This document shows positions 1 to 40,275 of a stretch of 40,275 nt of DNA, one piece after another. The stretch is from the IMG/VR virus record IMGVR_UViG_3300044940_000646, positions 1-40,275 of that record; one strand, 5' to 3'. Source of the stretch: a virus. How positions within the stretch are numbered: position 1 is the first letter of the stretch; every line of letters starts with the position of its first letter. Under the pieces are notes generated by a model. It worked only from the letters and a program-made list of their open reading frames with translations. It was not told the DNA's origin and made no database searches. The position numbers were made by a program, and so were the translations under genes.

Positions 1-107
1 AAATGATCAGTATCTGCTCTTGCTTTGTCGGTCATCGACACATGAGCAAAACGCTTTCTTTGCTCATCGGTCAAATATTCAAGAAGGAATTGCTTGAATC
101 TAATCAT
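1..107 (-). CDS. Array paralog, 5' fragment cut by the window edge
   Basis: The first 35 codons of another family member, beginning MIRFKQFLLEYLTDEQRKRF and running off the left edge. Its ATG (107-105) overlaps the TGA of the preceding gene (106-104). This shows that the array continues beyond the window. Confidence 0.9.
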   Translation of the reverse strand, partial: MIRFKQFLLEYLTDEQRKRFAHVSMTDKARADTDH

Positions 108-1828
108 TGAAAATACCTCTTATAATTAGGGTTCTTTTTTGCTGCTTCTCTTACTCTTTCATTTTTATCATTCAATGCTCTACTTAAATGTTCAGGATTT
201 GCATTTGGATGGCTTGCTGCTGCTTCTCTTATAACATAATCTTCATCACTTAAAGCTTTATGTAAATGTTCAGCATTTGCGTTTGGATGATTTGCTGCTG
301 CTGCTCTTACAAGAAATTCTTCGTCATTTAATGCTTTATGTAAATGTTCAGCATTTGCGTTTGGATGACCTGCTGCTGTTGCTCTTACAAGTAAATCTTC
401 GTCATCTAATGCTTTATGTAAATGTTCAGCATTTGCATTTGGATGTTTTGCTGCTGCTTCTCTTATAACATAATCTTCATTACTTAAAGCTTTATGTAAA
501 TGTTCAGCGTTTGCATTTGGATGACTTGCTGCAGCTAATCTTACTTTCCAGTTTTCATCATTTAGCGCTTTATGTAGATGCTCAGCATTTGCATTTGGAT
601 GTTTTGCTGCAGCTTCTCTTATAATATAGTTTCTATCATTTAATGCTTTATGTAAATGTTCAGCATTTGCATTTCGATTTTTTACTGCGGCTTCTCTTAT
701 ATAAACTCGTTCATCATTTAATGCCTTATGTAAATGTTCTGCATTTGCATTTGGATGACTTGCTGCTGCTACTTTTACAAAGAATTCTTCGTCATCTAAT
801 GCTTTGTGCAAATGTTCTGCGTTTGCATTTGGATGACTTGCTGCTGCTTTTCTTACAAGAACTTGTTCATCATTTAATGCTTTATGTAAATGTTCTGCAT
901 TCGCATTTATATGACTTGCTGCTGCTTTTCTTACAACAACTTGTTCATCATTTAATGCTTTATGTAAATGTTCAGCATTTGCATTTGGATGTTTAATTGC
1001 TGCAATTCTTACATTAGAATCTTTATTAGCTAAAGCTTTTGTAATATCTTCGTGTGTAGCTTTTGGATGTAGAATATGTTTTATACCATTGTGATTATAT
1101 ACTTCTGGATGTTTAACAAAAATATCGGGTTTGTATTCACCAGAAAGCTTTTTTGCTACTTCATGAGCGCTCTTTGTAAAAGCAGGATGTTTAATTCCAT
1201 ATTCAGAATCAATTGCATAAGCCACATGACCTTCTTTATTATGATGAGGTTGCAAAGTAGCACGATAAATTTCTTGACCGGTATGATCATGAACGCGATG
1301 AACAACAGTTCCGTGACGAATTTCGTGTTCTAAATAATGACGATTTGAACCAGTGTCTACGTTTTTACAACTTAATTGCGCCCATGAATGTCCTTTTGGA
1401 TGATGTAGATCTGGTGCGCTATTTGTTTGACCTGCAACCTCGATACCACGAACAGTTGAAGTCTTGAATACATTACCTTTTTTCACTCCTTCTCTTGTCG
1501 AATCAGAAGCGAATGCATTCCTTAATTTTTCGTCTTTGATAAGACGTCCAATTTTAACATCTCGTCCATACTTATCTTTTATCAATCCACGGCGATAGTC
1601 ATCGTGGTGAATTTCTTGACCAAGATGACGTTCAACAGCACGATGTACTTCACTCTTATGAAATTGATGACCGGCATCAGTTGAAATCTCACCATGAACT
1701 ATATCATTGTTTTTACCAAAAAAGTGATCTGTGCTTGCACGTGCTTTGTCAGTCATCGACACATGAACAAAACGCTTTCTTTGCTCATCAGTTAAGTATT
1801 CAAGAAGAAATTGCTTGAATTTAATCAT
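104..1828 (-). CDS. Array paralog with 12 helical repeats, 574 aa
   Basis: N-terminal domain about 1-253 (start MIKFKQFLLEYL), 12 repeats of 26 residues, then the NPNYKRYFQ end. The first repeat is atypical (THEDITKALANKD), which is also seen in the copy at 9497-11143. Variable residues before VR or IR read, in order, EQVV, EQVL, EEFF, ERVY, RNYI, ENWK, EDYV, EDLL, EEFL and EDYV, so they are rich in aromatic and hydrophobic side chains. It joins both neighbours by ATGA overlaps. The long plus-strand frames opposite this gene are shadows of the repeat codons. The start is fixed by the overlap and by the AGAGG ribosome-binding site inside the upstream gene's last codons. Confidence 0.93.
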   Translation of the reverse strand: MIKFKQFLLEYLTDEQRKRFVHVSMTDKARASTDHFFGKNNDIVHGEISTDAGHQFHKSEVHRAVERHLGQEIHHDDYRRGLIKDKYGRDVKIGRLIKDEKLRNAFASDSTREGVKKGNVFKTSTVRGIEVAGQTNSAPDLHHPKGHSWAQLSCKNVDTGSNRHYLEHEIRHGTVVHRVHDHTGQEIYRATLQPHHNKEGHVAYAIDSEYGIKHPAFTKSAHEVAKKLSGEYKPDIFVKHPEVYNHNGIKHILHPKATHEDITKALANKDSNVRIAAIKHPNANAEHLHKALNDEQVVVRKAAASHINANAEHLHKALNDEQVLVRKAAASHPNANAEHLHKALDDEEFFVKVAAASHPNANAEHLHKALNDERVYIREAAVKNRNANAEHLHKALNDRNYIIREAAAKHPNANAEHLHKALNDENWKVRLAAASHPNANAEHLHKALSNEDYVIREAAAKHPNANAEHLHKALDDEDLLVRATAAGHPNANAEHLHKALNDEEFLVRAAAANHPNANAEHLHKALSDEDYVIREAAASHPNANPEHLSRALNDKNERVREAAKKNPNYKRYFQ

Positions 1829-3237
1829 TGAAAATACCTCTTATAATTAGGGTTATTTTTTGCTGCTTCTCTTACTCTTTCATTTTCATCATTCAATGCT
1901 CTACGTAAATGTTCAGCATTTGCATTTGGATTTGATGCGGCAGCTTCTCTTATTTTCCATTCTTCATCATTCAATGCTTTATGTAAATGTTCAGCATTTG
2001 CATTTGAATGACTTGCTGCTGCTTCTCTCACAAATAATTCTTTATCATCTAATGCTTTGTGCAAATGTTCTTTATTAGCATTAGGATTTCTTGCTGCAAA
2101 CACTCTTACATAAGAATGTTCATCACTTAAAGCTTTATGCAAATTTTCAGCATTTGCATTTGGATGACTTGCTGCTGCTACTCTTACAAATAATTCTTTG
2201 TCATTTAATGCTTTATGTAAATGTTCTGAATTCGCATTTTTATGTTTTGCAGCGACTAATCTTACAACCCAATGTTTGTCATTAAGTGCTTTATGTAGAT
2301 GTTCTTCATTTGCATTTGGATGTCTAGCAGCTGCAATTCTTACACCTTTATTTTTATCATTGATTGCTTTATATAAATGTTCTGCAGTTGCGTTTGGATG
2401 ATTGATTGCTGCAATTTTTACATCAGGATCTTTATCATTTAACGATTTTGAAATATCTTCATGAGTTGCGTTTGGATGTAAAATATGTTTAATATTATTG
2501 TCGTTATATACTTCTGGATGTTTTTTGAATACACCTGGTTTGTATTCACCAGACAACTTCTTTGCTACTTCATGAGCGTTCTTCGTAAAAGCAGGGTGTT
2601 TAATTCCATATTCTGAATCGACTACATAAGCAATATGGCCGTGTTCGTTATGATATGGTTGAAGAGTTGCACGATATATTTCTTGACCAGTATGATCATG
2701 AACTCGATGAACGACAGTTCCATGACGAATTTCGTGTTCTAAATAATGACTTTTTGAACCAGTGTCTACATTTTTACAACTCAATTGAGCCCATGAATGT
2801 CCTTTTGGATGATGTGGATCTGGTGCACTATTTGTTTGACCGGCAACTTCAATACCACGAACAGTTGAAGTCTTGAATACATTACCTTTTTTTACTCCTT
2901 CTCTTGTCGAATCAGAAGCAAACGCATTCCTTAATTTCTCGTCTTTGATCAAACGTCCAATTTTAACATCTCGACCGTATTTGTCTTTTATGATTCCACG
3001 TCGATAATCATCATGATGAATTTCTTGACCAAGATGACGTTCAACAGCACGATGTACTTCACTCTTATGAAATTGATGACCAGCATCAGTTGAAATCTCA
3101 CCATGAACTATATCATTATCTTTACCAAAAAAGTGATCTGTGTCTGCACGTGCTTTATCAGTCATTGATACATGAGCAAAACGCATTCTTTGCTCATCAG
3201 TTAAGTATTCAAGAAGGAATTGCTTGAATCTAATCAT
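1825..3237 (-). CDS. Array paralog with 8 helical repeats, 470 aa
   Basis: The 253-residue domain (start MIRFKQFLLEYL) is followed by eight repeats and NPNYKRYFQ. Its first four repeats, including ATHEDISKSLNDKDPDVK and the HKNANSEHLHKALNDK repeat, closely match those at the start of the repeat tract in the copy at 21244-22734, about 19 kb away, although neighbouring copies differ. That is a sign of module exchange between distant copies. ATGA overlaps occur on both sides. Confidence 0.93.
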   Translation of the reverse strand: MIRFKQFLLEYLTDEQRMRFAHVSMTDKARADTDHFFGKDNDIVHGEISTDAGHQFHKSEVHRAVERHLGQEIHHDDYRRGIIKDKYGRDVKIGRLIKDEKLRNAFASDSTREGVKKGNVFKTSTVRGIEVAGQTNSAPDPHHPKGHSWAQLSCKNVDTGSKSHYLEHEIRHGTVVHRVHDHTGQEIYRATLQPYHNEHGHIAYVVDSEYGIKHPAFTKNAHEVAKKLSGEYKPGVFKKHPEVYNDNNIKHILHPNATHEDISKSLNDKDPDVKIAAINHPNATAEHLYKAINDKNKGVRIAAARHPNANEEHLHKALNDKHWVVRLVAAKHKNANSEHLHKALNDKELFVRVAAASHPNANAENLHKALSDEHSYVRVFAARNPNANKEHLHKALDDKELFVREAAASHSNANAEHLHKALNDEEWKIREAAASNPNANAEHLRRALNDENERVREAAKNNPNYKRYFQ

Positions 3238-4724
3238 TGAAAATACCTTTTATAGTTAGGATTCTTTTTTACTGCTTCTCTTACTCTTTTATTTTTATCA
3301 TCTAACGCTTTACGTAAATGTTCTGCATTTGCGTTTGGATTAGTTGCGGCGCTTTTTCTTACATCCCAGTTTTTATCATTCAATGCTTTATGCAAATGTT
3401 CAGCATTTGCATTTCGATGACTTGCTGCTGCTTTTCTTACAAAATGATTTTTATCATTCAATGCTTTGTGTAGATGTTCTGCGTTTGCATTTCGATGACT
3501 TGCTGCTGCTTTTCTTACATAGATATCTTCATCATTCAATGCTTTATGTAAATGTTCTGTGTTTGCATTTGGATGACTTGCTGCAAATTTTCTTACAAAG
3601 TCATCTTCATCATTCAACGCTTTGTGTAAATGTTCAGCATTTGCATTAGGATTTCTTACTGCAAACTCTCTTACATAAGGATGTTCATCACTTAAGGCTT
3701 TATGCAAGTTTTCAGCATTTGCATTTGGATGACTTGCTGCTTCTTTTCTTACATAGATATCTTCATCATTCAATGCTTTATGTAAATGTTCTGCGTTTGC
3801 ATTTGGATGACTTGCTGCAGCCTTTCTTACAAGGAAATCTTTATCATTCAACACTTTGTGCAAATGTTCTGCAGTTGCATTTAGATGAATTGCTGCTGCT
3901 AATCTTACAATCCAATCTTTGTCATTAAGTGCTTTATGTAAATGTTCTGCATTTGCGTTTGGATGCAAAATATGACTAATATCATTGTCATTATATACTT
4001 CTGGGTGTTTAACAAAAATACCAGGTTTGTATTCACCAGAAAGCTTTTTTGCTACTTCATGAGCACTTTTTGTAAAAATGGGATTCTTGATTCCATATTC
4101 TGAATCCACAGCATAAGCTATATCACCTCGTTCATTATGATGAGGCTGTAAAGTAGCACGGTAGATTTCTTGACCGGCATGATCATGAACACGATGAACA
4201 ACAGTTCCGTGACGAATTTCATTTTCTAAATAATTTTTATTTAAACCGTTATCTACATTTTTACAACTCAATTGAGCCCAAGAATGTCCTTTTGGATGAT
4301 GTGGATCTGGTTTACTATTTGTTTGACCTGCAACTTCGATACCACGAACCGTTGAAGTCTTGAATATATTACCTTTTCTTGATCCTTCTCTTGTCGGATC
4401 AGAAGCAAATGCGTTTCTTAATTTTTCATCTTTGATAAGTCTACCGATCTTCACTTCTCGACCATACTTATCTTTTATCAATCCACGGCGATAATCATCA
4501 TAATGAATTTCTTGACCAAGATGTCTTTCTACAGCACGATGAACTTCACTCTTGTGTTCATGATGTCCTGCATCAGTTGAAATTTCACCATGAACTATAT
4601 CATTATCTTTACCAAAAAAGTGATCTGTCCATGCACGTGCTTTGTCAGTCATCGACACATCAGCAAAACGTTTTCTTTGCTCATCAGTCAAGTATTCAAG
4701 AAGGAATTGTTTGAATTTAATCAT
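3234..4724 (-). CDS. Array paralog with 9 helical repeats, 496 aa
   Basis: Start MIKFKQFLLEYL; nine repeats; ends NPNYKRYFQ. There is no atypical first repeat: a standard HPNANAEHLHKALNDK unit follows HILHP directly. The variable string DIY-VRK occurs twice (repeats 3 and 6), suggesting internal copying. The N-domain carries HHEHKSEVH, where other copies have HQFHKSEVH. ATGA overlaps occur on both sides. Confidence 0.93.
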   Translation of the reverse strand: MIKFKQFLLEYLTDEQRKRFADVSMTDKARAWTDHFFGKDNDIVHGEISTDAGHHEHKSEVHRAVERHLGQEIHYDDYRRGLIKDKYGREVKIGRLIKDEKLRNAFASDPTREGSRKGNIFKTSTVRGIEVAGQTNSKPDPHHPKGHSWAQLSCKNVDNGLNKNYLENEIRHGTVVHRVHDHAGQEIYRATLQPHHNERGDIAYAVDSEYGIKNPIFTKSAHEVAKKLSGEYKPGIFVKHPEVYNDNDISHILHPNANAEHLHKALNDKDWIVRLAAAIHLNATAEHLHKVLNDKDFLVRKAAASHPNANAEHLHKALNDEDIYVRKEAASHPNANAENLHKALSDEHPYVREFAVRNPNANAEHLHKALNDEDDFVRKFAASHPNANTEHLHKALNDEDIYVRKAAASHRNANAEHLHKALNDKNHFVRKAAASHRNANAEHLHKALNDKNWDVRKSAATNPNANAEHLRKALDDKNKRVREAVKKNPNYKRYFQ

Positions 4725-6211
4725 TGAAAATACCTTTTATAGTTAGGGTTCTGTTTTGCTGCTTCTCTTACTTCTTTATACTTATCTCTCAATGCTTTGT
4801 GAAAATGCTCAGCATTCGCATTTGGATTTGATGCAGCAGCTTTTCTTATTTCCCATTCTTTGTCATTCAATGCTTTATGTAGATGCTCAGCATTTGCATT
4901 TGGATGTTTTGCTGCAGCTTCTCTTACTTTCCAGTTTTCATCATTTAGTGCTTTATGTAGATGTTCTACGTTTGCATTTGGATGATTTGCTGCCTCTTCT
5001 CTTACATAATGATGTTTATCATTTAGCGCTTTATGTAAATGCTGTGCATTTACATTTGGATTACCTGCTGCTGCTACTCTTACAAAGATATCTTCATCAT
5101 TTAGTGCTTTATGTAAATGCTCAGCATTTGCATTTGGATGTTTTGCTGCAGATATTCTTACCTCCCAGTTTTCATCATTCAATGCTTTGTGCAGATGTTC
5201 AGCATTTACATTTGGATGTTTTGCGGCAGCTTCTCTTACATAGATATTTTCATCATTCAATGCTTTGTGTAGATGTTCAGCATTTGCATTTGGATGTTTT
5301 GCTGCAGATATTCTTACCTCCCAGTTTTCATCATTCAATGCTTTGTGCAGATGTTCAGCATTTACATTTGGATGTTTTGCGGCTGCTTTTCTTACAAAAA
5401 ATTGTTTATCATTTAATGCTTTATGTAAATGTTCAGCATTTGCGCTTGGATGCAAAATACATCTAATATCATTTTCATTATAAACATCTGGATGTTTAAA
5501 GAAAACACCAGGCTTATATTCACCAGATAATTTATTTGCTACCTGATAAGCACTCTTTCTAAATGCAGGATTTTTGATTCCATATTCAGAATCAACTACA
5601 TAAGCCACATGACCTTTTTTATTATGATAAGGCTGTAAAGTAGCGCGATAGATTTCTTGTCCTGTATGATCATGAACACGATGAACTACAGTACCACGAC
5701 GGATTTCATTTTCTAAATAATGTTTATTTGAACCGGTATCTACATTTTTACAACTCAGTTGAGCCCATGAATGACCCTTTGGATGATGAGGATCTGGTGC
5801 ACTGTTTGACTGACCAGCAACTTCGATACCACGAACAGTTGATGTTTTGAACACGCCTGTTTTTCTTGATCCTTCTCTTGTCGAATCAGAAGCAAATGCA
5901 TTCCTTAATTTTTCATCTTTGATAAGACGTCCAATTTTAACATCTCGACCATACTTATCTTTTATCAATCCACGGCGATAGTCATCGTAATGAATTTCTT
6001 GACCAAGATGTCTTTCTACAGCACGATGTACTTCGCTCTTGTGTTCATGATGACTTGCGTCATGTGCAATTTCTCCATGAACAATATCATTTCCTTTTCC
6101 AAAGAAATGATCTGTGTCAGCACGAGCCTTTTTGGTCATTTTTACACGAGCAAACCTCTTTCGCTGTTCATCAGTCAAATATTCAAGAAGAAATTGCTTG
6201 AATCTAATCAT
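4721..6211 (-). CDS. Array paralog with 9 helical repeats and an internal duplication, 496 aa
   Basis: Start MIRFKQFLLEYL with a KMTKKARA variant; nine repeats; ends NPNYKRYFQ. The segment carrying ENWEVRISAAK is present twice, in near-identical DNA at about 5125-5230 and 5281-5386. The offset is 156 bases, exactly two repeat units. This is a recent in-frame duplication and shows how the tract grows. ATGA overlaps occur on both sides. Confidence 0.93.
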   Translation of the reverse strand: MIRFKQFLLEYLTDEQRKRFARVKMTKKARADTDHFFGKGNDIVHGEIAHDASHHEHKSEVHRAVERHLGQEIHYDDYRRGLIKDKYGRDVKIGRLIKDEKLRNAFASDSTREGSRKTGVFKTSTVRGIEVAGQSNSAPDPHHPKGHSWAQLSCKNVDTGSNKHYLENEIRRGTVVHRVHDHTGQEIYRATLQPYHNKKGHVAYVVDSEYGIKNPAFRKSAYQVANKLSGEYKPGVFFKHPDVYNENDIRCILHPSANAEHLHKALNDKQFFVRKAAAKHPNVNAEHLHKALNDENWEVRISAAKHPNANAEHLHKALNDENIYVREAAAKHPNVNAEHLHKALNDENWEVRISAAKHPNANAEHLHKALNDEDIFVRVAAAGNPNVNAQHLHKALNDKHHYVREEAANHPNANVEHLHKALNDENWKVREAAAKHPNANAEHLHKALNDKEWEIRKAAASNPNANAEHFHKALRDKYKEVREAAKQNPNYKRYFQ

Positions 6212-8091
6212 TGAAAATACTTTTTGTAGTTAGGATTATCTTTTGCTGCTTCTCTTACTTCTTCATTCTCATCATTCAATGCTTTGTGTAGATGTTCTGC
6301 GTTTGCATTTGAATGAATTGCTGCAGCCATTCTTACTTCCGAATGTTCATCATTCAACGCTTTATGTATATGTTCTGCAGTTGCGTTTGGATGTTTTGCA
6401 GCAGTATATCTCACTAACCATTCTTTATCATTCAATGCTTTATGTAAATGTTCTACATTTGCTTTTGGATGTTTTGCTGCCGCTTTTCTTACAAAGATAT
6501 CTTTATCATTCAACGCTTTGTGCAAATGTTCTGCATTTGCATTTGGATGACTTGCGGCAATTTTTCTTACTTCAAAATTTTTATCATTCAATGCTTTATG
6601 CAAGTTTTCAGCATTTGCATTTGGATGACTTGCTGCTGCTTTTCTTACTTCCAAATGTTTATCATTCAATGCTTTATGCAAGTTTTCAGCATTTGCATTT
6701 GGATTTTTTGCTGCAGCTTTTCTTACTTCCAAATATTTATCATTTAATGCTTTATTTAGGTGTTCTGCATTTGCATTTGGATTTTTTGCTGCAGCTTTTC
6801 TTACAAAAAAGCTAATTTTATCATTCAATGCTTTATGCAAGTTTTCAGCATTTGCATTTGGATGACTTGCTGCTGCTTTTCTTATTTCAAAATGTTCATC
6901 ATTCAATGCTTTATGCAAGTTTTCAGCATTTGCATTTGGATTTCTTGCTGCAGCCATTCTTACTTCAAAATGTACATCATTCAATGCTTTATGTAGATGT
7001 TCTGCAGTTGCGTTTGAATGACTTGCAGCAGCTTTTCTTATATGGACACTTTCATCATTTAATGCTTTGTGCAGATGTTCATCATTTAAATTTGGATGAT
7101 TTACAGCAGCGTTTCTTACAAAGGGGTGTTCATCATTCAATGCTTTATGCAGATGTTCAGCATTTAAATTTGGATGACTTGCAGCAGCTTTTCTTACTTC
7201 CAAATTTTTATCATTTAATGCTTTATGTAGATGTTCTGCGTTTACATTTGGATGACTTGCTGCTGCTAATCTTACTTCCAAATTTTTATTATTTAATGCT
7301 TTATGTATGCGTTCTGCAGTTGCATTTGGATGTAAAATATATTTAATACCATTATCATTATAAACTTTTGGATGTTTTTTAAAAATACCAGATTTATATT
7401 CACCAGATAGTTTCTTTACTATTTCATGAGCGCTCTTTCTAAATGCAGGGTGTTTGATTCCGTGTTCTGAATCAACAGCATAGGCAACATGACCATATTT
7501 GTTATGATGTGGTTGCAATGTTGCTCGATAGATTTCTTGACCTGTATGATCATGAACTCTATGGACGACAGTTCCATGACAAATTTCGTGCTCTAAATAA
7601 TGACGATTTGAACCGGTTTCTATATTTTTACAACTCAATTGAGCCCATGAATGTCCTTTTGGATGATGTAGATCTGGTGCACTGTTTGTCTGACCAGCAA
7701 CCTCGATACCACGAACAGTTGTCGTCTTGAATGTATTACCTTTTCTTGATCCTTCACGAGTAGAATCTGAAGCAAATCTATTTCTTAATTTCTCGTCTTT
7801 GATCAGACGTCCGATCTTGACATCCCGTCCATATTTGTCTTTAATAATTCCACGACGATAATCTTCAGAATGAATTTCTTGACCAAGATGTCTTTCAACA
7901 GCACGATGTACTTCACTCTTGTGTTCTTGATGTCCTGCATCATGAGTAATTTCACCATGAACGATGTCGTTTTCTTTTCCAAAGAAATGATCCGTATCAG
8001 CTCGTGCTTTGTCGGTCATAGATACATGAGCAAAACGCTTTCTTTGTTCGTCGGTTAGATATTCGATAAGGAATTTTTTAAAAGTAATCAT
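6208..8091 (-). CDS. Array paralog with 14 helical repeats, longest copy, 627 aa
   Basis: Start MITFKKFLIEYL; 14 repeats; ends NPNYKKYFQ. Many repeats use AENLHKALND in place of AEHLHKALND. Their variable triplets often end in Glu before VR (NLE, HFE, YLE, HLE, NFE, HSE), unlike the aromatic-rich neighbours, so this copy has its own binding-surface chemistry. One repeat is 27 residues long (KISFFVRK), which explains the odd total length. ATGA overlaps occur on both sides. Confidence 0.93.
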   Translation of the reverse strand: MITFKKFLIEYLTDEQRKRFAHVSMTDKARADTDHFFGKENDIVHGEITHDAGHQEHKSEVHRAVERHLGQEIHSEDYRRGIIKDKYGRDVKIGRLIKDEKLRNRFASDSTREGSRKGNTFKTTTVRGIEVAGQTNSAPDLHHPKGHSWAQLSCKNIETGSNRHYLEHEICHGTVVHRVHDHTGQEIYRATLQPHHNKYGHVAYAVDSEHGIKHPAFRKSAHEIVKKLSGEYKSGIFKKHPKVYNDNGIKYILHPNATAERIHKALNNKNLEVRLAAASHPNVNAEHLHKALNDKNLEVRKAAASHPNLNAEHLHKALNDEHPFVRNAAVNHPNLNDEHLHKALNDESVHIRKAAASHSNATAEHLHKALNDVHFEVRMAAARNPNANAENLHKALNDEHFEIRKAAASHPNANAENLHKALNDKISFFVRKAAAKNPNANAEHLNKALNDKYLEVRKAAAKNPNANAENLHKALNDKHLEVRKAAASHPNANAENLHKALNDKNFEVRKIAASHPNANAEHLHKALNDKDIFVRKAAAKHPKANVEHLHKALNDKEWLVRYTAAKHPNATAEHIHKALNDEHSEVRMAAAIHSNANAEHLHKALNDENEEVREAAKDNPNYKKYFQ

Positions 8092-9500
8092 AGAAAATAC
8101 CTCTTATAGTTTGGATTTTCCTTTGCAGCTTTTCTTATATAGTCATAATTATCATTTAATGCTCTTTCTAAATGTTCTTTATTAGCATTAGGATTTCTTG
8201 CTGCAAACTCTCTTACACAAGAATGTTTATCACTTAGTGCTTTGTGCAAATGTTCTGCATTTGCATTTGGATGTTTTGCTGCAGCTACTCTTACAAAGAA
8301 TTCTTCGTCATCTAATGCTTTATGCAGGTGTTCTGCGTTTGCATTTGGATGTTTTGCTGCAGCTTCTCTTACTTTCCAGTTTTCATCATTTAGTGCTTTA
8401 TGTAAATGTTCAGCATTTGCATTTGGATGACTTGCTGCTTCTTCTCTCACAGAGAATTCTTTGTCATTTAATGCTTTATGTAAATGTTCAGCATTTGCAT
8501 TTGGATTTCTTGCTGCTGCTTTTCTTACATAGATATCTTCATCATTCAACGCTTTGTGCAAATGTTCGGGATTTGCATTTGCATGTTTTGCTGCAGCTTC
8601 TCTTACTTTCCAGTTTTCATCATTTAGTGCTTTATGTAGATGTTCTGCATTTGCATTTGGATGACTTGCTGCTGCTTTTCTTACAAAGAATTCTTCGTCA
8701 TCTAATGCTTTATGTAAATGTTCATCATTTGCGCTTGGATGCAAAATACGTCTAATATCATTGTCATTATAAACATCTGGATGCTTAAAGAAAACACCAG
8801 GCTTATATTCACCAGATAGTTTCTTTGCTACTTCATGAGCGCTCCTTCTAAATGCAGGATTTTTGATTCCATTTTCAGAATCAACTGCATAAGCCACATG
8901 ACCTTCTTCATTATGATGAGGTTGTAAAGTTGCACGATAGATTTCTTGTCCGGTATGATCATGAACGCGATGAACTACAGTGCCGTAACGAATTTCATTT
9001 TCTAAATAATTTTTATATGAACCAGTGTCTACATTTTTGCAACTTAATTCGGCCCAAGAATGACCTTTTGGATGATGTGGATCTGGTGCACTGTTTGACT
9101 GACCAGCAACTTCGATACCACGAACAGTACTTGTTTTAAATATGCTACCTTTTCTTGATCCTTCTCTTGTCGAATCAGAAGCAAATGCATCTCTTAATTT
9201 TTTATCTTTAATTAAACGCCCAATTTTAATATCTCGACCATACTTATCTTTTATCAATCCACGCCGATAATCATCATGATGAATTTCTTGACCAATATGA
9301 CGTTCAACAGCGCGATGTACTTCACTCTTGTGTTCATGATGCCCTGCATCAATTGAAATTTCACCGTGAACTATATCATTGTCTTTGCCAAAGAAATGAT
9401 CCGTATCAGCTCTTGCTTTTTTGCTCATTTTTATATGAGCAAAACGTTTTCTTTGTTCGTCAGTCAAGTATTCAAGAAGAAAATGTTTGAATCTAATCAT
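8088..9500 (-). CDS. Array paralog with 8 helical repeats, 470 aa
   Basis: Start MIRFKHFLLEYL, KMSKKARA variant; eight repeats; the last residue is Leu (YKRYFL) because the junction reads CTATGA rather than CAATGA. The final repeat (ANKEHLERALNDNYDY) is shared with the next upstream copy at 9497-11143, another sign of local copying. ATGA overlaps occur on both sides. Confidence 0.93.
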   Translation of the reverse strand: MIRFKHFLLEYLTDEQRKRFAHIKMSKKARADTDHFFGKDNDIVHGEISIDAGHHEHKSEVHRAVERHIGQEIHHDDYRRGLIKDKYGRDIKIGRLIKDKKLRDAFASDSTREGSRKGSIFKTSTVRGIEVAGQSNSAPDPHHPKGHSWAELSCKNVDTGSYKNYLENEIRYGTVVHRVHDHTGQEIYRATLQPHHNEEGHVAYAVDSENGIKNPAFRRSAHEVAKKLSGEYKPGVFFKHPDVYNDNDIRRILHPSANDEHLHKALDDEEFFVRKAAASHPNANAEHLHKALNDENWKVREAAAKHANANPEHLHKALNDEDIYVRKAAARNPNANAEHLHKALNDKEFSVREEAASHPNANAEHLHKALNDENWKVREAAAKHPNANAEHLHKALDDEEFFVRVAAAKHPNANAEHLHKALSDKHSCVREFAARNPNANKEHLERALNDNYDYIRKAAKENPNYKRYFL

Positions 9501-11143
9501 TTAAAATATTTCCTATAATTTGGATTTTCCTTTGCAGCTTTTCTTACATAGTCGTAATTATCATTTAATGCTCTTTCTAAATGTTCTTTATTAGCATTAG
9601 GATTTCTTGCTGCAGACTCTCTTACATAAGTATGTTCATCACTTAAGGCTTTATGCAAGTTTTCAGCATTTGCATTTGGATGACTTGCTGCAGCTACTCT
9701 TACAAAGAATTCTTCGTCATCTAATGCTTTATGCAAATGTTCGGGATTTGCATTTGGATGTTTTGCTGCTGCTTCTCTTATAAGATAATATTCATCACTT
9801 AAAGCTTTATGCAAATTTTCAGCATTTGCATTTGGATTTTTTGCGGCTGCTAATTTTACAGACCAATATTGATCATTTAATGCTCTATTAAGATGTTCCG
9901 CATTTGCATTTGGGTGTTTTGCTGCAGCTTCTCTTATAATATAGTTTCTATCATTTAATGCTTTATGTAAATGTTCAGCATTTGCATTCAAATTTTCTAC
10001 TGCTGCTAATCTTACACCGTGTTCTTTATCATCTAATCCTCTATGCAAATGTTCAGCTTTTGCATTTCGATTTTTTAATGCAGCTTCTCTTATATAAGCT
10101 CGTTCATCATTCAATGCTTTATGTAAATGTTCTGCGTTTGCATTTGGATGAATTGCTGCCGCTTTTCTTACGAGAACTTGTTCATCATTCAACGCTTTAT
10201 GTAAGTGTTCAGCATTTGCATTTGGATGACTTGCTGCTGCTTCTCTCACAGAGAATTCTTTGTCATCTAATGCTTTGTGTAGATGTTCTGCGTTTGCATT
10301 TGGGTGTTTAATTGCTGCAATTCTTACATCAGAATCTTTATTAGCTAAAGCTTTTGTAATATCTTCATGTGTAGCATTTGGATGTAAAATATGTTTTATA
10401 CCATTGTGATCATATACTTCTAGATGTTTAACAAAAATACCGGGTTTGTATTCACCAGAAAGCTTTTTTGCTACTTCATGAGCACTTCTTGTGAAGGCAA
10501 GGTTCTTGATTCCATATTCTGAATCCACAGCATAAGCTATATCACCGTGTTCATTATGATGAGGTTGTAAAGTTGCACGATAGATTTCTTGTCCTGTATG
10601 ATCATGAACGCGATGAACAACAGTACCATGACGGATTTCATTTTCTAAATAATGTTTATTTGAACCATTATCTACATTTTTACAACTTAATTGTGCCCAT
10701 GAGTGACCTTTTGGGTGATATGGATCTGGTTTACTATTTGTTTGACCTGCAACTTCGATGCCACGAACAGTGCTTGTTTTAAATATGCTGCCTTTTCTTG
10801 ATCCTTCTCTTGTAGAATCAGAAGCAAATGCATTCCTTAATTTTTCATCTTTGATAAGTCGACCAATCTTGACGTCTCGACCATATTTGTCTTTTATGAT
10901 TCCACGTCGATAATCATCATGATGAATTTCTTGACCAAGATGTCTTTCTACAGCACGATGTACTTCACTCTTATGAAATTGATGACCAGCATCAGTTGAG
11001 ATCTCACCATGAACTATATCATTGTTTTTACCAAAAAAGTGATCTGTGCTTGTACGTGCTTTGTCAGTCATCGACACATGAGCAAATCGTTTTCTTTGCT
11101 CATCAGTTAAGTATTCAAGAAGAAAATGTTTAAATCTAATCAT
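9497..11143 (-). CDS. Array paralog with 11 helical repeats, 548 aa
   Basis: Start MIRFKHFLLEYL; 11 repeats; ends NPNYRKYFK. The first repeat (ATHEDITKALANKDSDVR) and the linker HNGIKHILHP match the copy at 104-1828, nearly 9 kb away. One repeat departs from consensus (AKAEHLHRGLDDKEHG). Its 3' end supplies AGGAA as the ribosome-binding site for the next gene. ATGA overlaps occur on both sides. Confidence 0.93.
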   Translation of the reverse strand: MIRFKHFLLEYLTDEQRKRFAHVSMTDKARTSTDHFFGKNNDIVHGEISTDAGHQFHKSEVHRAVERHLGQEIHHDDYRRGIIKDKYGRDVKIGRLIKDEKLRNAFASDSTREGSRKGSIFKTSTVRGIEVAGQTNSKPDPYHPKGHSWAQLSCKNVDNGSNKHYLENEIRHGTVVHRVHDHTGQEIYRATLQPHHNEHGDIAYAVDSEYGIKNLAFTRSAHEVAKKLSGEYKPGIFVKHLEVYDHNGIKHILHPNATHEDITKALANKDSDVRIAAIKHPNANAEHLHKALDDKEFSVREAAASHPNANAEHLHKALNDEQVLVRKAAAIHPNANAEHLHKALNDERAYIREAALKNRNAKAEHLHRGLDDKEHGVRLAAVENLNANAEHLHKALNDRNYIIREAAAKHPNANAEHLNRALNDQYWSVKLAAAKNPNANAENLHKALSDEYYLIREAAAKHPNANPEHLHKALDDEEFFVRVAAASHPNANAENLHKALSDEHTYVRESAARNPNANKEHLERALNDNYDYVRKAAKENPNYRKYFK

Positions 11144-12552
11144 TGAAAATACCTTTTATAATTTGTATTTTCTTTTGCAGCTTTTTTTACTCTTTCATCT
11201 TCATCATTTAATGCTTTATGTAAATGTTCAGCATTTGCATTTGGATTTGATGCGGCAGCAGCTCTTACGTTCGTGTTATAATCATTTAACGCTTTATGCA
11301 GATGTTCAGCATTTGCATTTCGGTGTTTTGCGGCAGCTTCTCTTACAATCCAATGTTCATCATTTAATGCTTTATGTAAATGTTCAGCATTTGCATTTGG
11401 ATTTCTAATTGCCGCTCTTCTGACATTATAATTTTTATCATTTAAAGCTTTATGCAGGTGTTCTGCATTTGCATTTGGATGGCTTGCTGCTTCTTCTCTC
11501 ACAGAGATTTCTTCGTCATATAATGCTCTATGTAAATGTTCTGCATTTGCATTTGGATGACTTGCTGCAGCTTTTCTTACATAGTAATGATTATCATTTA
11601 ATGCTTTATGTAGATGTTCAGCATTTGCATTTGGATGGCTTGCTGCTGCGCTTCTTACAATCAAATATTTATCATTTAAAGCTTTATGCAAGTGTTTATC
11701 ATTTACATTTGGATGATAGATTGCTGCAGTTCTAACATTAAAATTTTCATCATTTAACTCTCTTAAAATGTCTTCATGTGTAGCTTTTGGATGTAAAATA
11801 TATTTTATACCATTATCGCTATATACTTCTGGATGTTTTCTGAATAAACCTGGTTTGTATTCACAAGAAAGCTTTTTTGCTACTTCATGAGCACTTCTTG
11901 TGAAGGCAGGGCTCTTGATTCCATATTCAGAATCAACTACATAAGCTACATGACCTTCTTCATTATGATGAGGTTGCAAAGTAGCACGATAGATTTCTTG
12001 ACCGGTGTGATCATGAACACGATGAACGACTGTTCCGTGACGAATTTCATGTTCTAGAAATTTTTTGTTTTTTCCGGTGTCAATATTTTTACAACTTAAT
12101 TGTGCCCAAGAGTGACCTTTTGGATGATGTGGATCTGGTGCGCTATTTGTCTGACCAGCAACCTCGATACCACGAACAGTTGTCGTCTTGAATGTATTAC
12201 CTTTTCTTGATCCTTCACGAGTAGAATCTGAAGCAAATGCATTCCTTAATTTCTCGTCTTTGATCAAACGTCCAATTTTCACCTCTCGACCATACTTATC
12301 TTTTATCAATCCACGACGATAGTCATCGTGGTGAATTTCACGGCCAAGATGTCTTTCTACAGCACGATGAACTTCACTCTTATGAAATTGATGACCGGCA
12401 TCAGTTGAAATTTCACCATGAACTATATCATTGCCTTTTCCAAAGAAATGATCTGTGTCGGCTCTTGCTTTATCAGTCATCGACACATGAGCAAAACGCT
12501 TTCTTTGCTCGTCAGTGAGATATTCAATAAGGAATTTTTTAAAAGTAATCAT
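11140..12552 (-). CDS. Array paralog with 8 helical repeats, 470 aa
   Basis: Start MITFKKFLIEYL, the same N-terminus as the 627-residue copy; eight repeats; ends NTNYKRYFQ. The first two repeats (ATHEDILRELNDENF, then VNDKHLHKALNDKY) match those of the copy at 18177-19823. A Cys (KLSCEYKPG) replaces the Gly of LSGEYKPG, which is unique in the array. ATGA overlaps occur on both sides. Confidence 0.93.
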   Translation of the reverse strand: MITFKKFLIEYLTDEQRKRFAHVSMTDKARADTDHFFGKGNDIVHGEISTDAGHQFHKSEVHRAVERHLGREIHHDDYRRGLIKDKYGREVKIGRLIKDEKLRNAFASDSTREGSRKGNTFKTTTVRGIEVAGQTNSAPDPHHPKGHSWAQLSCKNIDTGKNKKFLEHEIRHGTVVHRVHDHTGQEIYRATLQPHHNEEGHVAYVVDSEYGIKSPAFTRSAHEVAKKLSCEYKPGLFRKHPEVYSDNGIKYILHPKATHEDILRELNDENFNVRTAAIYHPNVNDKHLHKALNDKYLIVRSAAASHPNANAEHLHKALNDNHYYVRKAAASHPNANAEHLHRALYDEEISVREEAASHPNANAEHLHKALNDKNYNVRRAAIRNPNANAEHLHKALNDEHWIVREAAAKHRNANAEHLHKALNDYNTNVRAAAASNPNANAEHLHKALNDEDERVKKAAKENTNYKRYFQ

Positions 12553-14039
12553 TTAAAATACCTTTTATAGTTTGGATTTTCTTTTGCAGCTTTTCTTACT
12601 CTTTCATTTTCATCATTCAATGCTCTTTCTAAATGATATTTATTAGCATTAGGATTTATTGCTGCTGCTTCTCTTACATAAGCATTTTCATCATTTAACG
12701 CTTTATGTAAATGTTCTGCGGTTGCATTTGAATGTCTTGCAGCAATTGATCTTACGGACCATTCTTTATCATTCAGTGCTTTGTGTAAATGTTCGTTGTT
12801 CATTTTAGGATGACTTGCAGCAGCTTGCCTTACAATTGTATTGTAATCATTTAATGCTTTATGTAAATGTTCTGAATTTATATTTGGATTATTAATTGCT
12901 TCAATTCTTGTTTCTGGATATATATTTCTTAATGCTTTATGTATATGTTCTGCAGTTGCTTTTGGATGTCTTGCAGCATATTCTCTTACATATGATTCTT
13001 CATCATCTAATGCTCTATCTAAATGATCTGCATTTGCATTTGGATTACTAATTGCTGCAATTCTGACATCAAAATGATCATCATCTAAAGCTTTATGCAG
13101 ATGATCTGCAGTTGCATTTGGATGACTTGCAGCAGCTTTTCTTACTGAAGGTTCTTCGTCATATAATGCTCTATACAAATGTTCAGAGCTAACATTTGGA
13201 TGATTAACTGCAGCAATTCTTAAATCGGGATCTCTATTAATTAGAGCACTTGAAATATGTTCATGAGTTGATTTTGGATGTAAAATATGTGTAACATTCC
13301 TATCATTGTATACTTTAGGATGTTTAATAAACACACCTGGTTTGTATTCACCAGAAAGCTTTTTTGCTATTTCATGAGCGCTTCTTGTGAAGGCAGGATT
13401 CTTGATTCCATATTCTGAATCTACAGCATAAGCTACATGGCCATGCTCGTTGTGATGAGGTTGTAAAGTAGCACGGTAGATTTCTTGACCGGTGTGATCA
13501 TGAACACGATGAACGACTGTTCCATGGCGGATTTCATTTTCTAAATAGTGTTTTTTTGAACCAGTGTCTACGTTTTTACAACTTAATTCGCCCCATGAAT
13601 GGCCTTTTGGATGATGTGGATCTGGTGCGCTATTTGTTTGACCGGCAACTTCAATACCACGAACCGTTGAAGTCTTGAATACATTACCTTTTCTTGATCC
13701 TTCTCTTGTCGAATCAGAAGCAAATGCGTTTCTTAATTTTTCGTCTTTGATAAGACGCCCAATTTTAACATCTCGACCATATTTGTCTTTAATAATTCCA
13801 CGGCGATAGTCATCATGATGAATTTCACGACCAAGATGACGTTCAACAGCACGATGAACTTCGCTTTTGTGTTCTATATGTCCCGCATTAGTTGAAATCT
13901 CACCATGAACTATATCATTGCCTTTACCAAAGAAATGATCCGTATCAGCTCTTGCTTTGTCGGTTATTTTTACATGAGCAAAACGTTTTCGCTGTTCATC
14001 AGTCAAGTATTCGAGAAGAAATTGTTTGAATGAGATCAT
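12549..14039 (-). CDS. Array paralog with 9 divergent helical repeats, 496 aa; heads the downstream block
   Basis: Start MISFKQFLLEYL; nine repeats; ends NPNYKRYFK. It is the first gene after the island at 14.04-15.21 kb, so it cannot be translated by overlap. Instead it has its own AGGAA ribosome-binding site nine bases before ATG. Its repeats are the least uniform of the array (HEHISSALINRD, EHIHKALRNIYPETR, SEHLHKALNDYNTI). This suggests it has escaped the homogenisation acting on its neighbours. No exact TATAAATA late promoter is visible just upstream; the closest is GATAAATA about 105 bases away. Confidence 0.93.
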   Translation of the reverse strand: MISFKQFLLEYLTDEQRKRFAHVKITDKARADTDHFFGKGNDIVHGEISTNAGHIEHKSEVHRAVERHLGREIHHDDYRRGIIKDKYGRDVKIGRLIKDEKLRNAFASDSTREGSRKGNVFKTSTVRGIEVAGQTNSAPDPHHPKGHSWGELSCKNVDTGSKKHYLENEIRHGTVVHRVHDHTGQEIYRATLQPHHNEHGHVAYAVDSEYGIKNPAFTRSAHEIAKKLSGEYKPGVFIKHPKVYNDRNVTHILHPKSTHEHISSALINRDPDLRIAAVNHPNVSSEHLYRALYDEEPSVRKAAASHPNATADHLHKALDDDHFDVRIAAISNPNANADHLDRALDDEESYVREYAARHPKATAEHIHKALRNIYPETRIEAINNPNINSEHLHKALNDYNTIVRQAAASHPKMNNEHLHKALNDKEWSVRSIAARHSNATAEHLHKALNDENAYVREAAAINPNANKYHLERALNDENERVRKAAKENPNYKRYFK

Positions 14040-14430
14040 TAAGAAATTTCCTGTTCTTTATTAAAATCTATTTTTTTTTATCATAAGTAGAAAAAGAAAT
14101 CAGTCAATACTTTAGCATGATTTGATGATTTTTTCTAAATTATTTATCATAAGTAGAAAAAAAATCAGTTAATGCTTTAGCATGACCCGATGAATTTGTT
14201 TAGAAAATAAGTTTGTAATACAAAAACACCGTCAGTTTTTTCTAACATCATTTTTTACCTTTTTCTTTTGAACCATAAGTTCTAGACGACAGACTTCAAT
14301 GAAGCAGAAACATGAGTTCGTTAGAACTTAGGCGTTTTATGCTTTAGCATAATCGTTGGTTGACAAAAAAAAGTTGACATAACTTCCAAAGTTATATATA
14401 AGAATATTGTCAACAGAAATGGAGACTAAA
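14040..14430. other. Non-coding island with direct repeats, palindromes and a possible small RNA
   Basis: No gene is seen. It holds two imperfect direct repeats of about 54 bases (from 14078 and 14144), each with TTATCATAAGTAGAAAAA followed by an ATRCTTTAGCAT palindrome. It also holds a 9-bp inverted repeat TAAGTTCTA/TAGAACTTA (14276-14284/14322-14330) enclosing a small CTTCA-AT-GAAG hairpin, a third ATGCTTTAGCAT (14339-14350) and a promoter for the next gene. The arrangement fits a regulatory region, but its regulator is unknown. Confidence 0.55.
14374..14400 (+). promoter_or_regulatory. Promoter for the 14431 gene, TTGACA-15-TATATA
   Basis: TTGACA (14374-14379) and TATATA (14395-14400) are separated by 15 bases. 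A second TTGACA lies 14 bases upstream, directly after the palindrome and GGT. The 15-base spacing matches the other phage promoters in the tRNA region. Confidence 0.55.
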
Positions 14431-14796
14431 ATGTCTGTCGGTAAGTTCTCTCCTTCGATCTCTCACATTCCTGGTCTGAAAGAAATGGATTTCGAAGATT
14501 TTTGTTTCAATGCCTACGGCGAAGAACCCGCCGAGTGGAACTTGGAAATGAAAAACCGTGGAGAAGTCTTTGATGAAAAGACTATGTTCATGAACTACGA
14601 TAAAGAAGGTTTTGACTTCTACGGTTATTCAGCCTTTAACATTGATGGCGACTATGTAGGGACTGGTAAAGGTATTGATCGTTACGGGTACACGGAATAC
14701 GATTACATTGATGATTCGATCAGAGGCGGGACTCTTTACGAAGACCTTCAATACTATGGAGGTGAGGTTTTGAGTGAATTTAAAAGAAAAAGATAA
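14431..14796 (+). CDS. Hypothetical acidic, aromatic-rich protein, 121 aa
   Basis: Start chosen at ATG 14431 (MSVGKFSPSISH) because GGAG lies six bases upstream (14421-14424); earlier in-frame starts lack this. The protein is acidic and rich in Tyr, Phe and Gly (FDFYGYSAF, DRYGYTEYDY), with no signal peptide, membrane segment or recognised domain. Codons are visibly richer in G and C than in neighbouring genes, which suggests a different origin. It lies on the strand opposite to the array and is followed by a strong terminator. Function unknown. Confidence 0.85.
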   Translation: MSVGKFSPSISHIPGLKEMDFEDFCFNAYGEEPAEWNLEMKNRGEVFDEKTMFMNYDKEGFDFYGYSAFNIDGDYVGTGKGIDRYGYTEYDYIDDSIRGGTLYEDLQYYGGEVLSEFKRKR

Positions 14797-14805
14797 AAAA
14801 TAAAA

Positions 14806-14834
14806 GGATAATTAGATTAATTATCCATCTTTTT
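14806..14834 (+). terminator. Rho-independent terminator after the 14431 gene
   Basis: A perfect 9-bp stem, GGATAATTA / TAATTATCC, with loop GAT, followed by ATCTTTTTC. Confidence 0.75.
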
Positions 14835-14981
14835 CTATTTCAACGTTTAACTCTTGTCAACCAACGATCGTGCTAAAGCATTGACCGTTTTTAAATATAA
14901 AAAGAGTTAGATATCAATATTTTATTGTTAACAAATATCTCTAAAAAAGAATCAATCTAAACTTTGAAAGGAGCATTTATT

Positions 14982-15206
14982 ATGAATAGAAGAACACTTA
15001 AAACAAAAAGCTATATTGATGAATATAAAACAAACTATGTTTTGTCTTATCTCATCTCTCTTGGTATTAAAAATGAACAACAAATGAAACAAATTGCTTC
15101 ATTAATTTTAGCTTCAAATATTGATTCTAATGTAAGAGATTCTGCAGAAGAACTTGCTTCTATGGAAATTGAAAAAATTAAAGAGTTTATTTTAAACAGT
15201 CATTAG
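14982..15206 (+). CDS. Hypothetical small protein, 74 aa
   Basis: ATG 14982 follows GAAAGGAG (14966-14973), a strong ribosome-binding site. The product (MNRRTLKTKSYIDEY at its start) looks helical and soluble, with a basic N-terminus and an acidic C-terminal half (EELASMEIEKIKEF). There is no recognised family. It converges with the array gene ending at 15226, leaving 19 bases between stops. Upstream lies an inverted copy of the ATGCTTTAGCAT / TTGACA motif pair found before the 14431 gene. Confidence 0.75.
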   Translation: MNRRTLKTKSYIDEYKTNYVLSYLISLGIKNEQQMKQIASLILASNIDSNVRDSAEELASMEIEKIKEFILNSH

Positions 15207-15225
15207 TAATTATAGATGAAGATTG

Positions 15226-16560
15226 TTATGAATACTTTACATCTTTTTTTATTCTTTTCATTGCTTCATTTCTTACTTCTTCATGATCATCATTTAATGC
15301 TTTATGCAAATGTTCTACGTTTGCATTTGAATGTTTGACTGCAGCCAATCTGACTGTCCAGTCTTTATCATTTAAAGCTTTATGTAAATGATTTGTATCT
15401 GCGTTTGGGTGTCTTGCAGCATTCAATCTTACTGATACACTTTCATCATTCAATGCTTTATGTAGATGATTTGATGATGCTTTTGGGTGTTTTGCTGCAA
15501 AAATTCTAACGTGCAATTTTTTATCATTCAATGCTTTGTTTAAATGTTCGGCATTTGCATTTGGATTGCTTGCGGCAGCAGTTCTTACGTGTGTATCATG
15601 ATCATTTAACGCTTTATGCAGATGTTCTGCAGTTGCATTTGGATGACTTGCTGCCGCTTCTCTTACAGAAAAATGTTCATCATTTAACGCTTTGTGCAAA
15701 TGTTCTGCAGTTACATTTGGATGATTTACTGCAGCTAATCTCACAATATAATCTTTATCATTTAATGCTTTATGTATGTGTTCTGCAGTTGCATTTGGAT
15801 GTAAAATATGCGTAATACCATTATCGTCATAAACGTCTGGATGTTTTTCAAACACACCAGGTTTATATTCACCGGATAACTTCTTTGCAATCTCGTGTGC
15901 ACTCTTTGTAAAATCAGGATGCTTGATTCCATATTCTGAATCCACAGCATAAGCCACATGACCTTCTTCGTTGTGATGAGGTTGTAAAGTTGCACGGTAG
16001 ATTTCTTGGCCTGTATGATCATGAACACGATGAACTACAGTTCCGTGACGAATTTCGTGTTTTAAAAAATTACTGTTTTTTCCATTATCTACATTTTTAC
16101 AACTCAATTGAGCCCAAGAATGTCCTTTTGGATGATGTGGATCTGGTACACTGTTTGACTGACCAGCAACTTCGATACCACGAACAGTACTTGTTTTAAA
16201 CATATTACCTTTTCTTGATCCTTCTCTTGTCGAATCAGAAGCAAATGCATTCCTTAATTTTTCGTCTTTGATCAAACGTCCAATTTTAACATCTCGACCA
16301 TACTTATCTTTTATCAATCCACGACGATAGTCATCATGATGAATTTCTTGACCAAGATGTCTTTCTACAGCACGATGAACTTCACTCTTGTGTTCATGGT
16401 GCGCTGCATTAGTTGAAATTTCACCATGAACTATATCATTGTCTTTGCCAAAGAAATGATCTGTATCAGCTCGCGCTTTATCAGTCATTGACACATGAGC
16501 AAAACGTTTTCTTTGTTCGTCAGTTAGATATTCTAATAAAAATCTTTTGAATGAAATCAT
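15226..16560 (-). CDS. Array paralog with 7 helical repeats and a divergent C-terminus, 444 aa
   Basis: Start MISFKRFLLEYL; 253-residue domain; seven repeats. It ends KRIKKDVKYS rather than NPNYKRYFQ. It is the last gene of the upstream block, so no following gene needs the ribosome-binding site that the usual C-terminal codons carry, which fits the loss of that sequence. Upstream is a 48-base gap in place of the usual ATGA overlap. Confidence 0.93.
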   Translation of the reverse strand: MISFKRFLLEYLTDEQRKRFAHVSMTDKARADTDHFFGKDNDIVHGEISTNAAHHEHKSEVHRAVERHLGQEIHHDDYRRGLIKDKYGRDVKIGRLIKDEKLRNAFASDSTREGSRKGNMFKTSTVRGIEVAGQSNSVPDPHHPKGHSWAQLSCKNVDNGKNSNFLKHEIRHGTVVHRVHDHTGQEIYRATLQPHHNEEGHVAYAVDSEYGIKHPDFTKSAHEIAKKLSGEYKPGVFEKHPDVYDDNGITHILHPNATAEHIHKALNDKDYIVRLAAVNHPNVTAEHLHKALNDEHFSVREAAASHPNATAEHLHKALNDHDTHVRTAAASNPNANAEHLNKALNDKKLHVRIFAAKHPKASSNHLHKALNDESVSVRLNAARHPNADTNHLHKALNDKDWTVRLAAVKHSNANVEHLHKALNDDHEEVRNEAMKRIKKDVKYS

Positions 16561-16608
16561 TGAAAAACTATTTTTATAATTATTCTTTTATATTTTAAAT
16601 TTAATTAT

Positions 16609-18180
16609 TTAAACCCTGTTTCGTTTATTTACATTCAAATTTTTTAATGCAGCAACTCTTACTCTAGCACTTTCATCATTTAATGCTTTCTGTAAATGTT
16701 CGGCTGTTGCATTTGGATGAGATGCTGCAGCTTCTCTTACATAAGGATCTTTATCATTTAAAGCTTTATGTAAATGTTCTGCATTTGCATTTGGATGACT
16801 TGCAGCAATTTCTCTTATTCCAAAATATTCATCATCTAGTGCCTTATGTAAATGTTCTGCATTTAAATTTGGATTATTTACTGCTGCTTCTCTTACAGAC
16901 CATTCTTTATCACTCAGTGCTTTATGCAGATGTTCAGCATTCGCATTTAAATTAGATGCAGCTGCTTTTCTTACATAATCATAATCATCGTTTAATGCTT
17001 TATGAAGATGTTCAGCATTTGCATTTGGATGGCTTGCTGCAAATTTTCTAATATTAATATCTTTATCATTCAATGCTTTATGTAAGTGTTCGGCTGTTGC
17101 ATTTGGATGTTTTGCTACTGCAGCTCTAACACTAACAGAAGGATCATTAATTGCTTTATCTAAATGTTTAATTGTTGCGTTTGGATTTCTTGCAGCTGCA
17201 GTTCTTATTACATGATCTTCATCATTAAGTGCTTTATTTAGATGTTCTGCTGTTACATTTGCATGACTTGCGGCAGCTTCTCTTACTTCCCAATGATCAT
17301 CATTCAATGCTTTAAATAAATGCTCTGCATTTACATATGGATGATTAATTGCTGCTAATTTCATGTCTAAATTTTTATGATCTAATATTTTATGTAAATG
17401 TTCTGAAGTTGTATTTGTATGTAAAATTTTTGTAATACCATTATCATTGTATACTTTTGGATGTTTTTTGAATATACCTGGTTTGTATTCACCAGAAAGC
17501 TTTTTTGCTACTTCGTGAGCACTTTTTGTAAAGGCGGGGTGCTTGATTCCATATTCAGAATCAACTGCATAAGCTACATGACCTTCTTCGTTGTGATGAG
17601 GTTGTAAAGTTGCACGGTAGATTTCTTGGCCTGTATGATCATGAACACGATGAACAACAGTACCGTGACGGATTTCATTTTCTAAATAATTTTTATATGA
17701 ACCAGTGTCTACATTTTTACAACTCAATTGAGCCCATGAATGACCTTTCGGGTGTTGTGGATTTGATGCACTATTTGTTTGACCGGCAACTTCGATACCA
17801 CGAACCGTTGAAGTCTTAAACACAGTACCTTTTTTCGAACCTTCACGCGTAGTATCTGATGCAAATGCATCTCTTAATTTTTTATCTTTAATTAAACGTC
17901 CAATTTTAACATCTCGACCATATTTGTCTTTTATGATTCCACGGCGATAGTCATCATGATGAATTTCTTGACCAAGATGTCTTTCTACAGCACGATGAAT
18001 TTCACTCTTGTGTTCATGATGGCCTGAATCAGCTGAAATCTCACCATGAACTATATCATTACCTTTACCAAAGAAATGATCTGTATCAGCTCGTGCTTTA
18101 TCAGTCATCGACACATCAGCAAATCGTTTTCTTTGTTCGTCAGTCAAGTATTCAAGAAGGAATTGTTTGAATCTAATCAT
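16609..18180 (-). CDS. Array paralog with 10 helical repeats and a decayed C-terminus, 523 aa
   Basis: Start MIRFKQFLLEYL; ten repeats, several divergent (TSEHLHKILDHKNLDMK, IKHLDKAINDPSVS). It ends LNVNKRNRV. The gap downstream (16561-16608) still reads like the canonical tail on the minus strand, with AATTATAAAAATAG then TTTTTCAATGATT, so the normal NYKRYFQ end was lost by mutation and the gene now stops early. It joins the upstream copy by an ATGA overlap. Confidence 0.93.
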   Translation of the reverse strand: MIRFKQFLLEYLTDEQRKRFADVSMTDKARADTDHFFGKGNDIVHGEISADSGHHEHKSEIHRAVERHLGQEIHHDDYRRGIIKDKYGRDVKIGRLIKDKKLRDAFASDTTREGSKKGTVFKTSTVRGIEVAGQTNSASNPQHPKGHSWAQLSCKNVDTGSYKNYLENEIRHGTVVHRVHDHTGQEIYRATLQPHHNEEGHVAYAVDSEYGIKHPAFTKSAHEVAKKLSGEYKPGIFKKHPKVYNDNGITKILHTNTTSEHLHKILDHKNLDMKLAAINHPYVNAEHLFKALNDDHWEVREAAASHANVTAEHLNKALNDEDHVIRTAAARNPNATIKHLDKAINDPSVSVRAAVAKHPNATAEHLHKALNDKDINIRKFAASHPNANAEHLHKALNDDYDYVRKAAASNLNANAEHLHKALSDKEWSVREAAVNNPNLNAEHLHKALDDEYFGIREIAASHPNANAEHLHKALNDKDPYVREAAASHPNATAEHLQKALNDESARVRVAALKNLNVNKRNRV

Positions 18181-19823
18181 TGAAAATACCTTTTATAGTT
18201 TGGATTTTTCTTTGCAGCTTTTCTTACTCTTTCATTTTCATCATTCAATGCTCTTTCTAAATGATATTTATTAGCATTCGGATTTTTTGCTGCTGATTCT
18301 CTTACAATCCAATGTTCATCATTTAATGCTTTATGTAAATGTTCAGCATTTGCATTTGGATTGCTTGCGGCAGCAGCTCTTACTTGTGTGTTATGATCAT
18401 TTAAAGCTTTATGTATGTGTTTTGCATTTGCATTTTGATTACTTGCAGCTGCTTCTCTTACAGGAAAATATTTATCGTTTAATGCTCTATTCAAATGTTC
18501 GGCATTTACATTTGGATTGTTTATTGCAGCATATTTTACAATATTAATTTTATCATTTAATGCTTTATGAAGGTGTTCGGCATTTGCATTTGGATGATTT
18601 GCTGCTGATTCTCTTACAATCCAATGTTCATCATTTAATGCTTTATGTAAATGTTCAGCATTTGCATTTGGATTGCTTGCGGCAGCAGCTCTTACGAGTG
18701 TGTTATGATCATTTAAAGCTTTATGCAAGTGTTCTGTATTTGCATTTTGATTACTTGCAGCTGCTTCTCTTACAGGAAAATCTTTATCATTCAATGCTTT
18801 ATATAAATGTTCAGCATTTGCATTTAAATTAGATGCTGCAGCTTTTCTTACATAATAATGTCCATCATTTAATGCTTTATGTAAATGTTCGGCATTTACA
18901 TTTGGATGACTTGCTGCTGCTTTTCTTACAATCCAATATTTATCATTTAAAGCTTTATGCAAGTGTTTATCATTTATATTTGGATGATTGATTGCTGCAA
19001 TTTTAACATCAAAATTTTCATCATTTAACGCTCTTAAGATATCTTCGTGTGTAGCTTTTGGATGTATAATATGTTTTATACCATTATTATTATATACTTC
19101 TGGATGTTTTTTGAATATACCTGATTTGTATTCACCAGAAAGACTTTTTGCTACTTCATGAGCACTTTTTGTGAAAGCTGGATTTTTGATTCCATATTCT
19201 GAATCCACAGCATAAGCTACATGACCTTCTTCATTATGATGAGGTTGTAAAGTTGCACGGTAGATTTCTTGTCCTGTATGATCATGAACACGATGAACAA
19301 CAGTACCATGACGAATCTCATGCCTCAGATAACTACGATTTGAACCAGTGTCAACATTCTTACAACTCAATTCGCCCCAAGAATGACCTTTTGGATGATG
19401 CGGATCTGGTGCACTGTTTGACTGACCCGCAACTTCAACTCCACGAACCGTTGATGTTTTGAACACACCTGTTTTTCTTGATCCTTCTCTTGTAGAATCA
19501 GAAGCGAATGCATTTCTTAATTTCTCGTCTTTAATCAAACGTCCAATTTTAACATCTCGTCCATATTTGTCTTTTATGATTCCACGACGATAATCATCGT
19601 GATGAATTTCTTGTCCAAGATGTCTTTCTACAGCACGATGCACTTCACTTTTATGTTCTATATGTCCCGCATTAGTTGAAATCTCACCATGAACTATATC
19701 ATTACCTTTGCCAAAAAAGTGATCCGTATCGGCTCGTGCTTTTTTGCTCATTTTTATATGAGCAAAACGTTTTCTTTGTTCGTCAGTTAGATATTCAAGA
19801 AGAAATTGTTTGAACGTGATCAT
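18177..19823 (-). CDS. Array paralog with 11 helical repeats and a duplicated three-repeat block, 548 aa
   Basis: Start MITFKQFLLEYL, KMSKKARA variant; 11 repeats; ends NPNYKRYFQ. Repeats 4-6 and 8-10 carry the same series of variable residues (FPV, then HNT, then EHWI). The matching DNA is offset by 312 bases, exactly four units (compare 18301 and 18613). The first two repeats match those of the copy at 11140-12552. It overlaps its downstream neighbour by ATGA. Confidence 0.93.
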   Translation of the reverse strand: MITFKQFLLEYLTDEQRKRFAHIKMSKKARADTDHFFGKGNDIVHGEISTNAGHIEHKSEVHRAVERHLGQEIHHDDYRRGIIKDKYGRDVKIGRLIKDEKLRNAFASDSTREGSRKTGVFKTSTVRGVEVAGQSNSAPDPHHPKGHSWGELSCKNVDTGSNRSYLRHEIRHGTVVHRVHDHTGQEIYRATLQPHHNEEGHVAYAVDSEYGIKNPAFTKSAHEVAKSLSGEYKSGIFKKHPEVYNNNGIKHIIHPKATHEDILRALNDENFDVKIAAINHPNINDKHLHKALNDKYWIVRKAAASHPNVNAEHLHKALNDGHYYVRKAAASNLNANAEHLYKALNDKDFPVREAAASNQNANTEHLHKALNDHNTLVRAAAASNPNANAEHLHKALNDEHWIVRESAANHPNANAEHLHKALNDKINIVKYAAINNPNVNAEHLNRALNDKYFPVREAAASNQNANAKHIHKALNDHNTQVRAAAASNPNANAEHLHKALNDEHWIVRESAAKNPNANKYHLERALNDENERVRKAAKKNPNYKRYFQ

Positions 19824-21153
19824 TAAAATATTTCCTATAATTTGGATTTTCCTTTGCAGCTTTTCTTACTCTTTCATTTTCATCATTCAATGCCTTATGT
19901 AAATGTTCTGCATTTACATTTGAATTATTTATAGCCGCGTATCTAACAAATTCATTATTATCATTTAAAGCTTTATGCAAATGTTCTGCATTTGCATTTG
20001 GATGACTTGCAGCTGCTTCTCTAACAACGAAGAAATTATCATGTAATGCTTTATGTAAATGCTCAGTATTTGCGTTTGGATTACTAGTCGCTGCTCTTCT
20101 AACAATATAATTTCGATCATTTAAAGCTTTATGCAAGTGTTCTGCATTTGCATTTTTATTACTTGCAGCTGCCATTCTTACTTCAAAATCTTTATCATTT
20201 AATGCTTTATGTAAATGATCTGACGATGCTTTTAAATGATAAGCTGCAATTTCTCTTACTCTTTTATCTTTGTCTTCTAATGCAGTTGAAATGTGTTCAG
20301 GTGTTATATTTGGATGTTGTATTGTTGCTATTCTTATATTTACATCTGAATGTTTTAATAATTTATGTAATGTTTCTTCTGTTGTGTCTGGATGCAAAAT
20401 ATATTTTTGACTATTATTATCATACACTTTTGCATGTTTAACAAAAATACCGGGTTTATATTCACCTGAAAGTTTTTTTGCTACTTTGTGAGAACTTCTT
20501 GTGAAAACAGGATGCTTGATTCCATATTCAGAATCCACGGAATAAGCTACGTCACCTCGTTCATTATGATGAGGCTGTAAAGTAGCACGATAAATTTCTT
20601 GACCGGTATGATCATGAATACGATGAACAACAGTTCCATGGCGAATTTCATTTTCTAAATAATACCTATTTGTTCCATCATCTACATTTTTACAACTCAA
20701 CTGAGCCCATGAGTGACCTTTTGGATGATGTGGATCTGGTGCGCTATTTGTTTGACCAGCAACTTCGATACCACGAACAGTGCTTGTTTTAAATATGCTA
20801 CCTTTTCTTGATCCTTCTCTTGTCGAATCAGAAGCAAATGCATCTCTTAATTTTTTATCTTTAATTAAACGTCCAATTTTAACATCTCGACCATATTTGT
20901 CTTTTATGATTCCACGACGATAATCATCATGATGAATTTCTTGACCAATATGACGTTCAACAGCGCGATGTACTTCACTCTTGTGTTCATGATGCCCTGC
21001 ATCAATTGAAATTTCACCGTGAACTATATCATTGTCTTTGCCAAAGAAATGATCCGTATCAGCTCTTGCTTTATCAGTCATTGATATATGAGCAAAACTT
21101 TTTCTTTGTGCATCAGTCAAATATTCTAATAGAAATAGTTTAAATGAAATCAT
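19795..21153 (-). CDS. Array paralog with 7 helical repeats and read-through tail, 452 aa
   Basis: Start MISFKLFLLEYLTDAQRKSF, a divergent N-terminus; seven repeats, the first two far from consensus (TTEETLHKLLKHSDVN, ITPEHISTALEDKDKR). The junction reads TTTTAATGATC where other copies have TTTCAATGATT or TTTAAATGATT. One base is missing, so the stop is bypassed and the protein ends YRKYFNDHVQTISS, overlapping the next gene by 29 bases. Upstream is a 90-base gap with a truncated start. Confidence 0.93.
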   Translation of the reverse strand: MISFKLFLLEYLTDAQRKSFAHISMTDKARADTDHFFGKDNDIVHGEISIDAGHHEHKSEVHRAVERHIGQEIHHDDYRRGIIKDKYGRDVKIGRLIKDKKLRDAFASDSTREGSRKGSIFKTSTVRGIEVAGQTNSAPDPHHPKGHSWAQLSCKNVDDGTNRYYLENEIRHGTVVHRIHDHTGQEIYRATLQPHHNERGDVAYSVDSEYGIKHPVFTRSSHKVAKKLSGEYKPGIFVKHAKVYDNNSQKYILHPDTTEETLHKLLKHSDVNIRIATIQHPNITPEHISTALEDKDKRVREIAAYHLKASSDHLHKALNDKDFEVRMAAASNKNANAEHLHKALNDRNYIVRRAATSNPNANTEHLHKALHDNFFVVREAAASHPNANAEHLHKALNDNNEFVRYAAINNSNVNAEHLHKALNDENERVRKAAKENPNYRKYFNDHVQTISS

Positions 21154-21220
21154 TTAAATTTTTCCTTATAATTTTTTTTAATTATTTGTTTTTATTACTT
21201 ATTACTATTTACTAGATATT

Positions 21221-21247
21221 CTAGTGAAATTGTTTAAATGAATTCAT
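21221..21247 (-). pseudogene. Eight-codon remnant of an array paralog start
   Basis: On the minus strand an ATG overlapping the TGA of the copy at 21244-22734 (the usual ATGA junction) opens MNSFKQFH followed by TAG. This matches the family N-terminus (M-x-x-FKQF) and then breaks off. It is most simply a paralog lost by deletion. A short leader peptide is less likely. Confidence 0.6.
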
Positions 21248-22734
21248 TTTAATTCTGTCTTATGATTTAAATTCTCTTTTGCTGCTTTTCTTACTCTTTC
21301 ATCTTCATCATTAAGTGCTTTATATAAATGTTCTACAGTTATATTTGGATGCCTTATAGCAATCCATCTTATTGGCCATTCTTTATCATTTAGTGCTCTA
21401 TGCAAATGTTCAGCGTTTGCATTTGGATTTCTAATTGCTTCAATTCTTACATTATAATCTTTATCATCTAATGCTTTATGTAGATGTTCAGCGTTTGCAT
21501 TTGGATGTTTTGCTGCAAGCATTCTTACATAATGACTTTTATCATTTAAAGCTTTATGAATATTTTCAGCATTTGCATTTTTATTTTTTATAGCAGCTTC
21601 TCTTATAAATTGATTTTTATCATTTAAAGCTTTTGAGATGTGTTCATGTGTTGCATTTTTATTCATAATTGCTGCTTTTTTTACATCAGGATCTTTATCA
21701 TTTAATGCTTTATGCAAATGTTCTGAATTCACATTTTTATGTTTTACTGCGACTAATCTTACAACCCATTCTTTGTCATTCAATGCTTTATGTAGATGTT
21801 CTGAATTCAAATTTGGATGTCTAGCAGCTGCAATTCTTACACTATTATTTTTATCATTGAGTGCTTTATGTAAATGTTCTGCAGTTGCATTTGGATGATT
21901 GATTGCTGCAATTTTTACATCAGGATCTTTATCATTTAACGATTTTGAAATATCTTCATGAGTTGCGTTTGGATGTAAAATATGTTTAATATTATTGTCG
22001 TTATATACTTCTGGATGTTTTTTGAATACGCCTGGTTTATATTCACCAGAAAGCTTTTTTGCTATTTCATGAGCACTTCTTGTGAAAGCTGGATTTTTGA
22101 TTCCATATTCAGAATCAACTAAATAAGCTACATGATTATGTTCGTTATGATAAGGCTGTAAAGTAGCACGGTAGATTTCTTGTCCTGTATGATCATGAAC
22201 ACGGTGAACAACAGTACCATGACGGATTTCATTTTCTAAATAATGTCTATTTGAACCGGTGTCTACGTTTTTGCAACTCAGCTGAGCCCAAGAGTGACCT
22301 TTTGGATGCTGTGGATCTGGTGCGCTGTTTGTTTGACCGGCAACTTCAATTCCTCTAACAGTTGATGTTTTAAATAAATTACCTTTTTTTACTCCTTCTC
22401 TCGTAGAATCAGATGCAAATGCATTTCTTAATTTTTCATCTTTGATTAGACGTCCAATTTTAACATCTCTTCCATACTTATCTTTTATGATACCTTTACG
22501 ATAATCATCATGATTAATTTCTTGACCAAGATGTCTTTCAACAGCTTTATGAACTTCACTTTTATGTTCTATATGCCCCGCATCAGTTGAAATTTCACCG
22601 TGAACGATATCATTATCTTTTCCAAAGAAATGATCCGTGTCGGCTCGAGCTTTGTTGGTCATTTTTACGTGAGCAAATCGTTCTTTTTGTTTATCGGTAA
22701 GATATTCTAACAAAAATTTTTTAAAAGTTAACAT
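21244..22734 (-). CDS. Array paralog with 9 helical repeats, first gene of the array, 496 aa
   Basis: Start MLTFKKFLLEYLTDKQKERF; nine repeats; ends LNHKTELK in place of NPNYKRYFQ. It lies directly behind the late-promoter word at 22777-22784 and has AGGAA before its ATG. Its opening repeats are shared with the copy at 1825-3237. The next junction has decayed. Confidence 0.93.
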   Translation of the reverse strand: MLTFKKFLLEYLTDKQKERFAHVKMTNKARADTDHFFGKDNDIVHGEISTDAGHIEHKSEVHKAVERHLGQEINHDDYRKGIIKDKYGRDVKIGRLIKDEKLRNAFASDSTREGVKKGNLFKTSTVRGIEVAGQTNSAPDPQHPKGHSWAQLSCKNVDTGSNRHYLENEIRHGTVVHRVHDHTGQEIYRATLQPYHNEHNHVAYLVDSEYGIKNPAFTRSAHEIAKKLSGEYKPGVFKKHPEVYNDNNIKHILHPNATHEDISKSLNDKDPDVKIAAINHPNATAEHLHKALNDKNNSVRIAAARHPNLNSEHLHKALNDKEWVVRLVAVKHKNVNSEHLHKALNDKDPDVKKAAIMNKNATHEHISKALNDKNQFIREAAIKNKNANAENIHKALNDKSHYVRMLAAKHPNANAEHLHKALDDKDYNVRIEAIRNPNANAEHLHRALNDKEWPIRWIAIRHPNITVEHLYKALNDEDERVRKAAKENLNHKTELK

Positions 22735-22776
22735 AAAATATTCCTATATAATTTAATGCTTGAATATATTAATTAC

Positions 22777-22784
22777 TATTTATA
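22777..22784 (-). promoter_or_regulatory. T4-type late promoter (TATAAATA) for the array
   Basis: The minus strand reads TATAAATA, the exact T4 late -10 word, about 43 bases before the first array gene. Late transcription would suit virion proteins and agrees with the gp33-like gene in this window. In DNA this AT-rich the word can arise by chance, so position is the main support. Confidence 0.6.
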
Positions 22785-22865
22785 ATAAAAAAAAGACTTA
22801 TTCAAAATCAATCTATACATAGATTTTTAATATGATTGTTTATTAACACATTAAATAAAAAGTAG

Positions 22866-22893
22866 TTGACAATTATTTAAAATGTTGTATAAT
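22866..22893 (+). promoter_or_regulatory. Sigma70-like promoter, TTGACA-16-TATAAT
   Basis: A perfect -35 (22866-22871) and -10 (22888-22893) with a 16-base spacer, about 95 bases ahead of the gene at 22990. It diverges from the array's late promoter. Confidence 0.75.
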
Positions 22894-22989
22894 TAAATTA
22901 CCGTTTGCAAAATAATATTATAATTATACTGTTATCAAAAATTAGTGAATTGATATATAAAACACATTTATTTAAAATGGAGAATCAAC

Positions 22990-23187
22990 ATGAAAAATGA
23001 TCAGAAAAAACTTCCAAAAAAGAGAAATCCTTTTGTTCAACATTTAATGAATCGCCGTGGAGGAGGAATTCATCAAAAATCTAAAAAATCGATTCGTCAA
23101 TTTGAAAAAATGCAATTGAAAAAAGAATATCTTGGCAAAGGAGCTGTTAAGAGCTATTTTGCCAAGATATTCTTTATTGACAAATAA
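22990..23187 (+). CDS. Small basic protein, 65 aa
   Basis: ATG 22990 follows GGAGAATCAAC. The product is strongly basic (KKLPKKRNPF, MNRRGGGIHQKSKKS) and probably binds nucleic acid or protein. It resembles small basic conserved hypotheticals of T4-like phages, but I cannot name a family. Its last 20 codons lie within a 17-bp perfect hairpin, so the end of the coding region doubles as a terminator-like or processing structure. Confidence 0.75.
   Translation: MKNDQKKLPKKRNPFVQHLMNRRGGGIHQKSKKSIRQFEKMQLKKEYLGKGAVKSYFAKIFFIDK
23123..23174 (+). terminator. Long hairpin overlapping the end of the 22990 gene
   Basis: Perfect 17-bp stem AAGAATATCTTGGCAAA / TTTGCCAAGATATTCTT, with a short AGCT pairing in the loop. 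The following TATTG is not a strong T-run, so RNA processing or bidirectional termination is also possible. Confidence 0.5.
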
Positions 23188-23203
23188 ATGTATTTTATAT
23201 AAT
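23177..23203 (+). promoter_or_regulatory. Promoter TTGACA-15-TATAAT before the 23234 gene
   Basis: TTGACA (23177-23182) and TATAAT (23198-23203) with a 15-base spacer, directly after the hairpin, starting about 25 bases before the next gene. Confidence 0.65.
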
Positions 23204-23233
23204 TAAATATTATATAAGTAAAAGGAGTTATAA

Positions 23234-23443
23234 ATGGCTACTTTAAATAGTGGTTTTTCAATTGCTCGTGGTAGTAAAATAAGTGACGAAGATCGTACAT
23301 TAATTGAAGAATATATTCGAACTAAAGGAATTAAAAAAATTTCACCGAGCAGCGTAAAAGGTAGCGAAATTTCTCGTGCAACTCGAGAAAATATTGTCAT
23401 TGCAAAACGCGAATTTTATAAGATTTATAAAAAATCCAAGTGA
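23234..23443 (+). CDS. Hypothetical basic protein, 69 aa
   Basis: ATG 23234 with AAAGGAG upstream. A small basic protein (MATLNSGFSIARGSKISDED at its start, KKSK at its end), no recognised domain. It precedes gene 39 and ends 13 bases before the chosen start of 39, so the two are likely cotranscribed from the 23177 promoter. Confidence 0.75.
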   Translation: MATLNSGFSIARGSKISDEDRTLIEEYIRTKGIKKISPSSVKGSEISRATRENIVIAKREFYKIYKKSK

Positions 23444-23456
23444 AAGAGATTCAAAA

Positions 23457-25286
23457 ATGTTGAAAGAACAATTTAAAATTCTTACACCTCGCGAACATAT
23501 TCGAGCGCGCATTGGAATGTATATGGGATCTGCTTCTCAAGAAGAAGTCGATCGATTTGTATTGGGAACTTGGAAAAAAGTCGTCTATGTTCCTGCTCTT
23601 TCTAAAATGATTGATGAAATCATTGATAACTCAATTGATGAGGCTATTCGTACTGGTTTCAAATTTGCAAATAAAATTGACGTTTCAATTGATGGAGATA
23701 GTGTTACTGTAACAGATAATGGTCGTGGAATTCCTCAAGATGAAGTTTATGATACAATTACAAATGAAAAAATTCTTCGACCTGTAGCCGCATGGACGCG
23801 TGTCAATGCAGGAACTTCATTTGATAATGAGCGTGTAACTATTGGTTCGCACGGAGTGGGTTCTTCTGCTACAAATTTTCTTTCAAAAGAATTTATCGGT
23901 CGTACTTGGCAAAATGGAAATCTTATTGAAGTCCATTGCACTGAAGGCGGTTTGAAAACTCAAGTCAGAATGAAAAAACATAGTGGTTCTGGTACTGAAG
24001 TAACCTTTACTCCAGATTTTTCACTTTTTGAAGTGAAATCGTTGTCAGAACTCGATACAATTCAAATTGTCAAAGATCGTTTGATTAGCCTTCAAATGGC
24101 TTTTCCTGAAATTGTATTTTCTTTTAATAAAAAACGTATACAAATTAGAGATCTTAAACATTATGCTGAAATGTTTGTTCAAGAAGGCGCATCTGTTGTT
24201 ATTGAAAAAACGGATAATCTTTCATTCTTTTTTGTTGCATCAAATGATGGTTTTCGTACAAATAGTTTCATTAATGGTGTGAATACTCGTCAGGGCGGAA
24301 CTTATGTTGAATATATCGTAAATAATGTTGTTGATGAACTTTTGCATTTAATCAAAAAGAAACATAAAATTGATGTTGCAAAAAGCGTGATCAAAAATGG
24401 TCTTTCATTTATCATGTTTGCTCGTAATTTTGTTAATCCGAAGTTTGATAGTCAAACTAAAGAAAGATTAACAAATCCTGTAAGTAATATTCGTGAACAT
24501 TATGAGAATTCAAAAGCTCATGATTTCAAGAATATTGCTCGTCGTATCTTTTCTGCAAATGATATAATTGAACCGATTATTGCTGCTCAACTTGCTAAAA
24601 AAATGGCAGATGAGCGCCGTGATGCTCTTATTGCTCAGAAAAAACTGAAAAAAATTAAAATTCCAAAGCACATTGCAGCAACTTCACCTGATGCTAGTTT
24701 GTCTCTTTGTGAGGGTGATTCGGCAAAAGGATTTTTCATTTCTGTTCGTGATCCTAAAAAACATGGAATTTATCCTCTTCGAGGTGTTGTTATGAATACT
24801 TGGGATATGAAACCTTCTGAGGTTTTGAAAAATAAAGAGCTCAGTGAAGTTATTGCTATTCTTGGTCTAGATATCAACAATCCGAATGATTTAAGTAATC
24901 TAACATATAAAAATATATGGACTCTTACCGACGCCGATGTAGATGGAAATAAAATTTCGACTCTTCTTATTGCATTTTTTTATAAGTTTTGGCCTAAACT
25001 TTTTGAAGAAAAAAGAGTTTCTATGTTGAAAACACCAATTATGATTGCATCTAAAGGTAAAGATACGAAGTGGTTTTATACTTATGAAGAAGCTGAAGAA
25101 TTTAAGAAAGAACAATCAGGATATGAGATCCGTTATATAAAAGGACTTGGATTACTTACTGCTATTGAGTATGATAAAATCCTCAATGATCCAGTTCTCT
25201 ATACAATTACGGTTGATGATGCTTCATATTTTCAAATGATGTTTGGAAATGATTCTACACCTCGTAAAGAATTTATGATGAAATGA
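23457..25286 (+). CDS. 39: DNA topoisomerase II large subunit (T4 gp39 with gp60 part fused)
   Basis: Type II topoisomerase ATPase and TOPRIM subunit that works with gp52 in T4-like replication. Visible in order: GHKL ATPase box MIDEIIDNSIDEA near residue 50, VTDNGRGIP near 85, glycine loop GSHGVGSSATNF near 130, TOPRIM EGDSAKG at about 419 and DADVDG at about 492. At 610 residues it covers both gp39 and gp60 of T4, which are split in T4 itself. ATG 23457 is chosen because it follows the previous stop by 13 bases; an earlier in-frame ATG at 23376 would overlap that gene by 68 bases and add residues ahead of the conserved start. Confidence 0.95.
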   Translation: MLKEQFKILTPREHIRARIGMYMGSASQEEVDRFVLGTWKKVVYVPALSKMIDEIIDNSIDEAIRTGFKFANKIDVSIDGDSVTVTDNGRGIPQDEVYDTITNEKILRPVAAWTRVNAGTSFDNERVTIGSHGVGSSATNFLSKEFIGRTWQNGNLIEVHCTEGGLKTQVRMKKHSGSGTEVTFTPDFSLFEVKSLSELDTIQIVKDRLISLQMAFPEIVFSFNKKRIQIRDLKHYAEMFVQEGASVVIEKTDNLSFFFVASNDGFRTNSFINGVNTRQGGTYVEYIVNNVVDELLHLIKKKHKIDVAKSVIKNGLSFIMFARNFVNPKFDSQTKERLTNPVSNIREHYENSKAHDFKNIARRIFSANDIIEPIIAAQLAKKMADERRDALIAQKKLKKIKIPKHIAATSPDASLSLCEGDSAKGFFISVRDPKKHGIYPLRGVVMNTWDMKPSEVLKNKELSEVIAILGLDINNPNDLSNLTYKNIWTLTDADVDGNKISTLLIAFFYKFWPKLFEEKRVSMLKTPIMIASKGKDTKWFYTYEEAEEFKKEQSGYEIRYIKGLGLLTAIEYDKILNDPVLYTITVDDASYFQMMFGNDSTPRKEFMMK

Positions 25287-25291
25287 CCGAC

Positions 25292-25320
25292 TTGACAAAA
25301 TTTTTTGTATCAGATATAAT
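25292..25320 (+). promoter_or_regulatory. Consensus sigma70 promoter for gene 52
   Basis: TTGACA (25292-25297), 17-base spacer, TATAAT (25315-25320): a perfect consensus, lying just after the stop of 39. The expected start point is only about 20 bases before the GTG of 52. Confidence 0.8.
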
Positions 25321-25345
25321 AGAATCTGAAATGAAGGAGTTTTTT

Positions 25346-26671
25346 GTGCATTCTAAACTATATCCAATTTCACAACTAGCAAAAAACGAATGGCGTGAAT
25401 TTGCTCTTTATACAGTAGAATCAAGAGCAATTCCTAATATGATTGATGGGCTTAAGCCTTCACAAAGATTTTATTTGTATTCTTCTATTAAGAATACACC
25501 AAAAGATTTTAAGAAAGTTGAATCGGTAGCCGGCGTTATCACTGATTATGGTTATAATCATGGAACAGGAAGTGCTGCTAATGCCGGTCAACTTATGGCA
25601 GCTACATGGAATAATAATATCTGTTTAGTAGAAGGAAGAGGTTCATTTGGAACTCGACTAGTTCAACAGCCTGCCGCAACAAGATACACTCAATCTCGTT
25701 TGCATCCTAATTTCAAAAAATATATTAAAGATATTGATCTTGCTCCTAAACACGAAGATCCAGAACACGAACCGCCTGCGTTTTATATTCCTGTAATTCC
25801 TCTTGTTCTTGCTAATGGTGCTAAGGGAATTGCTACGGGTTTTGCAACAAATATTCTTCCACGTGATCCTGAAGATCTTGTAAGAGCTTGTCGAGAATAC
25901 ATTGAAACTGGTAATATTAGCAAAAAAGTGAGAGTAAAATTTCCAGAGTTCAATGGAACTGTTACTTATAATCCAGAGGAAAATCGTTATTATTGCAATG
26001 GAGTTTTTAAGAGAAAAGGAAAAACACAACTTCTGATCACCGAAGTGCCTTATGGATATGATCGAGAAACGTATATTGAAATTCTTGATAAACTTGAAGA
26101 ATCAGGTCACATTGTTGGATATGAAGATCTTTGTGATAAGACTGGTTTCAAATTTGAAGTAAAACTAAAGCAAAATACATCTGCAAATTGGGATGATGAA
26201 AAAATTCAATCAGTATTTAAGCTTTCAAAGCCTTTTACAGAAAATATCACCGTAATTGATCATAAAGGAAAATTAAAGGAATATAACGATGAACGTGATT
26301 TGATTCGAGATTTTTGCGATTATCGTCTTACAATTCTTCAAAAACGAATTGATGCTCGTAAATCTGAAACCGCTGAAGAATTGCGATGGTCAAAAGTAAA
26401 AATGGAATTCATTCAAGCAGTTCTTAATGATAAGATCAAATTCAAAGGATTTAAGATAAAAGAAGTAGAAGATCAAATTCTTAATCACACTTCTGCTCAA
26501 AGAAGTGACTGTGATAGGCTTCTTCGTATAAATATTATGAACTTGACTCAAGAAATGGTTGATGAACTTGAAAATGAAATTCAGCGTCTTAAAAAACTTT
26601 TAGATTGGTGGGAAAAAACTACTACAAAAGAGCAATTCTTGAATGATCTTAAAGAATTGATAGTCAATTAA
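25346..26671 (+). CDS. 52: DNA topoisomerase II medium subunit (gp52), GTG start
   Basis: DNA-cleavage subunit of the T4-type topoisomerase. It has YTVESRAIPNMIDGLKPSQR near the start, the region around the catalytic tyrosine QPAATRYTQSRL (Tyr at about 114) and PPAFYIPVIPLVLANGAKGIATG. The frame is open back to an ATG at 25283 that overlaps the stop of 39, but a perfect AAGGAG (25334-25339) sits six bases before GTG 25346. That start gives 441 residues, nearly the length of T4 gp52. The upstream ATG would also lie before the promoter's start point. Confidence 0.92.
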   Translation: MHSKLYPISQLAKNEWREFALYTVESRAIPNMIDGLKPSQRFYLYSSIKNTPKDFKKVESVAGVITDYGYNHGTGSAANAGQLMAATWNNNICLVEGRGSFGTRLVQQPAATRYTQSRLHPNFKKYIKDIDLAPKHEDPEHEPPAFYIPVIPLVLANGAKGIATGFATNILPRDPEDLVRACREYIETGNISKKVRVKFPEFNGTVTYNPEENRYYCNGVFKRKGKTQLLITEVPYGYDRETYIEILDKLEESGHIVGYEDLCDKTGFKFEVKLKQNTSANWDDEKIQSVFKLSKPFTENITVIDHKGKLKEYNDERDLIRDFCDYRLTILQKRIDARKSETAEELRWSKVKMEFIQAVLNDKIKFKGFKIKEVEDQILNHTSAQRSDCDRLLRINIMNLTQEMVDELENEIQRLKKLLDWWEKTTTKEQFLNDLKELIVN

Positions 26672-26728
26672 ATCAATTTAATTTTAGATCAAGCAATTTA
26701 ATGTTTAAGCGCATAAGGAGAAAATAAG

Positions 26729-27421
26729 ATGAAAACAATAGTTACAAAAAAAGAATATGATGAAGGTCTTCGTTATTTTATGATCAATATGTATAATCAT
26801 ACTGCTTTTGGATTATTAATAAGTGGATTAGTTGCTTATTATATCTATAAATTTGGTCTAATTTCTACATTTATGTCTGGTATTTTGGGATGGATTTTTA
26901 TTTTTGCTCCTCTAGTTATGATTCTATTTTATAGTTTTATGGGTCAAAATTGGAATGTAAAAACAATCACATATTTTTATTATACATTTGTTACTTTATT
27001 AGGAATAAGTTTAAGTGTTGTTTTTACTTTATACACGACTTTGAGTATTGCTCAAGTATTTTTCATAGCAGCGGCAACATTTGCTTCAGCAAGCATTTAT
27101 GGTTATACAACTAAAAAAGATCTTACTTCTATGAGTAACTTTCTTTTTACTGGTTTAATTGGTATTATTATAGCATTGATAGTAAATATTTTTCTTCAGT
27201 TGCCAGCAGTTATGTTTGCAATTAGTGTTATTGGTGTAATCGTTTTTATTGGTCTTATTGCTTACGATACTCAAAATGCAAAAAATATTTACTTTTCTGT
27301 AAGAGATTCTGCTGATTCTGCTAAATATGGAATTGTGTTTGCATTAAATTTATATCTTAATTTTATTAATTTGTTTCAAATGCTTCTTAATTTAATAGGC
27401 GAATTGAAAGAGAATGAATAA
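26729..27421 (+). CDS. Bax inhibitor-1 family membrane protein
   Basis: 230 residues with about seven hydrophobic segments and the family's C-terminal motif GLIAYDTQNAK near 190. BI-1/YccA proteins are inner-membrane proteins; some bind the FtsH protease or affect calcium leak. The phage role is unknown; control of host proteolysis or membrane integrity is a guess. AAGGAG precedes ATG 26729. Its TAA overlaps the speD start by one base (TAATG), so the two are translationally coupled. Confidence 0.85.
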   Translation: MKTIVTKKEYDEGLRYFMINMYNHTAFGLLISGLVAYYIYKFGLISTFMSGILGWIFIFAPLVMILFYSFMGQNWNVKTITYFYYTFVTLLGISLSVVFTLYTTLSIAQVFFIAAATFASASIYGYTTKKDLTSMSNFLFTGLIGIIIALIVNIFLQLPAVMFAISVIGVIVFIGLIAYDTQNAKNIYFSVRDSADSAKYGIVFALNLYLNFINLFQMLLNLIGELKENE

Positions 27422-27792
27422 TGGCAAAAGAACATAAACATCTTATTATTCGTGCTGAGGTGCATAAACCTCCCATCGATCCGATTTGGGCCACAAACTG
27501 GCTCACTCATCTTGTTAAAAAAATAGGAATGAAAATTTTAATGGGGCCATATGCAACATATTGTGATGTTCCGGGAAATTCTGGTCTTACTGCAGCAGTG
27601 ATTATTGAAACGAGTCATATAGTAGTGCATACGTGGGTTGAAGGTGAAATAGGAGAATTACAATTTGATGTTTATACTTGTTCAAATTTAAATCCACGTG
27701 ATATATTTGAAGAGTTAATACAATTTGAACCTGTAAAGATCGAATACAAATATTTGAACAGAGAAAAAGGGCTTACTGAAGTCTTTATTTAA
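27421..27792 (+). CDS. speD: S-adenosylmethionine decarboxylase proenzyme
   Basis: Makes decarboxylated AdoMet for spermidine synthesis. At 123 residues it fits the short bacterial class. Ser65 in ETSHIVVHTW is the expected self-cleavage site giving the pyruvoyl group; His70 and Cys87 (FDVYTC) match the processing and catalytic residues. The residue before Ser is Thr, where many enzymes have Glu, so processing could differ. Phage speD genes are known from T4-like cyanophages. Polyamine supply for DNA packaging is the usual suggestion. Confidence 0.88.
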   Translation: MAKEHKHLIIRAEVHKPPIDPIWATNWLTHLVKKIGMKILMGPYATYCDVPGNSGLTAAVIIETSHIVVHTWVEGEIGELQFDVYTCSNLNPRDIFEELIQFEPVKIEYKYLNREKGLTEVFI

Positions 27793-27856
27793 AAATTTGT
27801 TCTCTTAAAAATGGGTTATAATATTCATATTTTTTAATGTAAATTAAGTGATCATT

Positions 27857-28219
27857 ATGGAAAATATTGAAATGGAAAAATATGCATCTAGGACTTGTGA
27901 ATATTGCGGAATTCGCAAACCACAGCCACAAATGATACATAAAAAAGTCTATGTTGAAGTTGGAAAATCTTCTTCGGATGTTTCTTTATTTACTTGGCTC
28001 GGTTTGTTATTTGGAGATAATAAAAGCATTCATTCAATTAATAGATGGATTTTTAATACAAATCAGCGAAAATATAAGAGAAAAAAGCAAATTTGGTTCT
28101 GTCATGAATGTGCAACTCGTGATAAAAAGATGAAATTTAAAAAAATCTTTTACAGTATTTTGTTTATTCTTATCATCGTGTTTGTATATTATTATTATTA
28201 TTTGTTGACATTCAAATAG
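27857..28219 (+). CDS. Zinc-ribbon protein with C-terminal membrane anchor, 120 aa
   Basis: Two Cys pairs (CEYC at 14-17, CHEC at 82-85) form a probable zinc ribbon. A hydrophobic, Tyr-rich stretch at about 98-117 looks like a membrane segment. The middle is basic. ATG 27857 is chosen over an in-frame GTG nine bases earlier; neither has a clear ribosome-binding site. No family recognised. Confidence 0.75.
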   Translation: MENIEMEKYASRTCEYCGIRKPQPQMIHKKVYVEVGKSSSDVSLFTWLGLLFGDNKSIHSINRWIFNTNQRKYKRKKQIWFCHECATRDKKMKFKKIFYSILFILIIVFVYYYYYLLTFK

Positions 28220-28256
28220 AATAATTATAATAGGTTTTCATAAGAGGAAGAATCAT

Positions 28257-28649
28257 ATGGAAACCTTCATCACTGTTGAACTTTCTTATCCAGATTTGGT
28301 AAAACAATTTTGCAGATTTATTTGTGAAGAGTTTAATATTTTTCCTCATCAAATAACTATTGCTCCATACGAAGTTGATGACCAAATTTATGGTCTTTGT
28401 ATTGATGAAAGTGAAAATGAATTTTTGATTCTTGTGAAACAAAATAATCGTAAAATTGAAGAGATTTTTCTTACAATTGCTCACGAAATGGTTCATGTAA
28501 AACAATATTTGAAAGAAAATCTTTCTTGGTTTTTAGAAAACAGAAGTTATATTCCTTATGAAGAACGTTGGTGGGAGAAAGAAGCATTTTCTTCTTCTAT
28601 TCGTCTTTTGGAAAAATTTGTAAATATTTTGAAAAAATCTTATGAATGA
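28257..28649 (+). CDS. HExxH zinc metalloprotein, 130 aa
   Basis: The segment IAHEMVHVKQ (His76, Glu77, His80) is a zincin motif within a helix, with an acidic third-ligand candidate in WWEKEA (near 105-110). The size and layout suit small SprT- or IrrE-like phage peptidases, but the family is not certain. GAGGAA precedes ATG 28257. There is no signal peptide, so it acts in the cytoplasm. Confidence 0.8.
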   Translation: METFITVELSYPDLVKQFCRFICEEFNIFPHQITIAPYEVDDQIYGLCIDESENEFLILVKQNNRKIEEIFLTIAHEMVHVKQYLKENLSWFLENRSYIPYEERWWEKEAFSSSIRLLEKFVNILKKSYE

Positions 28650-28750
28650 AATTGTAGATTAATCTACACTAATTTAAAAAAGATAAATAAAAAAGAATTT
28701 CTGATTCTTTATAAGAATTATTTTATTAAATGTAAATGATTATGAATAAA

Positions 28751-28825
28751 CTACCATTAGCTCAGTCTGGTCAGAGCGATCCGTTTGGGGCGGATAGGTC
28801 GGGAGTTCAAATCTCTCATGGTAGA
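28751..28825 (+). tRNA. tRNA-Pro (anticodon TGG)
   Basis: Acceptor stem CTACCAT/ATGGTAG, anticodon stem ATCCG/CGGAT around loop TTTGGGG, T-arm GGGAG-TTCAAAT-CTCTC, discriminator A. CCA is not encoded. Confidence 0.88.
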
Positions 28826-28833
28826 CATAAGGC

Positions 28834-28884
28834 ATCTCGTTTGTATTAATAGCAATATCAATAAGACTATTATACAAACGAGAT
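28834..28884 (+). terminator. Long hairpin after tRNA-Pro
   Basis: Stem ATCTCGTTTGTAT / ATACAAACGAGAT, extended inside by TAATAG/CTATTA. It is followed by TGCTTT and not a clean T-run, so termination and processing are both possible. Confidence 0.5.
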
Positions 28885-28989
28885 TGCTTTAAATTCACAA
28901 ATTTATGATATACAGTGAAATTTTTGAATTACTTGTTATATTTAATGTTAATTTACGTATTTAAATAAGTCTGAAAATATAAAAGTCTG

Positions 28990-29016
28990 TTGACACAGAA
29001 TAAGAATCAGTATAAT
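28990..29016 (+). promoter_or_regulatory. Phage promoter TTGACA-15-TATAAT with AAGAATCAG box
   Basis: TTGACA (28990-28995), 15-base spacer ending AAGAATCAG, TATAAT (29011-29016). It would drive the hairpin RNA and tRNA-Met downstream. The same box occurs at 29550, 30754 and 33922. Confidence 0.75.
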
Positions 29017-29035
29017 ATATGATTAGATTTTTGAT

Positions 29036-29172
29036 AATTTTAAATGTCTCTCCGAAGATCTGATTGATCGTTGAAGAGAACTTAGAAACATCATATCATG
29101 CAGGATGATGAATCCATAAGTCATGATTGTAGATGTTTCTATTTTTATATATGTGCTTTGACGCACTTATAT
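29036..29172 (+). ncRNA. Candidate structured RNA ahead of tRNA-Met
   Basis: Stem AGAAACATC (29084-29092) / GATGTTTCT (29132-29140) encloses ATCATG/CATGAT and GGAT/ATCC, giving a long layered hairpin. A second hairpin with a GTGC/GCAC core follows at 29147-29172. No open frame. It lies between a promoter and a tRNA, so it may be a stable small RNA or a processing leader. Confidence 0.5.
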
Positions 29173-29185
29173 AAAAGTAGAAATT

Positions 29186-29262
29186 GGATCCTTAGAACAA
29201 TTGGTTAGTTCAACTTCCTCATAAGAAGCAGGTTGTAGGTTCGAGTCCTACAGGATCCACCA
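29186..29262 (+). tRNA. tRNA-Met (anticodon CAT)
   Basis: Acceptor GGATCCT/AGGATCC, anticodon loop CTCATAA, T-arm GTAGG-TTCGAGT-CCTAC, discriminator A and encoded CCA. The top pair of the anticodon stem is A-C. A CAT tRNA can also be an isoleucine tRNA read after lysidine modification; I cannot decide between them. Confidence 0.88.
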
Positions 29263-29339
29263 AAAAATTATAGAATGAAAATTACTTTTAAGTAACAGTT
29301 TAATTTTTGATTAGTTTAAGCTTTTATCAACAATATATG

Positions 29340-29467
29340 AAGATCTAAATGCTCAATCAAAACATTTAGATCTTAGCAGATAAGTGCACTAGAGTTAGTG
29401 TGCTTAAAGTGACGAATCGGACAAAAGATTTGATCACCTTTTGTGAACCGGTCTCCGCTTATCTGCG
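29340..29467 (+). ncRNA. Candidate structured RNA after tRNA-Met
   Basis: A perfect 12-bp hairpin AAGATCTAAATG/CATTTAGATCTT (29340-29374) abuts a 91-base element closed by GCAGATAAG (29376-29384) / CTTATCTGC (29458-29466). Inside are GCAC/GTGC and ACAAAAG/CTTTTGT arms, the latter extended by CGG/CCG, giving a three-way junction. It does not fit a tRNA (no T-arm) and I do not recognise the class. Confidence 0.55.
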
Positions 29468-29500
29468 TTTATATTATACTTCCTATCAATAAAAACGATC

Positions 29501-29512
29501 ATACTAAAGCAT
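29501..29512 (+). promoter_or_regulatory. Operator-like palindrome copy
   Basis: ATACTAAAGCAT, the complement form of the ATGCTTTAGCAT element of the 14-kb island, flanked by GATC on both sides and 38 bases ahead of a promoter. Confidence 0.4.
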
Positions 29513-29549
29513 CGATCCTTTTCGTTAAGGTAAAAAAAACAAAAAGATG

Positions 29550-29576
29550 TTGACATCATCTAAGAATCAGTATACT
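29550..29576 (+). promoter_or_regulatory. Phage promoter TTGACA-15-TATACT with AAGAATCAG box
   Basis: TTGACA (29550-29555), 15-base spacer ending AAGAATCAG, -10 TATACT (29571-29576). It is 37 bases before the mini-protein gene at 29613. Its context matches that of the 30754 promoter, including AAATATAAAC after the -10. Confidence 0.7.
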
Positions 29577-29612
29577 GTATAAATATAAACCGCAAACGAA
29601 AGGAAATCGATC

Positions 29613-29774
29613 ATGACTTTCAAGCAGATGGTCCGTAACCTCACTCAGAATTCAGAGCATTTTCTGAAACAGGGTGATGTTGCAAAAGCTCAAATCTGCA
29701 TCGAGTTGGTTGCGTTCATCAAAGAACGCGGTTACGAAAATATTTACGGAAAGCTTGAATTTCCCTGCTCCTAA
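29613..29774 (+). CDS. Mini-protein, paralog A, 53 aa
   Basis: Starts MTFKQMVRNLTQNSEHF and contains FIKERGYENIYGK. GAAAGGAA lies ahead of ATG 29613. The closely similar protein at 30817 shares MTFKQMVRNL, QGDV and ERGYENI. Each has its own promoter and terminator of the same design, so this is a duplicated, independently expressed cassette. No domain is recognised. Conservation between copies supports it being coding. Confidence 0.82.
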   Translation: MTFKQMVRNLTQNSEHFLKQGDVAKAQICIELVAFIKERGYENIYGKLEFPCS

Positions 29775-29797
29775 TAAGAACTATATTGTAAAATTTT

Positions 29798-29833
29798 GGA
29801 TTGCCTCAGCAATTGAGGCAATCCATTATTAAT
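29798..29833 (+). terminator. Terminator after mini-protein A
   Basis: 11-bp stem GGATTGCCTCA / TGAGGCAATCC, loop GCAAT, followed by an AT-rich tail. Homologous to the terminator at 31037 with compensating base changes. Confidence 0.75.
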
Positions 29834-29943
29834 ATTTGGTGTTAAAATTTTTAATATAAACAACATCAAAAATAATATTCTTAAATCAATACAATAAATC
29901 GATTTCATATAGAATATGCTTAAAAATTAATTTGTTCGTATAT

Positions 29944-30020
29944 GCTCATGTAGCCCAACTGGAAGAGGCATTACGTTGAGGTCGTAAGTGTTGAAGGTTC
30001 GAATCCTTCCATGAGCACCA
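29944..30020 (+). tRNA. tRNA with anticodon GAG (Leu) but a short variable loop
   Basis: Acceptor GCTCATG/CATGAGC, anticodon stem TTACG/CGTAA with loop TTGAGGT, T-arm GAAGG-TTCGAAT-CCTTC, discriminator A, encoded CCA; 77 bases. The variable loop is only GTGTT, whereas bacterial leucine tRNAs normally have a long variable arm. The anticodon reads Leu, but charging may be unusual. Confidence 0.85.
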
Positions 30021-30161
30021 AATAGTTAATAGAAAATTTTTTGTTTCAAAATTCTTATTTTTTTAACGTATTATATTACACGTAATTAGTGTTTTTATTA
30101 ATATCTTCTTGATGATAATACTATCAAGAAATACTGCATAAAAAACTGATTTAAATATAGT

Positions 30162-30253
30162 GTCAACTAGTTGATTTTACAAGTACCTCAAAGCACAAGA
30201 TATGGGTATTATCAATCTCATGTAAAGATTGCCTCTAAGATCAACTAGTTGAC
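30162..30253 (+). ncRNA. 92-base structured RNA, copy A
   Basis: Ends pair perfectly: GTCAACTAGTTGAT / ATCAACTAGTTGAC (14 bp). Inside is hairpin CAATCT-catgtaa-AGATTG followed by GCCTCTAA. A second copy of the same length, at 31241-31332, keeps the ends and this hairpin exactly. There is no open frame. Unknown class; the palindrome CAACTAGTTG could also act as a DNA site. Confidence 0.6.
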
Positions 30254-30342
30254 AGGTGCAGACAACTGACTATTATAGTTGGTTTTGAAATATCAAATTT
30301 TTACTTTAATAAACTGTTGATACTATTTTTTTTAAATATATA

Positions 30343-30371
30343 TTGACAATATATCGATTTGTTATTATACA
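30343..30371 (+). promoter_or_regulatory. Sigma70-like promoter, TTGACA-17-TATACA
   Basis: TTGACA (30343-30348), 17-base spacer, TATACA (30366-30371). It would start a structured leader of about 165 bases ahead of the 30544 gene. Confidence 0.6.
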
Positions 30372-30379
30372 AATATTAT

Positions 30380-30475
30380 ATGAGACACAGGAAGATCTTA
30401 TTTTTGACTGGGAAAATCCAGGGCAAAATGGTAAGATCGAAATAACGGCGAGATGGTGGGGGCCAGTTATTTTAC
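30380..30475 (+). ncRNA. Structured 5' leader or small RNA before the 30544 gene
   Basis: Two adjacent stem-loops: GATCTTA (30394-30400) / TAAGATC (30432-30438), containing CTGG/CCAG; then AATAACGGC (30441-30449) paired with GCC and GTTATT (30462-30471) around a G-rich loop. It is unusually G-rich for this genome. It could be a cis-regulatory leader; no known riboswitch motif is recognised. Confidence 0.5.
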
Positions 30476-30543
30476 TAATAAAATAATAATTTGTTGTCGT
30501 CTGATTATTATAGTATTAGAAAATTAAAGGAGTGGAGGACAAC

Positions 30544-30786
30544 ATGACAAATCTAGAAGAAAACATTCAATTTTCCATTGAAAAATCTTCACGTGCAAAA
30601 CGTTTAAAAAGATCTATCGCAGCAGAAATTCGTAAACACATTGCTAAACTTGCAAAATTAGCACGTCTAAGAAAACATGAAAAGGAAACCATAAAACGGC
30701 TTCAAGCTAAAAGACTTCTTAAAAGACATAAGAAACAAAAACAAAAAAAGCAATTGACATCACGTAAGAATCAATATAATATGTAA
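30544..30786 (+). CDS. Very basic small protein, 80 aa
   Basis: ATG 30544 is chosen because GGAGG (30534-30538) lies five bases upstream; the in-frame GTG at 30532 is less well placed. The protein is extremely rich in Lys and Arg (KRLKRSIAAEIRKH, KRHKKQKQKKQ), probably helical and nucleic-acid binding. Its last codons overlap the promoter for the next gene (30754-30780). Function unknown. Confidence 0.7.
   Translation: MTNLEENIQFSIEKSSRAKRLKRSIAAEIRKHIAKLAKLARLRKHEKETIKRLQAKRLLKRHKKQKQKKQLTSRKNQYNM
30754..30780 (+). promoter_or_regulatory. Phage promoter TTGACA-15-TATAAT with AAGAATCAA box
   Basis: TTGACA (30754-30759), 15-base spacer ending AAGAATCAA, TATAAT (30775-30780), inside the end of the 30544 gene and 36 bases before the 30817 gene. 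Confidence 0.75.
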
Positions 30787-30816
30787 ATATAAACTCAAAA
30801 CAGAAGGAACTCAATC

Positions 30817-30984
30817 ATGACGTTCAAACAGATGGTTCGCAACCTCATTCGTAACTCCGATTATTTCAAGAATCAGGGTGACGTCGAGAAATCTCAACTG
30901 TGTCTTAAAATCGCAACTTTCATTCAAGAACGTGGTTACGAAAATATCAGTGGAAGATTTAAACTTTCTGCAGATAATTTCTAA
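30817..30984 (+). CDS. Mini-protein, paralog B, 55 aa
   Basis: Starts MTFKQMVRNLIRNSDYF and contains FIQERGYENISGRF. AGAAGGAA precedes ATG 30817. It is the paralog of the 29613 gene: similar length, same promoter type, same terminator design and followed by the same 92-base RNA. Codons of both copies are richer in G and C than surrounding genes. Function unknown. Confidence 0.82.
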   Translation: MTFKQMVRNLIRNSDYFKNQGDVEKSQLCLKIATFIQERGYENISGRFKLSADNF

Positions 30985-31036
30985 AAATAATATAAAACTT
31001 CTAAGTTATACAAAAACATAACTCAGAAATTTAGAA

Positions 31037-31071
31037 AATTGGTTGTCTCAAATGAGACAACCAATTTTTTA
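31037..31071 (+). terminator. Terminator after mini-protein B
   Basis: 14-bp perfect stem AATTGGTTGTCTCA / TGAGACAACCAATT, loop AA, followed by TTTTT. Confidence 0.88.
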
Positions 31072-31240
31072 TTATTTGAGGTCATTGCATACTTGTTAAG
31101 ATGAAAAAAATCAAATGAACAAATATATTATTAGATCAATAAATTAAATCTTTAGTATATTTTGATAATTTTTGTTTTGGATTTTACTTTTAAAAATGTA
31201 AAAAAAAGAACTATAATATGCAACTCGTTTCAATCTTTCT

Positions 31241-31332
31241 GTCAACTAGTTGATCTTACATGTACTTTAAAGTATAAGATATAGGATCCATCAATCTCAT
31301 GCGAAGATTGCCTCTAAAATCAACTAGTTGAC
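31241..31332 (+). ncRNA. 92-base structured RNA, copy B
   Basis: Same 14-bp closing repeat GTCAACTAGTTGAT/ATCAACTAGTTGAC and inner hairpin CAATCT-catgcga-AGATTG as copy A, with differences mostly in the arm between them (CTTACATG...). Preceded at 31212 by TATAAT, a possible -10. Confidence 0.6.
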
Positions 31333-31460
31333 GACATGATTTTTTTGATCATCATGAGGACAAACATTTTAAATATAAAATATTTTCATTATAAATAATG
31401 TTTGTTAATTCTATAAAATCTAATTATATAATTAAGCATCAAAAATATGAGGTAATAGAA

Positions 31461-31709
31461 ATGTCTGTTAAAGTGATTACACCTAAAAGTACTGACGTTA
31501 ATGAATATATTTCTTCTGTATTTGAAAATTTTGTTTATTGTGATTGGGATTATATTATTATAGGTGACAATGAAGAAGAGGTTCAAGACCTTGCTTTTAA
31601 TCTTTGTTTTAATCTTTGTTTGAGTAATTATGAAATCAAGTATATTCAAGTGGGTGGTAAATTTGTTTATGAATCTATGTATGTTACGGTTTTATATAAA
31701 ATCATATGA
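31461..31709 (+). CDS. Hypothetical protein, 82 aa
   Basis: ATG 31461 with GAGGT upstream; starts MSVKVITPKSTDVNEYISSV. Acidic, probably alpha/beta, no signal peptide, no recognised family. TATAAATA occurs at 31390-31397, about 65 bases upstream, and might be a late promoter. Confidence 0.65.
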   Translation: MSVKVITPKSTDVNEYISSVFENFVYCDWDYIIIGDNEEEVQDLAFNLCFNLCLSNYEIKYIQVGGKFVYESMYVTVLYKII

Positions 31710-31830
31710 AATGTGTAAAAATTAAAACAAATACTTTAAATTACTATATAAAATATTTTATGAACAATTTGTTTTATATTTGAATAGATTGATCTGTGAA
31801 GATATAATACTACACATAAATCTACTAAAT

Positions 31831-31838
31831 TATAAATA
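31831..31838 (+). promoter_or_regulatory. Possible late promoter TATAAATA
   Basis: Exact T4 late -10 word 20 bases before the gene at 31859, in the right orientation. Confidence 0.5.
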
Positions 31839-31858
31839 ATTCATAAAAAGGATAATAG

Positions 31859-32113
31859 ATGTTTTATGCTTTTATTATAGTTTGCGCGGCATTTCAAAAT
31901 TTTGAAGTTAATTTATCGAGATGCATTGAATTTAGAGATATATTAGGACCATATCAAACCTTAGAACAATGTTCATTTCGCGTAAGAGAAATGATTTCAT
32001 TCATTAATTCAACAGAAAATTTATCAATTGTTTCAACATTATTAAATAAACCGCCATTGATGTATTTTGAAGGTAATTGCATTGAAAATATTGATTATGA
32101 ATTAAAAGTATAA
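31859..32113 (+). CDS. Small, probably exported protein, 84 aa
   Basis: Short hydrophobic N-terminus (MFYAFIIVCAAF), then CIEFRDILGPYQTLEQC followed by RVREM. This Cys-spaced pattern resembles small periplasmic proteins of phages and alphaproteobacteria that I cannot name. AAGGATA precedes ATG. Probably in one late unit with the next gene. Confidence 0.65.
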   Translation: MFYAFIIVCAAFQNFEVNLSRCIEFRDILGPYQTLEQCSFRVREMISFINSTENLSIVSTLLNKPPLMYFEGNCIENIDYELKV

Positions 32114-32142
32114 ATTGTAAATCAATTGGAGGTTCGTAACAG

Positions 32143-32562
32143 ATGCACAAAAAAATATTCTTTTATATACCTATACTTATTTTAGCAAGTTTAGGTTTTA
32201 TATTTATTGCTTCTAAGGTAGAAACTTATACTTATCCGGTAGTAACAAATTTAAACATAACTTCTTTAGAACCCTTAAATTATGGTTGGTCCAAAATATA
32301 TATAAGAGTTACAAAACGGCGTGATTGTCCACTAGTTGGACTTAATATGTATTACAGAGCAAATTCTAATGTCATGATACCAATTCAATATCTTCTTTCA
32401 GAAGACCCCATAATTCATAGAAATGACGGTGTTCATGAATTTGGACCGGTATATGTTCAAATACCAAGTGAACACATAGATCATTTACTAATGGTTACTA
32501 GACATTCTTGTCATATTTTATTTGATAGTATATCATTTATAAGTCCTACACATTCTAATTGA
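32143..32562 (+). CDS. Membrane-anchored hypothetical protein, 139 aa
   Basis: GGAGG lies upstream of ATG 32143. One N-terminal membrane segment (IFFYIPILILASLGFIFIAS) leads into an outside domain with two Cys (RDCPLVG, RHSCHILF) that may form a disulfide. It could be a signal anchor for a periplasmic domain. No family recognised; position after a late promoter suggests a late envelope role. Confidence 0.7.
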   Translation: MHKKIFFYIPILILASLGFIFIASKVETYTYPVVTNLNITSLEPLNYGWSKIYIRVTKRRDCPLVGLNMYYRANSNVMIPIQYLLSEDPIIHRNDGVHEFGPVYVQIPSEHIDHLLMVTRHSCHILFDSISFISPTHSN

Positions 32563-32889
32563 TATTCAAAAATAAGTAATCATTAATATAATTTTTTAGT
32601 AAAATTTTAGTGAAATAAAGTTTCACGTATTTTAATTTGTAAAAATCATTTAATTTTAAGTTTTTTCAATACATTTATAAAAAAACAAAATACTGCATAT
32701 TTTAAAATTTTATTAGAAATAAAATCTTAATTGATTATGATCGATTTTTGCTTTTTTCTTTATAAGATTTTATTATAGTAGAAAAAGAAAATGATTAATG
32801 ATTTAGAATGGTCATTTGTTGACTTTTAATAAATATAATTGAAATTCAATCTTCATAAAAATTGATCACAAACATTGGAGCGCACTCTT
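32563..32889. other. AT-rich non-coding stretch
   Basis: No gene or tRNA seen. It contains AGTAGAAAAAGAAAATGATTAATGATTTAGAATGG (about 32779-32813) in three pieces resembling the repeat of the 14-kb island, then TTGTTGACTT, and probably holds the promoter of the 32890 gene, but no good -10 with normal spacing is visible. Confidence 0.4.
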
Positions 32890-33165
32890 ATGTTTACAAA
32901 TGAATATAAATTTAATGAAACAATCACAACAATCATGGATGAAACCGCGCAACATGAAGATGTGCATCTTATTATTACAGACGATGAAGTAATAATACGA
33001 CAATGGGATAATGATCAAGAAAAATATAAAATTGTTTGTATGAATCATAAAATGTTTTTTGAATTACAAGAATCACTAAAAAAACCAGAAGGTATGTATT
33101 ACTTGCATATTACAAATAAGAATAATTTGTCAAAGAAGAATGTTTCAATTCGTAAAAGGATTTAA
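32890..33165 (+). CDS. Hypothetical protein, 91 aa
   Basis: ATG 32890 follows GGAG by eight bases; starts MFTNEYKFNETITTIMDETA. Acidic first half (HLIITDDEVIIRQWDND), basic C-terminus. No signal peptide and no recognised family. It lies just ahead of dps. Confidence 0.68.
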   Translation: MFTNEYKFNETITTIMDETAQHEDVHLIITDDEVIIRQWDNDQEKYKIVCMNHKMFFELQESLKKPEGMYYLHITNKNNLSKKNVSIRKRI

Positions 33166-33211
33166 TCATATTACTTATCAACATAATGATACTATATTAA
33201 GGAGATTATAA

Positions 33212-33658
33212 ATGGAAATGGATAAAGAAACACTAATTGATCATCTTAAAAAAGTACTCGCTACTGCTTTTTCACTTTATTTGAAAGCACATAACTATCA
33301 CTGGAATGTAACTGGCCCAAATTTTGGCGAATATCATAAATTCTTTTCTGATTATTATAAAGCAGTTCATGAATCAATAGATCTGTATGCAGAACATATT
33401 CGAATATTAGGTTCTTTTACTCCAGGTTCATTAAAAAGGTTTTCAGAACTTACTCTGATATCTGATGAAGTAGGTATTCCAAGTCCAAAATTTATGTTTG
33501 TTCGTCTTGCTTCTGATAATTTACTTTTTCTTAATGAATTGCGCTCATTAGCAAAATTAGCTGATGAAATGAATGAAAGAGGTTTATTAGCGACTCTTGA
33601 TGCACAAATTCAATTTCATGAAAAAATGCAATGGATGATTACTGCTTACACGGAGTAA
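33212..33658 (+). CDS. dps: Dps-like ferritin family protein
   Basis: 148-residue four-helix Dps fold. KAHNYHWNVTGPNF and YHKFFSDYY plus ESIDLYAEHIR contain the inter-subunit ferroxidase ligands: His30, His42, Asp57 and Glu61 align with E. coli His51, His63, Asp78 and Glu82. The place of Asp67 is Ser46, with Asp47 next to it. Dps oxidises and stores iron and protects DNA from peroxide. It lacks the Lys-rich N-terminal tail used for DNA binding in E. coli. AAGGAG precedes ATG. With heme oxygenase 3.5 kb downstream it suggests iron handling in the infected cell. Confidence 0.88.
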   Translation: MEMDKETLIDHLKKVLATAFSLYLKAHNYHWNVTGPNFGEYHKFFSDYYKAVHESIDLYAEHIRILGSFTPGSLKRFSELTLISDEVGIPSPKFMFVRLASDNLLFLNELRSLAKLADEMNERGLLATLDAQIQFHEKMQWMITAYTE

Positions 33659-33739
33659 ATATAACATAATAATCAAAATTTTTCTCTATTAACACCAGTA
33701 TAAAGAAAATCAAACAATATAATCTTTAAAACTAAGAAA

Positions 33740-33811
33740 GCCCTTGTAGCTCAGTAGGTAGAGCAACTCACTTGTAATGAAAAGGTCGGCGGTTCGATTC
33801 CTTTCGGGGCA
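33740..33811 (+). pseudogene. Decayed tRNA-Thr copy
   Basis: Nearly identical to the tRNA-Thr at 34326 but damaged: the anticodon stem has a C-A mismatch (TGAAA for TGAGA), the T-stem reads CCTTT for CCGTT, one G is missing from the acceptor strand, and CCA is lost (CGGGGCATT for CGGGGGCACCA). Confidence 0.75.
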
Positions 33812-33874
33812 TTAAATAATTCAAAGAAGTCGTACGTTCTAAGTTGGAACAGAGGACTGTAACTTCATAGAAAA

Positions 33875-33898
33875 AACCTTGCTAGGTTCAATTTTTTT
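33875..33898 (+). terminator. Terminator after the decayed tRNA-Thr
   Basis: Short stem AACCT-tgct-AGGTT followed by CA and a run of T. Confidence 0.65.
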
Positions 33899-33921
33899 TA
33901 GACAACTCAACAAAATTCTTG

Positions 33922-33948
33922 TTGACATGATCATAGAATCAATATAAA
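33922..33948 (+). promoter_or_regulatory. Phage promoter TTGACA-15-TATAAA with AGAATCAA box
   Basis: TTGACA (33922-33927), 15-base spacer ending AGAATCAA, TATAAA (33943-33948). It would transcribe the tandem 165-base units and tRNA-Thr. Confidence 0.65.
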
Positions 33949-33973
33949 TAAAAAATATCAAAACAAACCGCTC

Positions 33974-34316
33974 TTTGACAATTCAATTTCAGCCGGTTGT
34001 GGAAGCAGTTAATGTAGTCCACGTAAAGTCAAAACGAAACAGTTTAAGTGTTTCATCGGTATCCACTTAAAAGGGTATCAATGAATACTTACTGTGGAAA
34101 CTGGAAAAGTCCGGCGTTTTCAAAACAAATCGTTTTTCTTTGACAATTCAATTTCAGCCGGTTGTGGAAGCAGTTAATGTAGTCCACGTAAAGTCAAAAC
34201 GAAACAGTTTAAGTGTTTCATCGGTATCCACTTAAAAGGGTATCAATGAATACTTACTGTGGAAACTGGAAAAGTCCGGCGTTTTCAAAACAAATCGTTT
34301 TTCTTTGACAATTCAA
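33974..34316 (+). repeat. Two exact 165-bp tandem repeats encoding a structured RNA
   Basis: Units 33974-34138 and 34139-34303 look identical, followed by 13 bases of a third. Each can fold with closing stem GCCGG/CCGGC (33992-33996/34111-34115) around GTGGA/TCCAC and either GAAACA/TGTTTC or TTAAGTG/CACTTAA hairpins, which are mutually exclusive. No open frame. The units lie between a decayed and an intact tRNA-Thr. Exact identity implies a recent duplication or homogenisation. Confidence 0.8.
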
Positions 34317-34325
34317 AGCAATAAT

Positions 34326-34401
34326 GCCCTTGTAGCTCAGTAGGTAGAGCAACTCACTTGTAATGAGAAGGTCGGCGGTTCGATTCCGTTCGGGGGCACC
34401 A
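34326..34401 (+). tRNA. tRNA-Thr (anticodon TGT)
   Basis: Acceptor GCCCTTG/CGGGGGC, anticodon loop CTTGTAA, T-arm GGCGG-TTCGATT-CCGTT, discriminator A, encoded CCA. This is the intact member of the pair with 33740. Confidence 0.9.
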
Positions 34402-34594
34402 AAATATTTTTAATGATAAAATAATATAATTATCATGATGTAATATTGATTTTTTGAAGTCCTAAATCTTAAGATGGACTTATAAATCTTCAAACAAAAT
34501 TTCAGTTATATTTTTAGACCATTATTTTCTATTTACATCATAAATTAGGTATATAAATATTTAAAAGATCAATGGAATTACTTTAAGTAAAAGA

Positions 34595-34669
34595 ATGGCG
34601 GATTGTTATCCTTCAATTGTTGTCTCGATGATAAACTATCGTTTAAATAAAAATAACATGGTAACATAA
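34595..34669 (+). CDS. Possible leader peptide, 24 aa
   Basis: ATG 34595 opens MADCYPSIVVSMINYRLNKN and the TAA overlaps the next ATG (TAATG). The next gene has no ribosome-binding site of its own, so this short frame may supply translation by coupling. The coding status is uncertain. TATAAATA at 34552 is a possible late promoter. Confidence 0.35.
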   Translation: MADCYPSIVVSMINYRLNKNNMVT

Positions 34670-35151
34670 TGTTTACACAAAAACAAATAGAAGATCTAGT
34701 AGATTTGTTGTGTACATTAAATAGTAATACTAAAATTTATATAGGAACCGACTCTGTTCGTTTTAATAAAAATGGTCGTTGGTATGCAAAATATGCTACT
34801 GTTTGTGTGGTGCATATGAATGGCAAAAATGGCTGTCGAGTATTTAAACATTATTCAATAGAGCCAGATTTTGATCTAAAAAAGAACAGACCGTCAATAA
34901 GATTAATGAATGAAGTAGCAAAATCTTGTGAATTGTATATTCAATTGGCTCCATTTATAGATGAATTCGATTGTTCTATTCACTTAGATGTAAATACTGA
35001 TACAAAATATGGTTCTAGTTGTGTTGCTTTACAAGCTGCCGGTTACGTACTAGGAGCTACAGGATTGAGTGAAGATAAAATAAAGCTGAAACCAAATGCT
35101 TGGTGTGCTAGTTTCGGTGCAGATTATTTTGCAAATAATTCAATTCAATGA
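34669..35151 (+). CDS. YkuK/DUF458 family RNase H-like protein
   Basis: 160 residues. YIGTDSVRF near 25 carries the first acidic residue of the RNase H-like fold; IHLDVNTDTKYGSS near 105 and KPNAWCASFGADYF near 142-155 match the DUF458 pattern (DxN..K..S, KPdAWaAs..AD). Family members are predicted nucleases with unproved substrates. The start has no Shine-Dalgarno and is joined to an upstream short frame by TAATG. Its stop overlaps the next gene's ATG (ATGA). Confidence 0.82.
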   Translation: MFTQKQIEDLVDLLCTLNSNTKIYIGTDSVRFNKNGRWYAKYATVCVVHMNGKNGCRVFKHYSIEPDFDLKKNRPSIRLMNEVAKSCELYIQLAPFIDEFDCSIHLDVNTDTKYGSSCVALQAAGYVLGATGLSEDKIKLKPNAWCASFGADYFANNSIQ

Positions 35152-35654
35152 AATTTAATAATCTTACTATAATTGCAAAAATGAAAAATATCTTATATTT
35201 AATTATTGCAATAAATTTATTAACTTCATGTACAGTTTCTCATAATAGTAATACACAATATTATAACCAAGCTATTGTAACAAATATTACTCCAATATAT
35301 ATTAACACTCGTACTGGTAGATATTATGAAACTAGATGTCAAAATATTTATGTTAATAATCCACCTACCTCCACCGATATATTTACTGGAATGGTAATTG
35401 GTGGAATTGCAGGAAATGCTATTGGTAGAAATGATAGATCTACAACAATTGGAGCAATTTTAGGAGGTCTTATTGCTTCTAATAGAAATCGTCAACAAAT
35501 AGTTGGAACAAGATGTCATGATATTTTTATTAATGAAAGACCTCTTTTTTCTCATTACAGAATTGAATATGTAATAGATGGCAAGTATTACTTTTATGAT
35601 ACACAAGAGTATTATAGTCCTGGAACAATAATTTATATTCAACACTTACCGTAA
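35148..35654 (+). CDS. Lipoprotein with glycine-zipper segment, 168 aa
   Basis: A lipoprotein signal peptide ends in the lipobox LLTSC. A Gly-rich pair of helices (GMVIGGIAGNAIGR and GAILGGLIASNRN) resembles the glycine-zipper 2TM domain of the rickettsial 17-kDa antigen. It is predicted to be attached to the outer membrane. The start at 35148 overlaps the preceding stop (ATGA); ATG 35181 would give a more usual signal peptide (MKNILYLIIAINLLTSC). It neighbours an outer-membrane beta-barrel gene. Confidence 0.78.
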   Translation: MKFNNLTIIAKMKNILYLIIAINLLTSCTVSHNSNTQYYNQAIVTNITPIYINTRTGRYYETRCQNIYVNNPPTSTDIFTGMVIGGIAGNAIGRNDRSTTIGAILGGLIASNRNRQQIVGTRCHDIFINERPLFSHYRIEYVIDGKYYFYDTQEYYSPGTIIYIQHLP

Positions 35655-35685
35655 AATATCTTTTTATATTAAAAAGGAGAATCTT

Positions 35686-36279
35686 ATGAAAAAAATTATG
35701 TCTACTCTACTTTTTGTGTTTATGTCAACTTCAGCGCTTGCAGAAAATTTTGAAGCAAATGAATTTATTACTACAGCACGTTCTGGTGCTTTTGAATTTT
35801 CTATTGAAACTATAGATGGAGAAATAACTGCTTTTAAAACTGGTGCTACAGTTTTTGAATATACATTTGGAAGTTTTGATGCATATTTGTATTCGTCACT
35901 TACTTATGGTCGTTTTACTGATACTTTAAATTTAACTTTTGAATATAATCTTAAGACTGAAATTGATTCACGATGGATACTTTATGGCACAACGGCTATT
36001 TCATATGTAACACCAACAATTTCACTTAGTAATGGTGATGTTTTCTTTATACCTACTATTGGAATTTCTTATGCTTTAAATGATAATTTTGATGTTTTTG
36101 GAGATATCACATATTCATGGAATGTTTCAAACGATTGGAATTATCAAGATGGATTGATCGAAATAGGTATAGATTATGCACTTAATGATAGAGTATCAAT
36201 TACTCCAAGCATCATAAGAACATTTAATACCTCTATGGATACTACTAATTTCAGATTTGAAGTTGGCTTTAATTTTTAA
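35686..36279 (+). CDS. Outer-membrane beta-barrel protein, 197 aa
   Basis: Signal peptide with a likely cut after STSALA, then about 178 residues of alternating beta-strand pattern rich in Tyr, Phe, Thr and Asn. The end is FRFEVGFNF, the terminal aromatic signal used by the BAM machinery. AAGGAG precedes ATG. A phage-made outer-membrane protein could alter receptors or block superinfection. With the adjacent lipoprotein it forms an envelope-modifying pair. No close family recognised. Confidence 0.8.
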   Translation: MKKIMSTLLFVFMSTSALAENFEANEFITTARSGAFEFSIETIDGEITAFKTGATVFEYTFGSFDAYLYSSLTYGRFTDTLNLTFEYNLKTEIDSRWILYGTTAISYVTPTISLSNGDVFFIPTIGISYALNDNFDVFGDITYSWNVSNDWNYQDGLIEIGIDYALNDRVSITPSIIRTFNTSMDTTNFRFEVGFNF

Positions 36280-36389
36280 GTACTGTTTTAGCAGTTATAT
36301 TAATCAAATAGTATTTGCAATAAATTAAATGATTTTCTTATGTTTTAGTAAAAAATAGGTAAAAATTCAAATTTCATTAGTTTTTTCCA

Positions 36390-36397
36390 TATAAATA
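36390..36397 (+). promoter_or_regulatory. Possible late promoter TATAAATA before tmRNA
   Basis: Exact late -10 word about 10 bases ahead of the first tmRNA piece. Chance occurrence is possible. Confidence 0.4.
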
Positions 36398-36404
36398 ATA
36401 TCAT

Positions 36405-36675
36405 AGCGATGATATTCGCCGAATACGCTGTGGACTCGGTTTCGAAACCGACACCTCCACCATAGATACGATATAAGAACTTTATTTTGATTTATTGTAT
36501 CTATGATGGGGGTGAAATGGGGATCGACAAGCGGGCTAGGTAGAATGGAGCTATCCGGCGCAAGCTCGGTTAACGCAAGAAAACAATAAATGCAAACGAC
36601 AACTTTGCTATTGAGGATCGTTTAGCAGCTTAAATCCTCTTGGGTTGGCAACTTACCTAGAAACAGAAAAGTTGC
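36405..36675 (+). ncRNA. ssrA: Circularly permuted two-piece tmRNA
   Basis: The acceptor piece comes first: T-arm-like CGGTTTCGAAACCG and 3' strand CACCTCC (36452-36458) with A and CCA (36460-36462). A processed linker follows, closed by ATAGATAC/GTATCTAT (36462-36469/36497-36504). The coding piece begins GGGGGTG (36508-36514), which pairs with CACCTCC, then GGGATCGAC, the tmRNA 5' hallmark. The tag frame runs from GCA 36592 to TAA 36633 and reads ANDNFAIEDRLAA. CTAGGTA (36536-36542) pairs with TACCTAG (36654-36660). The order acceptor-before-coding is that of alphaproteobacterial tmRNA. The piece ends are approximate. Confidence 0.9.
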
Positions 36676-36766
36676 ATTTATATAAATTTAGTTTTAATAA
36701 TAGAAAAATTTTATTTTTATCAAAAAAATTGATATTAGAACACATTAGTTAAATACTGTTTATGTC

Positions 36767-37330
36767 ATGGATAATTTAAAAGAGCTAACAAAAGAAGAAC
36801 ATACAAACGCAGAACGTTCTTTATTTGTAAAAAATCTTATAAAAAAAAGAATTACACCATATCAATATTATGTTTATCTGATCAATCAATTGATAATGTA
36901 CTCTGCACTTGAAACTGCAGCTTCAAAACTTGGTGTATTTCAAGATATTGAAGAAATCAAAAGAGAAAAAAAGATAGCTCAAGATATTTATGAATTAGAA
37001 AAAACTTATGATTTTTCTTTAATTGATCCTTTAAAAACTACATTAAAGTATTCTCAATATATCAATTCAATAAAAGAAGATAAAGATAAATTACTTGCTC
37101 ACATTTATGTGAGGCACATGGGAGATTTGTCTGGTGGTCAAATCATTAAAAGATTTGTTCCTGGTTCAGGTGAATATTATAATTTTTCTGTTGATACAAA
37201 AGAACTTAAAGAAAAACTTCGAACAAAATTACATGACGGAATGGCGGAAGAAGCAAAATTATGCTTTAAGATGATAAATGATTTTATGAAAGAATTGGAG
37301 AAATATCTTGATATGGAATCATCTGATTGA
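36767..37330 (+). CDS. ho1: Heme oxygenase
   Basis: Opens heme to biliverdin, iron and CO using a reductant such as ferredoxin. At 187 residues it has proximal heme ligand His12 in TKEEHTNAER (human HO-1 His25) and the distal-helix motif RHMGDLSGGQIIKR at 116-129. It overlaps the bilin reductase gene by 23 bases, so product and substrate are linked. There is no clear ribosome-binding site at ATG 36767. Heme oxygenase genes are known in cyanophages and in marine phages of non-cyanobacterial hosts. Confidence 0.93.
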   Translation: MDNLKELTKEEHTNAERSLFVKNLIKKRITPYQYYVYLINQLIMYSALETAASKLGVFQDIEEIKREKKIAQDIYELEKTYDFSLIDPLKTTLKYSQYINSIKEDKDKLLAHIYVRHMGDLSGGQIIKRFVPGSGEYYNFSVDTKELKEKLRTKLHDGMAEEAKLCFKMINDFMKELEKYLDMESSD

Positions 37331-37970
37331 TTTATCTAAAAGAATAGAACTTCTTTTTGAAGAACATTTAAATCAATATTCTATAGAAGAATCTATAGAT
37401 TTTGAAGGATGGAAAGATCTCTTTTGGAAATCAGACCATATTCGGAAATGTCATATGAAAATCATTGATAGAAGAAATTCTCAAAAACTTTGGCTCATGC
37501 ATATAAATATATTTCCAAAAGAAACTTCAAATATTCCGATATTAGGATTTGACATAATTTCTGGAAAAAATAAGATCACTGGTTCTTTCTTTGATTTTTC
37601 TCCTGTATGTGATCATCATGAATATCATGATCATTTTGCAAATGTTGTAAAAAATCTTTCTTGGAATAAGAAAAGAGAATTACCAGATTGGGCCAAATCA
37701 ATATTTTCAAGTAATATAATTGCGGTTGGAAATATAAAAGATGAATTTGAAATAAATCAGCTTCTTGAAATTTGTTTTAACTTAATAAAGTTCTATATTA
37801 CAAATATCAGAAAATTTGAAGTTGATATTGGTAATTTTAAAGAGCAACAAAATTTCTATTGTAAACAACAAAAACTTAATCCACATTTACATAGATCTAT
37901 TTTAGCAATGGGAATATCAGAAAAAGAAAAAAACAGATATATAGAAAAAATTCTTTTTGAAGAAATTTAA
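37308..37970 (+). CDS. pcyX: Ferredoxin-dependent bilin reductase (PcyX-like), TTG start
   Basis: Reduces biliverdin from heme oxygenase. Family marks: ILGFDIISGKNKITGSFFDFSP and, near the end, FYCKQQKLNPHLHRSILAMG with YIEKILFEEI. By alignment from memory with PcyA, His65 and Asp82 match catalytic His88 and Asp105, while Glu76 is replaced by Lys51. That pattern separates it from PcyA and fits the phage PcyX group; PebS or PebA remain possible. GGAG (37297-37300) lies seven bases before TTG 37308; no ATG occurs in frame before codon 50. No ferredoxin gene is in the window. Confidence 0.88.
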   Translation: MIWNHLIDLSKRIELLFEEHLNQYSIEESIDFEGWKDLFWKSDHIRKCHMKIIDRRNSQKLWLMHINIFPKETSNIPILGFDIISGKNKITGSFFDFSPVCDHHEYHDHFANVVKNLSWNKKRELPDWAKSIFSSNIIAVGNIKDEFEINQLLEICFNLIKFYITNIRKFEVDIGNFKEQQNFYCKQQKLNPHLHRSILAMGISEKEKNRYIEKILFEEI

Positions 37971-38009
37971 AAATATAAAATTATGTATAAAATGTTACAA
38001 AAATTTTTA

Positions 38010-38037
38010 TTGACAATTATACATATTATGATATAAC
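38010..38037 (+). promoter_or_regulatory. Promoter TTGACA-16-TATAAC
   Basis: TTGACA (38010-38015), 16-base spacer, TATAAC (38032-38037), about 20 bases before the 38058 gene. It probably also serves the gp33-like gene and 59. Confidence 0.65.
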
Positions 38038-38057
38038 AATTAATTAGGAGCATTAAT

Positions 38058-38261
38058 ATGTTAATAAAAACGATGATAAAAGAATCAAATGGAGCTTCAC
38101 TAAAAGCTCTAATACATAAAAAAGAAAATAATGAATATATTGTCGAATATTTTGTTAATAATGTGATGAGCATATCTAAATCTTTTAATAATGTTTCAAT
38201 TTATGAAATTGAATCAAATATTAATAATTGGTTTAACTCGATTATTTTACTGAATGAATAA
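38058..38261 (+). CDS. Hypothetical protein, 67 aa
   Basis: TTAGGAG precedes ATG 38058. Starts MLIKTMIKESNGASLKALIH; no signal peptide, no recognised family. First gene of the gp33-59 unit. Confidence 0.7.
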   Translation: MLIKTMIKESNGASLKALIHKKENNEYIVEYFVNNVMSISKSFNNVSIYEIESNINNWFNSIILLNE

Positions 38262-38272
38262 AAATAAAAGTA

Positions 38273-38509
38273 ATGATTAGAACTTTAACAGCCGAAAAAA
38301 TACATTTTGCTATTGCTCATAAATTAGCAAAAGGTGCATCTTATATAGATGCTCTTATAGATTATTCAAAAGAAAATAATATAGAAATTGAAACGATAGC
38401 AGAAATTGTTAAAAAATATCCTTTAATAAAAGAAAAAATTCGTTCTGAAGCAATTAGTCTTAAATTAATAAAGAAAGAAGAATCGGATGTTACTCAATTC
38501 TTCGACTAA
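38273..38509 (+). CDS. 33: gp33-like late-transcription coactivator, 78 aa
   Basis: The protein resembles the short gp33 of marine T4-like phages: SYIDALIDYSKENNIEIETIAEIVKK and IRSEAISLKLI. It ends VTQFFD, like the hydrophobic-acidic tails by which gp33 and gp55 bind the sliding clamp. gp33 links host RNA polymerase to the clamp at late promoters. It lies directly before 59, as neighbours do in T4-like genomes, overlapping it by 23 bases. Assigned by context and pattern. Confidence 0.65.
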   Translation: MIRTLTAEKIHFAIAHKLAKGASYIDALIDYSKENNIEIETIAEIVKKYPLIKEKIRSEAISLKLIKKEESDVTQFFD

Positions 38510-39089
38510 AGAAGGATATAAACATTACATAGATTACTTAGCACTTAAAAAACATTTTGAAACTGATGATTACGATTATCATAAATATAATGGAAAAATA
38601 AAAGCTTCTATTGAAGCGTTTAGAAGTAGACCTGATTCATTTTTTTTCCAGAAGCTTTCAAGACAGACAAATCCTCATGAAAGATTACTTGCAAATATAG
38701 TTGAAAACCCCAAAATTTGGATAAGAGATATTGTTGATGATCAAGGTAACCAAGTTTATTTGAATTGGAAAAAAAGAATTGAAGCTATTTCTTATAATTT
38801 TACACAAGATCTTAATAAATTAAATGAAAATTATAAATCAAACTTTATTGTTAACAAAGGTCAACATCCTTATTTGATGACATTGTTTTTAAAAAAAGAA
38901 ATTTCGCTTGAAACAGCATCAATTCTTTTCAATATTTCAAAAGTTGCTGATTATTGGTGTGATGAAATAATTGACAAATATATAGCAAGAGATATAATAA
39001 GATTATTGAAGAAGTACTATCCATTTCTTCAAATTGAACAAAATAAGTTTATTAAAATAATAAAGGATAGATTTTTTACAAATAATTAG
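38487..39089 (+). CDS. 59: Helicase loader gp59
   Basis: Loads the gp41 helicase on gp32-coated forks. 200 residues (T4: 217). The segment YIDYLALKKHFETDDYDYHKYNGKIKAS near the start, with FFFQKLSRQTNPHERLLANIVENP, and the middle HPYLMTLFLKKEISLET are typical. Placement just before gene 32 agrees. It starts inside the end of the gp33-like gene. Confidence 0.9.
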   Translation: MLLNSSTKEGYKHYIDYLALKKHFETDDYDYHKYNGKIKASIEAFRSRPDSFFFQKLSRQTNPHERLLANIVENPKIWIRDIVDDQGNQVYLNWKKRIEAISYNFTQDLNKLNENYKSNFIVNKGQHPYLMTLFLKKEISLETASILFNISKVADYWCDEIIDKYIARDIIRLLKKYYPFLQIEQNKFIKIIKDRFFTNN

Positions 39090-39165
39090 TTTTTAAGTAA
39101 TTGTTATATTTAGTATATACATATTTACATAATATACATACATTTTATATACAAGGAGATAATAA

Positions 39166-40134
39166 ATGGTAGACTTTGCATCTTTTAAGAAAAATCGTTC
39201 TCAAATGTTTGAAAAGCTTAATGCTCATTTATCACAAATTAATTCTAAAAATTATATAGATGAAGAAGAAAATAAAAAATATTGGAAACCTACTCGTGAC
39301 AAATCAGGTAATGGTTTTGCAATTATTCGATTTCTTCCAGCTCCTCCAGGAGAAGATATGCCATTTGTTCGTTTGTGGTATCACGGTTTTCAGGGTCCGA
39401 CTGGACTTTGGTATATTCAAAATTCACTTACAACCATAGGTAAACCAGATCCAGTATATGAACTAAACGCAAAACTTTTTAATTCATCTAACGATAATAA
39501 TTCGCCAGAAAGAAATCAAGCAAGAGCACAAAGGCGCAAACTTCATTATATATCAAATATTTATGTAATTAAGGATCCAGGTAATCCAGAAAATGAAGGT
39601 AAAGTTTTCTTATTCAAATATGGTAAAAAGATTTTCGATAAAGTGAATGACTTGATGAATCCTTCTTTTGAAGATGAAAAAAAAGTGAATCCATTTGATT
39701 TTTGGGAAGGTGCAAATTTTAGATTGAAAATACGTCAAGTTGATGGCTATGTAAATTATGATAAATCTGAGTTTGATGCTCCGGGGCCTTTACTTGATGA
39801 TGATAAAGAATTAGAAAGGATTTGGAGACAAGAATATTCTCTTCAAGAAATTATACATCCCAAAAACTTTAAATCTTATGAAGAATTGAAAGCATTACTT
39901 CATAGAGTTTTGGGTTTGACACCAGAAACATCAAATAGAACAAATATTAGATCATCTGCTGTAGTAGATGATATTGATGATGATGATTTAGATATGAGCA
40001 CTCTTGCCAAATCTAATAACATGCAAAAAATAAAAGAACAACCAAGGATTCCGGTGTCACCCGTTGATGATATTGATGATGAAGAAGATCCCGATCTTGA
40101 GCTTTTCAAGCAATTAGCAAAAAAGGCTAAATAA
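39166..40134 (+). CDS. 32: Single-stranded DNA-binding protein gp32, lacking zinc cysteines
   Basis: 322 residues. Basic N-terminus (FASFKKNRSQMFEKL) for cooperative binding; core with FAIIRFLPAPPGEDMPF, LWYHGFQGPTGLWYI, PENEGKVFLFKYGKKIFDK and WEGANFRLKIRQVDGYVNYD; an acidic tail (DDIDDEEDPDLELF) for contacts with replication proteins. The region after HGF that holds the zinc Cys residues in T4 reads NSLTTIGKPDPVYELN, and the whole protein has no Cys, so the zinc site is lost. AAGGAG precedes ATG 39166. The stop lies within a terminator stem. Confidence 0.93.
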   Translation: MVDFASFKKNRSQMFEKLNAHLSQINSKNYIDEEENKKYWKPTRDKSGNGFAIIRFLPAPPGEDMPFVRLWYHGFQGPTGLWYIQNSLTTIGKPDPVYELNAKLFNSSNDNNSPERNQARAQRRKLHYISNIYVIKDPGNPENEGKVFLFKYGKKIFDKVNDLMNPSFEDEKKVNPFDFWEGANFRLKIRQVDGYVNYDKSEFDAPGPLLDDDKELERIWRQEYSLQEIIHPKNFKSYEELKALLHRVLGLTPETSNRTNIRSSAVVDDIDDDDLDMSTLAKSNNMQKIKEQPRIPVSPVDDIDDEEDPDLELFKQLAKKAK

Positions 40135-40158
40135 ATTAGCCTTTTTACTTTTTTTTAA
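40120..40158 (+). terminator. Rho-independent terminator after gene 32
   Basis: Stem AAAAAGGCTAA / TTAGCCTTTTT with loop ATAAA, then ACTTTTTTTT; the stem includes the last codons of 32. Confidence 0.9.
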
Positions 40159-40174
40159 CTGAAGGATTTTTTAC

Positions 40175-40275
40175 ATGAAAAACACAGAACACTTAGAAGA
40201 CTTCGATTTTGGTTTTAATTTTGTCGAACATAATTACGAAGAAGTTAAAGAAATGAAGGATAGTCTTATAAAAGA
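40175..40275 (+). CDS. Partial hypothetical protein, cut by the window edge
   Basis: ATG 40175 follows GAAGGA; 33 codons are visible, starting MKNTEHLEDFDFGFNFVEHN. Acidic. The DFDFGF-type start occurs in several T4-like marine phage proteins, but the product cannot be named from this fragment. Confidence 0.6.
   Translation, partial: MKNTEHLEDFDFGFNFVEHNYEEVKEMKDSLIK

Follow-up and report, generated by a model that had tools for sequence, protein, structure and literature searches.

A tandem array of putatively head-packaged repeat proteins with a diversified predicted binding face in a metagenomic phage fragment

More than half of a 40,275-base metagenomic fragment (virus record IMG/VR IMGVR_UViG_3300044940_000646, analyzed over its whole length and called the window here) is occupied by one family of tandem paralogous genes. 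Judged from sequence and by analogy to the internal proteins of T4, the family probably represents proteins that are packaged in the phage head and injected, with a variable binding face similar to that of the artificial alphaRep proteins and with host-defence proteins as the most plausible targets. The evidence for this reading includes a ten-residue leader of the T4 capsid-targeting type found in every copy, T4-type head genes in contigs of relatives, and repeat units that are fixed in scaffold and diversified at the positions that are randomised in alphaRep libraries.

Organization of the array

Fourteen complete paralogous open reading frames are situated on the minus strand at positions 104–22734 (Table 1), and most adjacent pairs overlap by 4 bases (ATGA). 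The N-terminus of a fifteenth (RFKQFLLEYLTDEQRKRF...) is encoded at window positions 1–~103, thus the array runs off the left edge of the window. This bears out the at least 15 tandem paralogues proposed in an earlier sequence-only reading, and the repeat units, put there at about 132, count exactly 132. Each paralogue consists of a leader, a domain of ~243 residues (N-domain) and 26-residue repeats, with repeat 1 beginning at residue 254 in all. In the pairs sampled, N-domains are 80–92% identical between paralogues. The array is interrupted only by two small plus-strand open reading frames. A C-terminal tail, NPNYKRYFQ, is conserved, and its coding DNA overlaps with the ribosome-binding site of the gene that follows; duplication of whole-gene cassettes in tandem would give such a layout. 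The copy number depends on metagenomic assembly, however the paralogues differ by 17–25% at the DNA level and collapse or chimerism of the assembly is therefore less likely.

Flanking genes for topoisomerase II subunits (23376–26671) and gp32 (39166–40134) mark the phage, by sequence, as a T4 relative. A permuted tmRNA of the alphaproteobacterial type was also found, and its type hints at an alphaproteobacterial host.

Table 1. Features of the array, with coordinates in the window
Feature	Position	Strand	Remarks
Paralogue 15, N-terminal fragment only	1..103	(-)	frame reads RFKQFLLEYLTDEQRKRFAHVSMTDKARADTDH; array goes on past the window
Paralogue 1, 574 aa	104..1828	(-)	leader, N-domain and 12 repeats
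Paralogue 2, 470 aa	1825..3237	(-)	8 repeats; the copy modelled
Paralogue 3, 496 aa	3234..4724	(-)	9 repeats
Paralogue 4, 496 aa	4721..6211	(-)	9 repeats
Paralogue 5, 627 aa	6208..8091	(-)	14 repeats, one unit of 27 aa
Paralogue 6, 470 aa	8088..9500	(-)	8 repeats
Paralogue 7, 548 aa	9497..11143	(-)	11 repeats
Paralogue 8, 470 aa	11140..12552	(-)	8 repeats
Paralogue 9, 496 aa	12549..14039	(-)	9 repeats
Paralogue 10, 444 aa	15226..16560	(-)	7 repeats
Paralogue 11, 523 aa	16609..18180	(-)	10 repeats
Paralogue 12, 548 aa	18177..19823	(-)	11 repeats
Paralogue 13, 452 aa	19795..21153	(-)	7 repeats
Paralogue 14, 496 aa	21244..22734	(-)	9 repeats; first gene of the array
Leader, example (paralogue 2 residues 1–10, MIRFKQFLLE)	3208..3237	(-)	found at the equivalent place in all paralogues; cut predicted after E10
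N-domain, example (paralogue 2 residues 11–253, "TDHFFGK" family)	2479..3207	(-)	mixed alpha/beta
Repeat solenoid, example (paralogue 2 residues 254–470)	1828..2478	(-)	26-residue HEAT/LRV units, variable at 17, 18, 19, 22, 26
T4-type late promoter element TATAAATA	22777..22784	(-)	50 nt upstream of paralogue 14

The N-terminal leader

The sequence-only reading overlooked the N-terminus. All copies begin with the consensus MxxFKxFL(L/I)E, in which M1, F4, K5, F7, L8 and E10 are invariant in 14 of 14. For the packaging of T4 IPIII its first ten residues are enough, residues 4 and 7 serving targeting and residues 8 and 10 serving processing by gp21 (PMC9026906). The N-termini of T4 IPII and IPIII read MKTYQEFIAE, and the leader found here agrees with the T4 rule at residues 4, 7, 8 and 10 (PMC9026906). 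In the AlphaFold2 model of paralogue 2, residues 1–9 are predicted to be disordered (pLDDT ~32).

Relatives of the family show the same feature. An (I/L/V)xE site is kept at constant spacing from the N-domain in 35 of 36 relatives, the upstream peptide varying in length, and its E is invariant in 53 domain sequences; examples are MFKFSHFKKIIKE followed by ELS and MKTFKTFLAE followed by ELN. One relative displays two leader-domain-repeat modules joined in a single 1822-aa open reading frame, each with its own (S)LLE site. In a 282-kb relative (G002), 12 open reading frames begin with the leader, seven of them outside the window family, compared with 0 of 1377 internal Met controls (Fisher P = 7e-7). 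Another genome, G006, has 5 leader-bearing open reading frames. Outside the family, the leader is found on proteins with a GNAT domain (one, in G002) and with HicA-like and ASCH-like domains (G006), as expected for a cargo tag.

Of importance, a leader of this type in every copy implies packaging inside the head and delivery to the cytoplasm. Host surface proteins, which had been named as possible ligands, are thus less likely targets.

Head genes, late promoters and virion data

Neither gp21 nor gp23 was seen in the 40-kb window. A T4-type gp21 (PF03420, E = 1e-29 to 1e-40) is present in contigs of 7 of 12 relatives, and gp23 is found in relatives' contigs as well (to E = 5e-153); the closest relative is included in both cases. 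The late promoter element of Table 1 is also situated upstream of the G002 array (−38) and of gp23 and gp21 in G001 (−40). Over the whole window the element is not enriched, with 10 found against 15 expected, thus its placement alone is informative.

Between family members, the G002 array carries a protein with leader and LRV repeats and a different N-domain (218107–220311). The homologous protein of Pseudomonas phage PA5oct, EST35_0205, carries the annotation "structural protein, ESI-MS/MS". The PA5oct data place a sister architecture in virions, not the window family itself. The EST35_0205 leader, MKLFEVFTLYE, is a looser match, and the PA5oct mass spectrometry list also includes enzymes not considered structural. 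A scan of PA5oct for the capsid targeting sequence gave few other leader-bearing proteins, thus the leader system is sparse there. Homology of the window N-domain with the WCTAA domain of the G002 neighbour was considered and rejected (hhalign probability 0.7%).

Size speaks against the overall reading, the paralogues (49–70 kDa) being much bigger than IPI–III, although T4 Alt is large as well.

Repeat fold and variable positions

Pfam profiles place the repeats with HEAT (to E = 2e-32) and LRV (to 1e-27), above the curated cut-off. The model of paralogue 2, calculated from a 36-sequence alignment, gives pLDDT 87.9 overall and ~98 in the solenoid. A Foldseek search of the PDB yields 1LRV as the top match, and also PP2A scaffold subunits and alphaRep complexes. 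On profile and model evidence, the repeats belong to the HEAT/LRV superfamily, with a predicted two-helix solenoid fold. A search of phage isolates with the repeat region gave no match, for which the low-complexity filter is possibly the cause.

In 103 internal units, entropy is 2.1 bits at position 16, 2.8 at 17, 3.5 at 18, 3.6 at 19, 2.9 at 22, 2.2 at 26 and 1.7 at 23, and nearly all other positions fall between 0.1 and 1.5. The hypervariability first noticed at 16–19 and 22 thus stands, with two amendments: position 26, and weakly 23, had been omitted, and position 16 is mostly a two-way switch between E and K. Combinations of residues at 16–19 and 22 are distinct in 113 of 131 units. The preference for aromatic residues seen earlier is strong, with 38% at 18/19 and 1.3% elsewhere. 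The hypervariable positions also rank among the most variable in relatives from other phages. Positions 18/19 are conserved (E/R; P < 0.0005) in the final unit of every gene, and this unit is, together with the NPNYKRYFQ tail, a conserved cap.

Among all PDB chains the best sequence match is to artificial alphaRep proteins (E = 3e-16), with ALNDKHWVVRLVAA aligned to ALKDEDWLVRFSAA. The 31-residue unit of alphaRep libraries is randomised at 18, 19, 22, 23, 26 and 30, and these residues supply much of the contacts in the complexes that have been solved (PMC3754942). Variation in the phage units follows this pattern, being centred on 18, 19, 22 and 26 of the second helix, with 23 only moderately variable. 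Positions 18, 19, 22, 23 and 26 are numbered identically in the two kinds of repeat, thus the phage variable positions would sit on the alphaRep binding face. On a helical wheel, 18, 22, 26 and 19 fall at 0, 40, 80 and 100 degrees, and conserved 20, 24 and 21 at 200–300. The variable positions therefore occupy a single arc of the second helix, as proposed, and the exposure of this face is deduced from the wheel and the alphaRep equivalence. The idea of a solenoid whose scaffold is fixed and whose predicted binding face is diversified and rich in aromatic residues is well supported by sequence and by the alphaRep analogy. The results give no support for a TALE-like code in which each unit would read one ligand letter.

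The variation is nonsynonymous, contrary to what neutral drift would give. By a counting method applied to all pairs of units, which are non-independent and partly recombined, dN/dS is 2.1 at 18 and 19, 1.3 at 17/18/19/22 and 0.20 in the scaffold, and at the hypervariable sites pN exceeds the pS calculated over the entire unit by 1.37 (bootstrap 1.30–1.45). In close pairs picked by scaffold similarity, pS is also higher at the variable positions (0.30 vs 0.14), which an occasional exchange of contact segments as blocks would be expected to cause. Frequent block recombination between genes is not the main source of diversity, as merely a few runs of 2–3 units were found. A diversity-generating retroelement was rejected as well: neither the window nor 5 of 6 relatives carry a reverse transcriptase, and the commonest codon at position 18 is TGG. 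Two near-identical contigs (L013 and L014) differ in the family protein by exactly one 26-aa unit, thus unit turnover is recent.

The N-domain and alternative explanations

The N-domain shows no family in Pfam, PHROG, NCBIfam or PADLOC. Modelled alone it gives pLDDT 84, and a fold search yields no significant match (best E = 0.04, a partial GNAT-like sheet). This match and a PDB profile match to T4 lysozyme (E = 0.12) were judged chance or too weak. On these sequence and model comparisons it is a new domain family. No bacterial or archaeal homologues were found, and no PADLOC model of known anti-phage defence proteins is matched. In Lu11-type homologues of the N-domain both leader and repeats are lacking, which counts against the preferred explanation. 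The N-domain may be either an effector or a handling domain.

If it is an effector, the proteins could, in the manner of T4 Alt or the polyvalent proteins, be injected enzymes or toxins with a catalytic N-domain and a solenoid that only picks the substrate. This is compatible with injected binding proteins as the preferred explanation. The N-domain is much more conserved than the repeats, displays invariant polar, Gly and Cys motifs (TDHFFGK, KSE.H, VAGQT, SW..SCKN, HGT, HD..G.EI.RAT) and also occurs without repeats in jumbo phages. However, it matches no enzyme family or fold beyond the partial GNAT-like sheet already mentioned, and the idea is rather unlikely as it stands.

The leader and the head genes of the carriers would equally suit head-internal structural or DNA-condensing proteins, whose solenoids would pair paralogues with one another, the variation being an internal matching code. 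The predicted mature proteins are basic (pI 8–9.4) with positive charge mostly in the N-domain, and T4 IPIII affects head assembly (PMC9026906). However, neutral or acidic charge is seen in several repeat regions; relatives manage with 1 to 6 copies, so that the head needs no large number; and 113 distinct quintets together with a dN/dS near 2 point rather to an external arms race. We regard this explanation as improbable.

A repertoire for the exclusion of, or immunity to, co-infecting relatives with matching paralogues would account for the paralogous, polymorphic and tandem layout, and for the gain and loss of units between near-identical contigs. No immunity partner gene is found beside each copy, the two small plus-strand open reading frames being the only ones, and the late promoter and head leader fit delivery into new hosts; such inter-phage competition is very unlikely. 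Neutral divergence of a low-constraint repeat protein is scarcely credible: repeats readily expand and contract, but the scaffold dN/dS stands against values of 1–2 at the contact positions, aromatic residues are concentrated at 18/19, and the same positions vary in independent phages.

Proposed role

In the preferred explanation, that of injected binding proteins, the array would give rise to at least fifteen head-internal proteins produced late in infection. The 10-residue targeting sequence would steer each into the prohead core, a gp21-like prohead protease would trim the leader after E10, and the trimmed proteins would be packaged alongside the DNA, to be injected when the next host is infected. 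The predicted mature protein is a conserved basic domain of ~243 residues followed by a HEAT/LRV solenoid of 7–14 units, where the first and last units would act as caps and the internal units would present a binding face at 17, 18, 19, 22 and 26. The paralogues would most likely differ in the host protein that each binds, with variants of defence enzymes as the most plausible targets. The repertoire may have grown by tandem duplication of whole genes, gain and loss of single units, and selection for amino acid change at contact positions.

The analysis directly shows the anatomy of the array, the leader match, the protease and capsid genes of carrier phages, selection at particular positions and the equivalence with alphaRep. 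From the sequences we infer cleavage, packaging and injection of these very proteins, packaging strongly so. The case for binding of host proteins is moderately strong, and anti-defence function is weakly indicated; the targets and the role of the N-domain are put forward as hypotheses only. That each virion is preloaded with at least 15 injected, natural alphaRep-like binders, diversified by selection and disarming many host proteins at infection, is a tentative proposal with a little less than an even chance. If true, such a virion-borne binder repertoire would mirror, on the side of the phage, a repertoire of immune receptors.

Comparison with known systems

Taken singly, leader, repeat fold and injected anti-defence proteins are known already. 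The open-access literature, which was the scope of the search, yielded neither hypervariable HEAT/LRV arrays nor tandem head-targeted repeat repertoires in phages. LRV/HEAT proteins (1LRV of Azotobacter; Pfam LRV and HEAT) have family and fold in common with the phage repeats, and we know of no tandem hypervariable paralogue arrays among LRV proteins. EST35_0205 of PA5oct and its relatives in Pseudomonas jumbo phages display a leader-like N-terminal peptide and detection in virions by mass spectrometry, but the N-domain differs from that of the window family, a profile comparison showing no homology. Polyvalent proteins are large and predicted to be injected with the DNA (PMC5512222). Found in phages and conjugative elements, they carry many enzymatic domains per chain, whereas the array has one domain without known family, a solenoid and many paralogues.

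The claim that no phage system of this form is described overlooked a close functional precedent in the injected anti-restriction proteins IPI–III of T4 (PMC12373910). Each of IP1, IP2 and IP3 blocks a GmrSD variant of its own and does not protect against the others, and among related phages there are at least ten IPs (PMC12373910). The T4 proteins have a targeting sequence with F/Y4, F7, a hydrophobic residue at 8 and E10 (IPII/IPIII), as in the window leader; they occur with T4-type head genes, as several non-redundant proteins per phage that are polymorphic between phages, as proposed for the array. They are small, however, and unrelated to one another past the leader, whereas the array repeats one large architecture with a solenoid in at least 15 copies and diversifies fixed contact positions. 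By this analogy, the array is most likely a multi-target version of the T4 anti-defence internal proteins. T4 uses three unrelated injected inhibitors, one per restriction variant; that a phage gives over half of a 40-kb stretch to a single diversified, putatively head-targeted scaffold suggests a general answer to the problem of many defences. The array predicts leader-guided packaging and ligand binding through five positions per unit, and the leader with its protease provides a sequence handle for cataloguing injected cargo of uncultured phages.

AlphaRep proteins are engineered from 31-residue HEAT-like units, whereas the phage units are natural, 26 residues long, of LRV/HEAT type and fused to a leader and a unique domain. 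The array may offer natural libraries of binders built on a scaffold which, in protein engineering, had to be designed.

Open reading frames interrupting the array

The minus-strand array is interrupted by two plus-strand open reading frames. The 129 aa frame lies between inverted repeats of 28 nt, 93% complementary (TTGTCAACCAACGAT..TGCTAAAGCAT), and the frame and its repeats may form a small cassette that is mobile or can be inverted. The 80 aa frame displays a weak importin-beta/HEAT-like match, just below the cut-off (E-value = 5e-4), and its SNVRDSAEE stretch is similar to one of the minus-strand repeats of the array.

Host and other genes

The tag encoded by the tmRNA is ANDNFAIEDRLAA; the Rfam scores are 100 bits (tmRNA_permuted) and 81 bits (alpha_tmRNA). 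The tmRNA, of the permuted alphaproteobacterial type and with 4–5 tRNAs nearby, suggests an alphaproteobacterial host. Counterparts of the Dps-like and heme-oxygenase-like genes are found in G002, the 282-kb relative carrying array members. A reverse transcriptase domain is also present in G002 and is absent from the window and from the other relatives checked.

Features of the window and its relatives
Feature	Position	Strand	Basis or remark
129 aa ORF	14407-14796	+	element with inverted repeats, 14339-14881
80 aa ORF	14964-15206	+	importin-beta/HEAT-like
S-adenosylmethionine-decarboxylase-like	27421-27792	+	by eye, window translation
Dps-like	33212-33658	+	by eye, window translation
tmRNA, permuted, alphaproteobacterial-type, phage-borne	36362-36724	+	Rfam
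Heme-oxygenase-like	36767-37330	+	by eye, window translation
Reverse transcriptase domain, 398 aa frame	G002 151538-152122 (L102)		282-kb relative
1822 aa ORF	L024:1112-6580		fusion
Leader-bearing ORFs, G002 and G006	L056, L058, L059, L048, L053-L055		

Leader sequences in relatives

In L024, a sequence from a relative, a GGPGSGKD P-loop-like N-terminus is fused to two leader-domain-repeat modules, and the product may be a polyprotein cut by the prohead protease. The capsid-targeting-like leader is also found on GNAT, DUF6934, HicA-like, ASCH-like and unknown proteins of G002 and of G006, another relative. These form a candidate catalogue of injected cargo, which could be extended to further T4-type phages.

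Follow-up and report, generated by a model that had tools for sequence, protein, structure and literature searches.

A survey published with phage Melnitz in 2022 (PMC9004378) found a tmRNA in 402 of 18,146 phages, counted 53 two-piece phage forms, 50 of them marine or aquatic, recovered 17 permuted tmRNAs among 47 contigs of the Melnitz group, and placed ssrA upstream of a transcription coactivator; 79 unique phage tmRNAs, together with the Rfam family RF04321, are described in PMC11915505. Because both papers already report it, the two-piece tmRNA of phages is a known kind. The closest described systems are those of the T4-like phages Mosig EXVC030M (MT647606.1) and Melnitz (MZ577097.1), which likewise carry a permuted tmRNA directly upstream of gp33-gp59-gp32. 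Mosig is a phage of Pelagibacter and Melnitz a phage of Methylophilales. The DNA analyzed here (the window) is an IMG/VR contig of 40,275 bases, class linear, from a virus of aquatic bacteria, and we confirmed that it encodes a permuted two-piece tmRNA at 36403-36676 (+).

ARAGORN called a permuted tmRNA at 36368-36724 (+) with the tag ANDNFAIEDRLAA*, and the Rfam model tmRNA_permuted (RF04321) matched 36403-36633 with 100 bits (E 1.7e-18; cut-off 47). The two methods thus agree on the gene type that a preliminary description had proposed from the sequence, and the tag named there is the one that ARAGORN reports. A comparison with the alphaproteobacterial model, also proposed there, gave a match of RF01849 (alpha_tmRNA) to 36362-36678 at 81.4 bits (E 1.1e-20), above the cut-off of 50; this was the best-scoring of the alpha, beta and cyanobacterial models, RF01850 (beta_tmRNA) reaching 64.4 bits (below its cut-off of 84) and RF01851 (cyano_tmRNA) 18.2 bits (below its cut-off of 70). 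The fold of the window tmRNA was more stable than that of shuffled sequences (z -5.5; 0/200 shuffles).

The acceptor piece (36403-36462, +; ARAGORN and Rfam) forms the 3' part of the tRNA-like domain, with a T-arm carrying a TTCGAA loop, and ends in CACCTCC (36452-36458), a discriminator A and an encoded CCA (36460-36462). The coding piece follows (36508-36676, +; Rfam and the phage alignment), and its 5' strand, GGGGGTG (36508-36514), forms 7/7 pairs with the CACCTCC on the far side of the linker (CACCUCC/GGGGGUG, G3-U70 included). Sequence order, complete pairing and the covariation given below all bear out the earlier statement that the acceptor piece lies 5' of the coding piece and pairs with it. 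Between the pieces lies a linker of 45 nt (36463-36507, +), which from the sequence and its relatives is expected to be excised; its stem, TAGATAC (36463-36469) with GTATCTA (36497-36503), is followed by TGAT (36504-36507) right before G1. Within the coding piece, the resume codon GCA (36592-36594) opens the tag frame for ANDNFAIEDRLAA (36592-36633, +; ARAGORN), which closes with the stop TAA at 36631-36633. Pairing by eye gave a closing helix of the coding piece, with its 5' strand CTAGGTAG (36536-36543) against CTTACCTAG (36652-36660). There is also a 3' pseudoknot stem, GCAACTT (36648-36654) with AAGTTGC (36669-36675) around GAAACAG (36648-36675, +), whose layout recurs in most relatives. 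Five nucleotides ahead of the Rfam match and the acceptor piece stands TATAAATA (36390-36397, +), a T4-type late-promoter octamer; the coordinates first given for the gene, 36390-36675, therefore run from this box to about 36675, where the final strand of the pseudoknot stops.

The T-arm loop of the window tmRNA (TTCGAA; 36436-36451, +) is one nucleotide short, as it also is in contigs L156-L158. The resume region (36587-36596) and the 3' trailer (36672-36681, +) of the window are perfectly complementary over 10 bp; as a conserved element this pairing was rejected, being present in the window only and absent from the relatives. No terminator-like site was found near the window tmRNA gene.

Relatives were gathered from viral contigs by two routes, through a related gp32 and through the resume motif of the tmRNA, giving a phage set of 102 copies (38 gp32-linked and 64 other viral permuted tmRNAs) beside a bacterial set of 112. 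Every one of the 38 gp32-linked copies, among them those of the window, Mosig and L155, had a fully paired 7-bp acceptor stem, although the stem came in 11 different versions, and G3-U70 was kept in every phage row. Taken alone, the count of perfect stems is biased, because the stem search favored good pairing; the linker stem, unlike the acceptor stem, was not selected for pairing. In an ungapped alignment of 32 phage rows, both sides varied in 12 of 16 pairs, with 109 double-change cells vs. 28.3 in shuffles, and the signal was lost when the register was slid by 1-3 columns. Changes on both sides occurred at 9/9 pairs of the linker stem. Compensatory changes thus support both the acceptor pairing and the linker hairpin, and the hairpin that the preliminary description had seen in a single sequence is upheld by its 32 phage relatives.

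Among the gp32-linked phage copies the linker from CCA to G1 had a median of 87 nt; the hairpin was present in the tested register in 88/102 phage copies, and TGAT stood directly before G1 in most of them. SAR11 linkers measured 11-12 nt and were without a hairpin, and those of other alphaproteobacteria had a median of 26 nt. The idea that the hairpin is exclusive to phages was ruled out, as part of the bacterial set (with tags such as ANDNYAEARLAA) has a similar one; it is therefore typical of phage copies and not unique to them.

The right half of the window is made up of T4-type genes, including topoisomerase II subunits, gp33, gp59 and gp32. The next gene after the tmRNA encodes a heme oxygenase (PF01126; 36767-37330, +), followed by a ferredoxin-dependent bilin reductase (PF05996; 37308-37970, +), a gp33-like late-transcription coactivator (PF16805; 38273-38509, +), which is the fixed neighbor of phage tmRNAs, a gp59 helicase loader (PF08993; 38487-39089, +) and the gp32 single-strand DNA-binding protein (PF08804; 39166-40134, +). 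Contigs L156-L158, the nearest kin, repeat the window's order of tmRNA, heme oxygenase, then gp33, so the arrangement is not an accident of assembly. We examined 48 T4-like viral contigs that have a related gp32 and were chosen mainly for sufficient flank; 36 of them held a permuted tmRNA, as did Mosig. In terms of records, 37/50 (the 48 viral contigs, Mosig and AG-345-P14) carried one above the cut-off. In the loci checked, tmRNA and gp32 shared a strand, the tmRNA lying 0.1-5.3 kb upstream. Wherever detected, gp33 and gp59 stood between the two, and all gp32-found loci examined for gene order had the tmRNA upstream of gp33-gp59-gp32 on one strand. The annotated SsrA genes of Mosig and Melnitz occupy the same place, upstream of gp33-gp59-gp32, and T4-module genes were also present in 43/65 contigs found via the tmRNA itself. 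With 37 of 50 records carrying such a gene, and Melnitz and Mosig already known to (PMC9004378), the initial impression that this arrangement is very unusual in a T4-like phage has to be withdrawn. No tmRNA match was found around gp32 in five isolates (HTVC008M, phiM12, DLP6, S-CREM1 and S-8S29), and the HTVC008M record has no tmRNA annotated before gp33. Searches of isolate phages at the DNA level with the window tmRNA, and of isolates with gp33 as bait, gave no match, and a search of viral contigs with the heme oxygenase brought up no relatives.

An exact TATAAATA was present upstream of 22 of the 36-38 gp32-linked copies, where 0.64 were expected, and upstream of 31/64 other viral permuted tmRNAs; overall, 53/102 phage copies had it just upstream, vs. 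2/112 bacterial ones. Across the whole window the octamer occurs 10 times vs. 6.4 expected, an enrichment that is not significant. From the position of the box, transcription likely starts at or near the acceptor piece, and a late-type promoter belonging to the phage itself probably drives the tmRNA gene. A TTGACA-like -35 is also present in 27/102 phage copies, so early use of sigma-70 is possible too; the Melnitz tmRNA has such a -35 as well. The timing of expression is uncertain, since TATAAATA is similar to the -10 element of sigma-70 promoters too, since these -35 elements are present, and since the Melnitz authors inferred an early promoter and early expression for their ssrA (PMC9004378). 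We favor expression that would be late, or early plus late.

The 60 distinct phage tags share a final A, which is preceded by a second A in 59 of them and by [LVIM]A in 58, while their middle residues vary freely. Conservation of -AA in 59/60 tags beside a variable middle indicates that the degron is under selection, a pattern that counts against both decoy and relic. The same tag, ANDNDSFADIRLAA, was seen in 22 viral copies (L016, L029, L033, L042, L045 and others) with linkers of 5-122 nt. SmpB was not found in the window, nor in any of 48 tmRNA-bearing phage records, several of which are fragments (control genomes were positive in 10/14); we assume that the host would supply it.

We put the probability at about 0.8 that the gene is a functional, phage-owned permuted ssrA which, with host SmpB, AlaRS and ClpXP, recycles ribosomes during infection. 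As we picture it, transcription would begin from the box at 36390-36397 and host tRNA-processing enzymes would excise the hairpin linker, leaving two RNAs held together by the 7-bp acceptor stem and the pseudoknots. Host AlaRS would charge the phage tmRNA through G3-U70, and host SmpB and EF-Tu would bring it to ribosomes stalled on broken mRNA, where translation would resume at GCA and append ANDNFAIEDRLAA, the -LAA end directing the tagged fragment to a ClpXP-type protease of the host. A tmRNA supplied by the phage may in this way maintain the supply of ribosomes and amino acids, probably for the most part at late stages of infection. Stalled ribosomes should accumulate because host (and phage) mRNA is cut during a T4-like infection, and recycling of ribosomes during mRNA degradation would be the most economical benefit; a counterpoint to the need for a phage tmRNA is that the host presumably has its own, and the T-loop shortened by one nucleotide also weighs against a functional window copy.

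The phage tag might instead redirect proteolysis, either for early breakdown of host proteins into amino acids or toward an adaptor or protease of the phage's choice, much as the preliminary description had suggested in speaking of phage-specific proteolysis. The tag of the window differs from the SAR11 tags ANESYALAA and ANDKFALAA, and phage tags are variable in their middle, the region to which adaptors bind. The authors of the Melnitz study suggested that host proteins are tagged early in infection (PMC9004378), and an SspB adaptor is known from the T4-like phage pf16 (PMC5587285). What the tags conserve, however, is a generic degron, the window tag retaining an end of the generic ClpX type, and the late-type promoter box argues against an early-only role; we consider redirection, and with it proteolysis specific to the phage, improbable. 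A tmRNA that titrates host SmpB or AlaRS, or that blocks host trans-translation, is less probable still. Mycobacteriophage DS6A offers a precedent, as it too carries a tmRNA-like gene and its tag-less RNA inhibits host tmRNA, according to a citation in PMC11915505; as presented there DS6A is without a tag frame, whereas the window copy has a full tag, and frame, stop and degron are kept in the 60 distinct tags. That the gene is a mere passenger or artefact (a bacterial fragment, a chimeric contig or a decaying transferred gene) is hardly credible, for although prophage excision can pick up ssrA fragments (PMC9004378), phage genes on one strand flank the window tmRNA, the same order with heme oxygenase is present in three other contigs (L156-L158), and both the covariation and the conserved degron speak against it.

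Kinship was examined in two trees. In the first (165 rows, 183 columns, built without beta sequences), 72 of 73 phage rows separated from the bacterial rows with an SH-aLRT of 98, and the window paired with L156 at 91; L156-L158 are the nearest kin of the window tmRNA. In the second, a weak tree of 184 columns to which nine beta rows had been added, the beta rows fell among the phage rows as sister to phage L143 (99/94). A single clade of phage copies was accordingly not borne out once beta sequences were included, although a tree holding all phage rows as one clade was not rejected (AU p 0.17). The bacterial sample is partial and contains no cyanobacteria, and ten low-scoring 'phylum' matches taken as possible beta sequences held no convincing permuted gene and were dropped. 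L134, L143 and L199 (at the gp33-gp59-gp32 locus) scored above the beta_tmRNA cut-off, as did the record of L050; the Rfam models agree in showing both alpha-like and beta-like copies in such phage contigs. Co-divergence with gp32 was weak (thinned Mantel r 0.21, 43 of 5000), the nearest neighbors by tmRNA and by gp32 agreeing in 2/30 cases.

A recent capture from SAR11 was ruled out, as the window copy does not group with SAR11 tmRNAs and has a long linker and a non-SAR11 tag; the comparison with SAR11 that had been proposed at the outset thus came out negative, with SAR11 tags and 11-12 nt linkers unlike those of the window and the phage rows grouping apart. Nor does the gene serve as good host evidence, as had been thought, since the window copy still scores 64.4 bits with the beta model and beta-type tmRNAs occur at the same phage locus. 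Naming a host from this tmRNA is unsafe given the mixed alpha and beta copies, the weak co-divergence with gp32 and the partial bacterial sample. Permuted genes above the cut-off were found in 11/26 genomes of one betaproteobacterial family and in 1/26 of its order. This patchy occurrence, with the nesting of beta rows among phage rows, is the basis for a wider and rather doubtful proposal, namely that aquatic T4-like phages may hold an old tmRNA lineage of their own, driven by a late promoter beside gp33, from which the beta form would be derived.

Several other features of these genomes deserve mention. Fourteen tandem HEAT/LRV-repeat genes (104-22734, -), encoding proteins of 444-627 aa, take up over half of the window. 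Their best matches are each other (73-81% identical), and all start M-x-x-F-K-x-F-L-x-E-Y-L-T, which to our mind is reminiscent of the leader that targets T4 internal proteins to the capsid and of its LxE cleavage site. The expansion is striking. The window also encodes a Bax1-I (Bax inhibitor-1 type) membrane protein (26729-27421, +; E 2.7e-47), here in a T4-like phage, a ferritin-like (Dps-type) protein (33212-33658, +; PF00210, 3.3e-17) and a fifth tRNA (33740-33811, +) with 41.9 bits in Rfam and no ARAGORN call. The nearest phage relative of the window heme oxygenase is that of Mosig (43%), which adjoins a bilin reductase and lies near a ferrochelatase. Mosig (L246) further has a manA RNA motif at 4165-4372 (-), between rubrerythrin and a hypothetical gene.

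A ribosome-rescue RNA is thus not an oddity of a few isolates: a large T4-like phage group commonly carries it as a syntenic gene (36/48 contigs sampled). This raises the testable question of whether lytic phages that destroy mRNA need ribosome rescue of their own, and it cautions against reading the host's name from the tmRNA of a phage. Compared with its closest counterparts, the tmRNA of the window is far diverged in sequence from that of Mosig (48%), and the heme oxygenase and bilin reductase that lie between tmRNA and gp33 in the window are about 70 kb away in Mosig; in Melnitz the tmRNA is followed by a glutamine riboswitch, for which the window has no Rfam match. The alphaproteobacterial form (RF01849, e.g., SAR11) shares with the window the piece order, the acceptor pairing, an ANDN-type tag and the resume region, whereas the short hairpin-less linkers and the tags of SAR11 differ from the phage form, whose linkers are long and mostly bear a hairpin, and in the tree the phage rows stand separate from those of the alphaproteobacteria sampled. 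The betaproteobacterial form (RF01850) has the same gene form and its rows lie among the phage rows, but its tags are of the ANDERF type, unlike that of the window, and the window falls below the beta cut-off. As far as the literature consulted shows, what is new here is how widely the synteny extends, the TATAAATA box, covariation among the phage tmRNAs, the statistics of the tags and the finding that beta rows fall among phage rows.
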